A DNA stretch of 64,000 nucleotides from Eutreptiella sp. 'Long Island Sound 2002' (lineage: Eukaryota; Euglenozoa; Euglenophyceae; Eutreptiales; Eutreptiaceae): NCBI GenBank assembly GCA_964036045.1, contig OZ038383.1, positions 38,301,294 through 38,365,293 of the forward strand, written 5' to 3'. The position numbers and the translations under genes are program-made. Shown in pieces: positions 1-64,000 of this stretch. Below the pieces are notes generated by a model that saw only the letters and a program-made list of their open reading frames with translations, searched no databases and was not told the origin of the DNA. How positions within the stretch are numbered: the first letter of the stretch is position 1; every line of letters starts with the position of its first letter.

Positions 1-637
1 CCTCCTCCACTTGGTGGAGGACATGTCGGGACGCCTGAAAAGGCTAGAGGAGTTACAACCCCTCGCCTCGGGTCCGGAGCTCCCGGCAAGGCCGGCAACG
101 GCACAGCTGGTGGAGCGAGTTAAGACCCTCAGGAGCACCATGGAGAAACCCATGGGTGGCCCTGCAGAGGCACCTTACGCGCCTCCGCGTGTTGACCCGG
201 GTGCGCTGCCGTTTGTTCCCATGTTCAGCAAATCCATAATGCTCGGGGAGCATACGGCACCGGTTGGGTCCATGCGGGAAGAGCACGCAACCACGGACCC
301 GAGGAGCCTGACGGTACAGATGTCCCATGCCGCCCAGGATCCACCGACCGCTATGACTGCCCATGCAGTTTATGCGGAAGAGGAGATCCAGACCATGCAG
401 GGGCGAACCATGGGAAGGGCCGATGGACATGGTCGAGGCCATCCAGGCGGAAACCTGCGGGTGAAGGACCCCACTACGGGGATATGGACAGCCGGTGGAG
501 CAAGCCCTTCCCGCATCCCAAACCCCATGGGTTCAGTCCCAACTGGACCGCACTCAATGGAGGAGAGGGATGTATGGGGAGTGTACTCACAGCCCCCGGC
601 CACAGGTGGTATCCGTCTCGGTGGAGTGGTGGCTGCT
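1..637 (+). pseudogene. Truncated Ty3/Gypsy gag fragment
   Basis: An open frame starts at 11 and its sequence runs in parallel, nearly base for base, with 11070-11705 of the Gypsy gag further right, including the same proline/methionine-rich stretch. Similarity stops abruptly near 637 in the middle of the gag frame; the frame then runs on by chance to a TGA at 749. The left end is cut by the window edge. It is therefore a partial second copy of the same Gypsy family and not a gene of its own. No conserved catalytic domain lies in this part of gag. Confidence 0.8.
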
Positions 638-1127
638 GAAGCCGGTTCGGACCCCCGTGGCCATCTTTGGGTCACTTGGGGTGTGTATCTATGTGCCGGC
701 AAGCCGCCATTGGCTTATATCATACTCTCCCATCCACCTGACCTAACCTGATGTGATAGTGTGATAGGCTTGGCCATTCCAGCTATGAGCGGCCATATTC
801 AATACCGAGGCGCCGCCGGCTGAGATGTATATATCAGAATATCAGGAATCAACAGGGTTTTTTTATCATAATGTTTCCGTGATTTTTCAGCCTTCCGCTC
901 TGATTGTCAATGTGTCGGCGACTGTCAGCTGGCGCGCGATGTTGCGGTAACCGATTGGTTAACTGTTATTTCCAGATATTTTGGCGGAAACCCCGATGAA
1001 GGGTCAATTTTCATCAGAAAAGGGTTCGTTGCTTCCGCAATTTTCATGTTATACACTCGCAAAATTAATCCGATTTTTTCAGACATTCAGAATCGGATTT
1101 TCGATTTCGAGGTCGCCGCACTTGATA
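638..1127. other. No gene; possible diverged LTR-like debris
   Basis: AT-richer sequence with no convincing reading frame. Around 770-1125 several short blocks (GGCCATT..., a TATATAT/CAGAATAT block, AATCCGATTTTTTCAGACA) echo, in the same order, the LTR of the mini-element at 15508. A diverged relative of that LTR is possible but weakly supported by eye. Confidence 0.3.
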
Positions 1128-1129
1128 TG

Positions 1130-1165
1130 TGGGATGCAGCGTTCTAGGGCGTGGTGCGGAACCCC
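1130..1165 (+). repeat. Left 36-bp TIR of family 1 copy A
   Basis: Reads TGGGATGCAGCGTTCTAGGG and continues to ...GGAACCCC. It is the exact reverse complement of 8184-8219. The same end occurs at 33915 and 40727. Confidence 0.95.
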
Positions 1166-1315
1166 TAGTTAGAACGCAATTTCTGGAACACCCACCTACC
1201 CTCAATTTTGGGGCAAACCACCTAAAAAAATGGATTCAGCACCCTCAAAAACCCCCCATCCCCTTTCTTTCCCCACATAACCCGCATCATGGGGGTGGTT
1301 TTTGGGGGGGGGGTC

Positions 1316-1445
1316 AAAGAGTTAGAGCACAGTTAGAACAGAGTTAGAACGCAGTTAGAGCACCTTGCTCTAACTAGTTATCGCGCTAGTTATCGCGCGA
1401 TAACTCAGTTATCGCGCAGTTATCGCGGGTAGTTATCGCGCACCC
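1316..1445. repeat. Subterminal GTTAGAGC / GTTATCGCG word cluster
   Basis: About 130 bp of tandemly arranged GTTAGA(G/A)C and GTTATCGCG words just inside the left end, including the perfect palindrome GTTATCGCGCGATAAC. The orientation is mainly opposite to the other three clusters of the element, so the two ends carry inverted subterminal arrays. It lies downstream of the transposase stop. Possible transposase or regulator binding sites (inference). Confidence 0.8.
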
Positions 1446-1510
1446 CTCCTCCCTCCCTCCCTAGGACAAACAACACAAAACACTTGGCACAAAGCATCTG
1501 TGGTCGTTTT

Positions 1511-3169
1511 TCATACAAAGTCATCAATGTCTGAGGCCTTGGCTGCCTCCAGTCCCAAAAGCCCTTGCTCCAGGGCGTTCATGGACATGCAATGGTGCAT
1601 GTGGCGGAGGGACATACTTGGCCTCACCAAAGACCAACCCTTAAAACAATTTTTGAGCCTCCTCTTGTAAGGCCCATGCCGATACTCCGTTGGGATGGAG
1701 GAAAACTGAAAAATGTTCCTCCATTTCTCGGCAAAAAAGGTGGAATGTGCCAAGCACCAATGGATCCACCTGGTGGGGGACCAACCTGAGTCTCCCCACG
1801 CTTTTGAAAATTTTGTGGTCAACGCACGGTGGCGTTCCACTTGGGTTAGAGTGTACAACTCCCTCACCCTCCAAAGCTCATACAAACCCTCAATGCATTT
1901 CACCATGACATGCACAACAACCCATAACATAGGTCCCCCAGGGGTCCTCACTGTGGGGACATGCTCTTTGAGGCATTCCACAAATTGCCTTTGGAAGGGG
2001 GGGGAGGTTAGGAAAACTTTGGTGCTGGTTAGATCGAAATCTTTTTCTGTGGCCCTCGAGGCCGAAGGGAGGCGTTCCCTAAGAGGGATGCCTGCGGTCT
2101 CATCCTTGAGGGCTTGTTTGAAGGCCTGCAAAGCTGCAAGAGCTTGGGCCTTACCAGGGGTACTAGGGGGGAGGGCCTGGAGGGTGGTCTCAATGCGCTT
2201 TGCAATGCCGTTTAGGATGCGGCATGCTGCATGTTGGTAGTCCCCCGGCCGCCTATCAGGGGTCACACTTCTCAAGAATGACCCCCATCTTGAGGTGGAC
2301 TCCACCCCCATTTGCTCAACAATCCCATTGGGGTCTTTGCACAACCAACACTTAGACCCAGCCCCCCCCATTGCTTGCATCCCCTTCCCATCCCCTGTCA
2401 AAATGACAGTGCAAGTCAAAAATTGGTTTTGAAAGAGGACAACGTCCTCTTCCACATCCCTCACCTCTTGGTTGAGGTTGGCGGAGATGTCAAGGCTTCT
2501 CAAAAAAGCCTGTTCATCCCCGCCATCCATGCAAAACCATGAGGCCCATAGCTTCACCTTCGAAGCATATTTTGCCCCCCCCCATACATTAACCCATACA
2601 TCCGCACGGGTGGAGGATGCCTTCCACAAGGAAGTCGCATCAACTGAAATAACAATAATGGCAACGCCACTAGGGGGGGGTTTCCCAATAACTCGGGCCA
2701 TAGATATTGCATTTTGCACAATTGATTGCAAAGGCACATGGGCAGCTGCCCTATTGCGGCCTGTGGTAGACTTTACAATGGTGGTTTGGGGAAAGTAGGG
2801 CATGATCCGTTGCCGAACGGTCCTTAGGTCCCGTTGTGTGCAACGGCGGGGCATTCGCAAAAGGGCCCGTTGGGAGAGATGCATGCTGCATGCCATGCGT
2901 AGCATGCTCAGGGCCTCATGCTCCTGAGCTGTTAATGCAAGATGGCCGCCAAGTGGGCCAGACAGGGCAGTGCACGCCCCACCACTTAAACAAACTTCGC
3001 CTTTGGTGTTGGTGCCACACACGACGTCTGGGTCACCCAATAGAACTCGCACCAGCCGCTGAACCGCCTTCAAACGCCGCCGCCGGGCCTTGGGGCACTG
3101 CAGATCGGTGTACCGCCGCAGGTTGGCTGTGTTGAGAGCCCGCAGGGCCTCATTGACAGCATTGTCCAT
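1511..3169 (-). CDS. DDE-type transposase with C-x2-C insertion, 552 aa (family 1)
   Basis: Intact frame ending in TGA. The first ATG is at 3169; upstream codons of the same frame run into the repeat cluster and are probably intron. A splice acceptor-like CCCAG ends at 3185, 15 bases before the ATG, and the exon start GTCCTCTTAT is shared with the family 2 transposase. Candidate catalytic residues are D177 (context ISVDATSLW), D260 (TGDGKGM) and E495 (IPTEYRHG), with C274-W-L-C277 following the second Asp. The family 2 transposase shows the same order at D167, D243, C266/C269 and E497. A basic run KARRRRLK near residue 30 may bind DNA. The catalytic assignment rests on comparing the two families by eye. 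Confidence 0.75.
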   Translation of the reverse strand: MDNAVNEALRALNTANLRRYTDLQCPKARRRRLKAVQRLVRVLLGDPDVVCGTNTKGEVCLSGGACTALSGPLGGHLALTAQEHEALSMLRMACSMHLSQRALLRMPRRCTQRDLRTVRQRIMPYFPQTTIVKSTTGRNRAAAHVPLQSIVQNAISMARVIGKPPPSGVAIIVISVDATSLWKASSTRADVWVNVWGGAKYASKVKLWASWFCMDGGDEQAFLRSLDISANLNQEVRDVEEDVVLFQNQFLTCTVILTGDGKGMQAMGGAGSKCWLCKDPNGIVEQMGVESTSRWGSFLRSVTPDRRPGDYQHAACRILNGIAKRIETTLQALPPSTPGKAQALAALQAFKQALKDETAGIPLRERLPSASRATEKDFDLTSTKVFLTSPPFQRQFVECLKEHVPTVRTPGGPMLWVVVHVMVKCIEGLYELWRVRELYTLTQVERHRALTTKFSKAWGDSGWSPTRWIHWCLAHSTFFAEKWRNIFQFSSIPTEYRHGPYKRRLKNCFKGWSLVRPSMSLRHMHHCMSMNALEQGLLGLEAAKASDIDDFV

Positions 3170-3224
3170 GAAGAATAAGAGGACCTGGGCGCGAAATGAG
3201 GGAGGGTTTTGAAGCAAGGGCCCA

Positions 3225-3415
3225 AAAAACACACGCGATAACCCACGCGATAACCCCCGCGATAACTAGGTTATCGCGCGATAACCCCCGCGATAACCCC
3301 CCGCGATAACTAGTTAGAGCGCGATAACCCCCCGCGATAACTAGTTAGAGCACCCAGTTAGAGCGCGATAACCCCCGCGATAACTAGTTAGAGCAGGGGT
3401 TAGTGCGCACTAACT
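3225..3415. repeat. CGCGATAAC / CTAGTTAGAGC cluster upstream of transposase
   Basis: Dense array of CGCGATAAC words and CTAGTTAGAGC words abutting the transposase 5' end. A likely acceptor (CAG before 3184) follows it on the minus strand, so the array probably sits in an intron or leader. Confidence 0.8.
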
Positions 3416-3645
3416 GGTGGTGTTAGAGCAAGCGTTGGGCACCCTAAAACCTTCACAAACGTTGATTTTGCACCCAGGAAACCTTGGAGATGTCAACAAT
3501 GTGCAGGCACGGGGTACATGGCGCCACAATCACAAATTCAAATCAGTCACACAGTCTTTTGGATGATTTGGATAGGGTGCCTCTCAAATGTTCCGGGCTA
3601 GACAGTAATAGAAATAGTGAACAATAATCGAATCAGCTGGAGGGG
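3416..3645. other. Spacer between oxygenase 2 and transposase, with inverted insert
   Basis: No gene. It contains the GTTTTAGGGTGCCCAA motif twice on the minus strand in copies B and C. Copy A differs from B and C at 3553-3590, where about 33 bases match, inverted, a segment of the oxygenase 1 gene at 6958-6991. Confidence 0.6.
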
Positions 3646-4254
3646 TTAGAGGACCCTAAAACCCATGGACAGCAGCTGCTGCCGCCACACAGGCGTGCAG
3701 TGCAGAACCCCCCCCGCACTATAAAAAATCACGCTCCATCGCTCGCCCTCCCATGACAATGGAGCGTGTAGTGCCCTGGTGTTGAACAACACGGGGGCTT
3801 GGGGGGTGGCGGTGCATGCCCAACCCTCCACCGCCCTACCCTTGCACACACGGGTGTGCCGCTTTTTTTCCCTCAAGGAGGGATTCAGCAGGCCACCACT
3901 CTCCACCCAAAACTCACCCCCCGTGAAAGACCCCACACACACAATAAGCGCCATGGGCGCCCCATCCCGCAAATGGGAGTGGAGGCCCATGGTGTCCGTC
4001 CCTTGGGGGCGAACAATTTGGATGCTACACCATGTGAACCATGGTGGAGCATTGGAGGTGCAATACCCATTGAGGTCTGCTACCAAGGGGGTGAGGGCAG
4101 GCCTGAGGGTAGCAGCGGCCATGTGGGTCGCCCTAAAATTAGAGGGGTTGGGGTTTCCACTTCCCACGAGGCCAAAGTGGCACATGTCCACTTGGGCCCC
4201 ATATCGCTCCTCCCCACGAAAAATGCCCTTGGGCAACCCCCTGAGCAAATCCAC
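3646..4254 (-). CDS. Second 2OG-Fe(II) oxygenase-like ORF, TET/JBP-like (family 1 ORF2)
   Basis: About 200 codons with the core of a double-stranded beta-helix oxygenase. Using the 210-codon version of copies B and C for numbering, a first metal site lies around H92-S-H94-L-R-D97, then FTGGEFWVE (a strand seen in TET/JBP-type proteins), the distal H163 in TRALHAPLPWEG, and R172 in ERWSVIFYS for 2OxG binding. The His/Asp spacing is not the canonical H-x-D. The frame has no ATG for its first 23 codons and begins in frame directly after the UGA of the coiled-coil gene, so it may be made by readthrough. Copy A ends earlier (TAA) than copies B and C because its 3' spacer was rearranged. Proposed role: oxidation of modified bases; unproven. 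Confidence 0.6.
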   Translation of the reverse strand: MDLLRGLPKGIFRGEERYGAQVDMCHFGLVGSGNPNPSNFRATHMAAATLRPALTPLVADLNGYCTSNAPPWFTWCSIQIVRPQGTDTMGLHSHLRDGAPMALIVCVGSFTGGEFWVESGGLLNPSLREKKRHTRVCKGRAVEGWACTATPQAPVLFNTRALHAPLSWEGERWSVIFYSAGGVLHCTPVWRQQLLSMGFRVL

Positions 4255-4260
4255 TAGTCA
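4254..4260 (-). promoter_or_regulatory. UGA-CUAG stop context, candidate readthrough site
   Basis: On the minus strand the coiled-coil frame ends CAA TGA CTA G and the oxygenase 2 frame continues in the same phase. UGA followed by CUAG is the known high-efficiency readthrough context in animal genes and some RNA viruses. It is identical in copies B (37061) and C (48889). Confidence 0.5.
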
Positions 4261-5467
4261 TTGGCTCCCACTCCTACTCCCGCTACCCTGACTCTGCAAC
4301 CCTTGCAGCGCCAGCCCCTGCTGGGCCTGCTGCGCCCCGAAGGAGGCACAGAGGGTGGAGGTGAGGCTGCGCACCTGCGCCTCAGCCACCCCCAAGCGCT
4401 GCCCAAGGTCATCCCCCCTCCTCCGCTGCCCCTCCACCTCCACCCTAAGCTGGGCCACCTCCACCTCCGCCTTCCGCCTCCCCTCCTGGGCCTCCCTCAG
4501 GGCCTCCCTCATCGCCTCCACCTCCTCCCCCCTCTTGGCGGCCAGGTTGAGGGCCTGGTCCAGGGCACGCTGGGTGTTGCCCTGGGCCTTTTCGGCCTTT
4601 GCCAAGGCCGACCTGTGGTCGGCCGACCGACCCTTGGCCAGTGCGGCCTCGACCCCCGTGGCGGCCGCCTGCTCCACCAAAACCTGGCAAGCGTCCGTCA
4701 CGTGGGTGGCCACACTGGCCCCCAAGGCCTCCACGTCCAGGGCCTCATGGGGGGGCTGGGCTGCCGCCACCTTTGCCACCTTCGATGGCTTGGGGGAGGG
4801 CTTGGGGGCGGGGGTTTGGCCCTTACCCCTAAGGGGGGGGGGGGGCATCCGGCTCAACCACCACCACGTCTGGTCCCCGCTTCGTCTGGCCTTTTCCCGG
4901 CCTTCCCCCCTTGGGTGCATACTGCCGAACCCAATCGGCAGTGGCGTCCCCCACAGAAGGGGGGGGGTCATACCCACCAACCTGGTGGATGTCCCCCCCC
5001 CTGTGCAGCTTCTGCCACACTTCCCTCCCCGTATACTCCCCCTCCCACAAAAAACACACCCTCAAAAGGAAATAAGATTTCCTTTGGGGGGGGTCGCTCA
5101 TCCCAAACAAACACAAAAAAGCCGCAACCGTTTCCCCCTCTGCGGCTTGCGGCCACTTGGCCGTTTCCCCCCCAACCCACACATAGGAGGGGAGGGTGAG
5201 GTTGGTCTTCCTCTCCACCCCTGCCTCCTTCTCTGTGATGGTGACCTGCCGGTACCATCCCGTCCCCCCCATCCTGCAGGCCTCATCCCCAGGCTCCCCA
5301 AACCGCCACGACGCCCCCTCCGGCAGCCTCTTCTCCCCCTCCAGCTCCAACCGGGCCGCCACCGGCTTGGCGGGCCGTGCCCCCGCTGCTGCTGCCGCTC
5401 CGCCCGCTGCGTCGGCTGCCTGGGCGTCGTCCTTGACGAAGATGCGGGGCAGCTGCAAGATGGTGGC
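4258..5467 (-). pseudogene. Basic/coiled-coil exon, frameshifted in copy A
   Basis: Equivalent to the intact 402-codon exon of copy C (48889-50097). An N-terminal globular part contains LPSYVWVGGETAKW and GREVWQKLHRGGD. A Pro/Lys/Gly-rich linker follows, and then a heptad-rich helix (EEVEAMREALREAQEGRRKAE) ending in a Gly/Ser/Gln tail. In copy A the G run at 4833-4845 has 13 G against 12 in copy C, which shifts the frame at PDAPPP. This may be a real mutation or a homopolymer error. The exon starts at 5467 after a strong acceptor (pyrimidine tract then CAG); the codons before it are intron. Confidence 0.7.
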
Positions 5468-5709
5468 CTGAAAAAAACAAAAGAAACAAAAAAAAAACAC
5501 GCGATAACCCGCGCGATAACCCCCGCGATAACTAGGTTATCGCGCGATAACCCCCGCGATAACCCCCCGCGATAACCCCGCGATAACTAGTTAGAACGCG
5601 ATAACCTAGCGCGATAACTAGTTAGAGCACCTAGTTAGAACGCGATAACCTAGCGCGATAACTAGTTAGAGCAGGGGTTAGAGCAGGGTGTTGTGGGAGG
5701 TTTTCACAC
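5468..5709 (-). other. Predicted 242-bp intron filled with CGCGATAAC words
   Basis: Donor CAG|GTGTGA at 5709 and acceptor TTTTTTCAG|GCC ending at 5468, both phase 0. Splicing joins ...CPCHQ of oxygenase 1 to ATILQLPRIF of the coiled-coil exon without changing frame. The intron body is an array of CGCGATAAC, CTAGTTATCGCG and CTAGTTAGA(G/A)C words (about 5490-5690). Family 2 has an intron at the equivalent place. Confidence 0.7.
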
Positions 5710-7833
5710 CTGGTGACATGGACACATGCCTTGGCCCTCCTTCTTGGCGTCGTCCAGCACCAGGCCCAGCCTCCGCAGCCACACGAAGTCCGTGACGGCC
5801 GCATACTCCCCCACCTGCCGCCACTCCACCACCTGGGCCACCCCCTCCGCCTCAGGGGCCACCCTTGCCACTCCCCCATACAACCCCCTCCTCACCACCA
5901 AAATGGTGCCCGCCGGCACCTTCATCCCAACATGCCCTTGCAGGGTGGGCCAGGGCAGTGCCTCCCCATGGCACACCTTGGCCAAGGGGCACTGATCGGG
6001 GTGGCCTGCGACCGCCCCCGCCTCCTCATTAGTGAGGGGGGCAATCACCTCCCTCCCAACCCCCCACCCCGACAACAAAAAATGCCCTGTGGTTGTTCCC
6101 ACCGGGAGCAAGCACTGAGCAGATTGCTCAATGCTGACCCCATTGGGGTCCACCACCACCTCCTCCTCCTCCCCCCCCTCCACCTCCTCCCCCTCCTGGC
6201 ATGGCACACAAAGGCCATCTTTGTGGGCGGTGCACAAAATCAGCCGATTGCATCCGTAGCAATTGGCTACCACCTTCCCCCTACACCTAACCGCCCCATC
6301 ACACTGGACTGTCCTGGCCACCCGGCCACCAGGTGCCCCCAGCTGGGGCCTCTTAATGGACTGGGTCACGTGCAGGTTGGGGAATCGAAGATTCCCCCCC
6401 ACGGTAAGCTCAATGGCAAAAAATGCCATGAGGCGGGGGTGGGACACCCCCGTGGGGGAGGCCTTGGGAATCCCCGACCCCCTGTGGACATCAAGGGCAT
6501 TAAAAAAAAAGGCAGTGCCCCTCTTGAATGGCACAGCCCTCTCCACCCAAGGGTCAGGGAACCCCGAACTGCTGGAGGGCACAAAAAGAAAATGTGACCC
6601 ATCCTCCTCCTCATGATTATGGGTTAGCATAATAAGGCAATTGACAATCAATGTGCCTTCAGGAATGGTGTAGGGGGGGGCGTCGCGATGGAGGTGCTGG
6701 GGGGTGTGGTCATAGCTCGAAATTTCGGCCATGTCAAGGATGGTGCAGCTCCATCCAACCCCCCCCACCACAGTCTTCTTCGCCGTCTCAAGCACACGAT
6801 CTGCCACCCTTTTGAGGACTGGCAGATCATGGAGCTTGTGGGGGTTGTGCCTGTGGTGGTTGGCACCCCCATAGTTGCCGTACAATGTACGGCGGGTCCC
6901 AGAATCTTGGGGCCTGCCGACAATGGGGGGGTTCTCATTGAAAATGGGTGCCTTCTCTGAGAGAGGCACCCTATCCAAATCATCCAAAAGACTTTGGAGC
7001 TGCACAGCACTCAAAAAATCGTGTTCCAGGAGGTGGTTGACCACCAGCTTCCCCCCCACCGTGAGCACAAGGTCATTGGGGTCCCTATTAAAGGCCCCCA
7101 AGGGCTCGGCGGCAACCACCTCCTCCGCCTCCCCAATAAGGGGGGGTGTTGCCCCAAATGGAAAAAGAATCACCCCCTGCCCCGAAATAATGTTGGGAGT
7201 GGTGACCCCATACCACTCACGCTCCCACTCCCTTGTGGGGCAAAGGGAGTGCATGGGGAGCTTGTTTTCGGGGTCGTCAGTGCAGACCCGGCGGGTGTTG
7301 TGGGTGAGGGGTTGGGGGAACCAACCATCCGACTGCCCCTTCCCCTTACCCGGTCGGATCCTTACCTTCTGGACACTAATCATGAGGGGGTTGTGGGGCT
7401 TCTCCTTCCTCCCCCCAGCCCCCACCCCCCCCGCATCCTCCTCCTCCTCCTCCACTTCCTCCACTTCCTCCTCCTCCTGACCCACATAGAGGGTCGTCTT
7501 CGTCCCCGCACCCTTCTCGGCATGGGCGGTGACGGACTCCACCACCGCGTCCACATCGTCCGGATGAAGCTGGATCAAAAATCCAGCAACCCCTGGATTT
7601 ACCTCTAGCAACTCGAAGATGTAGTTGCTGAGAACCAGGGGGTCTCGGTCGTCCGCCATGAAGGGGGACTTATGGACAAGGAGTCCAAAGTCCACACCAT
7701 GTTCAAAGCGGGTCGCCACAGGGCGCCTCACATTGGCATCACCCATCGTAAACCCCTCAGGACCGCCAAGGCGACGGACCCCAAGGAGCTTTTGATGGTG
7801 CTCGCACCAAGCGTGGGCAGCAGCAAGGGCCAT
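5710..7833 (-). CDS. 2OG-Fe(II) oxygenase 1 with Cys-rich C-terminal region (family 1, exon of 708 codons)
   Basis: The first real ATG is at 7833 (ATGGCCCTTGCTG); two further codons upstream are non-ATG. The oxygenase core lies mid-protein: H382-R-D384 (context QHLHRDAPPY), a long insert, distal H450 (ALDVHRGSGIP) and R467 (HPRLMAFFAIEL), a complete HxD...H...R set like phytanoyl-CoA-dioxygenase-type folds. An acidic Glu run lies near residue 120. After the core comes a Cys-rich segment (CDGAVRC...CYGC...CVPC) that could bind zinc. The exon ends at 5710, where a donor continues into the coiled-coil exon. The substrate is unknown; DNA or RNA is suggested only by the transposon context. Intact in copies A and C, gutted in B. 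Confidence 0.75.
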
Positions 7834-8045
7834 TATCAAAGAATACGAAGGCTTTGAGAGCTAAAGCGAAAAGGGGAAACATAAAATGAAGCGCGATAAC
7901 CCACGCGATAACCCACGCGATAACTAGTTATCGCGCGATAACCCCCGCGATAACCCCCGCGATAACTAGGTTATCGCGCGATAACCCACGCGATAACTAG
8001 TGCTCTAACCCCGTTCTAACCCCGCGATAACTAGTTAGAGCACAC
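7834..8045 (-). promoter_or_regulatory. Leader region of oxygenase 1: splice acceptor plus CGCGATAAC cluster
   Basis: An acceptor-like CCCTTTTCGCTTTAG ends at 7861 and the next exon begins CTCTCAAAGCC, 28 bases before the ATG. Family 2 has TTACAG|CTCTCAAAGCC before its oxygenase ATG. Upstream, 7891-8045, is another CGCGATAAC/CTAGTTAGAGC array, probably in a leader intron. No TATA box recognised. Confidence 0.55.
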
Positions 8046-8183
8046 AAAGATCAAATCGCAAAAAGTGCAAAACGGGCAATATCGGGCAAACAATACATGG
8101 AAGGCACATTGTTGCATCATAGTGCACCCTTGTAACATGTGAAATTCCGGGTTCCAACCATATTAACAACACCCAAAATTGGG

Positions 8184-8219
8184 GGGGTTCCGCACCACGC
8201 CCTAGAACGCTGCATCCCA
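8184..8219 (-). repeat. Right 36-bp TIR of family 1 copy A
   Basis: Exact reverse complement of 1130-1165, followed by the TG target duplicate. Confidence 0.95.
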
Positions 8220-8221
8220 TG

Positions 8222-10084
8222 ATGACTTTCGAATGATCCTACATTTTTCTCCGATCATGAATCAACCTTCCTTTTGTTGTCTCCTTCATTTCTCTTGGAG
8301 ATATAGTCGAAACAAAATTGATTCGTGAGGCCACTTTGAAGAATCATATCTCCGGCTCATTGCGAGGAGTTTCAATTTTGAGATATGGGCTGGAATCGCC
8401 TTGGTCTCAACTTAATTTAGGAAGCGTCAAACGCCTTTGATGTGTATACATGCCCGGTGTAGCAAGGGATAATGGTCAAGAGGGTAGGAAGTGATATACA
8501 ATTCTTGGACCATGCAACCGAATATTTTAATGCGACTTTCGAGTGTACTGCATGACTGTTGGTGTTGCATAGAAACTTTCCTTGGGTTCCTACGTATTTT
8601 TAACGTGAAGTTATGGCCATGGAGGGTCATGACATACCAATGGTGGGGGCCATTTTTGAGGGTATGTGTTATATGCATGGTATGTGCTTCGCTATGCTCA
8701 CGCCCATGTTACATATCTCCGTTTGTAGGAAGATATGTGGAGTCATACGTGGCATGGGCTTCGCCCATGTCCCAATGGTGAGCTCCATAGCACTAGACTA
8801 AGTCTACCTCACATATAGTGCATGTGGGAGGGCTTACGGAGCGACACACAAGCGCAACTACCAATTTTCCCATTTTCATGGTGCGTATCGTGAGGAGGTT
8901 CGAAGGTGTCCTTATGCGTCCATGTGGGGATCCAACTGGGGGGTTTGTTTGCAAATGGTCCCAAGCAATTGTGTTTTGAACCATATGTTGATACCATGGG
9001 TGAGCGAAGTTATATACTATTGTGATTACTTTGAATTTGGCAATATTTGCATGTTTTTGACCTCATTTTATGCTCATTTTTGTATTTTATGTGCTCAACT
9101 GATCGGCTAACAGTAAAGTGCCTAGAGATCCGTGAACTATGGTATGTTGCTTATATGCTGGCATATGCTTCGGTGTTGCACCTCACCATATGCCGGATCA
9201 CGTGGTCACTTTGGCGTGGCACAAGAGGCCTCACAAAATCAGGTTTCAAATTCGTGAGTTGACTTGTGAAGCATGGCATGCGTATATCCGGAGGGGTTTG
9301 GGAGCCAATGTTGGGATATTCTTGGGCATGGACCTTTGGTCTATATCACCCTTGTATATTACTTTCCGGTTTGACACATGCATGGAGCACATGAACATTT
9401 GCCGTATGCACCTTTGAGTATATAATTGAATTTTGGGCACTATGGTTTGATTTGCCTGATTTTGCTATGTTATGAGTTCATCTGCATGGGGCAATTCTCC
9501 AAGCCCAATCGACTCCAAGTCCAACCAAGGATATGTCAGGGTAGGGCATGGTCCTGAGTGCCACTGTAGGCCATGACAAGCCACCTCCCCTATTGGGCTA
9601 GGGTTTAGAGGCTTGGGAGTGAACACATTTTTGGGGTTTGTGTAGTGACTTTTGACACATGGCATTTAGCCATCTTATTTGACCTGGTTCAGAGCATCAT
9701 GTTGGCGAGTCAGGGGAAAGTCCTGAGTCCAGGGAATGAGGGGTCTATGGCTGTGATTGTGTATGTTTCCATCTTTCCCCAATGTTGCTTGATTTGTGTT
9801 CATATGCCAATTTCAGGGCTTCTTTTTCCATTATTCTATTGGTGCAATTCTATGCACATGCCCAACGCCCGTGTCTCCGTGTGCGCCGTGAGACGACCGG
9901 CGTGTTAAAAGGAGTTGTTGAGTGTCAACACGGGACCTCAAACACCCTTGGAAGCCCTCAGTGTGGAGTATTTGGATTTGAGCTATTGTACTTGGGAGTT
10001 GGTTATTGCAAGGGATCAGGAGTTGTGTGAAGGAGCCATATTTTACTATTTTTTGTGGGAAATTGTGCAGGATAAGGCAAGATC
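8222..10084. other. No gene recognised; possible 5' non-coding part of the Gypsy element
   Basis: AT-richer, with no coding frame I trust. It directly precedes the Gypsy gag and could be a 5' LTR or leader, but I find no matching copy downstream of the integrase to prove an LTR. A frame at 8613-9255 lacks TGA but reads like non-coding sequence. Confidence 0.4.
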
Positions 10085-11836
10085 ATGCAGAACCTGGTGA
10101 GAAGCAAGACCATAGGAGTGACAGGAAATGGTGGAAGGGGTGTAGCAGGGGCCGGTCCTGGTGGTCCTGGTAGGGACCTTCTTTATGGTAGGAGAGGAGT
10201 ACCTGCCCCCTACCGCCGCACCGGGGACTTGGGCCCTCATGAGCCCTGCCCAAGGACGCCCCGGGTGCAGATCGTGGAGTCCGTGGAGTCAACGCCGGAC
10301 TGGGAAGCCCGAGAAGAGCGAAGATGCTCAGAACGGAGAGCCCTTGCAGGACATGGGCCAGACATGGAGGACCTGGCCTCCATGTGTGAAAGGCAATGCC
10401 GCAAGGCTTGCAATCTCCGCTCCGCTGCGGAGGAGTTGGAGGATACTGGCAGCAACGGCAGGGCCCGGCGTTACCGGAAGCGCGGGTCCCCAAAACTCGC
10501 GGGGGAAGGCAGAGCGATGGAGACGGATCCCAGCCCGGTCAGGCTGTGGCCGGCTGCAGATTCCGAGGGGCATTCCGATGGCTATCGGACCGCTTTCCCT
10601 TTGGAGTCGGAGGAGATGGCCATACCGCCCACTAGGGCGCACACGGCCCCCGAACCCAGCCTGGAGCATGACGCCGAGGCGTTGGAGAGGCCTGCCAGAG
10701 CCAGAACGGCGCCGGTGGCCCGGCACACGGAGCCAAAGCGGGACAACATGGGCGACACACCCATGGCGGTGGAGTCCGAGGCGCCGGGAACCGTGGGATG
10801 CGTCGAATCAAGTGGAAGGCACGTTGAGTGCCACTGCGAGCACGTATCCTTCCTCATCGGCAAGTACCCAAAGATGGGGATGGACGCCATCGTGCAGCAC
10901 CTCGACCGCCTGGACAACGCGAAGGACGGCCTAGAGGAGGACGTCGCGGGGATCCTGGATGACCAGTCGGCAGCGGAGAGAGACATGGCGGAGCTGCGAG
11001 CGGAGCAGGACCGGTACCGGGAGAAGCTGGAGATGGCCCTGCAGAAGCAGCAGCGAGTGGTGGACAGCCTCCTCCACCTGTTGGAAGACATGTCGCGACG
11101 CCTGAAAAGGCTAGAGGAGTTACATCCCCTCGCCTCGGGTCCGGAGTTCCCCGCAAGGCCGGCAACGGCAGAGCTGGCGGAGCGGGTTAAGACCCTCAGG
11201 GGCGCCATGGAGCAACCCATGGGCGGCCCTGCAGAGGCACCTTACGCGCCTCCGCGTGTTGACCCTGGTGCGCTGCCGTTTGTTCCCATGTTCAGGGAAT
11301 CCATAATGCTCGGGGAGCATACGGCACCGGCTGGGTTCATGCGGGAAGAGCACGCAACCACGGACCCGAGGAGCCTGACGGTACAGATGTCCCATGCCGC
11401 CCAGGATCCACCGACCACTACGACTCCCCATGCAGTTTATGCGGACGAGGAGATCCAACACCAGACCATGCAGGGGCGAACCATGGGAAGGGCCGATGGA
11501 CATGGTCGAGGCCATCCGGGCGGAAACCTGTGGGTGAACGACCCCACTACGGGGATATGGACAGCCAGTGGAGCAAGTCCTTCCCGCATCCCAAACCCCA
11601 TGGGTTCAGGCCCAACTGGACCGCACTCCATGGAGGAGAGGGTTGTACGGGGAGTGTACTCACGCCCCCTGGCCACAGGTGGTATCCGTCTCGGTGGAGT
11701 GGTGGCTGCGGACGTCGGAGACGCCATCAGGATTGACGACCTCAGGGGAATCAAAATCCCCTATTACGATGGCAACCCCTCCAACCCGGATGACTTCATC
11801 CTGGCAGTACGGCAAGGGGAACAACCATGCACATGA
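10085..11836 (+). CDS. gag: Gypsy gag-like polyprotein, 583 aa
   Basis: Long frame from ATG at 10085, rich in charged and proline residues. It has a predicted helical coiled-coil stretch around residues 280-340 (ERDMAELRAEQDRYREKLEM...) and a C-terminal IPYYDGNPSNPDDFI segment, which resembles the start of the retrotransposon gag capsid domain (G-x-P-x2-D/FI pattern). The frame then breaks, so the capsid core is missing or frameshifted. The next segment (11837-12030) still carries coding-like Lys/Glu-rich sequence in another frame. A second truncated copy lies at 1-637. Confidence 0.7.
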   Translation: MQNLVRSKTIGVTGNGGRGVAGAGPGGPGRDLLYGRRGVPAPYRRTGDLGPHEPCPRTPRVQIVESVESTPDWEAREERRCSERRALAGHGPDMEDLASMCERQCRKACNLRSAAEELEDTGSNGRARRYRKRGSPKLAGEGRAMETDPSPVRLWPAADSEGHSDGYRTAFPLESEEMAIPPTRAHTAPEPSLEHDAEALERPARARTAPVARHTEPKRDNMGDTPMAVESEAPGTVGCVESSGRHVECHCEHVSFLIGKYPKMGMDAIVQHLDRLDNAKDGLEEDVAGILDDQSAAERDMAELRAEQDRYREKLEMALQKQQRVVDSLLHLLEDMSRRLKRLEELHPLASGPEFPARPATAELAERVKTLRGAMEQPMGGPAEAPYAPPRVDPGALPFVPMFRESIMLGEHTAPAGFMREEHATTDPRSLTVQMSHAAQDPPTTTTPHAVYADEEIQHQTMQGRTMGRADGHGRGHPGGNLWVNDPTTGIWTASGASPSRIPNPMGSGPTGPHSMEERVVRGVYSRPLATGGIRLGGVVAADVGDAIRIDDLRGIKIPYYDGNPSNPDDFILAVRQGEQPCT

Positions 11837-12232
11837 CCACCGGCATTGCAAGGTATATGAGGAGGACAAGAAGACCTACTTCGCCGCCCATCCCGACAAG
11901 AAGCCCAAGGAGCAACGAATTGCCGATTGGAAAGCAAAGGGCGGAGACGGTTGAAAAGGCCAAGGAAAGGGCCAAGGGAAAGGCGGAGGAAAAGGCTATG
12001 GTGGAGGACCCGGCCCAGACCGACGCGTGAGGTCGATCGAGGAGGTTGCTGAGGACATGTTGAGGACGTTGGAGGAACTCAAAGCCCATCAACGTGGTGG
12101 ACAAAGTCTGAGCGGTCGCAGCAGGAGGGAGCTGCGGCAGGCCACGTCTAGAGGAGCCCCCACGGGAGTGGGACCTCGGAGGTCTCTCCTCTGAAAATCA
12201 GTGGAATCCGAGAGAAAGCGAAGGCACATCGG
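11837..12232 (+). pseudogene. Degenerate gag-pol connecting region
   Basis: No single frame is open. Short coding-like stretches in different frames, such as a Lys/Glu/Ala-rich block ending near 12030, suggest indel decay between gag and protease. Confidence 0.5.
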
Positions 12233-13135
12233 GTGCCGAAGAAGGCTCCAGAAGAGCCAAAACCACTGAGTTTCGTCACTCCCAACCCCTGGAGCGCCCT
12301 GCCAAGGGAAGTGTATGTGGGCAAGGGACGTGGCAAGAAAGAAGGAGCGACCACGGAGAGCCCCGTGGACGGGCAGGACCAGCCCAAGATCTACACCATC
12401 CGTGACCATACCCTCGAAGTCCTGATGCACCCGGATGTGCTAGAGTTGCATGCCGTGAGAGTCGTCCATACACCGCATGGTGACGAGCGGCAGTTGCACT
12501 TGAAGGTGCGTGTACGGTGCGGACAAGAGGAGTTGGTGGTGGATGTTTTAGTGGATACGGGTGCCCAGGTGACCCTGGTCCGGAGAGGGTTGTTCAAGGA
12601 GGAATCCCTGCAGCCCAGCCGTAGACCGGTACGCCTGAAGGTGGCCAATGGAGAGATTATGGGTGGTGGCACCCATGAGGCCACTATCAGTATGGAATTC
12701 TGGGAGCATGAGCGCTTGAACTGCCCTGATTTGGCGAAGAGAAGCACTCTATCCGGGAACTTCTATGTGGCCGGCATTACAGATTGGGATATGATCATGG
12801 GGTATGACTTCATGGTGGGAAACGCCATTGGAGCCCTTCCCCATCGTGCAACGCTGGTCCGGGAGGATAATGAATGCGTTACGTGGCTGTCCACGGACTA
12901 TGCATGCGGATCATCCCAATGGAATGCTGGGGAAGAGGATCGGATCGTCCAAGCGTTGCAAGCTGTGGGGGCCAAGTCCAGAGGAGACCGCGCAGTTCAG
13001 CTCACGGAGTATGGAATGGCGCCGCAGGTGTACGCCAGGATGATTCAGACGCTGGGAGCCGAAGCGCCCGAGACGGACGTCTTCGCTCCCCGGGATGCCC
13101 AACTTTTGAGGAAGTGTAGGAGGAATTGGCATTGA
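12233..13135 (+). CDS. pol: Gypsy pol: aspartic protease (retropepsin) region
   Basis: The frame contains VDVLVDTGAQVTLV, the D-T-G active-site motif of retropepsins (about residues 103-115), followed by the expected hydrophobic strands and GITDWDMIMGYDFM, which fits the second conserved strand of Gypsy proteases. No convincing start codon; it is part of pol. It ends at TGA 13133-13135, after which the same frame is open again from 13184, so this stop is a nonsense change within pol. Confidence 0.8.
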   Translation: MPKKAPEEPKPLSFVTPNPWSALPREVYVGKGRGKKEGATTESPVDGQDQPKIYTIRDHTLEVLMHPDVLELHAVRVVHTPHGDERQLHLKVRVRCGQEELVVDVLVDTGAQVTLVRRGLFKEESLQPSRRPVRLKVANGEIMGGGTHEATISMEFWEHERLNCPDLAKRSTLSGNFYVAGITDWDMIMGYDFMVGNAIGALPHRATLVREDNECVTWLSTDYACGSSQWNAGEEDRIVQALQAVGAKSRGDRAVQLTEYGMAPQVYARMIQTLGAEAPETDVFAPRDAQLLRKCRRNWH

Positions 13136-13183
13136 GGAGACTCAGCCTGGCACAGGCATTGTGGTTTAAAGGAGTGGGGGCCC

Positions 13184-14005
13184 ATGTATTGGCATGGCTC
13201 ACTGGAAAATACCAGACGTACTGTGGAGAAGATCGTCGCGGATAGGGCGAAGGGGATCCTGGTCATAACCGGCATAGGATCCACCCCATGTCCGCTGGAA
13301 GGTCTCAAGTTGACGCTGGATTCCATCACCCTGAACGAGATGTCATTCGGGTCACAGGAGGAGTTGTTCATCGACGCCAAGGGTTTATCAATGCCCTCCC
13401 CGGGTCAAGCGTGGGGTACCAAGGCTTTCCTGGTGGATGGGGCGCAAGCCCAGCCCACGGGCGATGAAGCATTCATCCGTAGGGTGGAGGCGGTGCCCAT
13501 GCGGGTCATGTTTGAGCCCAAGGAGGGGACGGATCAGCCAATGGATGGCATCGACGTCCTGTCCCGCGCCGAGATTGACCACGTCGTCAACTACATGCGG
13601 ATGGGGATGCACGACCGTGTGGTAGCCAAGAAGAGGCGGGCCATGGTCACATCTCCGCATTGGTGGGATGACAAGATATTGGTCACCGGCAAGTACGAGA
13701 AGGATGAGTTTGTGGCGAGGGTCATGGATCACATCGCGGACCAATATGATGGTCCGATTGGGTCGGACCCGCCGACGTGGGAATTTTCAAGAATGGGGGC
13801 CGGTAGCGACAAGAACTCGGCTGATGCCGCAAATTTCCGAAGATTATCCGTGGGAAGAGCTCCCCACGACGATGAAGACGGCATATCGGACGAGGAGAAG
13901 TCGGACTCGGACCCGGAAGAGGCCTATACCGCAGTGCGGTCGGTTGTATCGATACCGAAGCAACGGCTGAAGAGGCCCAGGAGAACCCGAAGGTCGCCGA
14001 GCTGA
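13184..14005 (+). pseudogene. pol: Gypsy pol linker between protease and RT
   Basis: Same frame as the protease, resumed after TGA 13133. It carries no recognisable catalytic motif, has a hydrophilic acidic tail (DDEDGISDEEKSDSDPEE), and ends at TGA 14003. RT follows in another frame, so there is an indel near 14005. Confidence 0.6.
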
Positions 14006-14166
14006 AGGAGAGGCTGATCAATGCCCATCCGCGGCTATTCAGTGGCATCGCCAACAAGAACCCTCCAGATCGTGGGAGGTTTAGCACAGCGAGGATCAAG
14101 CTGAAGCCGAACCCCAAGATCTATCGTCACCGGGAGTACCAACTTCAGGGCGATCGGGCCGACGCC

Positions 14167-15180
14167 ATGAAGAAGTTGTTGGCCGAATTTATTGAGCGGG
14201 GCTGGATCGAACCCTCCGACAGTGAGTGGGCCAGCCCAGCGTTTATCGTGCCCAAGAAAGAGAAGGGCGAGTGGAGGTTGGTGGTTGATTACAGAGGTTT
14301 GAATGAGCAAACGGAGCACGACTCGCACTCGCTTCCCCTGATCGACACCATCCTCCAAAAACAACAAAAAAAGCGGATATTCAAGGTGTTAGACCTGAAA
14401 CACGGCTATCACCAGATGCCGCTACACCCGGACTCCAGGCCCTGCACAGCGATGTCCACGCCGCTGGGGCCCATGCAGTGGAAAGTGGTGCCTATGGGCG
14501 CCAAGAATGGCAACGCCGCTTTCCAGCGCATGATGGAGGACCTACTCGGTCCTGTCCGGGACTGTGCCGACCCCTTCGTGGATGACATGATCATCGGGTC
14601 CGGCACGGAGGACATGACTGAGGACGAGCTCATCGAAGCGCATGAGAAGGATCTGCGCCGAGTGCTCAGCGAGCTGGACAAGCACAACATGGTGTGCAAG
14701 CCCACCAAAGCCTCGCTCTTTGTGAAGGAAGGGTAGTTTGCGGGTCACGTGGTTGGTCACGGGCAACGCCGTCCCATGCCTCGGAAGCTGCTGTCCCTGC
14801 ACCACTGGGAGAAGCCCCAGACCATCAGCGAACTCCGATCCTTCATGGGGTTCTGCAATTACTATTCGGGCTATGTCCGGATGTATGCAGAACTATCGGG
14901 GCCGCTGCACAAGATGCTGCAGGTGGGCAAGCTCGATGGCCGAAAGGGGAGCAAGAAGAAGCTTGCCTGGACCCCTGAGGCCGAAGATGCATTCAGCCCT
15001 CTGAAGGAGCGACTCCTGGGGCAGCTGGGGCTATTCCTGGTGGACCCGGACAAGGGATTCGTGCTACCGACGGACGCCTCGGACTATGCCGTAGGGGCAG
15101 TCCTCGAGCAGGTCCGTGATGACGGGTCGCACGTACCCGTGGCGTTTTGGAGCCGGATCCTGGCCGAGGGCCAACGTTGA
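14167..15180 (+). pseudogene. pol: Gypsy reverse transcriptase and start of RNase H
   Basis: RT blocks are clear: SPAFIVPKK, WRLVVDYRGLN, IFKVLDLKHGYHQM, the catalytic PFVDDMIIGS, then FAGHVV and the thumb region SELRSFMGFCNYYSGY. RNase H begins at FVLPTDASDYAVGAVLEQ. A TAG at 14734-14736 interrupts the frame just before FAGHVV, at a place where glutamine would fit; if UAR is sense here it is not a break. The frame closes at TGA 15178-15180 within RNase H, next to TWTAREKE. Confidence 0.85.
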
Positions 15181-15507
15181 ACCTGGACCGCGAGGGAGAA
15201 GGAGACGTACGCCATTGTTTGTGCGCTCATGAAGTGGTCTGGCCAAATCGGATTGCAACCGGGGGTGGTTTGCACGGACCATCAGTCCTTACAGAGCTGG
15301 CACAAGGAGCACGTCGACACCCCCTCGGGACCGGCGGCAAGGAGGGCCCGATTGCATGAGACGTTCGCCAAGTTCGACCTCAGCGTCGTATACGTCCCGG
15401 GGAAGGACAACACTGTGGAGGATTGCCTCAGTCGATGGGCCTACCCCGCGGGCAAAGCATGGATTGACATATCCAGCCATGGGGACGCCGAGGAGACCGA
15501 GGAGGCC
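15181..15507 (+). pseudogene. pol: Gypsy RNase H C-terminal part
   Basis: Same frame as RT after the TGA at 15178: KETYAIVCAL, CTDHQSLQSW, and VVYVPGKDNTVEDCLSRW, the conserved end of Gypsy RNase H (D-x-LSR). The frame is cut at 15507 by the nested mini-element and resumes at 17032 in the same phase. Confidence 0.8.
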
Positions 15508-16040
15508 TGTAAGTGCGGCTAACCCCCATCTGCTCAGATTTTCACTGATCTAACCCAGATTGGCTACATTTTGGCCATTTTCTTTGCTTCGGCGGAATCG
15601 CCGCCTCGCAGCTCAGTCTCAGGATCAGACCTATATATTTCTGATATGCCGGATCTGATTCCGCGGTCCATTCCCCGTAAATCCGCCGCGTTCCGCTCAT
15701 TTGCCTGGAATCGCCATTTGCCGCTGACGCGCGCTCGCGGGCCAGATCGGCCAAATATTTTTCACAATCGGATTTTTTTAAATCTTTTCAGACAGATATG
15801 GACACTCAGATGTGCATAGTAAAATCCGCATCAATTTTCTTCATAGACTGGGATTTCCTGCCGGATAACACTCAACATGGACCTTGCTTCAGTTGTTGCT
15901 GCTCTCGCCTCCGTTGGTGTTCGAGTCTCCGGTTCTACCCCCAATAGCAGCGTTCAGGTCGACTCCTCGCGTGCCTGCCCCACTGGTCTTGCCGGCCCCG
16001 AGCCCTCCGGCACCGTCAACGACCCAGGGCAGCACTTTCA
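15508..16040 (+). repeat. 5' LTR of mini-element
   Basis: 533 bp, TG...CA ends, offset exactly 986 bp from its partner. It contains CCTATATATTTC as a possible TATA-like site. Confidence 0.95.
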
Positions 16041-16056
16041 TGGTAGCAGAGGCTAC
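16041..16056 (+). promoter_or_regulatory. Primer-binding site
   Basis: TGGTAGCAGAGGCTAC follows the 5' LTR directly and closely resembles the TGGTATCAGAGC site used with initiator methionine tRNA in plant LTR elements. Confidence 0.75.
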
Positions 16057-16477
16057 CTGAATGTTGTTCCTTTGGTGTCCCAACCACAGCTAGCTCCCCA
16101 GTACGGCCCCGTAGACTCCGCCGCTCCTGGAGACGTAACAATTACGCTGCCGTGGTGCTGTGCGAACGAGGCCTTGAGAGGAATGCCTTGCGCAAGCCCA
16201 AGCTGCCCAAGAAGGGCACAAATCAGCAGCTGTGGAGACCCAAATTACCATCCCAATCCCAGTCGAAATTGGCCATCAAGTAGCTGGAATCTGCCAGCCT
16301 ACTGTTCGTCACTTCTCATTCTGTCTCATTTCAGGTTCATCCATCCTGATTCAGTGCCAATTCAGCCCAAATCAGGTCAGATCAAGCAGATTTTGCCCCA
16401 TCGAGGCTACATTTCTATTTTTTTCTGGGACTTACCCGCACTACGTTCTTCGTTGACGTAGCGACACACCCCAGTGT

Positions 16478-16493
16478 GTTTTTGGAGGGGGAG
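16478..16493 (+). promoter_or_regulatory. Polypurine tract
   Basis: TGTTTTTGGAGGGGGAG region ending immediately before the 3' LTR; the purine run GGAGGGGGAG is the expected plus-strand primer. Confidence 0.85.
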
Positions 16494-17026
16494 TGTAAGT
16501 GCGGCTAACCCCCATCTGCTCAGATTTTCACTGATCTAACCCAGATTGGCTACATTTTGGCCATTTTCTTTGCTTCGGCGGAATCGCCGCCTCGCAGCTC
16601 AGTCTCAGGATCAGACCTATATATTTCTGATATGCCGGATCTGATTCCGCGGTCCATTCCCCGTAAATCCGCCGCGTTCCGCTCATTTGCCTGGAATCGC
16701 CATTTGCCGCTGACGCGCGCTCGCGGGCCAGATCGGCCAAATATTTTTCACAATCGGATTTATTTAAATCTTTTCAGACAGATATGGACACTCAGATGTG
16801 CATAGTAAAATCCGCATCAATTTTCTTCATAGACTGGGATTTTCTGCCGGATAACACTCAACATGGACCTTGCTTCAGTTGTTGCTGCTCTCGCCTCCGT
16901 TGGTGTTCGAGTCTCCGGTTCTACCCCCAATAGCAGCGTTCAGGTCGACTCCTCGCGTGCCTGCCCCACTGGTCTTGCCGGCCCCGAGCCCTCCGGCACC
17001 ATCAACGACCCAGGGCAGCACTTTCA
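16494..17026 (+). repeat. 3' LTR of mini-element
   Basis: 533-bp partner of 15508-16040, followed by the AGGCC target duplicate. Confidence 0.95.
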
Positions 17027-17148
17027 AGGCCAAGCGCATCATCGAGATGGAGAAGGTCATGGAGCAAAAGGGGGTCAAGTGCTTTGTGGTGATGGCAAAC
17101 CGTACAGACCTGGCCAAGTTCCGGGGCGCCCGAGTCCAAGCTATTTGA
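17027..17148 (+). pseudogene. pol: Resumed Gypsy pol after the mini-element
   Basis: After the target duplicate the pol frame continues in the pre-insertion phase (KRIIEMEKVMEQKGVKCFVV) and ends at TGA 17146-17148. The TGA could derive from a CGA codon. Confidence 0.7.
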
Positions 17149-17169
17149 GAGGAAACCCTCGAGCAATGG

Positions 17170-19206
17170 ATGGTGGCCCCCTTAGAGCTAGTCAGGTCGT
17201 TGCTCACAGAAGACTGGTCGGATGACTATGCGGCATCCGACCACTGGAGCAAGTACTGGAATGCCGTGAGCGCCCCGTCGGACGATGAATGGCTTGAGGG
17301 CTTGACCGAGGATGGGGATAAATTATTCCTCAAGGACAAGCTATTGGTCCCTGACAACCGAATGGAGGAGCTCATTGACCACTGGCATAACGCCCAGCTC
17401 ATGCATCCTGGTCGGGACAAGATGCAGCAGGACCTAGAGTGGCGCTTCAAGTTCCCACCGGGGTACCCCGCCCTCCTGGACAAGTACTGCAGCGACGGCG
17501 CCGTGTGTCGGGCCACGAAGAGCCCGTACCACTCCACGGCTGGCAACCCGGTCTTTACGGCTATACCGGAGGCCCCTATGCGGTCCGTGGCCATGGATGT
17601 ATTCGCCATGCCTGAGGTCACCGTGGAAGGAGAGACCTACGACTGTGTCATCCTGGCGGTGGATAGGCACAGCGGGTATACCGTGGTGGTCCCTGGCAAG
17701 AAGTCCAAGAAGAAGGACAAGAAGGACAAGCATGCAGTGGGTCTGCGGGCCAAGACCGTCGCTAATGCCATGATCAGGCATTGGCTGACAATTTTTGATG
17801 TCCCAGCTGTCATCTGCAGGGATCGGGGCAGTCAATTTGTGGGGACGTGGTTCAAGACGATGTGCAAGCACATGGGGATTCGGCACGCCAAGACCGTAGC
17901 TTACCACAGCCGGTTGAATGGCCGGGCTGAGGTGGCCGGGCGGCAGATGTTCGAAAGGTTCCGCCAGCTGCACATTAAAGAACCGGGCCGGAATTGGTAC
18001 AATTCGCTGTGGAGAGTACTCGGGGCGTACCACGACCTTCCGGGGCCCACTGGACTGTCACCCAATCGTATCCTGTTCCTGCGGGATCGAGTGTCACGCA
18101 CTCTCCCGTGTTTGAACCATGGCAAGGTGGCCCGGGATGCGAGTGCTATGATGACTGAGGCGGACGACACGGCGGCCAAAGTGTGCAAAGCACTTCAGGA
18201 CGAGCATGAAAAGAGGGCCAAGTACTTCAAGCAGGGAAAAGTCCAGAAATATGCTCTCAGAGACACCGTATGGGTGGAGCGGCACCACAAGGATGTCCTG
18301 TCCAGGCATCGGCAGGCGTCTTGGTATGTGCCGGGGGTAATCGTGCGGAAGGTCGAGCAGGATGTGTATGCGGTTCGTGTGGCGGATAACAAGATCCTGG
18401 ACCGACCCTGTGCCAACAGTGTTCTCTGTGTGGACTACACGGAGACGCCTAAGTTCGGGGGCTATGACTTCGCACTAGTGGTAAAGTTTGGGTTGACCAG
18501 GTTTATGAGAGTGTTCCCATGCACCAAACACATCACCGGTGAGGAGACCATTAAGATACTCCTGGAAGAGTGGTTCTGTGTCTATGGGGCACCCAAAGAA
18601 ATTAACTCCGACAAGGAAGTCCGAGTACGCTCTGACACTGGCTGGTACAAGAGAGTCCTGAGGTCCCTCAATGTCCAGGTGTCCGCGGGGATTCCCTATA
18701 CTCATACAAGTAACCCCCTATGTGAGCAACAGATTCGAGTTCTCAAAGAGAACGTCAGGATATGGTTCAAGACTGAGCGCACCAAACACTGGGTGAGACT
18801 ACTCTCCGTCATATCCCCGATGATGAACTCCCAAAAGAGTTCGGCAACTGGCTACTCACCCCATGAGCTGTTCATGGGACGCCAGGCGTGGTTCCTACAT
18901 GCTCCCTATGCTGAGGATTCCTACTCTACGGTCGGAAAATGGGTGAAGGAGCAACAAGACAAGGTGGACAAGGCCAAGGCAATGCTCCAGAGAGTGAGAG
19001 AGCGACAGTGGAACAAGAAAAACAAGCACCGACTGCCTGCCCCCTATCAAAAGAACCACAGTCGGCTACCTGCCTGGCCACACTCCACCAGCGATGACCA
19101 CTACTTTGTGCCCAGGTGTGCATGGTGTCGTGCGCACTGCGCCTCGTTGCCAGATAGAAATAAAAAGATAGGTAAAACACGACGAAAAAATTTTCTGAAT
19201 AGCTGA
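17170..19206 (+). CDS. pol: Gypsy integrase followed by a second integrase core, 678 aa
   Basis: N-terminal H2C2 zinc site (HWHNAQLMHPG...CSDGAVC), then a first core with D in SVAMDVFAMPE, D in VICRDRGSQF and E in NGRAEVAGRQ. A C-terminal barrel-like part follows (VWVERHHKDV). At about residue 420 (near 18430) the sequence becomes VDYTETPKFGGYDF and a second core follows: D in EINSDKEV, and E in SNPLCEQQIRVL, then TGYSPHELFMG and HSRLPAWP near the end. Two cores in one frame suggest recombination or template switching between two Gypsy lineages. No chromodomain recognised. Ends at TGA. Confidence 0.8.
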   Translation: MVAPLELVRSLLTEDWSDDYAASDHWSKYWNAVSAPSDDEWLEGLTEDGDKLFLKDKLLVPDNRMEELIDHWHNAQLMHPGRDKMQQDLEWRFKFPPGYPALLDKYCSDGAVCRATKSPYHSTAGNPVFTAIPEAPMRSVAMDVFAMPEVTVEGETYDCVILAVDRHSGYTVVVPGKKSKKKDKKDKHAVGLRAKTVANAMIRHWLTIFDVPAVICRDRGSQFVGTWFKTMCKHMGIRHAKTVAYHSRLNGRAEVAGRQMFERFRQLHIKEPGRNWYNSLWRVLGAYHDLPGPTGLSPNRILFLRDRVSRTLPCLNHGKVARDASAMMTEADDTAAKVCKALQDEHEKRAKYFKQGKVQKYALRDTVWVERHHKDVLSRHRQASWYVPGVIVRKVEQDVYAVRVADNKILDRPCANSVLCVDYTETPKFGGYDFALVVKFGLTRFMRVFPCTKHITGEETIKILLEEWFCVYGAPKEINSDKEVRVRSDTGWYKRVLRSLNVQVSAGIPYTHTSNPLCEQQIRVLKENVRIWFKTERTKHWVRLLSVISPMMNSQKSSATGYSPHELFMGRQAWFLHAPYAEDSYSTVGKWVKEQQDKVDKAKAMLQRVRERQWNKKNKHRLPAPYQKNHSRLPAWPHSTSDDHYFVPRCAWCRAHCASLPDRNKKIGKTRRKNFLNS

Positions 19207-19767
19207 AAATAAAGCTAATTAGCATAAAAAACGCTTAGGCCAAAAAGCGCGCTGCGAAACGCGTAAAAACGCGACGAAAATTTTTTCGACGTCAAACAGG
19301 TGAATAGTGCACGCCGTAAGCACCGTAACGCTCGTAGGACCCTAACGCCGTCCCTCCCGTCGTCCAACTCGCTATAGGCGCAAAGAAGAACGTGTCGCGA
19401 GCAGCGCGTAAAACTCGAAAATCTTTAATAACTCGCCAGGACCCCTCACGTCGCGCCCTGCCGCCTTTTTCTTATTCTTCTCCATGCACCTCCCTCCCCA
19501 CCCTCGTGCCCATCACTCCCCTTGCCCTGCAGCTCAGGCGGCGGCCCTGGGGGAACGCGGTCAACCCCTGGCAATGGACACCAACACACTCCACGACGCC
19601 AAGCACAAGTACAAGTCCAAGTACATCAAGATCGACGCGTAGCACGTAAGACACTGAAGCGTACTAGGTCTTGCTGCACGCGAGTGTGTTGGGTCGTGTT
19701 TGATTTTATTTTATTTTCAAAAGCCGAAAAAATATTTTAACAAATTTTGCAGCGGTTTTTCAAGTAG
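19207..19767. other. No gene recognised; one short coding-like stretch
   Basis: AT-rich then mixed. At 19573 ATGGACACCAACACACTCC opens a short Lys/Tyr-rich stretch (DAKHKYKSKYIKIDA) closing at TAG or, if UAR is sense, at TGA 19657; too short to call. Confidence 0.35.
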
Positions 19768-20090
19768 GTGAAACCACGCAAACGCAAGAAACAAACCCGA
19801 CAAGGCAGCAGGGCAGGACGCCACAGCACCACGACAAGGCAGCAGGGCAGGACGCCCAAGCACCACGCGGCAGCACGGCACCACGGGGCACAGCACAGGG
19901 GAGCAGGGCACCGAGGGAGAGCGGGCCACACAGCAACACCGCACAGGGCAAAAATGACAGGAAGCGCACAGCAGGACACCCAAGGGCGCACACGGCACAA
20001 AGCACAACGGCGAACAACACCACGCAGCGACACACCACAGCAAAACACACACAGCGCGGGGGGACGAGACAAAACACGGCGCCAGAAGGC
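19768..20090 (+). repeat. T-depleted left flank of the satellite
   Basis: Across roughly 300 bp the plus strand has almost no T (A, C and G only), including a 33-bp GACAAGGCAGCAGGGCAGGA repeat. The composition is the mirror of the A-depleted satellite that follows. Confidence 0.8.
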
Positions 20091-23000
20091 TCGCTGTGTT
20101 GTTTTGCGTGTGCGGTGTCCTGGGCCTCCTGGCTCCTGTTCACCGGTGTGCCCGCTCGGTGTGTTGTGTTGCGTGTGCGGTGTCCTGGGCTACTTGGCTC
20201 GTGTTCACCGGTGCGCCCGCTCGGTGTGTTGTTTTGCGTGTGCGGTGTCCTGGGCCTCCTGGCTCCTGTTCACCGGTGCGCCCGCTCGGTGTGTTGTTTT
20301 GCGTGCGCGGTGTCCTGGGCCTCCTGGCTCCTGTTCACCGGTTCGCCCGCTCGGTGTGTTGTTTTGCGTGTGCGGTGTCCTGGGCCTCCTGGCTCCTGTT
20401 CACCGGTGCGCCCGCTCGGTGTGTTGTGTTGCGTGTGCGGTGTCCTGGGCCTCCTGGCTCCTGTTCACCGGTGTGCCCGCGCGGTGTGTTGTGTTGCGTG
20501 TGCGGTGTCCTGGGCCTCCTGGCTCCTGTTCACCGGTGTGCCCGCGTGGTGTGTTGTGTTGCGTGTGCTGTGTCCACGGCCTCCTGGCTCCTGTTCACCG
20601 GTGCGCCCGCTCGGTGTGTTGTTTTGCGTGTGCGGTGTCCTGGGCCTCCTGGCTCGTGTTCACCGGTGTGCCCGCTCGGTGTGTTGTCTTGCGTGTGCGG
20701 TGTCCTGGGCCTCCTGGCTCCTGTTCACCGGTGCGCCCGCACGGTGTGTTGTTTTGCGTGTGCGGTGTACTGGGCCTCCTGGCTCCTGTTCACCGGTGTG
20801 CCCGCTCGGTGTGTTGTGTTGCGTGTGCGGTGTCCTGGGCCTCCTGGCTCCTGTTCACCAGTGCGCCCGCTCGGTGTGTTGTTTTGCGTGTGCGGTGTCC
20901 TGGGCCTCCTGGCTCCTGTTCACCGGTGTGCCCGCTCGGTGTGTTGTCTTGCGTGTGCGGTGTCCTGGGCCTCCTGGCTCCTGTGCACCGGTGCGCCCGC
21001 TCGGTGTGTTGTTTTGCGTGTGCGGTGTCCTGGGCCTCCTGGCTCCTGTTCACCGTTGTGCCCGCTCGGTGTGTTGTGTTGCGTGTGCGGTGTCCCGGGC
21101 CACTTGGCTCGTGTTCACCGGTGCGCCCGCTCGGTGTGTTGTTTTGCGTGTGCGCTGTCCCGGGCCTCCTGGCTCCTGTTCACCGGTGCGCCCGCTCGGT
21201 GCCTTGTTTTGCGTGTGCGGTGTCCTGGGCCTCCTGGCTCCTGTTCACCGGTGCGCCCGCTCGGTGTGTTGTTTTGCGTGTGCGGTGTCCTGGGCCTCTG
21301 GCTCCTGTTCACCCGTGCGCCCGCTCGGTGTGTTGTGTTGCGTGTGCGGTGTCCTGGGCCTCCTGGCTCCTGTTCACCGGTGTGCCCGCTCGCTGTGTTG
21401 TGTTGCGTGTGCGGTGTCCTGGGCCTCCTGGCTCCTGTTCACCGGTGCGCCCACTCGGTGTGTTGTTTTGCGTGTGCGGTGTCCTCGGCCTCCTGGCTCC
21501 TGTTCACCGGTGCGCCCGCTCGGTGTGTTGTTTTGCGTGTGCGGTTTCCTGGGCCTCCTGGCTGCTGTTCACCGGTGCGCCCGCTTGGTGTGTTGTGTTG
21601 CGTGTGCGGTGTCCTGGGCCTCCTGGCTCCTGTTCACCCGTGCGCCCGCTCGGTGTGTTGTTTTGCGTGTGCGGTGTCCTGGGCCTTCCGGCTCCTGTTC
21701 ACCGGTGCGCCCGCTCGGTGTGTTGTTTTGCGTGTGCGGTGTCCTGGGCCTCCTGGCTCCTGTTCACCGGTGTGCCCGCTCGGTGTGTTGGTTTGCGTGT
21801 GCGGTGTCCTCGGCCTCCTGGCTCCTGTTCACCGCCGTGCCCGCGCGGTGTGTTGTGTTGCGTGTGCGGTGTCCTGGGCCTCCTGGCTCCTGTTCACCGG
21901 TGTGCCCGCGCGGTGTGTTGTGTTCCGTGTGCGGTGTCCTGGGCCACCTGGCTCGTGTTCACCGGTGCGCCCGCTCGGTGTGTTGTTTTGCGTGTGCGGT
22001 GTCTTGGGCCTCCTGGCTCCTGTTCACCGGTGCGCCCGCTCGGTGTGTTGTGTTGCGTGTGCGGTGTCCTGGGCCTCCTGGCTCCTGTTCACCGGTGTGC
22101 CCGCGCGGTGTGTTGTGTTGCGTGTGCGGTGTCCTGGGCCTCCTGGCTCCTGTTCACCGGTGTGCCCGCGTGGTGTGTTGTGTTGCGTGTGCTGTGTCCA
22201 CGGCCTCCTGGCTCCTGTTCACCGGTGCGCCCGCTCGGTGTGTTGTTTTGCGTGTGCGGTGTCCTGGGCCTCCTGGCTCGTGTTCACCGGTGTGCCCGCT
22301 CGGTGTGTTGTCTTGCGTGTGCGGTGTCCTGGGCCTCCTGGCTCCTGTTCACCGGTGCGCCCGCTCGGTGTGTTGTTTTGCGTGTGCGGTGTACTGGGCC
22401 TCCTGGCTCCTGTTCACCGGTGTGCCCGCTCGGTGTGTTGTGTTGCGTGTGCGGTGTCCTGGGCCTCCTGGCTCCTGTTCACCAGTGCGCCCGCTCGGTG
22501 TGTTGTTTTGCGTGTGCGGTGTCCTGGGCCTCCTGGCTCCTGTTCACCGGTGTGCCCGCTCGGTGTGTTGTCTTGCGTGTGCGGTGTCCTGGGCCTCCTG
22601 GCTCCTGTTCACCGGTGCGCCCGCTCGGTGTGTTGTTTTGCGTGTGCGGTGTCCTGGGCCTCCTGGCTCCTGTTCACCGTTGTGCCCGCTCGGTGTGTTG
22701 TGTTGCGTGTGCGGTGTCCCGGGCCACTTGGCTCGTGTTCACCGGTGCGCCCGCTCGGTGTGTTGTTTTGCGTGTGCGGTGTCCTGGGCCTCCTGGCTCC
22801 TGTTCACCGGTGCGCCCGCTCGGTGTGTTGTTTTGCGTGTGCGGTGTCCTGGGCCTCCTGGCTCCTGTTCACCGGTGCGCCCGCTCGGTGTGTTGTTTTG
22901 CGTGTGCGGTGTCCTGGGCCTCTGGCTCCTGTTCACCGGTGCGCCCGCTCGGTGTGTTGTGTTGCGTGTGCGGTGTCCTGGGCCTCCTGGCTCCTGTTCA

Positions 23001-26000
23001 CCGGTGTGCCCGCTCGCTGTGTTGTGTTGCGTGTGCGGTGTCCTGGGCCTCCTGGCTCCCGTTCACCGGTGCGCCCACTCGGTGTGTTGTTTTGCGTGTG
23101 CGGTGTCCTGGGCCTCCTGGCTCCTGTTCACCGGTGCGCCCGCTCGGTGTGTTGTTTTGCGTGTGCGGTTTCCTGGGCCTCCTGGCTGCTGTTCACCGGT
23201 GCGCCCGCTTGGTGTGTTGTGTTGCGTGTGCGGTGTCCTGGGCCTCCTGGCTCCTGTTCACCCGTGCGCCCGCTCGGTGTGTTGTTTTGCGTGTGCGGTG
23301 TCCTGGGCCTTCCGGCTCCTGTTCACCGGTGCGCCCGCTCGGTGTGTTGTTTTGCGTGTGCGGTGTCCTGGGCCTCCTGGCTCCTGTTCACCGGTGTGCC
23401 CGCTCGGTGTGTTGGTTTGCGTGTGCGGTGTCCTGGGCCTCCTGGCTCCTGTTCACCGCCGTGCCCGCGCGGTGTGTTGTGTTGCGTGTGCGGTGTCCTG
23501 GGCCTCCTGGCTCCTGTTCACCGGTGTGCCCGCGCGTTGTGTTGTGTTCCGTGTGCGGTGTCCTGGGCCACCTGGCTCGTGTTCACCGGTGCGCCCGCTC
23601 GGTGTGTTGTTTTGCGTGTGCGGTGTCCTGGGCCACTTGGCTCCTGTTCACCGGTGCGCCCGCTCAGTGTGTTGTGTTGCGTGTGCGGTGTCCTGGGCCT
23701 CCTGGCTCCTGTTCACCGGTGTGCCCGCGCGGTGTGTTGTGTTGCGTGTGCGGTGTCCTGGGCCTCCTGGCTCCTGTTCACCGGTGCGCCCGCTCGGTGT
23801 GTTGTTTTGCGTGTGCGGTGTCCTGGGCCTCCTGGCTCCTGTTCACCGTGTGCTCGCTCGGTGTGTTGTTTTGCGTGTGCGGTGTCCTGGGCCTCCTGGC
23901 TCCTGTTCACCGGTGCGCCCGCTCGGTGTGTTGTTTTGCGTGTGCGGTGGCCTGGGCCTCCTGGCTCCTGTTCACCGGTGTGCCCGCTCGGTGTGTTGTG
24001 TTGCGTGTGCGGTGTCCTGGGCCACTTGGCTCCTGTTCACCGTTGCGCCCGCTCGGTGTGTTGTTTTGCGTGTGCGGTGTCCTGGGCCTCCTGGCTCCTG
24101 TTCACCGGTGCGCCCGCTCGGTGTGTTGTTTTGCGTGTGCGGTGTCCTGGGCCTCCTGGCTCCTGTTCACCGGTGCGCCCGCTCGGTGTATTGTTTTGCG
24201 TGTGCGGTGTCCTGGGCCTCGTGGCTCCTGTTCATCGGTGCGCCCGCTCGGTGTGTTGTGTTGCGTGTGCGGTGTCCTGGGCCTCCTGGCTCCTGTTCAC
24301 CGGTGTGCCCGCTCGGTGTGTTGTGTTGCGTGTGCGGTGTCCTGGGCCTCCTGGCTCCTGTTCACCGGTGCGCCCGCACGGTGTGTTGTTTTGCGTGTGC
24401 GGTGTCCTGGGCCTCCTGGCTCCTGTTCACCGGTGCGCCTGCTCGGTGTGTTGTTTTGCGTGTGCGGTGTCCTGGGCCTCCTGGCTCCTGTTCACCGGTG
24501 TGCCCGCGCGGTGTGTTGTGTTCCGTGTGCGGTGTCCTGGGCCTCCTGGCTCCTGTTCACCGGTGCCTCCGCTCGGTGTGTTGTTTTGCGTGTGCGGTGT
24601 CCTGGGCCTCCTGGCTCCTGTTCACCGGTGCGCCCGCGCGGTGTGTTGTGTTGCGTGTGCGGTGTCCTGGGCCTCCTGGCTCCTGTTCACCGGTGCGCCC
24701 GCTCGGTGTGTTGTTTTGCGTGTGCGGTGTCCTGGGCCTCCTGGCTCCTGTTCACCGGTGTGCCCGCTCGGTGTGTTGTTTTGCGTGCACGGTGTCCTCG
24801 GCCACTTGGCTCCTGTTCACCGGTGCGCCCGCTCGGTGTGTTGTGTTGCGTGTGCGGTGTCCTGGGCCTCCTGGCTCCTGTTCACCGGTGTGCCCGCGCG
24901 GTGTGTTGTGTTGCGTGTGCGGTGTCCTGGGCCTCCTGGCTCCTGTTCACCGGTGTGCCCGCGCGGTGTGTTGTGTTGCGTGTGCGGTGTCCTTGGCCTT
25001 CCGGCTCCTGCTCACCGGTGCGCTCGCTCGGTGTGTTGTTTTGCGTGTGCGGTGTCCTGGGCCTCCTGGCTCCTGTTCACCGGCGTGCCCGCTCGGTGTG
25101 TTGTTTTGCGTGTGCGGTGTCCTGGGCCACTTGGCTCCTGTTCACCGCCGTGCCCGCGCGGTGTGTTGTGTTGCGTGTGCGGTGTCCTGGGCCTCCTGGC
25201 TCCTGTTCACCGGTATGCCCGCGCGGTGTGTTGTGTTGCGTGTGCGGTGTCCTGGGCCTCCTGGCTCGTGTTCACCGGTGCGCCTGCTCGGTGTGTTTTT
25301 TTGCGTGTGCGGTGTCCTGGGCCTCCTGGCTCCTGTTCACCGGTGTGCCCGCTCGGTGTGTTGTTTTGCGTGTGCGGTGTCCTGGGCCTCCTGGCTCCTG
25401 TTCACCGGTGCGCCCGCTCGGTGTGTTGTTTTGCGTGTGCGGTGTCCTGGGCCTCCTGGCTCCTGTTCACCGGTGTGCCCGCTCGGTGTGTTGTTTTGCG
25501 TGCACGGTGTCCTGGGCCACTTGGCTCCTGTTCACCGGTGCGCCCGCTCGTTGTGTTGTGCGCGTGTGCGGTGTCCACGGCCTTCCGGCTCCTGTTCACC
25601 GGTGCGCCCGCTCGGTGTGTTGTTTTGCGTGTGCGGTCTCCTGGGCCTTCCGGCTCCTGTTCACCGGTGCGCCCGCTCGGTGTGTTGTTTTGCGTGTGCG
25701 GTGTCCTGGGCCTCCTGGCTCCTGTTCACCGGTGTGCCCGCTCGGTGTGTTGTTTTGCGTGTGCGGTGTCCTGGGCCACTTGGCTCCTGTTCACCGCCGT
25801 GCCCGCGCGGTGTGTTGTGTTGCGTGTGCGGTGGCCTGGGCCTCCTGGCTCCTGTTCAACGGTGCGCCCGCTCGGTGTGTTGTTTTGCGTGTGCGGTGTC
25901 CTGGACCTCCTGGCTCCTGTTCAACGGTGCGCCCGCTCGGTGTGTTGTTTTGCGTGTGCGGTGTCCTGGGCCACTTGGCTCCTGTTCACCGGTGCGCCCG

Positions 26001-27354
26001 CTCGTTGTGTTGTGTTGCGTGTGCGGTGTCCACGGCCTTCCGGCTCCTGTTCACCGGTGCGCCCGCTCGGTGTGTTGTTTTGCGTTTGCGGTGTCCTGGG
26101 CCTCCTGGCTCCTGTTCACCAGTGCGCCCGCTGGGTGTGTTGTTTTGCGTGTGCGGTGTCCTGGGCCTCCTGGCTCCTGTTCACCGGTGTGCCCGCGCGG
26201 TGTGTTGTGTTCTGTGTGCGGTGTCCTGGGCCTCCTGGCTCCTGTTCAGCGGTGCGCCCGCTCGGTGTGTTCTTTTGCGTGTGCGGTCTCCTGGGCCTTC
26301 CGGCTCCTGTTCACCGGTGCGCCCGCTCGGTGTGTTGTTTTGCGTGTGCGGTGTCCTGGGCCTCCTGGCTCCTGTTCACCGGTGTGCCCGCTCGGTGTGT
26401 TGTTTTGCGTGTGCGGTGTCCTGGGCCACTTGGCTCCTGTTCACCGCCGTGCCCGCGCGGTGTGTTGTGTTGCGTGTGCGGTGGCCTGGGCCTCCTGGCT
26501 CCTGTTCAACGGTGCGCCCGCTCGGTGTGTTGTTTTGCGTGTGCGGTGTCCTGGGCCTCCTGGCTCCTGTTCAACGGTGCGCCCGCTCGGTGTGTTGTTT
26601 TGCGTGTGCGGTGTCCTGGGCCTCCTGGCTCCTGTTCAACGGTGCGCCCGCTCGGTGTGTTGTTTTGCGTGTGCGGTGTCCTGGGCCTCCTGGCTCCTGT
26701 TCACCGGTGCGCCCGCTCGGTGTGTTGTTTTGCGTGTGCGGTGTCCTGGGCCTCCTGGCTCCTGTTCACCGGTGCGCCCGCTCGGTGTGTTGTTTTGCGT
26801 GTGCGGTGTCCTGGGCCTCCTGGCTCCTGTTCATCGGTGCGCCCGCTCGGTGTGTTGTGTTGCGTGTGCGGTGTCCTGGGCCTCCTGGCTCCTGTTCACC
26901 GGTGTGCCCGCGCGGTGTGTTGTGTTGCGTGTGCGGTGTCCTGGGCCTCCTGGCTCCTGTTCACCGGTGCGCCCGCTCGGTGTGTTGTTTTGCGTGTGCG
27001 GTGTCCTGGGCCTCCTGGCTCCTGTTCACCGGTGCGCCCGCTCGGTGTGTTGTTTTGCGTGTGCGGTGTCCTGGGCCTCCTGGCTCCTGTTCACCGGTGC
27101 GCCCGCTCGGTGTGTTGTTTTGCGTGTGCGGTGTCCTGGGCCTCCTGGCTCCTGTTCATCGGTGCGCCCGCTCGGTGTGTTGTGTTGCGTGTGCGGTGTC
27201 CTGGGCCTCCTGGCTCCTGTTCACCGGTGTGCCCGCGCGGTGTGTTGTGTTGCGTGTGCGGTGTCCTGGGCCTCCTGGCTCCTGTTCACCGGTGCGCCCG
27301 CTCGGTGTGTTGTTTTGCGTGTGCGGTGTCCTGGGCCACTTGGCTCCTGTTCAC
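20091..27354. repeat. 65-bp satellite array, about 112 copies
   Basis: Monomer begins CGGTGTGTTGTTTTGCGTGT and ends ...CACCGGTGCGCCCGCT; length 65. Variants: TGTTTTGCG or TGTGTTGCG, CCTCCTGG or CCACTTGG, GTGCGCCCGCTCGG or GTGTGCCCGCGCGG. Because 65 is not a multiple of 3 and the monomer has no stop in any plus-strand phase, all three plus frames stay open for over 7 kb. The predicted proteins of about 2,850-3,290 residues are artefacts of this. The plus strand carries about one A per monomer. Confidence 0.95.
20480..23590. repeat. Higher-order duplication inside the 65-bp array
   Basis: Marker variants recur with an offset of 1,624 bp (25 monomers minus one base). GCGTGGTGTGTTG followed by GTGTCCACGG occurs at 20544 and 22168, the one-base-short GGGCCTCTGGCTCC at 21292 and 22916, and the TGTTCCGTGTG plus GGGCCACCTGG pair at 21920 and 23544. 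A second offset of 650 bp (10 monomers) links 25631 and 26281. Confidence 0.85.
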
Positions 27355-29340
27355 AGGACCGCACGACGACGGACGGCGCCCCAGGACACAACACAGCGCG
27401 CGGCAGCACCAAACGGAGCAAAACGAAACAACGCAACGCACAACAACGCAACCGCAGGCGGCACAACGCGCAGCAACACGGCACAGCACAGCACCCAGGG
27501 ACACACCACAGCACGCCGCCGAAACACAACACCAGGAGCCACCAGGACCCACCAGGAGACAACAGAGGACGGCCAGGCCAAACAGCAAACACGCAAACAC
27601 AACAGGCAACAAGAAAAAACACCAGCCAGCGCCGCAAGGGCAAGAGAGCACCGCACAAAGAGCAACTACGCAGGCACACCAGCAGAGCACCGCACGAGCA
27701 GAGCACAGAAACCGAAACAGCCCGGAACCAGCCCGGGGCCCAGAACAAGCAGAGAACGCAACAGCGTGCGGCAGCAAAGCAGGACAAAAACAGCACCACA
27801 CGGTCCGGCACAACACCGCGCCAAACAACACGGCGCAAGAACCCAACCCGACACAAGCACCCCACACACCACCGGGCACAACACAAAACGCACCACAGAC
27901 CGCGGCGCCACACGGCACGAGGCACGACGAAGCACAGCAAAGGACACCACAACCGGCAAGGGGGGGGGGGGGGGCACAACCGGCAAACACCACAAGCGGC
28001 ACGGGGGAGAGCAACGCCGCCAGCACGGCCCCACGGGGCACGCGCAACACAACAGGCAACAACACCAGGAGGAGCCACTGGCAGTGGGCACGGCACGACG
28101 AAGCGCAAGCGCACAAAGGCCCCCACCGAAGCACAAGGCCCACAGCAACACGCACCAACACGCCCCAGAGCCCAGGAGAGACAGCACCGCAGCACCGCAC
28201 AACCGGCAGACCACGGCACAGGAAAAAAGGAAGAAAAAAAAAGAAAGAAAGAAAGCAAGAGAGGGGGGGGGGGCGCAAGACGCCAAGGCCAAAGGCACCC
28301 AGGGCCGGAAAACACGGAACGCCGGAGACAAGGGGGGCGCAGAAGAGGAGGGGAAAAAAAAAGGAAAAAAACAAGAAGGGGGGGGGGCACAAGACGCCAA
28401 GGCCCAAGGCACCCAGGGCCGGAAAACACGGAACGCCGGAGACAAGGGGGGCGCACAAGAGGAGGGAAAAAAAAGGAAAAAAAAACAAGAAGGGGGGGGG
28501 GGGGGGGGCACAAGACGCCAAGGCCCAAGGCACCCAGGGCCGGAAAACAGAAAACGCCGGAGACAAGGGGGGCGCAGAAGGGGAGAAAGCAGGAAAAACC
28601 ACAAGCAGGGCGACCCCAGCCCGGAGGGGGCCGAGCAAACAAAGAGAGCACCAAGAACGGCCACAGGAAACGGTGAGGCGCACCAAAACGCGCCCGGGAG
28701 GCCGGCCCGCCCGACCCGGCCAAGAAAAGCACGCACACGCGCACACACGCGGGACCCGGGCGTGGCGTCCTCCGACCCGAAAGGAGAGGTGTCAGCGTCC
28801 ACACGAAACAGCCCCGGTGCACCGGCCGAGTCGCCCGTCGAAAGACGGACGGTACGGGAAACAGGACGCATCAGTGACCGGGTCCACACACGCCAAACCA
28901 CCGCAGCGCACGCAGCCCAAGACCGAAGCCGGACGGACCCGCCAGGGACAACCCCATCGCGGGGCCCCGAACGGGTACACCGCAGAGCCCGCCAAGCGCC
29001 CTTGCCTCGGCAGGGGCCAGCGGCAGGCACAAAGAGCCCGGTTCTCGGCCGGCCTCCACGTGCCCCGCGCAGCCACCTAGTAAAGCCGTGGGCGACAGCC
29101 CCCGGGGTGGGGGAAGGCACCACGGCGACGGGAAAGCCAACCGGAGCACCAAGAGCGACCGGACCGGACGAGGCGCGGAGCACCAACGCGGGGCCACGAG
29201 GCACGCCAGAGAGGCACGCCGCCGGCCACAACCACGGCACGAGAACAGGTGCCAAGCCACAACGGCCACCAGGTGCCGCGAACCCGGGAAGCGCGCACAA
29301 CACACGACGAACCGCGGCACGGGAAAAGGTGCCAAGGACA
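27355..29340 (+). repeat. T-depleted right flank of the satellite
   Basis: From 27355 the plus strand again loses T almost completely for more than a kilobase, then gradually regains it after about 28750. No coding frame is credible; the long plus and minus frames here follow from missing T or A. Confidence 0.75.
28260..28605. repeat. Three tandem ~113-bp units with G runs
   Basis: Each unit has a G run, then CAAGACGCCAAGGCC..., GGCACCCAGGGCCGGAAAAC, GCCGGAGACAAGGGGGGCGC and an A-rich AAAAAGGAAAAA tail. Purine-rich with long G tracts. Confidence 0.8.
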
Positions 29341-30695
29341 GCCGGGCCCTCACGCCCGCACACCGCACCCACGGCCAGTGGGAAGCGGGCCCCGGCCGCA
29401 CGCCCGAAAGGACGAGAGGTCGGGGGTGGGAGAGCGCCCGTCCCCGGAGGCCCCACACCCAGGCAAGAGGCGCCCCCCCCGGGCGCCCACGAGCCGCCCC
29501 CACAGCGCGCAAAGCCAGCTCGCAAGAGCGCGCGCTGTGGGGTTGCTGATGGGTCCCCACGCCCGCACCCCCCGCACCCACAGCCAGTTGGTAGCGGGCC
29601 CCGGCCGCACGCCCGAAAGGACCAGTAGTCGGGCGTGGGAGAGCGCCCGACCCCGGACGCCCCACACCCAGGCGAGAGGCGCCCCTCCTCGGGCACCCAC
29701 ATGCCGCCCCCACAGCGCGCAAAGCCAGCTCGCAAGAGCGCGCGCTGTGGGGTTGGTGACGCGTCCCCACGCCCGCAGCCCCCGCACCCACAGCCAGTGG
29801 GTAGTGGGCCCCGGCCGCACGCCCCAAAGGACGAGAGGTCGGGGGTGGGAGAGCGCCCGTCCCCGGACGCCCCACACCCAGGCAAGAGGCGCCCCCCCGG
29901 GCACCCTCGTGCCGCCCCCACAGCGCGCAAAGCCAGCTAGCGAGAGCGCGCGCTGTGGGGTTGGTGGCGGGTCCCCACGCCCGCACCCCCCGCACCCACA
30001 GCTAGTGGGTAGTGGGCCCCGGCCGCACGCCCGAACGGACGAGTGGTCGGGGGGTGGGAGAGTGCCCGGCCCCGGACGCCCCACACCCAGGCGAGAGGCG
30101 CCCTCCCCCGGGCACCCTGAAGCTGCCCCCACAGCGCGCAAAGCGAGCTTGCAAGAGCGCACGCAGTGGGGTTGGTGAGGGGTCCCCACGCCCGCAGCCC
30201 CCGCACCCACAGCCAGTGGGTAGTGGGCCCCGGCCGCACGCCCGAAATGACGAGTGGTCGGGGGTGGGAGAGCGCCCGTCCCCGGACGCCCCACACCCAG
30301 GCAAGAGGGGCCCTGCCCGGGCACCCTCATGCCGTGCCCACAGCGCGCAAAGCCAGCTCGCAAGAGCGCCCGCTGTGGGGTTGGTGACGGGTCCCCACGC
30401 CCGCACCCCGCGCACCCACAACCCGTGAGTAGAGGGCCCCGGCCGCACGCCCGAAAGGACGAGAGGTCGGGGGTGGGAGAGCGCCCGTACCCGGACGCCC
30501 CACAGCCAGGCACGAGGCGCCCCCTCCGGGCACCCTCGTGCCGCCCCCACAGCGCGCAAAGCCAGCTCGCAAGAGCGCGCGCAGTGGGGCTGGTGACGGG
30601 TCACCACGCCCGCACCCCCCGTACCCACAGCCAGTGGGTAGTTGCCCCCGGCCGCACGCCCGAAAGGACGACTGGTCGGGCGTGGGAGACCCCGG
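29341..30695. repeat. ~209-bp satellite array, about 6.5 copies
   Basis: Landmark CGCCCGAAAGGAC recurs at 29401, 29610, 29820, 30028, 30239, 30448 and 30657, giving spacings of 208-211 bp. Each unit also carries CAGCGCGCAAAGCCAGCTCG and a GGGTCCCCACGCCCGCA block. Unrelated in sequence to the 65-bp monomer; not coding. Confidence 0.9.
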
Positions 30696-31102
30696 ACAAA
30701 AGAGGTGATGCAGGAAGCTTGGTATGTTAACTTTGCTCTGCCACTACGACCGTAATTGTTGTAGTGACTCAAAGCACCTCAATTATTGTCGGATTCTGTG
30801 GTTCGGAAGGAGGTACCTCTGGGGGGGAACGACTGAGTTCCGTGGGTATGTAGCAGTTGATGGTCCACGTCATTTTGAGGACGGCGGGATCCCTTCTTAA
30901 TTGGGTTCATTCAAGGCGCCGGAGAGACTAGTTGGACCATTTTAGGGTCAATGTGCCCGATACATGGAGATTCCACGAGGCAGTGTTGCTGGGTTGGCTA
31001 AAGTAGCACGAGGCTGTAAATGAGACATGCGTTGGACCTCGGTCAATATGCATCCTGATTGTCCACACGATCTGGTGCATCAGACCGGAATCATGTGTTA
31101 CA
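30696..31102. other. No gene recognised
   Basis: Transition from satellite to ordinary, AT-richer sequence. I see no repeat or coding frame. Confidence 0.5.
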
Positions 31103-31957
31103 ATGCCATTGAAAAGAGATGTCCAATCCGCTGATTCGTCCGACTGCTGCGGAATTTCGCGTCTCCTCCAATTTTCATTTGATAGTACCCTATGCTCACC
31201 AATTTCAGAGAACACTTCCAACATTGCAAACTTCCAACATCACGTCAAGGGGATTGGTGCACCAAAGTTCTACTGCGCTGACTGGGTGTACAACGAGGAA
31301 AATCCTATCCCACTTTTGGATTGTGTGTGTAAGGCAGAATTTTGGACATCCGGGAAGTGGGCTAATTTTAGAAGTCACCTTGCAAGACGACACAATCCAT
31401 TTGATGTTGCCAGATTTGATGAGAATGTGGTTCATCTCCGTACATTTGGTGGCATAGGTGCAAATGCGGGGGGCAGTGACTCGTCATTGGAAATCTGTGT
31501 GCTGAACCCTACCACAATGCAAAATGACACAACAGTTGGTCTGCTTCTCATTTTAACAATTACCGAACTCCCCAAGGGCCGGTCACTAGGGTTGCCCCCT
31601 CTTGCTGTGAGCCACCTTGCATTGGGAAAACCTTTGCTGATCGCTGGTAACTTGGCTGAAGTTTGGATCATCAACAGTCAATTATAGGCGCATTGGGCTG
31701 AGGAAGGCTTGAATGTTTTGAATGTTTTGATCCACAACACGGGCAGTCGCACTCCAAGCTTCAACATGCAATCGGTGCTGTCAATTGGCACATTGGCTCC
31801 GATTCCAAGAAAGATAACACTTGTGCAGCACTACATGCATACCATAGCCTACCATACCCCTTTCCGATTTCTGAAATCCTGCGAAATTTCACGTCTCCCT
31901 TTAATTTCTCTCATTGGCACCCCTTTTCTAATTGCCTATTTACCTGACATTTGCTGA
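31103..31957 (+). CDS. Hypothetical frame with one in-frame TAG
   Basis: From ATG 31103 the frame is open to TAG 31685-31687 and then again, in phase, to TGA 31955-31957. It includes LLDCVCKAEFWTSGKWANF followed by RSHLARRH, a Cys/His pattern of the kind seen in BED-type zinc fingers of transposases. No family recognised. The 3' part after about 31850 looks non-coding and may be intron. If UAR is glutamine the TAG reads as Gln (NSQL-Q-AHWAEE). Not secure as a gene. Confidence 0.35.
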
Positions 31958-32103
31958 GGGCCCCTTGCAGAGTACCCTATGCCGTGAAGCAGTGCAATGC
32001 GTAATTAGGATCTGGATCTTCCGCCGAACCTGGCGAACTGGTTGCAGCTGGGGTCCTTATCCCCAAATCTGCCCGTTCAGTAGCATATCCGTCTTAAATT
32101 TGA

Positions 32104-32688
32104 ATGTTTTGTCATATTTGGGTATCTCAAAGCTGCGTTGATGACTCGCCAAAGGATGCTATTAGCACTTGCGGGAAGCTGAATTCCTTGGTACCAGATT
32201 ATTCCGAGTTTGTACAGCCGCAGCTGAACAAGGGGATTCCTCTGGACTAGACGGGGACGGGGTGCGTTCCTTATGATGTTCACGATGTAGACCTTGAGTC
32301 AACACGTGTGGACCCAAAGTTGAGCCCAAAACCCAAGGCTAAACCAAAGGCCACACCGAAAGAGGGCTTGGCGAAGGATGCGGATGGAGATGCCAACAGA
32401 GGTGGTACAATTGTGCCACATTCAACACCCAACAAAAGACCTACAAAAAGGGACCGATCACCAGCACATTAATCTGCAGCAAAGCCTACCGACGGACAAG
32501 CTACGGGGTCTGTGGAGAGTCAAAATGTAACCAATCCCGGAAGTGGTAGTTAGGTCTCGCAATCGCAGACGCCACAAGGATTGGAGCACTTCTCGCAACC
32601 GGTCAGCTATGGTGCCACACACACTTCTTAGAGCAACGCACCCCAAAAGGAAAAAAACATTGGGCAGTAAGAGGCGTAGGTGATTTGA
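32104..32688 (+). CDS. Hypothetical 194-codon frame with six UAR codons, closed by TGA
   Basis: Preceded in frame by TGA 32101, started by ATG 32104 and closed by TGA 32686. Inside are TAG 32248, TAA 32470, TAG 32551, TAG 32629, TAA 32668 and TAG 32677, and no TGA. The composition is protein-like and Gln/Ser/Pro/Lys-rich (DPKLSPKPKAKPKATPKEG; VSQSQTPQGLEHFSQPVS), and every UAR sits where Gln fits, for example GS-x-VSQSQ and IGQ-x-EA-x-VI. Either UAR encodes Gln or this is a pseudogene hit only by C-to-T changes in Gln codons. Function unknown; low-complexity tail of a larger protein is likely. Confidence 0.5.
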
Positions 32689-33515
32689 TGGCAGCTGCTG
32701 TAGTGAGAAATTGGTGGCGGCGATATGCAATGTCACCATCTTTAGGCTATGAGCAGCATGTTTTCATTTTGATTTTGTATTGACTGAATTTGATTGCAAT
32801 TTGTTTACACCGATGTGGAGTGTTGGCAACCTGCACTACTAGTGATTAGGCAGGTGTGACAGTCTGTGTACTGGAATTATGTTTGTTCGTATCTCATGTC
32901 CTGTACTTGTGACTAAATGTGCGAGCCATTTGATTATTCCATTTCTTTCAGAGACTTTGAATGCAGACCTTAGCAGGTTGGAATTTCATGCTATGATCTC
33001 CATAATTTCTTCATATGATGCGGAATTTGGCGTCCCATTGCAATTTGCTGAAAAAGGGAGTATATTTTTAGTCTATTTGGCACCTTGCTTCAGGATGCAA
33101 CTCGTGAGGGCATCCAAAACCTTTCGGTGGGCATTGTGATTGGCACTTGAATGCCATTTTCCGGATTTTGCATACCCTTTGTTATCTATTTGCACATCTA
33201 CTGCATTTCGGCCAAAGGGGATAAAATTGGGAAAATGGAGGTCTATTTCAGGCGGAATCAGGATGCGTTGTGCGCTGTGTGCAATATTTGGGTGCTGCTT
33301 TGCATTTTTCTGAACCTAGGAAACGTCCTCGTTTGGCACGACCCCCTTGCCGCCCCTAGGCAGCTAAGGCCTTCCAAACAACGCTAAATGTGAGGCAAGC
33401 TTACCGGTTTAATGCTTGACTTACGTTGGCGTTGTGGCCTTTGTGGCTGTTGCGCCCCGGCAGGTTTTGGAAGTTGAGTTCGTGCGTGTCTTGCTACCAT
33501 GTGTTTGTAATTCAG
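32689..33515. other. No gene recognised
   Basis: AT-rich, intron-like or intergenic. Ends in TTTGTAATTCAG, which looks like a 3' splice site. Confidence 0.45.
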
Positions 33516-33620
33516 GATGGCGATTCTGTTGTCTCCCAAAGAATTTGAATTGGCAAGGACGCACTTGGAGATGCTGGACCGCTCTAGTTTGGAGACAGTG
33601 ACGCTAGTTTGCAATGCAAC
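33516..33620 (+). CDS. Possible first or internal exon of a host-like gene
   Basis: After the acceptor TTGTAATTCAG the sequence reads MAILLSPKEFELARTHLEML and continues DRSSLETVT, ordinary hydrophilic coding sequence. The exon end is uncertain (a GT near 33625). It may belong to the same gene as 38986-40341, with transposon copy B inserted in the intervening intron; this is inference. Confidence 0.4.
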
Positions 33621-34295
33621 AATGGTTTTCCGGATCAGGCAACAAACACGTATGTGCCTCGTTGTGGCTGTGGGTTTGTCCCGGTGCTGGCGATGCATGT
33701 CCTCCGCGTTCTGGATGCATGTCTCTGCCCTGTGTCTGGGCCCAGTGCTACTTACAGACTTGTCACAGACGTCGCACACATTGTGCACGTTGTATCCAAG
33801 TCCGGCCCTGAAACTAGTTGCACGTCGGCCTCGTCTTTGCCGTTCCATTACAGCTGCGAATCATGTCCCCGATGTGATACAGGTGGGTACCATGCATGTT
33901 GGCTGCAGCGCCTGTGGGATGCAGCGTTCTAGGGCGTGGTGCGGAACCCCTAGTTAGAACGCAATTTCTGGAACACCCACCTACCCTCAATTTCCGGGCA
34001 AACCACCTAAAAAAATGGATTCAGCACCCTCAAAAACCCCCCATCCCCTTTCTTTCCCCACATAACCCGCATCATGGGGGTGGTTTTTTGGGGGGGGGTC
34101 AAAGAGTTAGAGCACAGTTAGAACAGAGTTAGAACGCAGTTAGAGCACCTTGCTCTAACTAGTTATCGCGCTAGTTATCGCGCGATAACTCAGTTATCGC
34201 GTAGTTATCGCGTGTAGTTATCGCGCACCCCTCCTCCATCCCTCACTAGGACAAACAACACAAAACACTTGGCACAAAGCATGTATGGTCTTTTT

Positions 34296-35954
34296 TCATA
34301 CAAAGTCATCAATGTCTGAGGCCTTGGCTGCCTCCAGTCCCAAAAGCCCTTGCTCCAGGGCGTTCATGGACATGCAATGGTGCATGTGGCGGAGGGACAT
34401 ACTTGGCCTCACCAAGGACCAACCCTTAAAACAATTTTTGAGCCTCCTCTTGTAAGGCCCATGCCGATACTCCGTTGGGATGGAGGAAAACTGAAAAATG
34501 TTCCTCCATTTCTCGGCAAAAAAGGTGGAATGTGCCAAGCACCAATGGATCCACCTGGTGGGGGACCAACCTGAGTCTCCCCACGCTTTTGAAAATTTTG
34601 TGGTCAACGCACGGTGGCGTTCCACTTGGGTTAGAGTGTACAACTCCCTCACCCTCCAAAGCTCATACAAACCCTCAATGCATTTCACCATGACATGCAC
34701 AACAACCCATAACATAGGTCCCCCAGGGGTCCTCACTGTGGGGACATGCTCTTTGAGGCAATCCACAAATTGCCTTTGGAAGGGGGGGGAGGTTAGGACA
34801 ACTTTGGTGCTGGTTAGATCGAAATCTTTTTCTGTGGCCCTCGAGGCCGGAGGGAGGCGTTCCCTAAGAGGGATGCCTGAGGTCTCATCCTTGAGGGCTT
34901 GTTTGAAGGCCTGCGAAGCTGCAAGAGCTTGGGCCTTACCAGGGGTACCAGGGGGGAGGGCCTGAAGGGTGGTCTCAATGCGCTTTGCAATGCCGTTTAG
35001 GATGCGGCATGCTGCATGTTGGTAGTCCCCCGGCCGCCTATCAGGGGTCACACTTCTCAAGAATGCCCCCCATCTTGAGGTGGACTCCACCCCCATTTGC
35101 TCAACAATCCCATTGGGGTTTTTGCACAACCAACACTTAGACCCAGCCCCCCCCATTGCTTGCATCCCCTTCCCATCCCCTGCCAAAATGACAGTGCAAG
35201 TCAAAAATTGCTTTTGAAAGAGGACAACGTCCTCTTCCACATCCCTCACCTCTTGGTTGAGCTTGGCGGAGATGTCCAGGCTTCTCAAAAAAGCCTGTTC
35301 ATCCCCGCCATCCATGCAAAACCATGAGGCCCATAGCTTCACCTTCGAAGCATATTTTGCCCCCCCCCATACATTAACCCATACATCCGCACGGGTGGAG
35401 GATGCCTTCCACAACGAAGTCGCATCAACTGAAATAACAACAATGGCAACGCCACTAGGGGGGGGTTTCCCGATAACTCGGGCCATAGATATTGCATTTT
35501 GCACAATTGATTGCAAAGGCACATGGGCAGCTGCCCTATTGCGGCCTGTGGTAGACTTTACAATGGTGGTTTGGGGAAAGTAGGGCATGATCCGTTGCCG
35601 AACGGTCCTTAGGTCCCGTTGTGTGCAACGGCGGGGCATTCGCAAAAGGGCCCGTTGGGAGAGATGCATGCTGCATGCCATGCGTAGCATGCTCAGGGCC
35701 TCATGCTTCCGAGCTGTTAATGCAAGATGGCCGCCAAGTGGGCCAGACAGGGCAGTGCACGCCCCACCACTTAAACAAACTTCGCCTTTGGTGTTGGTGC
35801 CACACACGACGTCTGGGTCACCCAATAGAACTCGCACCAGCCGCTAAACCGCCTTCAAACGCCGCCGCCGGGCCTTGGGGCACTGCAGATCGGTGTACCG
35901 CCGGAGGTTAGCTGTGTTGAGAGCCCGCAGGGCCTCATTGACAGCACTGTCCAT
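34296..35954 (-). CDS. Transposase of copy B, with a TAG at a Gln codon
   Basis: Near-identical to the copy A transposase over the whole length, from ATG 35954 to TGA 34296, with D, D, C-x2-C and E all present. The only in-frame stop is TAG at 35844-35846, where copies A and C have CAG (AVQRLV). Under a standard code the gene is truncated after about 36 codons; under UAR = Gln the change is silent and the transposase is intact. Confidence 0.7.
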
Positions 35955-36002
35955 GAAGAATAAGAGGACCTGGACACGAAATGAGGGAGGGTTTTGAAGC
36001 AA

Positions 36003-36200
36003 GGGCCCAAAAAAAACACGCGATAACCCACGCGATAACCCCCGCGATAACTAGGTTATCGCGCGATAACCCCCGCGATAACCCCCCGCGATAACTAGTT
36101 AGAGCGCGATAACCCCCCGCGATAACTAGTTAGAGCACCCAGTTAGAGCGCGATAACCCCCGCGATAACTAGTTAGAGCAGGGGTTAGTGCGCACTAACT
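36003..36200. repeat. CGCGATAAC / CTAGTTAGAGC cluster, copy B
   Basis: Counterpart of 3225-3415, in the same place upstream of the transposase. Further copy B clusters lie at about 34105-34225 and 38568-38720. Confidence 0.8.
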
Positions 36201-36424
36201 GGTGGGGTTAGAGCAAGCGTTGGGCACCCTAAAACCTTCACAAACGTTGATTTTGCACCCAGGAAACCTTGGAGATGTCAACAATGTGCAGGCACGGGGT
36301 ACATGGCGCCACAATCACAAATTCAAATCAGTCAAATGGACATGTTCCGGGCTAGTTGCCCCTCCTCAGAGTCCACAGAGTACAGTAATAGAAATAGTGA
36401 ACAATAATCGAATCACAAATTACA

Positions 36425-37057
36425 CTAGCTGGAGGGGTTAGAGGGAGCATTGGGCACCCTAAAACCCATGGACAGCAGCTGCTGCCGCCACACAGCCGTG
36501 CAGTGCAGAACCCCCCCCGCACTATAAAAAATCACGCTCCATCGCTCGCCCTCCCATGGCAATGGAGCGTGTAGTGCCCTGGTGTTGAACAACACGGGGG
36601 CTTGGGGGGTGGCGGTGCATGCCCAACCCTCCACCGCCCTACCCTTGCACACACGGGTGTGCCGCTTCTTTTCCCTCAAGGAGGGATTCAGCAGGCCACC
36701 ACTCTCCACCCAAAACTCACCCCCCGTGAAAGACCCCACACACACAATAAGCGCCATGGGCGCCCCATCCCGCAAATGGGAGTGGAGGCCCATGGTGTCC
36801 GTCCCTTGGGGGCGAACAATTTGGATGCTACACCATGTGAACCATGGTGGAGCATTGGAGGTGCAATACCCATTGAGGTCTGCAACCAAGGGGGTGAGGG
36901 CAGGCCTGAGGGTAGCAGCGGCCATATGGGTCGCCCTAAAATTAGAGGGGTTGGGGTTTCCCTTTTTCACGAGGCCAAAGTGGCACATGTCCACTTGGGC
37001 CCCATATCGCTCCTCCTCACGAAAAATGCCCTTGGGCAACCCCTTGAGCAAATCCAC
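36425..37057 (-). CDS. Oxygenase 2-like ORF, copy B
   Basis: 210 codons, closely matching copies A and C, with the SHLRDG, FTGGEFWVE, ALHAPLPWEGERW motifs intact. It follows UGA-CUAG in the same phase. It closes at TAG then, three codons on, TGA; the latter is the natural end if UAR is Gln. Confidence 0.6.
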   Translation of the reverse strand: MDLLKGLPKGIFREEERYGAQVDMCHFGLVKKGNPNPSNFRATHMAAATLRPALTPLVADLNGYCTSNAPPWFTWCSIQIVRPQGTDTMGLHSHLRDGAPMALIVCVGSFTGGEFWVESGGLLNPSLREKKRHTRVCKGRAVEGWACTATPQAPVLFNTRALHAPLPWEGERWSVIFYSAGGVLHCTAVWRQQLLSMGFRVPNAPSNPSS

Positions 37058-37060
37058 TAG

Positions 37061-38510
37061 TCATTGGCTCCCACTCCTACTCCCGCTACCCTGACTCTGC
37101 AACCCTTGCGGCGCCAGCCCCTGCTGGGCCTGCTGCACCCCGAAGGAGGCACAGAGGGTGGAGGTGAGGCTGCGCACCTGCGCCTCAGCCACCCCCAAGC
37201 GCTGCCCAAGGTCATCCCCCCTCCTCCGCTGCCCCTCCACCTCCACCCTAAGCTGGGCCGCCTCCACCTCCGCCTTCCGCCTCCCCTCCTGGGCCTCCCT
37301 CAGGGCCTCCCTCATCGCCTCCACCTCCTCCCCCCTCTTGGCGGCCAGGTTGAGGGCCTCGTCCAGGGCACGCTGGGTGTTGCCCTGGGCTTTTTCGGCC
37401 TTCGCCAAGGCCGACTTGTGGTCGGCCGACCGACCCTTGGCCAGTGCGGCCTCGACCCCCGTGGCGGCCGCCTGCTCCACCAAAACCTGGCAAGCGTCCG
37501 TCACGTGGGTGGCCACACTGGCCCCCAAGGCCTCCACGTCCAGGGCCTCATGGGGGGGCTGGGCCGCCGCCACCTTTGCCACCTTCGATGGCTTGGGGGA
37601 GGGCTTAATTGGGGGCTTAATTGGGGGCGGGGGTTTGGCCCTTACCCCTAAGGGGGGGGAGGGCATCCGGCTCAACCACCACCATGTCTGGTCCCCGCTT
37701 CGTCTGGCCTTTTCCCGGCCTTCCCCCCTTGGGTGCATACTGCCGAACCCAATCGGCAGTGGCGTCCACCACAGAAGGGGGGGGGTCATACCCACCAACC
37801 TGGTGGATGTCCCCCCCCCTGTGCAGCTTCTGCCACACTTCCCTCCCCGTATACTCCCCCTCCGAAATAATGTTGGGAGTGGTGACCCCATACCACTCAC
37901 GCTCCCACTCCCTTGTGGGGCAAAGGGGGTGCATGGGGAGCTTGTTTTCGGGGTCGTCAGTGCAGACCCGGCGGGTGTTGTGGGTGAGGGGTTGGGGGAA
38001 CCAACCATCCGACTTCCCCTTCCCCTTACCCGGTCGGATCCTTACCTTCTGGACACTAATCATGAGGGGGTTGTGGGGCTTCTCCTTCCTCCCCCCAGCC
38101 CCCACCCCCCCCGCATCCTCCTCCTCCTCCTCCACTTCCTCCTCCTCCTCCTCCTGACCCACATAGAGGGTCGTCTTCGTCCCCGCACCCTTCTCGGCAT
38201 GGGCGGTGACGGACTCCACCACGGCGTCCACATCGTCCGGATGAAGCTGGATCAAAAATCCAGCAACCCCTGGATTTACCTCTAGCAACTCGAAGATGTA
38301 GTTGCTGAGAACCAGGGGGTCTCGCTTGTCCGCCATGAAGGGGGACTTATGGACAAGGAGTCCAAAGTCCACACCATGTTCAAAGCGGGTCGCCACAGGG
38401 CGCCTCACATTGGCATCACCCATCGTAAACCCCTCAGGACCGCCAAGGCGACGGACCCCAAGGAGCTTTTGATGGTGCTCGCACCAAGCGTGGGCAGCAG
38501 CAAGGGCCAT
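37061..38510 (-). pseudogene. Deletion fusion of oxygenase 1 N-terminus to the coiled-coil part, copy B
   Basis: The reading frame from ATG 38510 covers the first ~213 residues of oxygenase 1 and passes in frame across the deletion joint (TPNIIS-EGEYTGREVW) into the coiled-coil exon. A 16-bp insertion at about 37605-37630 (two AATTAAGCCCCC-like units) then shifts the frame, so the coiled-coil C-terminus is read in another phase. The catalytic HxD...H...R set is absent. Confidence 0.75.
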
Positions 38511-38985
38511 TATCAAAGAATATGAAAGCTTTGAGAGCTAAAGCGAAAAGGGGAAACATAAAATGAAGCGCGATAACCCACGCGATAACCCACGCGATAA
38601 CTAGGTTATCGCGCGATAACCCCCGCGATAACCCCCGCGATAACTAGGTTATCGCGCGATAACCCACGCGATAACTAGTGCTCTAACCCCGTTCTAACCC
38701 CGCGATAACTAGTTAGAGCACACAAAGATCAAATCGCAAAAAGTGCAAAACGGGCAATATCGAGCAAACGAAACATGGAAGGCACATTGTTGCATCATAG
38801 TGCACCCATGTAACATGTGAAATTCCGGGTTCCAACCATATTAACAACACCCAAAATTGGGGGGGTTCCGCACCACGCCCTAGAACGCTGCATCCCATGC
38901 CTACAATAAATAAAAAAGAGCACAAGGTGACCTAAATATCCAGCCGAAGGCGTGCCCGTACCATGTGGACAATGCCAAGGGTTGA

Positions 38986-40341
38986 GTGCACAACGTGAAA
39001 GGCTATCGGAAGGTGAGGCTCCGCCTAGCCAAGGTCAAGAAGGGGTGTTTTGGGGTATTTATGGCAAATGAGGATGAGAAAGAGGAGAAAACGATCAAGA
39101 TCAAGAAGGAGGGCGAACCAGCAAAGCAAGACGAGCAGTAGAAAAAGTAGAAGGAGACGGAGATGGAGAAAGGAAATAAGGTGTGGCCGCCAAAATCCGC
39201 ATTCAAAAACCTGAAGGTGGAGATGGATGACGACGAGATCGTTCAGATTAAGCTGATGTGCAAGGCTCCAGGGTGCCAAAGTGTGGACAAACCGAGCACA
39301 TCATCCAGTGGATCGGGCAGCTTCTAAAGCTGGACTAGTGGCACAACCTATTCCTCCACTGAGACGGACTCCCCCTTGGTTTGGGCTGAAAAGATAGCAG
39401 TTCATGCAATGCAGAAGAAGACCGCCCAGAAAGCCAGAAAGCGGCACTTTATGGCCGAACGCCGTGTGCTGAGTGTGCCTGCGGGGCCCACCCGCATGGA
39501 GAAGTTCCGCATTGACAAACGGTTCTAGGACAACTTCCAGTTGTGGGAAGATTTCTTGCCGTCGGATACAAATGAAAGCCATGTTGGTCGCCTTGTACAC
39601 CACTCCAAGAATCGCGTAAAGATGATAACGGGTATGCTGCGCATCATGCGTGTTCCCTGTTCGTTGGCTCAAGAATCGTCCTGGGTCGTCACGGACCTCG
39701 CGGCTGTCGCCCACGTTGTATGTGCAATTGGCTGTGGAGATGTCTCCGCGTTCTACGTGTTTTGTATGTCACACCGTGTAGACCGTCAAGACCCCGGCTT
39801 GTCCGTGGTTTACCTCTCCGAGGAAGAGCCGCGGTGCATGCAATCAGTGTTGGCGTGTGGAATGAAGAAGACCGAGTCAGCAACCAAGGCGGCTCTTTAT
39901 CTCCAATAGTAGTACCCGACAGCCGCAGCCGATCACATGGCCTGTTCTAGTGTGAGGGCCCTTGGATCTTGCACGAAGGGGTGTGAAGATGCATCCGTTT
40001 CCAGGACAGGCCCCAGCCGACAAAGAAGGAGGAGGCCATGTCCCTCAGCAAGCTCCGCGGTAAGTATGCGCAGGCGGCATTGCGTGGATGTGGAGCAGGG
40101 GATCGTTGGGGACATGGCGATGAGTTCTCACATGTGTTGGATACTCGAGGTCAAAATGTCATGCAACTGAGCCAAGATGATGTCTGTGAGCGAGTAGGCG
40201 CACACGATTAAGGCGGCGGGTCGCATGCACTATCTGCCGGAAACGGAAGTTGATGAGCCGAACGATGTTGCCAATAAGCCCTACGTCCTGGTTTGGCACC
40301 ACGAGATGGCACAATCGAATGAAGCCAACAAGAAGCAACAG
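38986..40341 (+). CDS. Spliced host-like gene with five in-frame UAR codons
   Basis: Three exon blocks with phase-consistent GT-AG joins: 38986-39615 (donor CGC|GTAAAG), 40005-40059 (acceptor TTTCCAG|GAC, donor GCG|GTAAGT) and 40172-40341 (acceptor ACTGAG|CC, donor CAG|GTGCGT). The first block reads KVKKGCFGVFMANEDEKEE and on through a Lys/Glu-rich part and a Ser-rich linker to NFQLWEDFLPSD; the last reads AAGRMHYLPETEVDEPNDVA. UAR codons lie at 39139, 39148, 39325, 39526 and 40195, mostly beside other Gln or Lys; no TGA interrupts. No family recognised. Start and end of the gene are unknown; an upstream TGA lies at 38983. Confidence 0.5.
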
Positions 40342-40365
40342 GTGCGTGCTACTTGATCTGCGTGT

Positions 40366-40716
40366 CCACTTCTGTGACGGCTCTTCATCGTCTAGCATGG
40401 GCTCCACCATGGGCACACCGGCAGCCGGCTCCATAGGTGTGACTGTGGGGTCCCTCTCCGCGATGGGGCCATGTTGACCCTCATCCACCTCATTCACATC
40501 CTCATCCTTTGGCAATGGCACCGGACATGGAACATCAACGGTGCAAATTAGCCATAAAGGCCAGAGCAGCGGTCATATCAGGTCGCGTCAGTCAAAGGGA
40601 CGCAACACTGCAGAGTGTAAAGCTCCACATCGGGCAAAGGGTCACTTAAAGGTGCGACGGCTCGTTGCGGCTGCGGTGGTGGTTGCGGCGCCTATGATAA
40701 TTGGGGTTACTGCAAG
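40366..40716 (-). CDS. Exon-like acidic and Gln/Pro-rich frames on the minus strand
   Basis: From 40540 downward the frame reads VDVPCPVPLPKDEDVNEVDE and on through TPMEPAAGVPMVEPMLDD, coding-like and acidic. Upstream (40709-40578) another frame reads QPQLSQAPQPPPQPQR with TAA 40707-40709 and TAG 40692-40694 at Gln-like positions, closing at TGA 40578. The two frames would need an intron or an indel between them. Probably exons of a host gene into which copy C inserted. Confidence 0.35.
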
Positions 40717-41106
40717 GCATGGTGTATGGGATGCAGCGTTCTAGGGCGTGGTGCGGAACCCCTAGTTAGAACGCAATTTCTGGAACACCCACCTACCCTT
40801 AATTTTGGGGCAAACCACCTAAAAAAATGGATTCAGCACCCTCAAAAACCCCCCATCCCCTTTCTTTCCCCACATAACCCTCATTGTAGGGGTGGTTTTT
40901 GGGGGGGGGTCAAAGAGTTAGAGCACAGTTAGAACAGAGTTAGAACGCAGTTAGAGCACCCTGCTCTAACTAGTTATCGCGCTAGTTATCGCGCGATAAC
41001 TCAGTTATCGCGCAGTTATCGCGGGTAGTTATCGCGCACCCCTCCTCCATCCCTCACTAGGACAAACAACAGAAAACTCGTGGCACAAAGCATGTATGGT
41101 CATTTT

Positions 41107-42767
41107 TCATACAAAGTCATCAATGTCTGAGGCCTTGGCTGCCTCCAGCCCCAAAAGCCCTTGCTCCAGGGCGTTCATGGACATGCAATGGTGCATGTGG
41201 CGGAGGGACATACTTGGCCTCACCAAGGACCAACCCTTAAAACAATTTTTGAGCCTCCTTTTGTAAGGCCCATGCCGATACTCCGTTGGGATGGAGGAAA
41301 ACTGAAAAATGTTCCTCCATTTCTCGGCAAAAAAGGTGGAATGTGCCAAGCACCAATGGATCCACCTGGTGGGGGACCAACCTGAGTCTCCCCACGCTTT
41401 TGAAAATTTTGTGGTCAATGCACGGTGGCGTTCCACTTGGGTTAGAGTGTACAACTCCCTCACCCTCCAAAGCTCATACAAACCCTCAATGCATTTCACC
41501 ATGACATGCACAACAACCCATAACATAGGTCCCCCAGGGGTCCTCACTGTGGGGACATGCTCTTTGAGGCATTCCACAAATTGCCTTTGGAAGGGGGGGG
41601 AGGTTAGGACAACTTTGGTGCTGGTTAGATCGAAATCTTTTTCTGTGGCCCTCGAGGCCGAAGGGAGGCGTTCCCTAAGAGGGATGCCTGAGGTCTCATC
41701 CTTGAGGGCTTGTTTGAAGGCCTGCAAAGCTGCAAGAGCTTGGGCCTTACCAGGGGTACCAGGGGGGAGGGCCTGAAGGGTGGTCTCAATGCGCTTTGCA
41801 ATGCCGTTTAGGATGCGGCATGCTGCATGTTGGTAGTCCCCCGGCCGCCTATCAGGGGTCACACTTCTCAAGAATGACCCCCATCTTGAGGTGGACTCCA
41901 CCCCCCTTTGCTCAACAATCCCATTGGGGTCTTTGCACAACCAACACTTAGACCCAGCCCCCCCCATTGCTTGCATCCCCTTCCCATCCCCTCCCAAAAT
42001 GACAGTGCAAGTCAAAAATTGGTTTTGAAAGAGGACAACGTCCTCTTCCACATCCCTCACCTCTTGGTTGAGCTTGGCGGAGATGTCCAGGCTTCTCAAA
42101 AAAGCCTGTTCATCCCCGCCATCCATGCAAAACCATGAGGCCCATAGCTTCACCTTGGAAGCATATTTTGCCCCCCCCCCCATACATTAACCCATACATC
42201 CGCACGGGTAGAGGATGCCTTCCACAAGGAAGTCGCATCAACTGAAATAACAATAATGGCAACGCCACTAGGGGGGGGTTTCCCAATAACTCGGGCCATA
42301 GATATTGCATTTTGCACAATTGATTGCAAAGGCACGTGGGCAGCTGCCCTATTGCGGCCTGTGGTAGACTTTACAATGGTGGCTTGGGGAAAGTAGGGCA
42401 TGATCCGTTGCCGAACGGTCCTTAGGTCCCGTTGTGTGCAACGGCGGGGCATTCGCAAAAGGGCCCGTTGGGAGAGATGCATGCTGCATGCCATGCGTAG
42501 CATGCTCAGGGCCTCATGCTCCTGAGCTGTTAATGCAAGATGGCCGCCAAGTGGGCCAGACAGGGCAGTGCACGCCCCACCACTTAAACAAACTTCGTTT
42601 TTGGTGTTGGTGCCACACACGACGTCTGGGTCACCCAATAGAACTCGCACCAGCCGCTGAACCGCCTTCAAACGCCGCCGCCGGGCCTTGGGGCACTGCA
42701 GATCGGTGTACCGCCGCAGGTTGGCTGTGTTGAGAGCCCGCAGGGCCGCATTGACAGCATTGTCCAT
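41107..42767 (-). pseudogene. Transposase of copy C, frameshift in a C run
   Basis: Same protein as copy A but the C run at 42171-42181 has 11 C against 9 in copy A, breaking the frame after WVNVWGG. ATG is at 42767. Both halves are otherwise intact, so a sequencing slip is a real alternative. Confidence 0.75.
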
Positions 42768-42974
42768 GAAGAATAAGAGGACCTGGGCGCGAAATGAGGG
42801 AGGGTTTTGAAGCAAGGGCCCAAAAAACACACGCGATAACCCACGCGATAACCCCCGCGATAACTAGGCTATCGCGCGATAACCCCCGCGATAACCCCCC
42901 GCGATAACTAGTTAGAGCAGGGGTTAGTGCGCACTAACTGGTGGTGTTAGAGCAAGCGTTGGGCACCGTAAAAC

Positions 42975-43122
42975 CCGAAGTTTTCCATAAAAACTGAGGT
43001 TTTGGGGGGGGGGGGGGGTACAGTGGCAGTGGCAGTGGCAGAGACTGAGGCTGACCGCCCCCCCCCCCCCTGTGCTTCCCAGTTGATGCTTTTCTTCTGA
43101 CTGTGCTTTCGGGGGGACTACT
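42975..43122 (+). repeat. Split direct repeat A1
   Basis: CGAAGTTTTCCATAAAAACT... through a G run, a (CAGTGG)n stretch, a C run and TGATGCTTTTCTTCTGACTG to GGGGGGACTACT. It matches A2 at 47749-47892; gag starts just after it. Confidence 0.9.
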
Positions 43123-43125
43123 ACC

Positions 43126-44343
43126 ATGCCGGGGGATACATCGAATGGGTCATCGGACGCGGCTGGTGGGGAGAGCCGGGGGGCAAAGCGGGCCAGGCTG
43201 GCTTTCAACCGGGACGACATGGACCTGGACCCCGTCAAGACCCCCGAGTACGCACGCTGGGAGCGGTGGCGAGATCACGCTGCGGCTACCGCGTACGGGT
43301 TCCTGGAAAGCGCGGAGGCCGGCATCATGGCTGCCCGGTACCAGGAGCGGCTGATGGAGGATGGCCTATCCGTGGCGGGCGTTGATCGAGCGGTGGAGTG
43401 GGCCGGCGGCGGGCTGGACGCCCCGACGGCCCTCATATACATGGCCCTCTTTGAGCGATCCACGGACCTGCGGCTCGACGTTGAGGCGGCTGCTTGGAAG
43501 GCGGTGCCGCAGCCCAGCCCGCCTGCCCGGGAGCAGGCAGAGGAGACGCCAAAAGACCAGCCGCATGAGCCGCAGGAGTCCCCGGAGCAGGCGGAGATAC
43601 GACGGCTGGAGGCTCGCATCCGGGAGCTCCAGCTACCAAAGGTACCACCCCTATCCGAGGGAGAACTAGCCAAGATAACCGCGGGGCAACTTCCCTGGCT
43701 CTGGCAGCAGGAGCTCGTCCAGGCCCTGAGCACCTGGCTCAAAGCGGAAGACCCCGTTGGGAGGGGCAATGCGGTTGTGGAAGCGGTGTGGAAGGTGGTC
43801 TACAGGGACTGCCAGCCTACGCCCACCCACCCGGCTGGGGCGGCGGCGCGGCCGGCGCCACAGGGGTGGTTCGCCCAGGCCCAGCAGCCTACGCCGAGTC
43901 AGACCCAGGCGCAGACCCAGGCGCAGACCCAGACTCAGGCGCCGGCTCAGGCGCAGGCCCCGGCCCCTGCCCCCCCTGGGGCATGCTTCCGCTGTGGCAT
44001 GCACGGACACTGGGCCAGGGACTGTGCCAGTGGTACCCAGGGGCGGGCCCCCTCAGTCGCCGGTTCCGTCGCGGGCTCGTACCGGGGGGGGTTCAGTACC
44101 GTGGGTAGCCAGAGCCTGTACACAGCGCACAGCACGGGCCGCACCTATGACGCGACTGGACCCCCCCCGTACCCATGTTTTCGGTGTGGCCGCAACCACT
44201 GGGCCGTGGGCGGGCCGTGCCCGGCGCCGCCTGCCCAGGCCCCCCAGCCCTTTCCGGCCGGGCCGGCCCCAGCGCCGGCCAGCTGCCGAGGATCCTGGCC
44301 CCAGCGCCAGGGATGGGCCCGCCGACGAGGGGGGCGCCAATGA
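43126..44343 (+). CDS. gag: DIRS-like gag with zinc knuckles, 405 aa
   Basis: ATG 43126 directly behind A1. Helical N-terminal half, a Gln/Thr/Ala-Pro repeat linker, then a CCHC knuckle CFRCGMHGHWARDC at about residue 289 and a second, variant Cys/His cluster CFRCGRNHWAVGGPC near residue 349. This is a nucleic-acid-binding Gag. It ends at TGA 44341; the next ORF is in the +1 frame. Confidence 0.8.
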   Translation: MPGDTSNGSSDAAGGESRGAKRARLAFNRDDMDLDPVKTPEYARWERWRDHAAATAYGFLESAEAGIMAARYQERLMEDGLSVAGVDRAVEWAGGGLDAPTALIYMALFERSTDLRLDVEAAAWKAVPQPSPPAREQAEETPKDQPHEPQESPEQAEIRRLEARIRELQLPKVPPLSEGELAKITAGQLPWLWQQELVQALSTWLKAEDPVGRGNAVVEAVWKVVYRDCQPTPTHPAGAAARPAPQGWFAQAQQPTPSQTQAQTQAQTQTQAPAQAQAPAPAPPGACFRCGMHGHWARDCASGTQGRAPSVAGSVAGSYRGGFSTVGSQSLYTAHSTGRTYDATGPPPYPCFRCGRNHWAVGGPCPAPPAQAPQPFPAGPAPAPASCRGSWPQRQGWARRRGGRQ

Positions 44344-45847
44344 CGAGGGGGGCGGGGCACTCGGCCTCCGATACGCGGGGTCGGCAGTGGACAGCCTATG
44401 GTGGGGCAACTACATGGAGGAGCCCCTCGCGCTGGCCATCCGGCGGTGGTCCCCTGGAACCGTGGAGCGGTGGACAGCAATCCTCAGGGATGTGGGCCGA
44501 TTCGCGGCGCACTGGCCCGAGCTGGACGCGGCGGGGGCACTGTCCCAGTACCTCGTCCGACGCGCCGCCATGGGCCAGCAGCCTGGGACACTGCGAGGCG
44601 TCATATCAGCCCTTCGCCTGGCGGAGAAGCTGGGATGCATACGACCCACGGTGCGGCCCGTGCACTGGCTCATGGCACGAGGTGCCGCCACCACCACTGC
44701 CGCGCCACGACCCACCCAAGTATGGGCCGAGCTGGTCACCCTCCGACTCATGGCCCGGAGCATCAGGACCACCCTCGACTGGTTGTGCCTGGGCCTTGCC
44801 GTCATCTCCTTCGCCACTCTCCTTAGGGTGGGTGAAGCAGCCAGCATACGGCCCGTGGACTTGCGAAAGCGGTGCGTGCTGGGGTTCTTCGACGACAAGA
44901 AGGACGACGACTGGGTCACGGTACGGCTGGGAGCGTGGCCCGAAGCATGGCGCGCGGCGATGGCAGCCCACCCGTGGGTGTCCAGCAGGCCCGCGTCAGT
45001 GCCGCTTATGGCTGCCGCGTTCGACCTCCAGGCGGCGATCCATGGCTTGCTGGCTGCCACGGGGTGGGAATCCATGGGGTGGCACGCGTGGAGACGCGGG
45101 GGAGCTGCGGCCATGCGGGCGTTCGGCGCGGCCGTCGCCAGCATCGCGGTGGCTGGCCGATGGGACAACGAAGCGGAGGCGCACAGGTATGCCAGCGCGC
45201 CCCCTGGATGGGAGTTCTTCCTGCCCGACAACGTGCCCTGGCCAACGCCGGGATTTGGGGTCGAGATCCGGCCGGTCCACGCGTACCAGCTCTGGGCGCT
45301 CGGCACGCTTGGGCCCCGCGGCCCCGACGGGACGGACGCCGCCCCTGCCCCACCCGATGTCCGCGCTGGGAACCATGGCGGCCAAGGGACCGGCCTGCGT
45401 GGCGATTCCGACATGCAGGAGACCATCATACTGGGCTCCTCCAGTGACGAGTCGCCCGGCACGGTGGCACGCAGGGCCGCCAGACACCCCCGCGAAGGCC
45501 AGCGCAAGGCCTACGTGCACCGAACCGTGGCCCGCGGCCGGTCGGCACCCGCAGCGCGGGCACCGCGGGCTGAGCCCGCCCCAAAGCCCCGGGCCAAGCA
45601 GGCCGCAAATGGAGCGGCCGACCGCCGAACCGCAGCCCCCCGTTCCGCGGCTGTGCCCCGAGTCACGCCAGCGAGGGCGAGCACCAGAGGCACCCAGGCA
45701 CCCGGCGGGGCGCCGGCGAGACGGCGCAGCGGAGCGGCTGGAGATGCAGCTGGCAGTTGCCCGGTGCGCCAGGTGCGGCCTCGACTGGAACGACCACCTG
45801 GAGGCGGCGGCGCACCACATGGGGCGCAGCCTGAAGGCCCCTGCTGA
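44344..45847 (+). CDS. Tyrosine recombinase of the DIRS-like element
   Basis: Open in the +1 frame relative to gag, with no clear ATG at the start (frameshift, splice or internal start). Core-binding helices first (SPGTVERWTAILRDVGRFAA), then the catalytic set: R in ATLLRVGEAAS, H-x-x-R in GWHAWRRGGAA, and Y in EAHRYASAP, the nucleophile. After the catalytic domain comes a long Arg/Ala/Pro-rich tail to TGA 45845. It would integrate circular DNA without target duplication, in agreement with the flanks. Confidence 0.8.
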
Positions 45848-47628
45848 CAATGTCCTGCCCCTCTTGCAGGCGTGGTGGGCGGAGTCCATCAAGTGGGCTG
45901 TGGATCGCCCGGCGTGGAAGGAGAGGGCAGCGGCCGCGGACCTGGCGCTGGCGGAGGAGGCGCTGCACCTCCTGGCGGGGGGCGAGATCCCGCTCGATGG
46001 GGGCTCCTCGACCCGCCTGAACGACCAGTCGCGCGTCACTGTGGAGCTCGCGGCGCGTGGGCTGGGGGACGCGGGGCGCGTACAAGTCCCGCCGCACGTC
46101 TGGAAGGACTGGGCTGACCCGGAGTTTGGCAGGGCGGGGGGGCGTGTCCACCCCCTCCCCCCCTCCCGCTGCCCACGGGTGGCAGCCCTCCTCTCTACCC
46201 TCGCGTCCCAGGGCCTGGTCAGCGTGGTGGGGGGGGATGCGAATGCGGAGGTTTTCGTCAAGTGGAAATCAGAGCGCAAATGCGCCCTGATTGTGAACAT
46301 GAAGATGTTCAACCGGGGATGCAAGTACAAGGCCCGTCCCTTCAAGCTGCCGTCGCTGGAAGGCCTGGCCATCCTCCTCAGGGACCTGGGGGGTAGGGTG
46401 GGTGGGGCAGGGGGGGGGGGGCTGTGGGGCACCAAGCTGGACATAGCTAACTGCTATTGGAGTGTGGAGCTCCCCCCCCCCCCTGGCAAACACCATCCGG
46501 GTGGCGGCCCAGGGGCACACTTATGCTTTTCTGCGGGTGCCTTTTGGTTGGCACCAGGCGCCTGGGCTGGTCCAGGCCCTTATTTCCGACCTGCTACGGG
46601 ACCTGGGGAAGGGGGGGGTGGTGGTGGTACAGTACCTGGACGACATCCTTTTCGTCGGTTATGATCCAGGGGAGGTGACCACTGTCACCGACAGTGCGGC
46701 ACGCCTCCTGCGACAGGCGGGCTTCCTCATCAGTGACAAGTCCGTCTTCACGCCGCAGCGCTCCTTGCGATGGATGGGTAAGGATGTGGACCTTGCAGGG
46801 TGCAGGGTGGCGCCGGCGGCATCGGCGGTGGCGGCGGTGGTGGCGGCATGGGTGAAGCTGGCCCTCAGGCCATACACCTATGTCGCCCTGAGGCGGCTAC
46901 TAGGGAAGATAGGGTGGTTGGGTCGCCCAGGGAACCTGGGGGGGTGCTTTCTGGCGGGTGCCCGGTCATGGCTGCGTTGGGGCCCGCGCTGGGCCTGGCG
47001 CACACCGGCGGCAGTGGTGCGCGGTCTCTGCGAAGCCATAGCCCAGTGCTACCGGGGCTGGGAGCCGGACACCACCGCAGGGGGGCCAGCAGTGCGCGTG
47101 TTTGTGGACGCGGCCAGGTGTGCCCTTACCACGGGGAATGACCCGTCCTACTGCGTCGGCTCCTGGGGACCGGGGGGGGCGGATCTGTCGCTGTGCCCGG
47201 CGTGGGTGACCACGCAGCAGGCGGCTGAGCTGTGGGGGACGCTGGTGGCGCTGGACGATGCGCAGGCGCGACGAGCGCGGCGCCTGGTGCTCGTGGGGGA
47301 CAACATGGGGGCGCTGGCCCAGCTCCTTTGGGGGAGGGCGGGGGCAGGCAAGGTCCAGCAGCAGCGCATACTGCGGAGGATAGCCCACCGCCTCCGCTGG
47401 ACGGGACTGCAGCTGACCCTCTGCTGGGTACAGTCCGCACTAAATCCAGCGGACTCTATCAGCCGAGCATGGGACGGGAGGGGGGGCAGGGCAGCAGTGA
47501 TCGAGGCGGCGGCCAAAGAGCGCCTGTGGGTGAGCTCGCCGCAATGGGCAGCGTGGGGGGCTATTGCAGACCGCGACAAGGCGGTGCGACCGTGCACGGT
47601 CCCCCTTCCTGTCTGGTTGGGGGGATGA
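45700..47628 (+). pseudogene. DIRS-like reverse transcriptase-RNase H, frame break in a C run
   Basis: RT fingers/palm in one frame (VKWKSERKCALIVNMKMFN; TKLDIANCYWSVELP), then a frame change at the C run 46472-46483, then YAFLRVPFGWHQAPG, catalytic QYLDDILFVG, and RNase H with VFVDAARCAL, TTQQAAELWG, LVGDNMGAL and ALNPADSISRAWD, the DIRS/pararetrovirus-like ending. Stop TGA 47626. It overlaps the end of the YR frame. With one base removed or added in the C run the gene is continuous, so this may be a sequencing slip. Confidence 0.85.
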
Positions 47629-47644
47629 CAGTCAAAAATCTTAT

Positions 47645-47749
47645 CCCAGGGGGCCTGCAAATACAGTAGCTGTCCATGTCCAGTGCGCAGTGCAGAGGGG
47701 TGCAGGGCAGTGCAGGGCGGTGCAGGGCAGGGCGTGCACATGCCAAAAC
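47645..47749 (+). repeat. Split direct repeat B1
   Basis: CCAGGGGGCCTGCAAATACA... with four GTGCAGGGCA-like units to CACATGCCAAAAC; matches 47959-48064. Confidence 0.9.
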
Positions 47750-47892
47750 CGAAGTTTTCCATAAAAACTGAGGTTTTGGGGGGGGGGGGTACAGTGGCAG
47801 TGGCAGTGGCAGAGACTGAGGCTGACCGCCCCCCCCCCCCTGTGCTTCCCAGTTGATGCTTTTCTTCTGACTGTGCTTTCGGGGGGACTACT
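47749..47892 (+). repeat. Split direct repeat A2
   Basis: Second copy of A1, directly joined to B1; the B1/A2 joint CAAAACCGAAG has the structure expected at the circle junction of PAT-like elements. Confidence 0.9.
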
Positions 47893-47958
47893 CGCCCGGG
47901 AGGTGTTGGACTACGCACTATGTGGCGCTATAAGCGCGGCCAGAGGCCTTCATCGTGC

Positions 47959-48064
47959 CCCCAGGGGGCCTGCAAATACAGTAGCTGTCCATGTCCAGTG
48001 CGCAGTGCAGAGGGGTGCAGGGCAGTGCAGGGCGGTGCAGGGCAGGGCGTGCACATGCCAAAAC
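47959..48064 (+). repeat. Split direct repeat B2
   Basis: Right end of the element; its terminal CAAAAC meets the copy C target sequence TTCACAAACG. Confidence 0.9.
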
Positions 48065-48252
48065 TTCACAAACGTTGATTTTGCACCCAGGAAACCTTGG
48101 AGATGTCAACAATGTGCAGGCACAGGGTACATGGCGCCACAATCACAAATTCAAATCAGTCAAATGGACATGTTCCGGGCTAGTTGCCCCTCCTCAGAGT
48201 CCACAGAGTACAGTAATAGAAATAGTGAACAATAATCGAATCACAAATAACA

Positions 48253-48885
48253 CTAGCTGGAGGGGTTAGAGGAAGCATTGGGCACCCTAAAACCCATGGA
48301 CAGCAGCTGCTGCCGCCACACAGGCGTGCAGTGCAGAACCCCCCCCGCACTATAAAAAATCACGCTCCATCGCTCGCCCTCCCATGGCAATGGAGCGTGT
48401 AGTGCCCTGGTGTTGAACAACACCGGGGCTTGGGGGGTGGCGGTGCATGCCCAACCCTCCACCGCCCTACCCTTGCACACACGGGTGTGCCGCTTTTTTT
48501 CCCTCAAGGAGGGATTCAGCAGGCCACCACTCTCCACCCAAAACTCACCCCCCGTGAAAGACCCCACACACACAATAAGCGCCATGGGCGCCCCATCCCG
48601 CAAATGGGAGTGGAGGCCCATGGTGTCCGTCCCTTGGGGGCGAACAATTTGGATGCTACACCATGTGAACCATGGTGGAGCATTGGAGGTGCAATACCCA
48701 TTGAGGTCTGCTACCAAGGGGGTGAGGGCAGGCCTGAGGGTAGCAGCGGCCATGTGGGTCGCCCTAAAATTAGAGGGGTTGGGGTTTCCACTTCCCACGA
48801 GGCCAAAGTGGCACATGTCCACTTGGGCCCCATATCGCTCCTCCCCACGAAAAATGCCCTTGGGCAACCCCTTGAGCAAATCCAC
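48253..48885 (-). CDS. Oxygenase 2-like ORF, copy C
   Basis: 210 codons with H92-S-H94-L-R-D97, TGGEFWVE, H163 and R172. No ATG until codon 24; in phase behind UGA-CUAG at 48885-48891. It ends at TAG and, three codons later, TGA. See the copy A entry for the assignment. Confidence 0.6.
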   Translation of the reverse strand: MDLLKGLPKGIFRGEERYGAQVDMCHFGLVGSGNPNPSNFRATHMAAATLRPALTPLVADLNGYCTSNAPPWFTWCSIQIVRPQGTDTMGLHSHLRDGAPMALIVCVGSFTGGEFWVESGGLLNPSLREKKRHTRVCKGRAVEGWACTATPQAPVLFNTRALHAPLPWEGERWSVIFYSAGGVLHCTPVWRQQLLSMGFRVPNASSNPSS

Positions 48886-48888
48886 TAG

Positions 48889-50097
48889 TCATTGGCTCCC
48901 ACTCCTACTCCCGCTACCCTGACTCTGCAACCCTTGCGGCGCCAGCCCCTGCTGGGCCTGCTGCGCCCCGAAGGAGGCACAGAGGGTGGAGGTGAGGCTG
49001 CGCACCTGCGCCTCAGCCACCCCCAAGCGCTGCCCAAGGTCATCCCCCCTCCTCCGCTGCCCCTCCACCTCCACCCTAAGCTGGGCCACCTCCACCTCCG
49101 CCTTCCGCCTCCCCTCCTGGGCCTCCCTCAGGGCCTCCCTCATCGCCTCCACCTCCTCCCCCCTCTTGGCGGCCAGGTTGAGGGCCTGGTCCAGGGCACG
49201 CTGGGTGTTGCCCTGGGCCTTTTCGGCCTTTGCCAAGGCCGACTTGTGGTCGGCCGACCGACCCTTGGCCAGTGCGGCCTCGACCCCCGTGGCGGCCGCC
49301 TGCTCCACCAAAACCTGGCAAGCGTCCGTCACGTGGGTGGCCACACTGGCCCCCAAGGCCTCCACGTCCAGGGCCTCATGGGGGGGCTGGGCTGCCGCCA
49401 CCTTTGCCACCTTCGATGGCTTGGGGGAGGGCTTGGGGGCGGGGGTTTGGCCCTTACCCCTAAGGGGGGGGGGGGCATCCGGCTCAACCACCACCACGTC
49501 TGGTCCCCGCTTCGTCTGGCCTTTTCCCGGCCTTCCCCCCTTGGGTGCATACTGCCGAACCCAATCGGCAGTGGCGTCCACCACAGAAGGGGGGGGGTCA
49601 TACCCACCAACCTGGTGGATGTCCCCCCCCCTGTGCAGCTTCTGCCACACTTCCCTCCCCGTATACTCCCCCTCCCACAAAAAACACACCCTCAAAAGGA
49701 AATAAGATTTCCTTTGGGGGGGGTCGCTCATCCCAAACAAACACAAAAAAGCCGCAACCGTTTCCCCCTCTGCGGCTTGCGGCCACTTGGCCGTTTCCCC
49801 CCCAACCCACACATAGGAGGGGAGGGTGAGGTTGGTCTTCCTCTCCACCCCCCCCTCCTTCTCTGTGATGGTGACCTGCCGGTACCATCCCGTCCCCACC
49901 ATCCTGCAGGCCTCATCCCCAGGCTCCCCAAACCGCCACGACGCCCCCTCCGGCAGCCTCTTCTCCCCCTCCAGCTCCAACCGGGCCGCCACCGGCTTGG
50001 CGGGCCGTGCCCCCGCTGCTGCTGCCGCTCCGCCTGCTGCGTCGGCTGCCTGGGCGTCGTCCTTGACGAAGATGCGGGGCAGCTGCAAGATGGTAGC
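48889..50097 (-). CDS. Basic/coiled-coil exon, intact, 402 codons (copy C)
   Basis: Reference version of this exon. Residues 1-190: a globular part with LELEGEKRLPEGASWRF, LPSYVWVGGETAKWP and VVDATADWVRQYAPK. Residues 190-240: a Lys/Pro/Gly-rich, probably disordered linker with basic patches. Residues 270-375: Ala/Glu/Arg-rich heptads typical of a coiled coil, so the protein probably oligomerises. Ends SGSRSGSQ before UGA-CUAG. Spliced to oxygenase 1 it gives a protein of about 1,110 residues, close to the ~1,140 of family 2. Function unknown. Confidence 0.7.
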   Translation of the reverse strand, partial: ATILQLPRIFVKDDAQAADAAGGAAAAAGARPAKPVAARLELEGEKRLPEGASWRFGEPGDEACRMVGTGWYRQVTITEKEGGVERKTNLTLPSYVWVGGETAKWPQAAEGETVAAFLCLFGMSDPPQRKSYFLLRVCFLWEGEYTGREVWQKLHRGGDIHQVGGYDPPPSVVDATADWVRQYAPKGGRPGKGQTKRGPDVVVVEPDAPPPLRGKGQTPAPKPSPKPSKVAKVAAAQPPHEALDVEALGASVATHVTDACQVLVEQAAATGVEAALAKGRSADHKSALAKAEKAQGNTQRALDQALNLAAKRGEEVEAMREALREAQEGRRKAEVEVAQLRVEVEGQRRRGDDLGQRLGVAEAQVRSLTSTLCASFGAQQAQQGLAPQGLQSQGSGSRSGSQ

Positions 50098-50339
50098 CTG
50101 AAAAAAACAAAAGAAACAAAAAAAAAACACGCGATAACCCGCGCGATAACCCCCGCGATAACTAGGTTATCGCGCGATAACCCCCGCGATAACCCCCCGC
50201 GATAACCCCGCGATAACTAGTTAGAACGCGATAACCTAGCGCGATAACTAGTTAGAGCACCTAGTTAGAACGCGATAACCTAGCGCGATAACTAGTTAGA
50301 GCAGGGGTTAGAGCAGGGTGTTGTGGGAAGTTTTCACAC
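50098..50339 (-). other. Predicted intron with CGCGATAAC array, copy C
   Basis: Same donor, acceptor and phase as 5468-5709 in copy A. Confidence 0.7.
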
Positions 50340-52463
50340 CTGGTGACATGGACACATGCCTTGGCCCTCCTTCTTGGCGTCGTCCAGCACCAGGCCCAGC
50401 CTCCGCAGCCACACGAAGTCCGTGACGGCCGCATACTCCCCCACCTGCCGCCACTCCACCACCTGGGCCACCCCTTCCTGCTCAGGGGCCACCCTTGCCA
50501 CTCCCCCATACAACCCCCTCCTCACCACCAAAATGGTGCCTGCCGGCACCTTCATCCCAACATGCCCTTGCAAGGTGGGCCAGGGCAGTGCCTCCCCATG
50601 GCACACCTTGGCCAAGGGGCACTGATCGGGGTGGCCTGCGACCGCCCCCGCCTCCTCATTAGTGAGGGGGGCAATCACCTCCCTCCCAACCCCCCACCCC
50701 GACAACAAAAAATGCCCGGTGGTTGTTCCCACCGGGAGCAAGCACTGAGCAGATTGCTCAATGCTGACCCCATTGGGGTCCACCACCACCTCCTCCTCCT
50801 CCCCCCCCTCCACCTCCTCCCCCTCCTGGCATGGCACACAAAGGCCATCTTTGTGGGCGGTGCACAAAATCAGCCGATTGCATCCGTAGCAATTGGCTAC
50901 CACCTTCCCCCTACACCTAACCGCCCCATCACACTGGACTGTCCTGGCCACCCGGCCAGCAGGTGCCCCCAGCTGGGGCCTCTTAATGGACTGGGTCACG
51001 TGCAGGTTGGGGAATCGAAGATTCCCCCCCACGGTAAGCTCAATGGCAAAAAATGCCATGAGGCGGGGGTGGGACACCCCCGTGGGGGAGGCCTTGGGAA
51101 TCCCCGACCCCCTGTGGACATCAAGGGCATTAAAAAAAAAGGCAGTGCCCCTCTTGAATGGCACAGCCCTCTCCACCCAAGGGTCAGGGAACCCCGAACT
51201 GCTGGAGGGCACAGAAAGAAAATGTGACCCATCCTCCTCCTCATGATTATGGGTTAGCATAATAAGGCAATTGACAATCAATGTGCCTTCAGGAATGGTG
51301 TAGGGGGGGGCGTCGCGATGGAGGTGCTGGGGGGTGTGGTCATAGCTCGAAATTTCGGCCATGTCAAGGATGGTGCAGCTCCATCCAACCCCCCCCACCA
51401 CAGTCTTCTTCGCCGTCTCAAGCACACGATCTGCCACCCTTTTGAGGACTGGCAGATCATGGAGCTTGTGGGGGTTGTGCCTGTGGTGGTTGGCACCCCC
51501 ATAGTTGCCATACAATGTACGGCGGGTCCCAGAATCTTGGGGCCTGCCGACAATGGGGGGGTTCTCATTGAAAATGGGTGCCTTCTCTGAGAGAGGCACC
51601 CTATCCAAATCATCCAAAAGACTTTGGAGCTGCACATCACTCAAAAAATCGTGCTCCAGGAGGTGGTTGACCACCAGCTTCCCCCCCACCGTGAGCGCAA
51701 GGTCATTGGGGTCCCTATTAAAGGCCCCCAAGGGCTCGGCGGCAACCACCTCCTCCGCCTCCCCAATAAGGGGGGGTGTTGCCCCAAATGGAAAAAGAAT
51801 CACCCCCTGCCCCGAAATAATGTTGGGAGTGGTGACCCCATACCACTCACGCTCCCACTCCCTTGTGGGGCAAAGGGAGTGCATGGGGAGCTTGTTTTCG
51901 GGGTTGTCAGTGCAGACCCGGCGGGTGTTGTGGGTGAGGGGTTGGGGGAACCAACCATCCGACTGCCCCTTCCCCTTACCCGGTCGGATCCTTACCTTCT
52001 GGACACTAATCATGAGGGGGTTGTGGGGCTTCTCCTTCCTCCCCCCAGCCCCCACCCCCCCCGCATCCTCCTCCTCCTCCTCCACTTCCTCCACTTCCTC
52101 CTCCTCCTGACCCACATAGAGGGTCGTCTTCGTCCCCGCACCCTTCTCGGCATGGGCGGTGACGGACTCCACCACCGCGTCCACATCGTCCGGATGAAGC
52201 TGGATCAAAAATCCAGCAACCCCTGGATTTACCTCTAGCAACTCGAAGATGTAGTTGCTGAGAACCAGGGGGTCTCGGTCGTCCGCCATGAAGGGGGACT
52301 TATGGACAAGGAGTCCAAAGTCCACACCATGTTCAAAGCGGGTCGCCACAGGGCGCCTCACATTGGCATCACCCATCGTAAACCCCTCAGGACCGCCAAG
52401 GCGACGGACCCCAAGGAGCTTTTGATGGTGCTCGCACCAAGCGTGGGCAGCAGCAAGGGCCAT
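50340..52463 (-). CDS. 2OG-Fe(II) oxygenase 1, copy C (708 codons)
   Basis: ATG 52463 after the acceptor CGCTTTAG. All oxygenase residues described for copy A (H382, D384, H450, R467) and the Cys-rich C-terminal segment are conserved. It differs from copy A by only a handful of residues, so both copies are young or both are constrained. Confidence 0.75.
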
Positions 52464-52851
52464 TATCAAAGAATACGAAGGCTTTGAGAGCTAAAGCGAA
52501 AAGGGGAAACATAAAATGAAGCGCGATAACCCACGCGATAACCCACGCGATAACTAGTTATCGCGCGATAACCCCCGCGATAACCCCCGCGATAACTAGG
52601 TTATCGCGCGATAACCCACGCGATAACTAGTGCTCTAACCCCGTTCTAACCCCGCGATAACTAGTTAGAGCACACAAAGATCAAATCGCAAAAAGTGCAA
52701 AACGGGCAATATCGAGCAAACAAAACATGGAAGGCACATTGTTGCATCATAGTGCACCCATGTAACATGTGAAATTCCGGGTTCCAACCATATTAACAAC
52801 ACCCAAAATTGGGGGGGTTCCGCACCACGCCCTAGAACGCTGCATCCCATA

Positions 52852-53062
52852 TCCCACTTGCTGACTGGTGGCGGCCACCATAATTATCGAGCGGGGCGGT
52901 CTTGTACCGGTTTCCGTAGTATCCGGAACCGTGTGGTGGGGCAGGCGGATATACATAGTCCCATGGCTCCCTCTGAAACTGCGGATAGGAGGACGTCCAA
53001 GCCATGCAGACAGTTCCACAGCCACAACCATAGCCAACGCGCGGGACACCCAAGACATGCAA
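52852..53062 (-). CDS. Exon-like Tyr/Pro/Gly-rich frame flanking copy C
   Basis: Minus strand after an acceptor CCTATCCGCAG: FQREPWDYVYPPAPPHGSGY and YGNRYKTAPLDNYGGRH, reading up to the transposon edge. It looks like low-complexity coding sequence; the gene is unknown. It may connect with the minus-strand frames at 40366-40716 across the insertion. Confidence 0.35.
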
Positions 53063-53847
53063 ACCCTTCCACGGTCACAACAGCAGCCAACGTGTGGGAC
53101 GTTTGGCACACGTAGAACGAAAGATCGGGTTTCGAGACAACATGCAGCACTTGAGCAGCAAACCATGGTTCCGGAACCCCTTGAAGAAGGGGAGGAAGCG
53201 AAGTGAGGTTGTGGCATGTGAGGTTTGTGCATTGCCTTCTTCCCTTGGTCGTCATGTTGTCTCTGGTTGTGGCTCTGGACATCATCAATCTCATGAGTGC
53301 GTTCCGGACATCCCCCCTTTTTGTCTTCGTTATTTGCTTTTATTTCCCAAAGTCGCCTTTGTCGTCCTATGCATTGTCCTTTAGACTCACATTGCCTTTT
53401 TTGGTTTACTTCTTTCCCATAGTATTGGTAAGCTCTCAAGCCGTCCTCCGGATGATCCGACCATCGAGCAACAAAGCGAGCCAAGACAACAGTGTGGGTC
53501 CGGGGAGGTGTTGGTGGGGCTCTGGGGGCTGCCGTTGGGAAAAGGATTGGATTGTTATGGGGTTGGGGATGGGGACGATGAGTGGAATACGGATGTTTTT
53601 TTGGGAACGCAACTATCTTAGCCCCCCATCCCTCCTTGCTGCATCTAGGCCCAGTCCGGCACCCGAAGTGCGAGGCAGCCGACTGCAAACTAATGGACAC
53701 GTAACCTCCCGCGCGAGCGGCTTCTAACCCAGTGCCCAATACTTGCCCACTGACCCCATCTCCGATTTACATCCCATCCCCAATACACAATCTGGCGAAT
53801 GGCCCTTCTCTGACGACTGAACAAACATTGGTTGCGGTGAACGGGAC
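53063..53847. other. No gene recognised
   Basis: Open minus-strand frame (52747-53739) is Cys/His/Arg-rich and runs through the transposon edge; not accepted as a gene. Confidence 0.45.
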
Positions 53848-53849
53848 TG

Positions 53850-53865
53850 TGTACCCTTCGTGAAC
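53850..53865 (+). repeat. Left TIR, family 2
   Basis: TGTACCCTTCGTGAAC, exact inverse of 60600-60615. Confidence 0.9.
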
Positions 53866-54026
53866 CGGCCGTTTGAATCCGAGATTCACGGTACCGTGAA
53901 TTTCACCCAATTTTGCTGTGTTTTGCTCGTAACTTGGTGCTATCGTGTGCTTTTGTCGTGCTACCTTCGCCCAAAGTAAGATGCAACAAATAGGTGCAAT
54001 TTAGAGGTTTAAAGTCCCCGCATGGT

Positions 54027-54190
54027 TTAACACATTTGGTGAGATTCGCGTGAATGTGAATTTCACGCACCTAAATTCACGCACAAATTCACGCTAGATT
54101 CACAGATTCACGAGAATATGAAATTCGCACGAATTTCGTACGAATTCGTACGAAATTCGTACGAATTTCGTACGAATTTCGTACGAATTT
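54027..54190. repeat. ATTCACG / TTCGTACGAA array before the oxygenase gene
   Basis: Many AAATTCACG and GAATTTCGTACGAA words, including palindromic forms, ending 30 bases before the acceptor TTACAG at 54222. Probably in a leader intron. Confidence 0.85.
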
Positions 54191-54255
54191 ACCCTCCTTT
54201 CCACTCTTTCGCTTTGTTACAGCTCTCAAAGCCCTCACGTTCTTCTCTTTTAACA

Positions 54256-56172
54256 ATGTCACAGCAGACTATGTCTCAACTCACAAGCCTGGCCTCGCGC
54301 CCCGACCCCGCAGCTGACACCCTCGCCCACTACCAAGCCGTCCCCGTTGCCCACCATCAATTGGAGGAGGCCACGTACGAGTCGGAGGCACTGGGGGTGG
54401 ATGACATCGTGGGCTGGGCAGCCTCCCTCGACCCCTCCCCCGATGTCATCCACATCGACATGCGCAGCCCCACCCGCAACAGCTACCTCGGGGGGAGGGG
54501 ATGGGCCACAACCCTGTGGAGGGAACTGCGCCACCAACTTCCCACCCTCAAATTTCTCCATCTAACCCCTCTCCCATCCAGTGTTGACCAGCTCCTCAAC
54601 TCGATGAGGAATAACCCTGTGGGGAAGCCTAAGGACGCCCACGTCCAGGTGTACCCCACCACTAACCTCGTCCACACCCCCCCCCACTGCGATATGGTGT
54701 GCCTGCAGGATCTTGCTGCAGGTGCACCAGCAGACCACTCTTTTTTCCCCTTTTCTTGGCATCTTGCCAACCCCCGGTGGTGGGATGATTTGGGCGTCGC
54801 CCCTTTCCATCCCACCATCCCCCCCCAGGTGCACGTCCCCGACGTCACCCACCCCACCTTCTATAGCACAACTTCTTTGCAATGGTACCGTGGTGCCTCA
54901 TGCGCCCCCCCCTTCATTTCGAGTGAACCCCCCCTCCGCACCGAACCCCTTCCCGACCCCCCTCATGGGGTGACGGGCAGCCCTGACCCCGCCCCCGACA
55001 GGGTTGGCCCCTCTCAGCCGCCCCTCAACTTTGTTGATGGGAACGGCTACATTGTGCTTCGGGGGCTTGTGGAGGCACGGGATTGTGAGGTGGGGTGGAA
55101 CAAGGTGATGAAGGCGTGGGGCAGCGGCGACGAAAAAGTCGTCGCAAAGAATTTTGAGCTCCTTTTCAACGCCGCGCGGAGTGAGGAGCAGGCCAAGGAT
55201 CCTGCGCTCCCCCGCCGGTGGCAAAGCAAGAGCGCCTTGGGGTCGGGGGTGGGGGGGCCTCTCTTCAAGAAGTTCAACCCCCACCTCACCGAAAGTGTCC
55301 CTGGGGTTGGGGACCTCCACCCAATGACGCCGGGCAGCGTCATTGTGGCCAGTGTGGGGAATGGGCCGCAGCTCCCCCACACCGACGTGGCCACCCACCC
55401 CGACGTCCTCCCCCCCAGCGACAGGGAGGTGGGGGACTACCACCTGAGTAGCTTCCTCTGCTTGTCAGAGGACTACCAGGTGGCGGTGCAGGCGGGGACG
55501 GCCCTGGGGGAGGCGGGGGAGGCGCGCTGGGACACCGTTCGGCTGCATCGGGGGGACATGCTGCTGATGGTGGCCACCAGCCGCCATCATGGATTGCCTG
55601 CCCACCCCGACTCCAAGGATGGGCTGCAGGGGGCTCTTTTTAACTTGTGGACCCCCGACCCCCGACACAAACACCACCAGGCCAACACCACACACTTGGA
55701 CGCCATCCCCCCCAAGGAGGCCCTGGACGTTGCTGGGGATTTGTCCAGCTGGGACCTCCGCAGCGTGGACCAGGTGTTGTGGGTGGGGAAGGGGGCGGTT
55801 GGGAGGGTGGGGTTGTGGGAGGGGGAGGCTGCCCAGGCCCTCTTAGACCCCCCTCAGACGCTCCCGGCAGGCCCCCCCACCTGCCCCTTCCACCCCACCT
55901 TCATCTCCCGGTCGGCCCCGGCCTCCGACCTCGCCGTCATCGAGGTCGGCCCCCAGTGCATGCTGTTCTTCGTGGGCAGCGTGCACCAGCTGGAGGTCGC
56001 CAAGGGGGGCGACGTCGACGCGGAGTCGGAGATCCACTTCGCCTTGTCCGGCATTGCCCCCCCGGGTCGGCCGACCACGCTGTGGCACCTGGTGAACACG
56101 GTCCCAGCGTGGCGGTCGCCCAAGTGCGCGAGGACCGGGGCATGGAGCATCACCTGCCCATGCGACTGCAAG
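54256..56172 (+). CDS. 2OG-Fe(II) oxygenase-like protein, family 2 (639-codon exon)
   Basis: ATG 54256 (ATGTCACAGCAG) follows the exon start CTCTCAAAGCC; the longer frame back to 54118 only translates the repeat array. N-terminal half without a known domain. Core: GNGYIVLRGLVEARDCEVGW, a strand pair typical of the phytanoyl-CoA dioxygenase fold, H375-T-D377 (PQLPHTDVATH), then RGDMLLMVATSRHHGLPAH with the distal His. A clear 2OxG-binding Arg after it is not obvious, unlike family 1. C-terminus CPCDCK meets donor AAG|GTGTGC, as CPCHQ meets CAG|GTGTGA in family 1. Confidence 0.7.
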
Positions 56173-56466
56173 GTGTGCTTGCTTGTGTGTTTGCTTTGTG
56201 TATTGGCAAATTGGACGAAATTCACGTGAAATTCGTACGAAATTCGTACGAAATTCGTACGAATTTCGTACGAATTTTACGTGAATAAATTTGTGTGAAT
56301 TTTCTCGAGATGTGAAATTCGTACGAAATTCGTACGAAATTCGTACGAATTTCGTACGAATTTCTGTGAATTTCGTCCAATTTGCTCCTTTTGCTCTTGC
56401 ATTGCCTCGTGTCCACTCCCCCTTTCTCAATTTGTGCCTTGCACACCTCCCCACATCTGCATGCAG
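56173..56466 (+). other. Predicted 294-bp intron with TTCGTACGAA array
   Basis: Donor AAG|GTGTGC, acceptor CATGCAG|GTC, phase 0 on both sides. Body: about ten GAATTTCGTACGAAATTC-type words (56218-56375). Equivalent position to the family 1 intron. Confidence 0.7.
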
Positions 56467-57979
56467 GTCCCGTTCACCGCTTGGTCGCCGGATATTTGGC
56501 ACCACACCAAGCGCCAGTACAAGTCCCGGCCCCGATTGCCCGAGGAGCACGCCGAGCCCGCCGAAGGCCCCGGTGGCGACCAGCCCGCAGGCACCGGCGG
56601 TGGACGGGCACCAAGCGAGGCCGGCAGTGTGCGCAGTGAGGGGTCGCAGCGCTCTCGACGTTCGGGAGGCAGCGAGGCCAGCACCGCCAGGGGGCATGTG
56701 GCGCGCGAGGTGGTGGTGCCCCAGCCGTCCCGCGACGAGTTGGGCGACGCCCACAACGACCCCCCCCTGGACCGGGTCACCCTGGCCGCCAGGCAGCCGG
56801 ATCCGGCCTGGACCCAGCAGGTGCCGCCCGGGCCCGATGGGCGGCAGCGGCACCTCAGTGCCGTGTGGCACATGGAGTTGGAGTCGCGGGGGGTGCAGGG
56901 CACCCTCCGCATCTCCTTCCCGTGCCCCATTGTGCTCCGGGGGGGGTCCAACCTGCCTGCGGGGCAGGAGCTGGTGGGCATGTTTGCCTACCGGCTTGTG
57001 AGTGGGCACTGGCGGGTGCAGACGGGGGTGTCGCGGATCGGGGAGGCGGGGACGGTGACGACGGCTGGGATTTGTGGGCTGAATGTGCTCACGGGTTGGG
57101 AGCAGCGGAGGCCGGAGTGGGTGGACGTGGCATGGCTTGCCATGCGCGTCCATGTGGGGAGGCAGCGGAAGATGGGGGTGGTGGTTGACGTCATTGACGT
57201 CGAGGAGGACGAACCCCCCCACGCGCAAGCGGAAAGGGCGCCCCGAAGGGGACACGGGCCCCACCCCCCCCCCCAAAGCCCCGCGTACGGCCACCCCGGC
57301 GGAGCGGGCAGGGCGGGCGGAGCAGGCGGAGCCGGTGGGGGGGCGGGGGCAGAGGGGGGTGGTGCAGGAGTGGGTGGACCAGCAGCGGGCGGGGGCGTGG
57401 GAGGCACGCGCCATCAGCGCGGAGGCCGCCAACCGCGACCTCGAGGCCCGTCTGTCTAGGGTCCACGAGGACAGGCGGGACTGCGAGTCGCGGTTGGCGG
57501 ACGTCACCAAGGAGCGTGACCGGCTGGCCACCAAGGTGAGGACTCTTGAGCGCGACGTGGCGACGTTGCGCAAGGCAAAGCCAGCGGCACAACCAGCAGA
57601 GGCACTGGAGAGGGCTGAGGGTGCCGAGGCCCCCGCCCCCCCGGGTGACAGGGGGGGGGCTAGTGCTGCCGGTGTCCGGTACCTCCTGGCCGGCGCACAG
57701 GCCTGGCATGCCCAGGCCGAGGCATGCGCCGGCCAGATGTCCGCAGTGTCCACCGGCCTGCGGATGGCCATGATGGCCAGTGGCCAGCAGGTCGATGTGG
57801 ACAGCGTGGCCCCCGACGCCCCCAAGGTGACTGCCGCAATGGAGGAAGTGCGCCGGCAGTACCCCCCCCACCGCCTCACGTCGGCGGCCATGGACCCCTC
57901 CTTTGTGGCGGCGGTGGCGGAGCAGAGCTCCCAGGGCACCGCTAGCCGGAGCTCTGCTCCCGGGTGGGGGGGTGCGTAG
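56467..57979 (+). pseudogene. Basic/coiled-coil exon, family 2, frame break in a C run
   Basis: First part VPFTAWSPDIWHHTKRQYKS, an Arg/Ser/Gly-rich linker, then a globular part (SAVWHMELESRGVQGTLRIS; WEQRRPEWVDVAWLAMRVHV; VVVDVIDVEEDE) that parallels the family 1 exon. The C run 57264-57274 shifts the frame; behind it a coiled coil (NRDLEARLSRVHEDRRDCES; DRLATKVRTLERDVATLRK) runs to TAG 57977. The C-run break may be a sequencing slip. If UAR is sense the true end lies further on. Confidence 0.65.
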
Positions 57980-58421
57980 GTACCCTCCGGAGCACTTGTC
58001 CTTTGTAACCACGACAAATGTTATCCTGCCCCCCCCCCCCCCCCCAAGCATAGGCAGTTTGACCGATATGTGGGGTACTCCCCCCCCACTGTGCGAAATT
58101 TTCTGCATCACTGTTTGTACATTAATTGGGGTACGGTGTGCCCCCTGACCTGTTTGCGATTTTTTCTGCGGAACTGTTTGTATTTTATTTGGGGTATGCT
58201 ATGCCCCCTGACGTGTTACACTGCTGGCTGAGTGACAGCCGGAATGACAGCCACTGGACTGGGTGTGTGATAGCCCGAATTTCGTACGAATTTCGTGCGA
58301 ATCTATGTGAATTTCTTTTAATTGCATGCGAATCACAGTAGAGAGAGTTGTCTGCGGGAGGGGGATGGTAGAAACTTTGCGATGAGTGCCTGCCCATTCA
58401 ACAGGTCCTCTATCTCACACC
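57980..58421 (+). other. Spacer and transposase leader, family 2
   Basis: Two imperfect ~60-bp units (CTGTTTGTACATTAATTGGG and CTGTTTGTATTTTATTTGGG), then a short TTCGTACGAA array (58273-58333), then acceptor TTCAACAG with exon start GTCCTCTATC at 58405, matching the family 1 transposase leader. Confidence 0.6.
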
Positions 58422-60185
58422 ATGCCACGGCCCAAGGAGCCATTCCATCTGGTAGCGGATCGTACACGACGGCGGCGCCTACAAGAGCTCCAGGAGGTTG
58501 TTACCAAGGAGCTTGCAGCACCCTACACCGTCAAGTACCTGCCCGACACGGGGCAAATAGTGCTTACCCCCGAAACAAGAATTGTAGCCACCGTCCAGCC
58601 CGAGCTCACCCAGGAGGAGAGGTTGATTATGGCCGTGTGGAGGATCCGGTCATTGCACCTCTCTAGGACAGAGTCCCGGTACCTAGTGGGGAGCATGACG
58701 TACGGTGTGGTATGGGACCAGGTGTACGGCATGCTTCGGCAGCTAGCGTTGCCGGAGTCCCGGGCGTTCACTGCCTATACGGGTGACGACACGGCCATCA
58801 ATGGTGCGGCCTGCTACCTACCTGACCGCATCGCCCACCTATTCAAGTGTCGACCACCACCACCCTCGGCCATCATGCAGCCCGGGGACCGACGGCTGCA
58901 TTGGTTGCCCCTTGCGGTGGACGGTACATCGAGGCATGAGGCCTCGTACGTCCATTGCACGCTTGGTGGCACCGCCAGCCCCAACCAACTATCTAGTTGG
59001 TGGCTACTAGGGGGCAGTGAAAAGTGGGAGACCCTCTACGCGGCCTCCCAGGAAATTGATTTTGATGATGAGTTGCGCAAGGCCGCAACCGTAAGTTTTA
59101 AGGATACGGCAGGGAACGATAGGCAGTCCCTTTTTTTTCTGTGTGCAGATGGTAAGGCACAGGTGCTCATGGCGGGCTGCCAAAACTGGAAGGCAGAATC
59201 CCCTGGTGCCACTGTGTGTTGGGTCTGCATGCGTAACCGTGCTATGTGCCTTGCTACCTTTGGCACAGCAAGTGCGATAGACGGCAACTGGGAACCAGCC
59301 GTTGCCATAAGTGCTATATATAGGACCATTATGAGTGATAGGCGAGTGCCTGATTATGGCCTCCATGGGGTCCTTCGTGTCCTGTGGTGTGCAGTCAACG
59401 GGACACGGGACCTAGTTGTACAATTGACAGGGAAGGCACCGGCCACTGTGGCACGCACGATGCTGCAAATGGTTTTAGATGAGGCACGGCTTGCTGCACG
59501 AACTTGCACCCGTGCGTCATTAAATAATGACAAGGCAAACAGCAAGGGGAAGGTGAGGATGGAGTGTGCTGCTGCCATCCATTTCATGCGCAATAGGGGT
59601 TGGGAGAAGATAATAGATGCTTGCCTAGAGCAGCCTAGTGTCAGGCAGCATCAAGTAAGGGGAAAAAGTTGGGAGTCGGTGTGCAAAACGTGGTGGGAGA
59701 ATTTTGCAAGCATGTGTGTATACGCGTGGCGTTCCGCATGGTTCTCCGGGGCCGACTTGGGGCGGCTCCGGAACCATAGCATAGCCATGGGCGCTGCCCA
59801 CAATGAGCTTCAGTGGGGCAAACTTCTGTGGACGCATCTTTGGATCGACCACGTGTATTATTTTGCAAAGAAGTGGAGAATCTTGTCAAAGTTCTCCTGC
59901 TTTGCCATGGAGGGAAGTCACCGGAGGCTGAAGCGCATGTTGCGCAACAGCGGGGGCCTAAGCCTCCTCCGGGGGAGACTAGGGGTGCAAGTGGTTGTGG
60001 ACAACCACACCATTGACGATAGCCTTTGGTTGCATGGGTGGGATGCGACCAAAAGGGCTCAACATGGGCAAGGGCCCATAAGTGTACAAACGTATGCAAG
60101 CCGCACAAGAAGACGGCTTCTACCCGACATGCAGCACCTTCAGACTCTACAGCGGCGGTTCCGGTGCCGCAAGAGACGGACATGA
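58422..60185 (+). CDS. DDE-type transposase with C-x2-C insertion, 587 aa (family 2)
   Basis: ATG 58422 (ATGCCACGGCCC), 17 bases after the exon start. D167 (PLAVDGTSRH), D243 (LCADGKAQVL), C266-W-V-C269, E497 (FAMEGSHRRL), with WIDHVYYFAKKWRIL aligned to the WIHWCLAHSTFFAEKWRNI of family 1. A basic N-terminal RTRRRRLQ resembles the family 1 basic run. Intact and closed by TGA 60183. It is clearly related to the family 1 transposase but diverged, so the gene set has travelled together for a long time. Confidence 0.78.
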   Translation: MPRPKEPFHLVADRTRRRRLQELQEVVTKELAAPYTVKYLPDTGQIVLTPETRIVATVQPELTQEERLIMAVWRIRSLHLSRTESRYLVGSMTYGVVWDQVYGMLRQLALPESRAFTAYTGDDTAINGAACYLPDRIAHLFKCRPPPPSAIMQPGDRRLHWLPLAVDGTSRHEASYVHCTLGGTASPNQLSSWWLLGGSEKWETLYAASQEIDFDDELRKAATVSFKDTAGNDRQSLFFLCADGKAQVLMAGCQNWKAESPGATVCWVCMRNRAMCLATFGTASAIDGNWEPAVAISAIYRTIMSDRRVPDYGLHGVLRVLWCAVNGTRDLVVQLTGKAPATVARTMLQMVLDEARLAARTCTRASLNNDKANSKGKVRMECAAAIHFMRNRGWEKIIDACLEQPSVRQHQVRGKSWESVCKTWWENFASMCVYAWRSAWFSGADLGRLRNHSIAMGAAHNELQWGKLLWTHLWIDHVYYFAKKWRILSKFSCFAMEGSHRRLKRMLRNSGGLSLLRGRLGVQVVVDNHTIDDSLWLHGWDATKRAQHGQGPISVQTYASRTRRRLLPDMQHLQTLQRRFRCRKRRT

Positions 60186-60599
60186 GATGACCTTACGAAC
60201 CCAGACCATTGTTGCCTGTGACCGGGGTGCATGCTGGGGGGCTTACTAGGGGTGTGAGGACAAATCAGGGGGTGCACACGGGTGACATTTGTGTAAAATC
60301 ACGTGAATTCACGTGAAATTCGTACGAATTTCGTACGAATTCACGTGAATTCACGGCTGTGAATCGGCTACAGGCTTGCCGGGTTCCGGCACCTCTCGTT
60401 TTGGGCACGGTTTGGACATGATGCATGCTTTTGGGGCGGGACTTTCATCGGATGATGCGTAACAAAGCTAGGGGAGGAATTTTGGCCCCTCAAAGCCCTT
60501 GATTTGAACCAAGAATATGGCATTTTCCCCCAAAAACCTCAAATTTTGGGTAAATTCACGTGAAATTCACGCAATTATTCAAACGGCCACTTAACGGCC
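60186..60599. repeat. 3' non-coding part with TTCACG / TTCGTACGAA words
   Basis: Array words at 60298-60356 and 60548-60573; no gene. Confidence 0.7.
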
Positions 60600-60615
60600 G
60601 TTCACGAAGGGTACA
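60600..60615 (-). repeat. Right TIR, family 2
   Basis: Inverse of 53850-53865, followed by the TG target duplicate. Confidence 0.9.
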
Positions 60616-60830
60616 TGTGTGGCCCTCTGGATGATGATGTCCCGTCTGTGCACATGACTGAACGCCCGTTGGTTGTGGTGCAAAAAAAAGTGAACCAAGC
60701 TCCCCTCATGCAAAGTGTGCCAAGGATGGCAAGGACATAAGTGCAGAAATATGCATGAGAATGTTTGTTGTGGCCGTCCTGCATATTGTGAAAAACTGGT
60801 TTCTTCAGGGCTCTTCCAGGCATTCCATCT

Positions 60831-62492
60831 TTGTGTCGCGGATGTTGCGGACGTCGCGGCCGGCTGGATTTGAATAGATTTCATGGGCGTCTTATGTGTC
60901 CCCCGGTTGCAACAAAGTGGTGCGTGGAAATGTCTGGCCCTATTGTTGTTGATGTCCCGCGTGCACTTTGTTCAGAGCAGACACACAACATGCCCAAACT
61001 TGGTGCGCTGAAACCCGGCCCACTTGAAAAATCAAGTTGCGCTACCGACCTGGAATTTGGTGCCCGTGAGGATGTGTGCAAGTTGTTCACCTTCTCAATT
61101 GACGAAGTGTGGGACTACATGATGTCTCCAATAGTTGGACCGCAAAATGCACTCTTGGTTGGAACCACCAAATGCGCCTACTGGACAGCGTTGATAGGCT
61201 TGCACGTTGTGCGCATTAGCAGCATGGGCACCGTTAGGATTGGGTAATTCGGACCAACGACCACATTTTGCGCGTTGTAAGTGTTGCACGCCATGCCTCA
61301 TTGTGTGTGTTGTGCGGCCACCATCTTGTACACGAGGTACAATTTGCTCCTAATTTTCCTCGGCATGGTGCGACCCGTCTAGTTGGATGCCATTTGGGAA
61401 GCTGATCATCTCGCGTACAGCTGCCACCTTGGTGGGGTTTTGCGGCGTGTGCGGTATTATCCTCTCACACGCCTGTTGTGCATTGATGTGACGGACCTCA
61501 TAGAGTGCAATGCGACGTGGTTGTCCGCGTGGGAGACTGGGGGGGCGGTATGTGGGGATGAGGCCGTTGTACCCGACACGGGGTCCGATTGGCACGGGCT
61601 GCCGCAGAGCATTGAGGGCAACCCACACTCCACTCGCATTAAGTGGTATGTGTTGTGCGACAAAACATACGGCTATATTGTGATGTGTACTTGTACACCG
61701 GGCGCACAGACATTGGTTGCGTCTCTGGCCGATCCATCACCTATTAAGTGGGCGTTTGTAATCCAGCACATTTCCCCAAAAGCCTTTTTTCCGATCATTC
61801 TGGCAGCACATGATACATCGCGACGTCAACCCGTGGAGGTATGGCGCTCTTTTAACTAGCTCATTTTGCCACACTCTAGTAACGAGTTTATCAGGGAGGT
61901 TTTGTGGGCGAAGCTCAAGGTGGGGGACAGATTGAAAGCATGGCTACCGGAACAATGGAACCGTGCTTTGTGTGGTGATGTGGAGACGGTATCACATGCT
62001 TTGTTTAACTATAAGTTTTTGTTGCTGGCCTGTGATACAATCTCCAAATGCTTGGAGACGCCTGCACACACCACTGCACAAGACCATGAAAAAACCTTGT
62101 CTACCCCCCATGGGTTGTTACGGTGGTCAGCCAGGCACGCTAGTTAGAATGTGCGAAGCTCTGTCCGACTCTCGCGTAGGCTTGTCATTGTGTCCCATTT
62201 TGTGCATTGGCATTATATTTTGCAGTCTTGGGGTGACCTCCCTGGTCTCGGTTTCAACAAGGGTAATTGGTCACCTGGCAAATTTATGACCCTTTTGCAT
62301 AGCTTTCTCACGACGGGCCAGTGGTTGTATACAGCAGTATCACGGACCCGTCCTTCCTCCCCCATCCCACAGCGTATCAGTTGGGCACGCCGTCGGCACG
62401 AGTTTCTTTTGATTTCACAGACTTTGATATTTGAGGATGTACATTAGGGTACTCCAGCCTATAAGGCCACAACCCAGACAGCCAATAAATGA
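60831..62492 (+). CDS. Long frame with six UAR codons, including a LINE zinc-binding (zf-RVT) end
   Basis: One phase is free of TGA from 60792 to TGA 62490-62492 (over 550 codons) but contains TAA 61245, TAA 61278, TAG 61380, TAG 61857, TAG 62145 and TAG 62445. The 61800-62090 part matches the reverse-transcriptase zinc-binding region of LINEs: EVWRSFN-x-LILP...FIREVLWAKLKVGDRL, then LCGDVETVSHALFNYKF. The TAG at 61857 falls inside this conserved stretch. The part near 61640 (RIKWYVLCDKTYGY) resembles piggyBac transposases, so a LINE fragment may be inserted in a piggyBac-like gene. Decayed, or real with UAR = Gln. Confidence 0.5.
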
Positions 62493-62582
62493 CCATAAGG
62501 CATTGAGGCACACTGTACGCGAAAATTTTCAACAAATACATGAATGTTGTGAACACATTGTCACGGAGGACCACATTGGTGG

Positions 62583-63414
62583 GTGTGGTCCCTAATTTCA
62601 AGAAACCCACCGGATGCCTGGCGCCGTGGCGGCATCCACCGCACCGGCACTTGCGCTAGAAATCTTGATGCAAAAAGCATCATGCGCTTCTGGGCGCTGC
62701 AAGTGCCCCCTAAGTCCGTCTCGGTGGCGGACTCATTCTTTGGCAGTCATGGCGTTGCGGAGTACTTCGCCTTCAGTTACCGGCCGTTCTTGACGTTGTC
62801 AAAACGAAACAAAAAGGAGGAGGTCTTGACGGATGCGAAGCAAAGGCTCCCCGAGCGGCATGTGGCACCTTGTGTGATCAATGCCCACGGCTACGAATTG
62901 GTGGTTTATAAAAACCCCAAGGTTGGGCACAAGCCCCCCCCCCCCCCCCGCCTAGTCCACTTCTTAACCAATTTTTCGTTTGAGGAGTCGGAGGTCCAAT
63001 CCCGAGGCGGGCATCCGTTAAACAAGTAGTTGCATGCTACTGCAAGTTCTCACAGGCGGTGGATGGTGCCAACCAAATGGCCCTCCAACTCCGCATCATG
63101 ACGCGACAAATGACGAGGGCCACCACGGTCCACATCTTCATGTTGCAGTACGCAGCCGCCAACGCCTTTGCGGCATGCAAGGCTCCTGGAATGCGGAACC
63201 ACCATGTGGGAGTTCCAAACGGACATCATCCGGCGCCGCTATTTCTCCAAAGTGGTGTGGATTTACCATGTCACCACAAGTGGTACATGCTCCCTTGAAG
63301 GTCGCCGGGAGGCAGCTGTGCAGCCACTGCCGTACGACAATGACGGCATACATGTGCAAGGCGTGCCGCGTGCTCTCGCACACCAAGTGCTTTGGCCCGG
63401 CTCATGACGTGTAG
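62583..63414 (+). pseudogene. piggyBac-like transposase C-terminal remnant
   Basis: VSVADSFFGSHGVAEYFAF and FLTLSKRNK fit the D-N/S-F-F block of DDE_Tnp_1_7 (piggyBac); PRLVHFLTNF, then in another phase AVDGANQMALQLRIMTRQM and MLQYAAANAFAACK, fit the following helix. The end, CSHCRTTMTAYMCKACRVLS and HTKCF, is the Cys-rich finger typical of these proteins. Phases differ (C run 62937-62951 and near 63030), so it is frameshifted or spliced. Confidence 0.55.
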
Positions 63415-64000
63415 GCCGTGGAGGACAGGAACAAAATGGCGATGGCGGACATGTATTGGACCAGACGATCATAGAGGCCAGGCCTCTGCCATTCGTACCC
63501 ATGGGACTGGTGTGAACGGTGGTGGGACCCCCGCTTAGGCCGTATACCCAACTGTGAGGACCCCCCCCCCCAAACACCCACCCCCCACCACACAAAAACA
63601 AAACACAAACACAAACACAAACACAAACACAAACATTGTCCTGTGTTTTCTGCGTGTCCCGGGCGTCGCGTAGAAGTGGTTCTGGAATGGCTCCACAACC
63701 ACCTCGAGCAGAGCCAAACGGCCCCCAACACCCACGACACCCGGGACGTTTGGTTCCATCTGGCTAGGACGCTACCATGTCCTGCGAGTGGCTCTAGCAA
63801 AAAAACGTTGGTTCTGCAGCCAAGGGAATACATCGACGGTTTGTTGCACTCTTGTTGTACGTGACCTGAATCCCACAATAGCACCAAAACATCGAAAAAT
63901 ATCATTGAAATTACATATTAGCAAGAGGTTGCCCGGAAACAAGTACCCCTTGGGTGGGCCGGACCCCGGAAAAAACACCCTGATTTTTACAGTCCAAAGG
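63415..64000. other. No gene recognised; (ACAAAC)n microsatellite
   Basis: 63588-63635 is ACAAAC/CACAAA simple repeat beside a C run. The remaining sequence has only short frames on both strands that I do not accept. Confidence 0.5.

Follow-up and report, generated by a model that had tools for sequence, protein, structure and literature searches.

A DNA transposon family of Eutreptiella with a putative 2OG-Fe(II) oxygenase and further accessory genes beside its transposase

Introduction

Why would a DNA transposon carry oxygenase-like genes beside its transposase, and does this association hold beyond the locus at which it was noticed? In a 64,000-nucleotide stretch of contig OZ038383.1 of Eutreptiella sp. 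'Long Island Sound 2002' (the window), a sequence-only reading had recognised three related elements, each said to encode a DDE transposase, a 2OG-Fe(II) oxygenase (oxygenase 1), a coiled-coil protein and a second, TET/JBP-like oxygenase (ORF 2). The principle of a dioxygenase-carrying DNA transposon is already known from fungi, in which TET+ DNA transposons fall into 11 lineages including Kyakuja, Zisupton, Dileera, EnSpm and Plavaka (Kojima 2025, PMC12730594, cited throughout from the accessible part of its text).

Results

The three copies lie on the reverse strand exactly where the sequence-only reading had placed them (1130-8219, 33915-38897 and 40727-52849) and are bounded by perfect 36-bp terminal inverted repeats (TIRs) with the termini TGGG..CCCA. 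The target-site duplications (TSDs) that it had reported were borne out: they measure 2 bp, may be any dinucleotide and are present in 32 of the 35 TIR pairs checked, namely in the three window copies (TG, TG and TA, read by eye), in 20 of 20 pairs of one further set and in 9 of 12 pairs of a second, to which all three pairs with no TSD found belong. The family thus has the terminal inverted repeats and the constant-length TSD that define TIR DNA transposons. A genome-wide search for the TIR (2.28 Gb, up to 3 mismatches allowed), which had been proposed as a check, returned 2,913 ends (1484 + 1429) as compared to 0 for the control, and the copy number exceeds one thousand in this very large genome. 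The full-length element comprises about 7.1 kb. It had been reasoned that the association would be accidental if copies elsewhere lacked the genes; in all 11 full-length copies examined the four coding regions are present on the same strand and in the order described before (oxygenase 1, coiled-coil gene, ORF 2, transposase), and it is among internally deleted copies, many of which retain intact ends, that some of the four genes are missing. The evidence is firm that this is a DNA transposon family that carries accessory genes. The window copies fall short of the full gene set attributed to each of them: the coiled-coil gene of copy 1, oxygenase 1 of copy 2 and the transposase of copy 3 are defective. 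In an automatic check, one of the 11 full-length copies, L034, had all four genes open.

Copy 1 (7,090 bp, TIRs at 1130-1165 and 8184-8219, flanks ..ATATG and TGATG..) is full-length. Its oxygenase 1 ORF (5704..7833, 709 aa) is preceded by a repeat block at 7892..8001 with GTTATCGCG and GCTCTAAC motifs, delimited by blast self-matches and by where and how often the motifs occur in sister copies. A second block upstream of the coiled-coil gene (5490..5681; self-matches, splice-like strings) lies within a candidate intron. The coiled-coil gene itself (4258..5467) carries a frameshift, which leaves 212 of its roughly 402 codons in an open frame, and ends with TGA (4258-4260) followed by CTAG; ORF 2 (3646..4257, 203 codons) continues in the frame of its end, with the first in-frame ATG at the 25th codon past the stop. 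A third block (3224..3403) precedes the transposase gene (1511..3169, 552 aa). Copy 2 (4,983 bp) is internally deleted and lacks the segment for the catalytic domain of oxygenase 1; it retains ORF 2 (36425..37057) and a transposase ORF of 513 aa from GTG (34296..35837), the first part of that gene lying outside the open frame. Copy 3 (12,123 bp) is a full-length transposon of about 7.0 kb split by a nested retroelement of about 5.1 kb. Oxygenase 1 (50334..52463) is open, as is the coiled-coil gene (48889..50130), a 413-codon ORF which includes a polypyrimidine tract and ends in TGA-CTAG; ORF 2 (48253..48888) follows in frame behind the TGA, and the transposase frame (41107..42767) is broken, being open for 205 codons. 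The retroelement (approximately 42919..48059, forward strand) has inserted into the repeat block that separates ORF 2 from the transposase and matches RVT_1, a reverse transcriptase family, at E 1.6e-9. A tyrosine-recombinase-like ORF was also seen in it by eye. All other genes of the three copies lie on the reverse strand.

In oxygenase 1 the motif HxD...H...R is complete and in order (H382, D384, H450, R467), and a Cys-rich cluster follows at about residues 509-546; some old relatives have lost the motif, e.g., HLRREA in P0047. The Pfam matches to PhyH (E=0.011, 16.4 bits, cut-off 22) and 2OG-FeII_Oxy_3 (E=0.078, 14.4 bits, cut-off 27) are sub-threshold, and of the 15 members searched 3 and 4, respectively, show them at E<=1; Tet_JBP is absent among the matches, and the relatives P0044 and P0047 gave no Pfam match at E<=10. 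For the 231-residue segment that surrounds the motif, the AlphaFold prediction (pLDDT 31.2) was too low in confidence to judge whether a double-stranded beta-helix is present. Identification as a 2OG-Fe(II) oxygenase is thus plausible, the complete motif speaking for it and the matches below the curated cut-offs against it, and we consider it moderately supported by these sequence features.

The case of ORF 2 is different. Its frame is open for 200-212 codons in all 11 full-length copies, and in copy 3, counted from the GTG at 48885, it contains LHSHLRD at 91, GSFTGGEFW at 108 and ALHAPLPWEGERWSVIFY at 161. The motif HxD...H...R is incomplete in it: where HxD is expected copy 3 reads HSH. Aligned relatives mostly have HAH or HSH, although others occur, for example HAD in P0130. 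ORF 2 had no Pfam match at E<=10, and 20 relatives searched at E<=1 yielded one match in one member, to an unrelated family. When ORF 2 was aligned by hhalign with one Tet_JBP protein, its score was equalled or exceeded by 145 of 200 shuffles, and across the entire assembly Tet_JBP found a single match, on a foreign-looking contig. The AlphaFold model (pLDDT 31.6) was again too low in confidence to judge the presence of a double-stranded beta-helix. The description as TET/JBP-like accordingly lacks statistical support.

The transposase shows the motif order D, D, C(2)C, H(4)H, E. In copy 1 these are D177, D260, C274/277, H470/475 and E495 (P0002 numbering), and P0034, which is 38% identical to P0002, keeps the series (D196, D281, C296/299, H491/496, E516) with the same H-to-E step of 20; the D/D/E assignment denotes positions conserved between these two sequences only. 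No Pfam family was found for P0034, P0002 and P0027 at E<=10, nor, at E<=1, for any of the 8 members of the alignment. The designation as DDE transposase is therefore backed by order and spacing kept in one relative, but not by a family match. The same motifs characterise the CMCT clade (EnSpm/Plavaka/Transib), whose termini are CA..TG "in most cases" (PMC12730594). The 2-bp TSD lies within the 2-5 bp of that clade; the termini TGGG..CCCA do not conform to CA..TG, and no profile of a CMCT member family was matched in Pfam or among PDB sequences. Searches of PDB sequences with oxygenase 1, ORF 2 and transposase returned nothing save one unrelated hit at E=1, and none of the four proteins had a Pfam or NCBIfam match above cut-off; DndD/SMC models matched the coiled-coil protein far below their cut-offs.

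A new observation is that repeat blocks of one kind stand ahead of three of the four genes, i.e., oxygenase 1, the coiled-coil gene and the transposase, and not ahead of ORF 2. The GTTATCGCG/GCTCTAAC blocks also occur inside both element ends, and all 103 window occurrences of the repeat 9-mer fall within the elements. We see moderate support for the prediction that the transposase binds these blocks.

Among the 11 full-length copies, the fraction of variable sites that change an amino acid was 0.58 for oxygenase 1 (p 0.002), 0.47 for ORF 2 (p 0.02) and 0.62 for the transposase (p 0.0003), as compared to 0.74 expected. Leaving out the badly aligned copy L031 changed these p values to 0.008, 0.054 and 7e-6, respectively. 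Oxygenase 1 and the transposase thus have a lower share of amino-acid changes than expected, ORF 2 is borderline, and the coiled-coil gene showed no significant constraint (p 0.15 to 0.47). C>T changes were found at 27 of 648 CpG sites and at 58 of 3457 sites elsewhere; since this excess is mild and most singleton changes (195 of 334) come from one old copy, it falls short of evidence for methylation of the element.

Discussion

The ends, the TSDs, the abundance, the constant gene set of the full-length copies examined and the reduced amino-acid change in oxygenase 1 and the transposase, which is borderline in ORF 2, are direct observations. The reading that we give an even chance is that of a recently active cut-and-paste family with a CMCT-like DDE transposase, which took up accessory genes, of which at least some have remained under selection. 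The extra genes may help the element to resist silencing: oxygenase 1 could conceivably be tethered to the element via its Cys-rich cluster, the coiled-coil protein or both and might there oxidise a silencing mark, be it a modified base or a histone, whereby the element would stay expressed, as has been proposed for fungal TET+ transposons (PMC12730594). A farther-reaching version, which we consider unlikely, is a lineage outside the described families with an epigenetic-escape apparatus of its own, in which a non-TET/JBP 2OG oxygenase is joined by a coiled-coil targeting protein and leakage at UGA-CUAG gives a fixed-ratio minority form with a second, divergent oxygenase-like domain. Similarly improbable in our view is that the accessory genes serve transposition or regulation instead of the removal of DNA marks, e.g., with the coiled-coil protein as a cofactor and a hydroxylase that modifies the transposase protein. 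The placement of the repeat blocks, as in an autoregulated element, and the weak matches of oxygenase 1 to general 2OG families would agree with this, whereas a protein substrate for oxygenase 1 is conjectural and described transposon-borne dioxygenases are read, as a proposal, as acting on DNA (PMC12730594). The weakest candidate, with a low probability, holds that a single capture from the host brought in oxygenase 1 and ORF 2, which were then amplified as hitch-hikers without function for the element. Because many internally deleted copies have intact ends, the genes are dispensable in cis; for the coiled-coil gene constraint is not significant, and for ORF 2 it is borderline once L031 is left out. 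Against mere passengers speak the reduced amino-acid change in oxygenase 1, albeit from 10-11 copies only, and the clusters formed at 90% protein identity, two for oxygenase 1 (220 and 491 members) and one for ORF 2 (235).

That ORF 2 lies in frame directly behind TGA-CTAG, a tested readthrough motif (PMC4132726), is likewise new. All 36 distinct places examined that span the junction have TGA, 35 of them also have CTAG, and the seven nucleotides match exactly those of the readthrough genes OPRL1, OPRK1, AQP4 and MAPK10; the known cases are vertebrate genes and some viruses (PMC4132726), while the present one is predicted from sequence. Readthrough would thus, with moderate support, append ORF 2 to the C terminus of the coiled-coil protein. 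It is doubtful, although a serious possibility, that the UGA is a true stop and ORF 2 no enzyme, the downstream frame being a relic or expressed by re-initiation. HSH in place of HxD, the lack of a family match, the hhalign score at shuffle level and an ATG overlapping the stop (AATGA), albeit in a different frame, favour this; the invariably open frame, its borderline constraint and the matched motif do not, nor do older relatives, in which the sequence ahead of the first ATG of ORF 2 is still recognisable, or four relatives that have sense codons at the stop position and hence one fused coiled-coil/ORF 2 frame. To a comparable, tentative degree, oxygenase 1 and the coiled-coil protein might be one spliced product, giving a long oxygenase-coiled-coil-(ORF 2) polyprotein beside the transposase. 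The candidate phase 0 intron (about 5709 to 5468 in copy 1) would run from CACCAG/GTGTGA at the end of oxygenase 1 to TTTTTTTCAG/GCC (TTTCAG/GCC at the junction). The junction is in frame, the coiled-coil gene start has no in-frame ATG nearby, and the donor string is present in 11 of 11 full-length copies; the acceptor string is exact in 5 and inexact in 6 of them, and the would-be intron holds a repeat block like those before the other two genes, which a separate promoter would explain at least equally well.

The closest precedent for this family are the fungal TET+ transposons, which share with it a dioxygenase gene beside the transposase and a proposed escape from silencing (PMC12730594). 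Their enzymes are of the TET/JBP type with HxD or HxE, in contrast to the weakly PhyH/2OG-FeII_Oxy_3-like oxygenase 1 and the HSH of ORF 2, and the accessible text makes no mention of a coiled-coil gene with readthrough such as predicted here (PMC12730594). The earlier view that no described element has this gene set therefore needs narrowing: transposons with dioxygenases had been described in fungi, while this gene set and this transposase were not found in that text (PMC12730594). If the preferred reading is true, oxygenase-bearing DNA transposons arose with a different oxygenase and transposase lineage than the fungal elements, and escape from base-modification silencing would be a recurrent strategy and no fungal peculiarity. 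Since the family is young and abundant, the unproven idea that oxygenases aid such escape becomes directly testable, and the family may supply an oxygenase acting on a mark not yet known.

Among the fungal lineages, Plavaka, some families of which carry a TET/JBP gene, resembles the present elements in its 2-bp TSDs (PlavakaA; 2 or 3 bp in PlavakaB) and in that its second D and last E enclose C(2)C and H(3-4)H motifs, but has the termini TGT..ACA or CATCA..TGATG (PMC12730594); Pfam gave no family-level sequence match between the two. EnSpm/CACTA, Transib and RAG1 of the CMCT clade have the same motif order (PMC12730594). The family described here differs from them in having neither CACTA ends nor a Pfam transposase match. 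The spacing of its motifs is presumably comparable to that in RAG1.

Ends, Copies and Gene Set of the Transposon

Identical terminal inverted repeats (TIRs) of 36 bp bound the three elements of the window at 1130-8219, 33915-38897 and 40727-52849 (copies 1, 2 and 3). The family is a DNA transposon of the cut-and-paste type, and its target site duplications (TSDs) measure 2 bp. In the host genome assembly (2.28 Gb in 2,205 contigs, the largest among the contigs seen being 201 Mb), 1,484 forward and 1,429 reverse TIR ends with at most three mismatches were detected, as compared to none for a control pattern, which bears out the TIR-bounded three-copy family described in the sequence-only reading. 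Both ends were present in 32 of 33 genomic regions fetched; the second fetched set comprised 13 regions and yielded 12 pairs, L050 being left out as its second end lies beyond the 10-kb stretch. The 2-bp TSD was found in 32 of 35 TIR pairs (20/20 and 9/12 in the fetched sets and 3/3 for the window copies, which were read by eye) and was absent in three of the 12 pairs of the second set; in every matching pair the match was exactly 2 bp at its longest, with varied composition. Identity with Zisupton or Kyakuja was rejected because the TSDs of these are 8 and 7 bp, respectively, in the sections covered of PMC12730594.

Short copies with internal deletions and both ends retained (about 1.0 to 6.5 kb) are common among the 32 fetched pairs, two of which enclose longer DNA of 8.0 and 9.7 kb. 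The full-length copies studied (n = 11; two from the window and nine fetched) show 96.9-99.8% identity to copy 1 where aligned and carry on a single strand, from first to last, oxygenase 1 (708-711 codons in copies with an open frame), the coiled-coil gene (402 codons where open, counted from a splice-like acceptor to TGA), ORF 2 (200-212 codons) and the transposase gene (552 codons where open). At least one frame is broken in most of them, and all four are open in the full-length copy L034 according to an automatic frame check. It had been considered that copies elsewhere might lack these genes, their association then being accidental; this was rejected, since the four coding regions were found in 11 of 11 full-length copies. 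In several proteins (P0001, P0007, P0012, P0013 and others), parts of oxygenase 1 are linked to parts of the transposase; true fusion genes were rejected here because internally deleted copies account better for these proteins. Copy 3 contains about 5.1 kb of extra DNA with a reverse transcriptase within the repeat block between ORF 2 and the transposase gene, and this nested retroelement (42919-48059), with overlapping ORFs for the reverse transcriptase and a tyrosine-recombinase-like protein (by eye), is possibly DIRS-like. A PHROGs search returned only weak matches, for the coiled-coil protein alone, and nothing was found by tblastn of the transposase against phages or by searching viral contigs with oxygenase 1, ORF 2 and transposase.

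Oxygenase 1 and Transposase

Oxygenase 1 displays H382, D384, H450 and R467, that is, the H, D, H, R order usual in 2OG-Fe(II) oxygenases, followed downstream by a Cys-rich stretch at about residues 509-546. The 2OG-Fe(II) oxygenase of the sequence-only reading thus stands as regards its motif, whereas the Pfam matches to PhyH (E 0.011, residues 272-452) and 2OG-FeII_Oxy_3 (E 0.078, residues 372-453) lie below the cut-off. Among 15 aligned members at E<=1, three matched PhyH, four 2OG-FeII_Oxy_3 and one each six other families, and P0044 (97% identical) had no Pfam match at E<=10. PDB sequence searches with oxygenase 1, ORF 2 and transposase returned a single match, which was unrelated (E=1). 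For the transposon as a whole, the strongest doubts arise from the absent family matches and from the low-confidence AlphaFold models, namely pLDDT 31.2 for the oxygenase 1 domain (alignment of 11 sequences) and 31.6 for ORF 2 (alignment of 20 sequences). We consider it quite probable that oxygenase 1 is an oxygenase.

The transposase had no match in Pfam, NCBIfam or PDB. Its relative P0034, from another source, shows 38% identity over 94%, and D, D, C(2)C, H(4)H and E are shared at near-constant spacing (D177-D260-C274/C277-H470/H475-E495 in the transposase and D196-D281-C296/C299-H491/H496-E516 in P0034), so that the proposed DDE transposase is supported by its motif and not by a family match. 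The 20-residue step from H to E is the same in RAG1. For the CMCT clade, the sections covered of Kojima (PMC12730594) describe C(2)C and H(3-4)H motifs located after the second D and before the last E, as well as TSDs of 2-5 bp. Motif order and the 2-bp TSD are alike here, whereas the transposon ends are not CA..TG. By its motif the transposase may be called CMCT-like; since it lacks a profile match and the ends are not CA..TG, it is not assigned to a named superfamily.

Variable sites among the 11 full-length copies were compared with and without L031, an old copy that is poorly aligned in the transposase gene. Amino-acid changes were below expectation in oxygenase 1 (44 nonsynonymous/32 synonymous, p 0.002; without L031 31/23, p 0.008), in the transposase gene (110/67, p 0.0003; without L031 19/26, p 7e-6) and in ORF 2 (7/8, p 0.02; without L031 7/7, p 0.054, which is borderline), and no significant deficit was detected in the coiled-coil gene (33/16, p 0.23; without L031 20/12, p 0.15). 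These tests span 709-711 codons of oxygenase 1, while an earlier one spanned 568 codons because the reference copy was frameshifted. The share of variable sites was 4.7% in the spacers, 3.6% in oxygenase 1, 2.5% in ORF 2 and 10.7% in the transposase gene, the last value being due to the inclusion of L031. Pairwise ratios with L031 included were 0.37, 0.53, 0.38 and 0.32, the coiled-coil value being taken along the frameshifted copy 1. Judged from these few, related copies, the active lineage seems to have retained at least oxygenase 1 and the transposase gene.

ORF 2, Possible Readthrough and Candidate Splicing

ORF 2 begins directly after the stop codon of the coiled-coil gene with the frame unchanged (CAA TGA CTAG TGG). 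This junction was found in 37 of 64 sequences (L002-L062 and the three window copies), and since L018 is window copy 3 these represent 36 distinct places, 20 of them picked by similarity to the ORF 2 of the window; TGA is conserved in 36/36 and CTAG in 35/36. In a separate set, 150 of 4,274 candidates were scored and each had TGA, which says little on its age because all were close copies (97-100%). According to the sections covered of PMC4132726, UGA-CUAG has experimental support as a readthrough motif in four mammalian genes and is also present in some viruses. Past the stop, no in-frame ATG occurs in ORF 2 before the 25th codon, which is one, and the residues ahead of it are recognisable in older relatives, e.g., P0107; a single change falls within the first 23 codons across the 11 copies, too little variation for a test. 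A sense codon replaces the stop in four relatives, R in P0079, P0083 and P0140 and W in P0152, a pattern compatible with a decayed TGA as well as with CGA as the ancestral codon. Because the frame is continuous in these four, sequence comparison suggests that the coiled-coil protein and ORF 2 form, or once formed, a single protein. In P0156, unrelated sequence precedes ORF 2.

The repeat blocks, clusters of GTTATCGCG/GCTCTAAC motifs, consist of GTTATCGCG and G(C/T)TCTAAC repeats and are about 88-97% alike over 64-195 bp. In L034 those upstream of oxygenase 1, the coiled-coil gene and the transposase gene contain 9, 11 and 10 GTTATCGCG, and an inverted block on the internal side of the opposite transposon end contains 4. 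All 103 occurrences of the 9-mer in the window (both strands) fall within the three elements. Both transposase-binding sites and promoters may well reside in these blocks, and the fact that ORF 2 has none of its own is in line with ORF 2 as an extension. As an alternative to three separate mRNAs, oxygenase 1 might be spliced in frame to the coiled-coil gene: a donor-like CACCAG/GTGTGA is present in 11/11 copies, the acceptor-like TTTTTTTCAG/GCCACC being exact in 5/11. The ORF 2-transposase spacer includes 33-36 nt that run antisense to coding sequence of oxygenase 1 (the pair 3550-3585 and 6961-6996), a possible source of self-pairing or small RNA.

The sequence-only reading had labeled ORF 2 TET/JBP-like, and this label was rejected: ORF 2 had no Pfam match, its alignment had none in the PDB, hhalign against one Tet_JBP protein gave no signal (145 of 200 shuffles were as good), and HSH is read at the expected HxD, relatives having mostly HAH or HSH. 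By eye, we take GSFTGGEFW and ALHAPLPWEGERWSVIFY of ORF 2 to resemble later strands of TET/JBP-type enzymes.

Possible Role of Oxygenase 1

By analogy to the TET+ transposons of fungi, for which de-silencing is itself a proposal in the sections covered of PMC12730594, we propose that oxygenase 1 most likely acts on a silencing mark of the element, which it would remove or alter. C>T changes at CpG were mildly in excess (27/648 vs 58/3,457 other sites, with 195 of 334 singleton changes coming from L031), which fits some CpG methylation of the copies, short of proof. Marks besides 5mC are possible targets as well, since 5-hmU is enriched over repeats in a dinoflagellate in the sections covered of PMC11071213, the host not being known as a dinoflagellate. 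The principle of a dioxygenase-bearing transposon is already known from the fungal TET+ elements; the claim that no element with this gene set had been described is narrowed accordingly, as gene set and transposase lineage were not found in the literature covered, namely that on KDZ transposons, on transposons and dioxygenases in dinoflagellates, on the Euglena genome and on readthrough motifs.

Other Features of the Assembly and the Window

The sole Tet_JBP match in the assembly (L001, G000:C2034:17743-21165) lies on a 49-kb contig that looks foreign to the host, because the fetched stretch is AT-rich and has a histidine-kinase-like ORF (by eye). A small contig (L063, G000:C40:1-1500), whose fetched part has a GC of 0.65 and a CpG o/e of 1.4, is possibly bacterial. 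No rRNA was found by an Rfam search of the window and 1.5-kb stretches of 20 other contigs. In the window, inverted repeats of AATTCGTACG units at 54122-56394 cluster around a 703-codon ORF with no Pfam match at E<=0.1, a retroelement at 12233-19206 has ORFs for aspartyl protease, reverse transcriptase and integrase (Pfam gag-asp_proteas, RVT_1 and rve), and a tandem array with a 65-bp period, comprising no fewer than 110 units, lies inside overlapping long open frames at 20136-27346.
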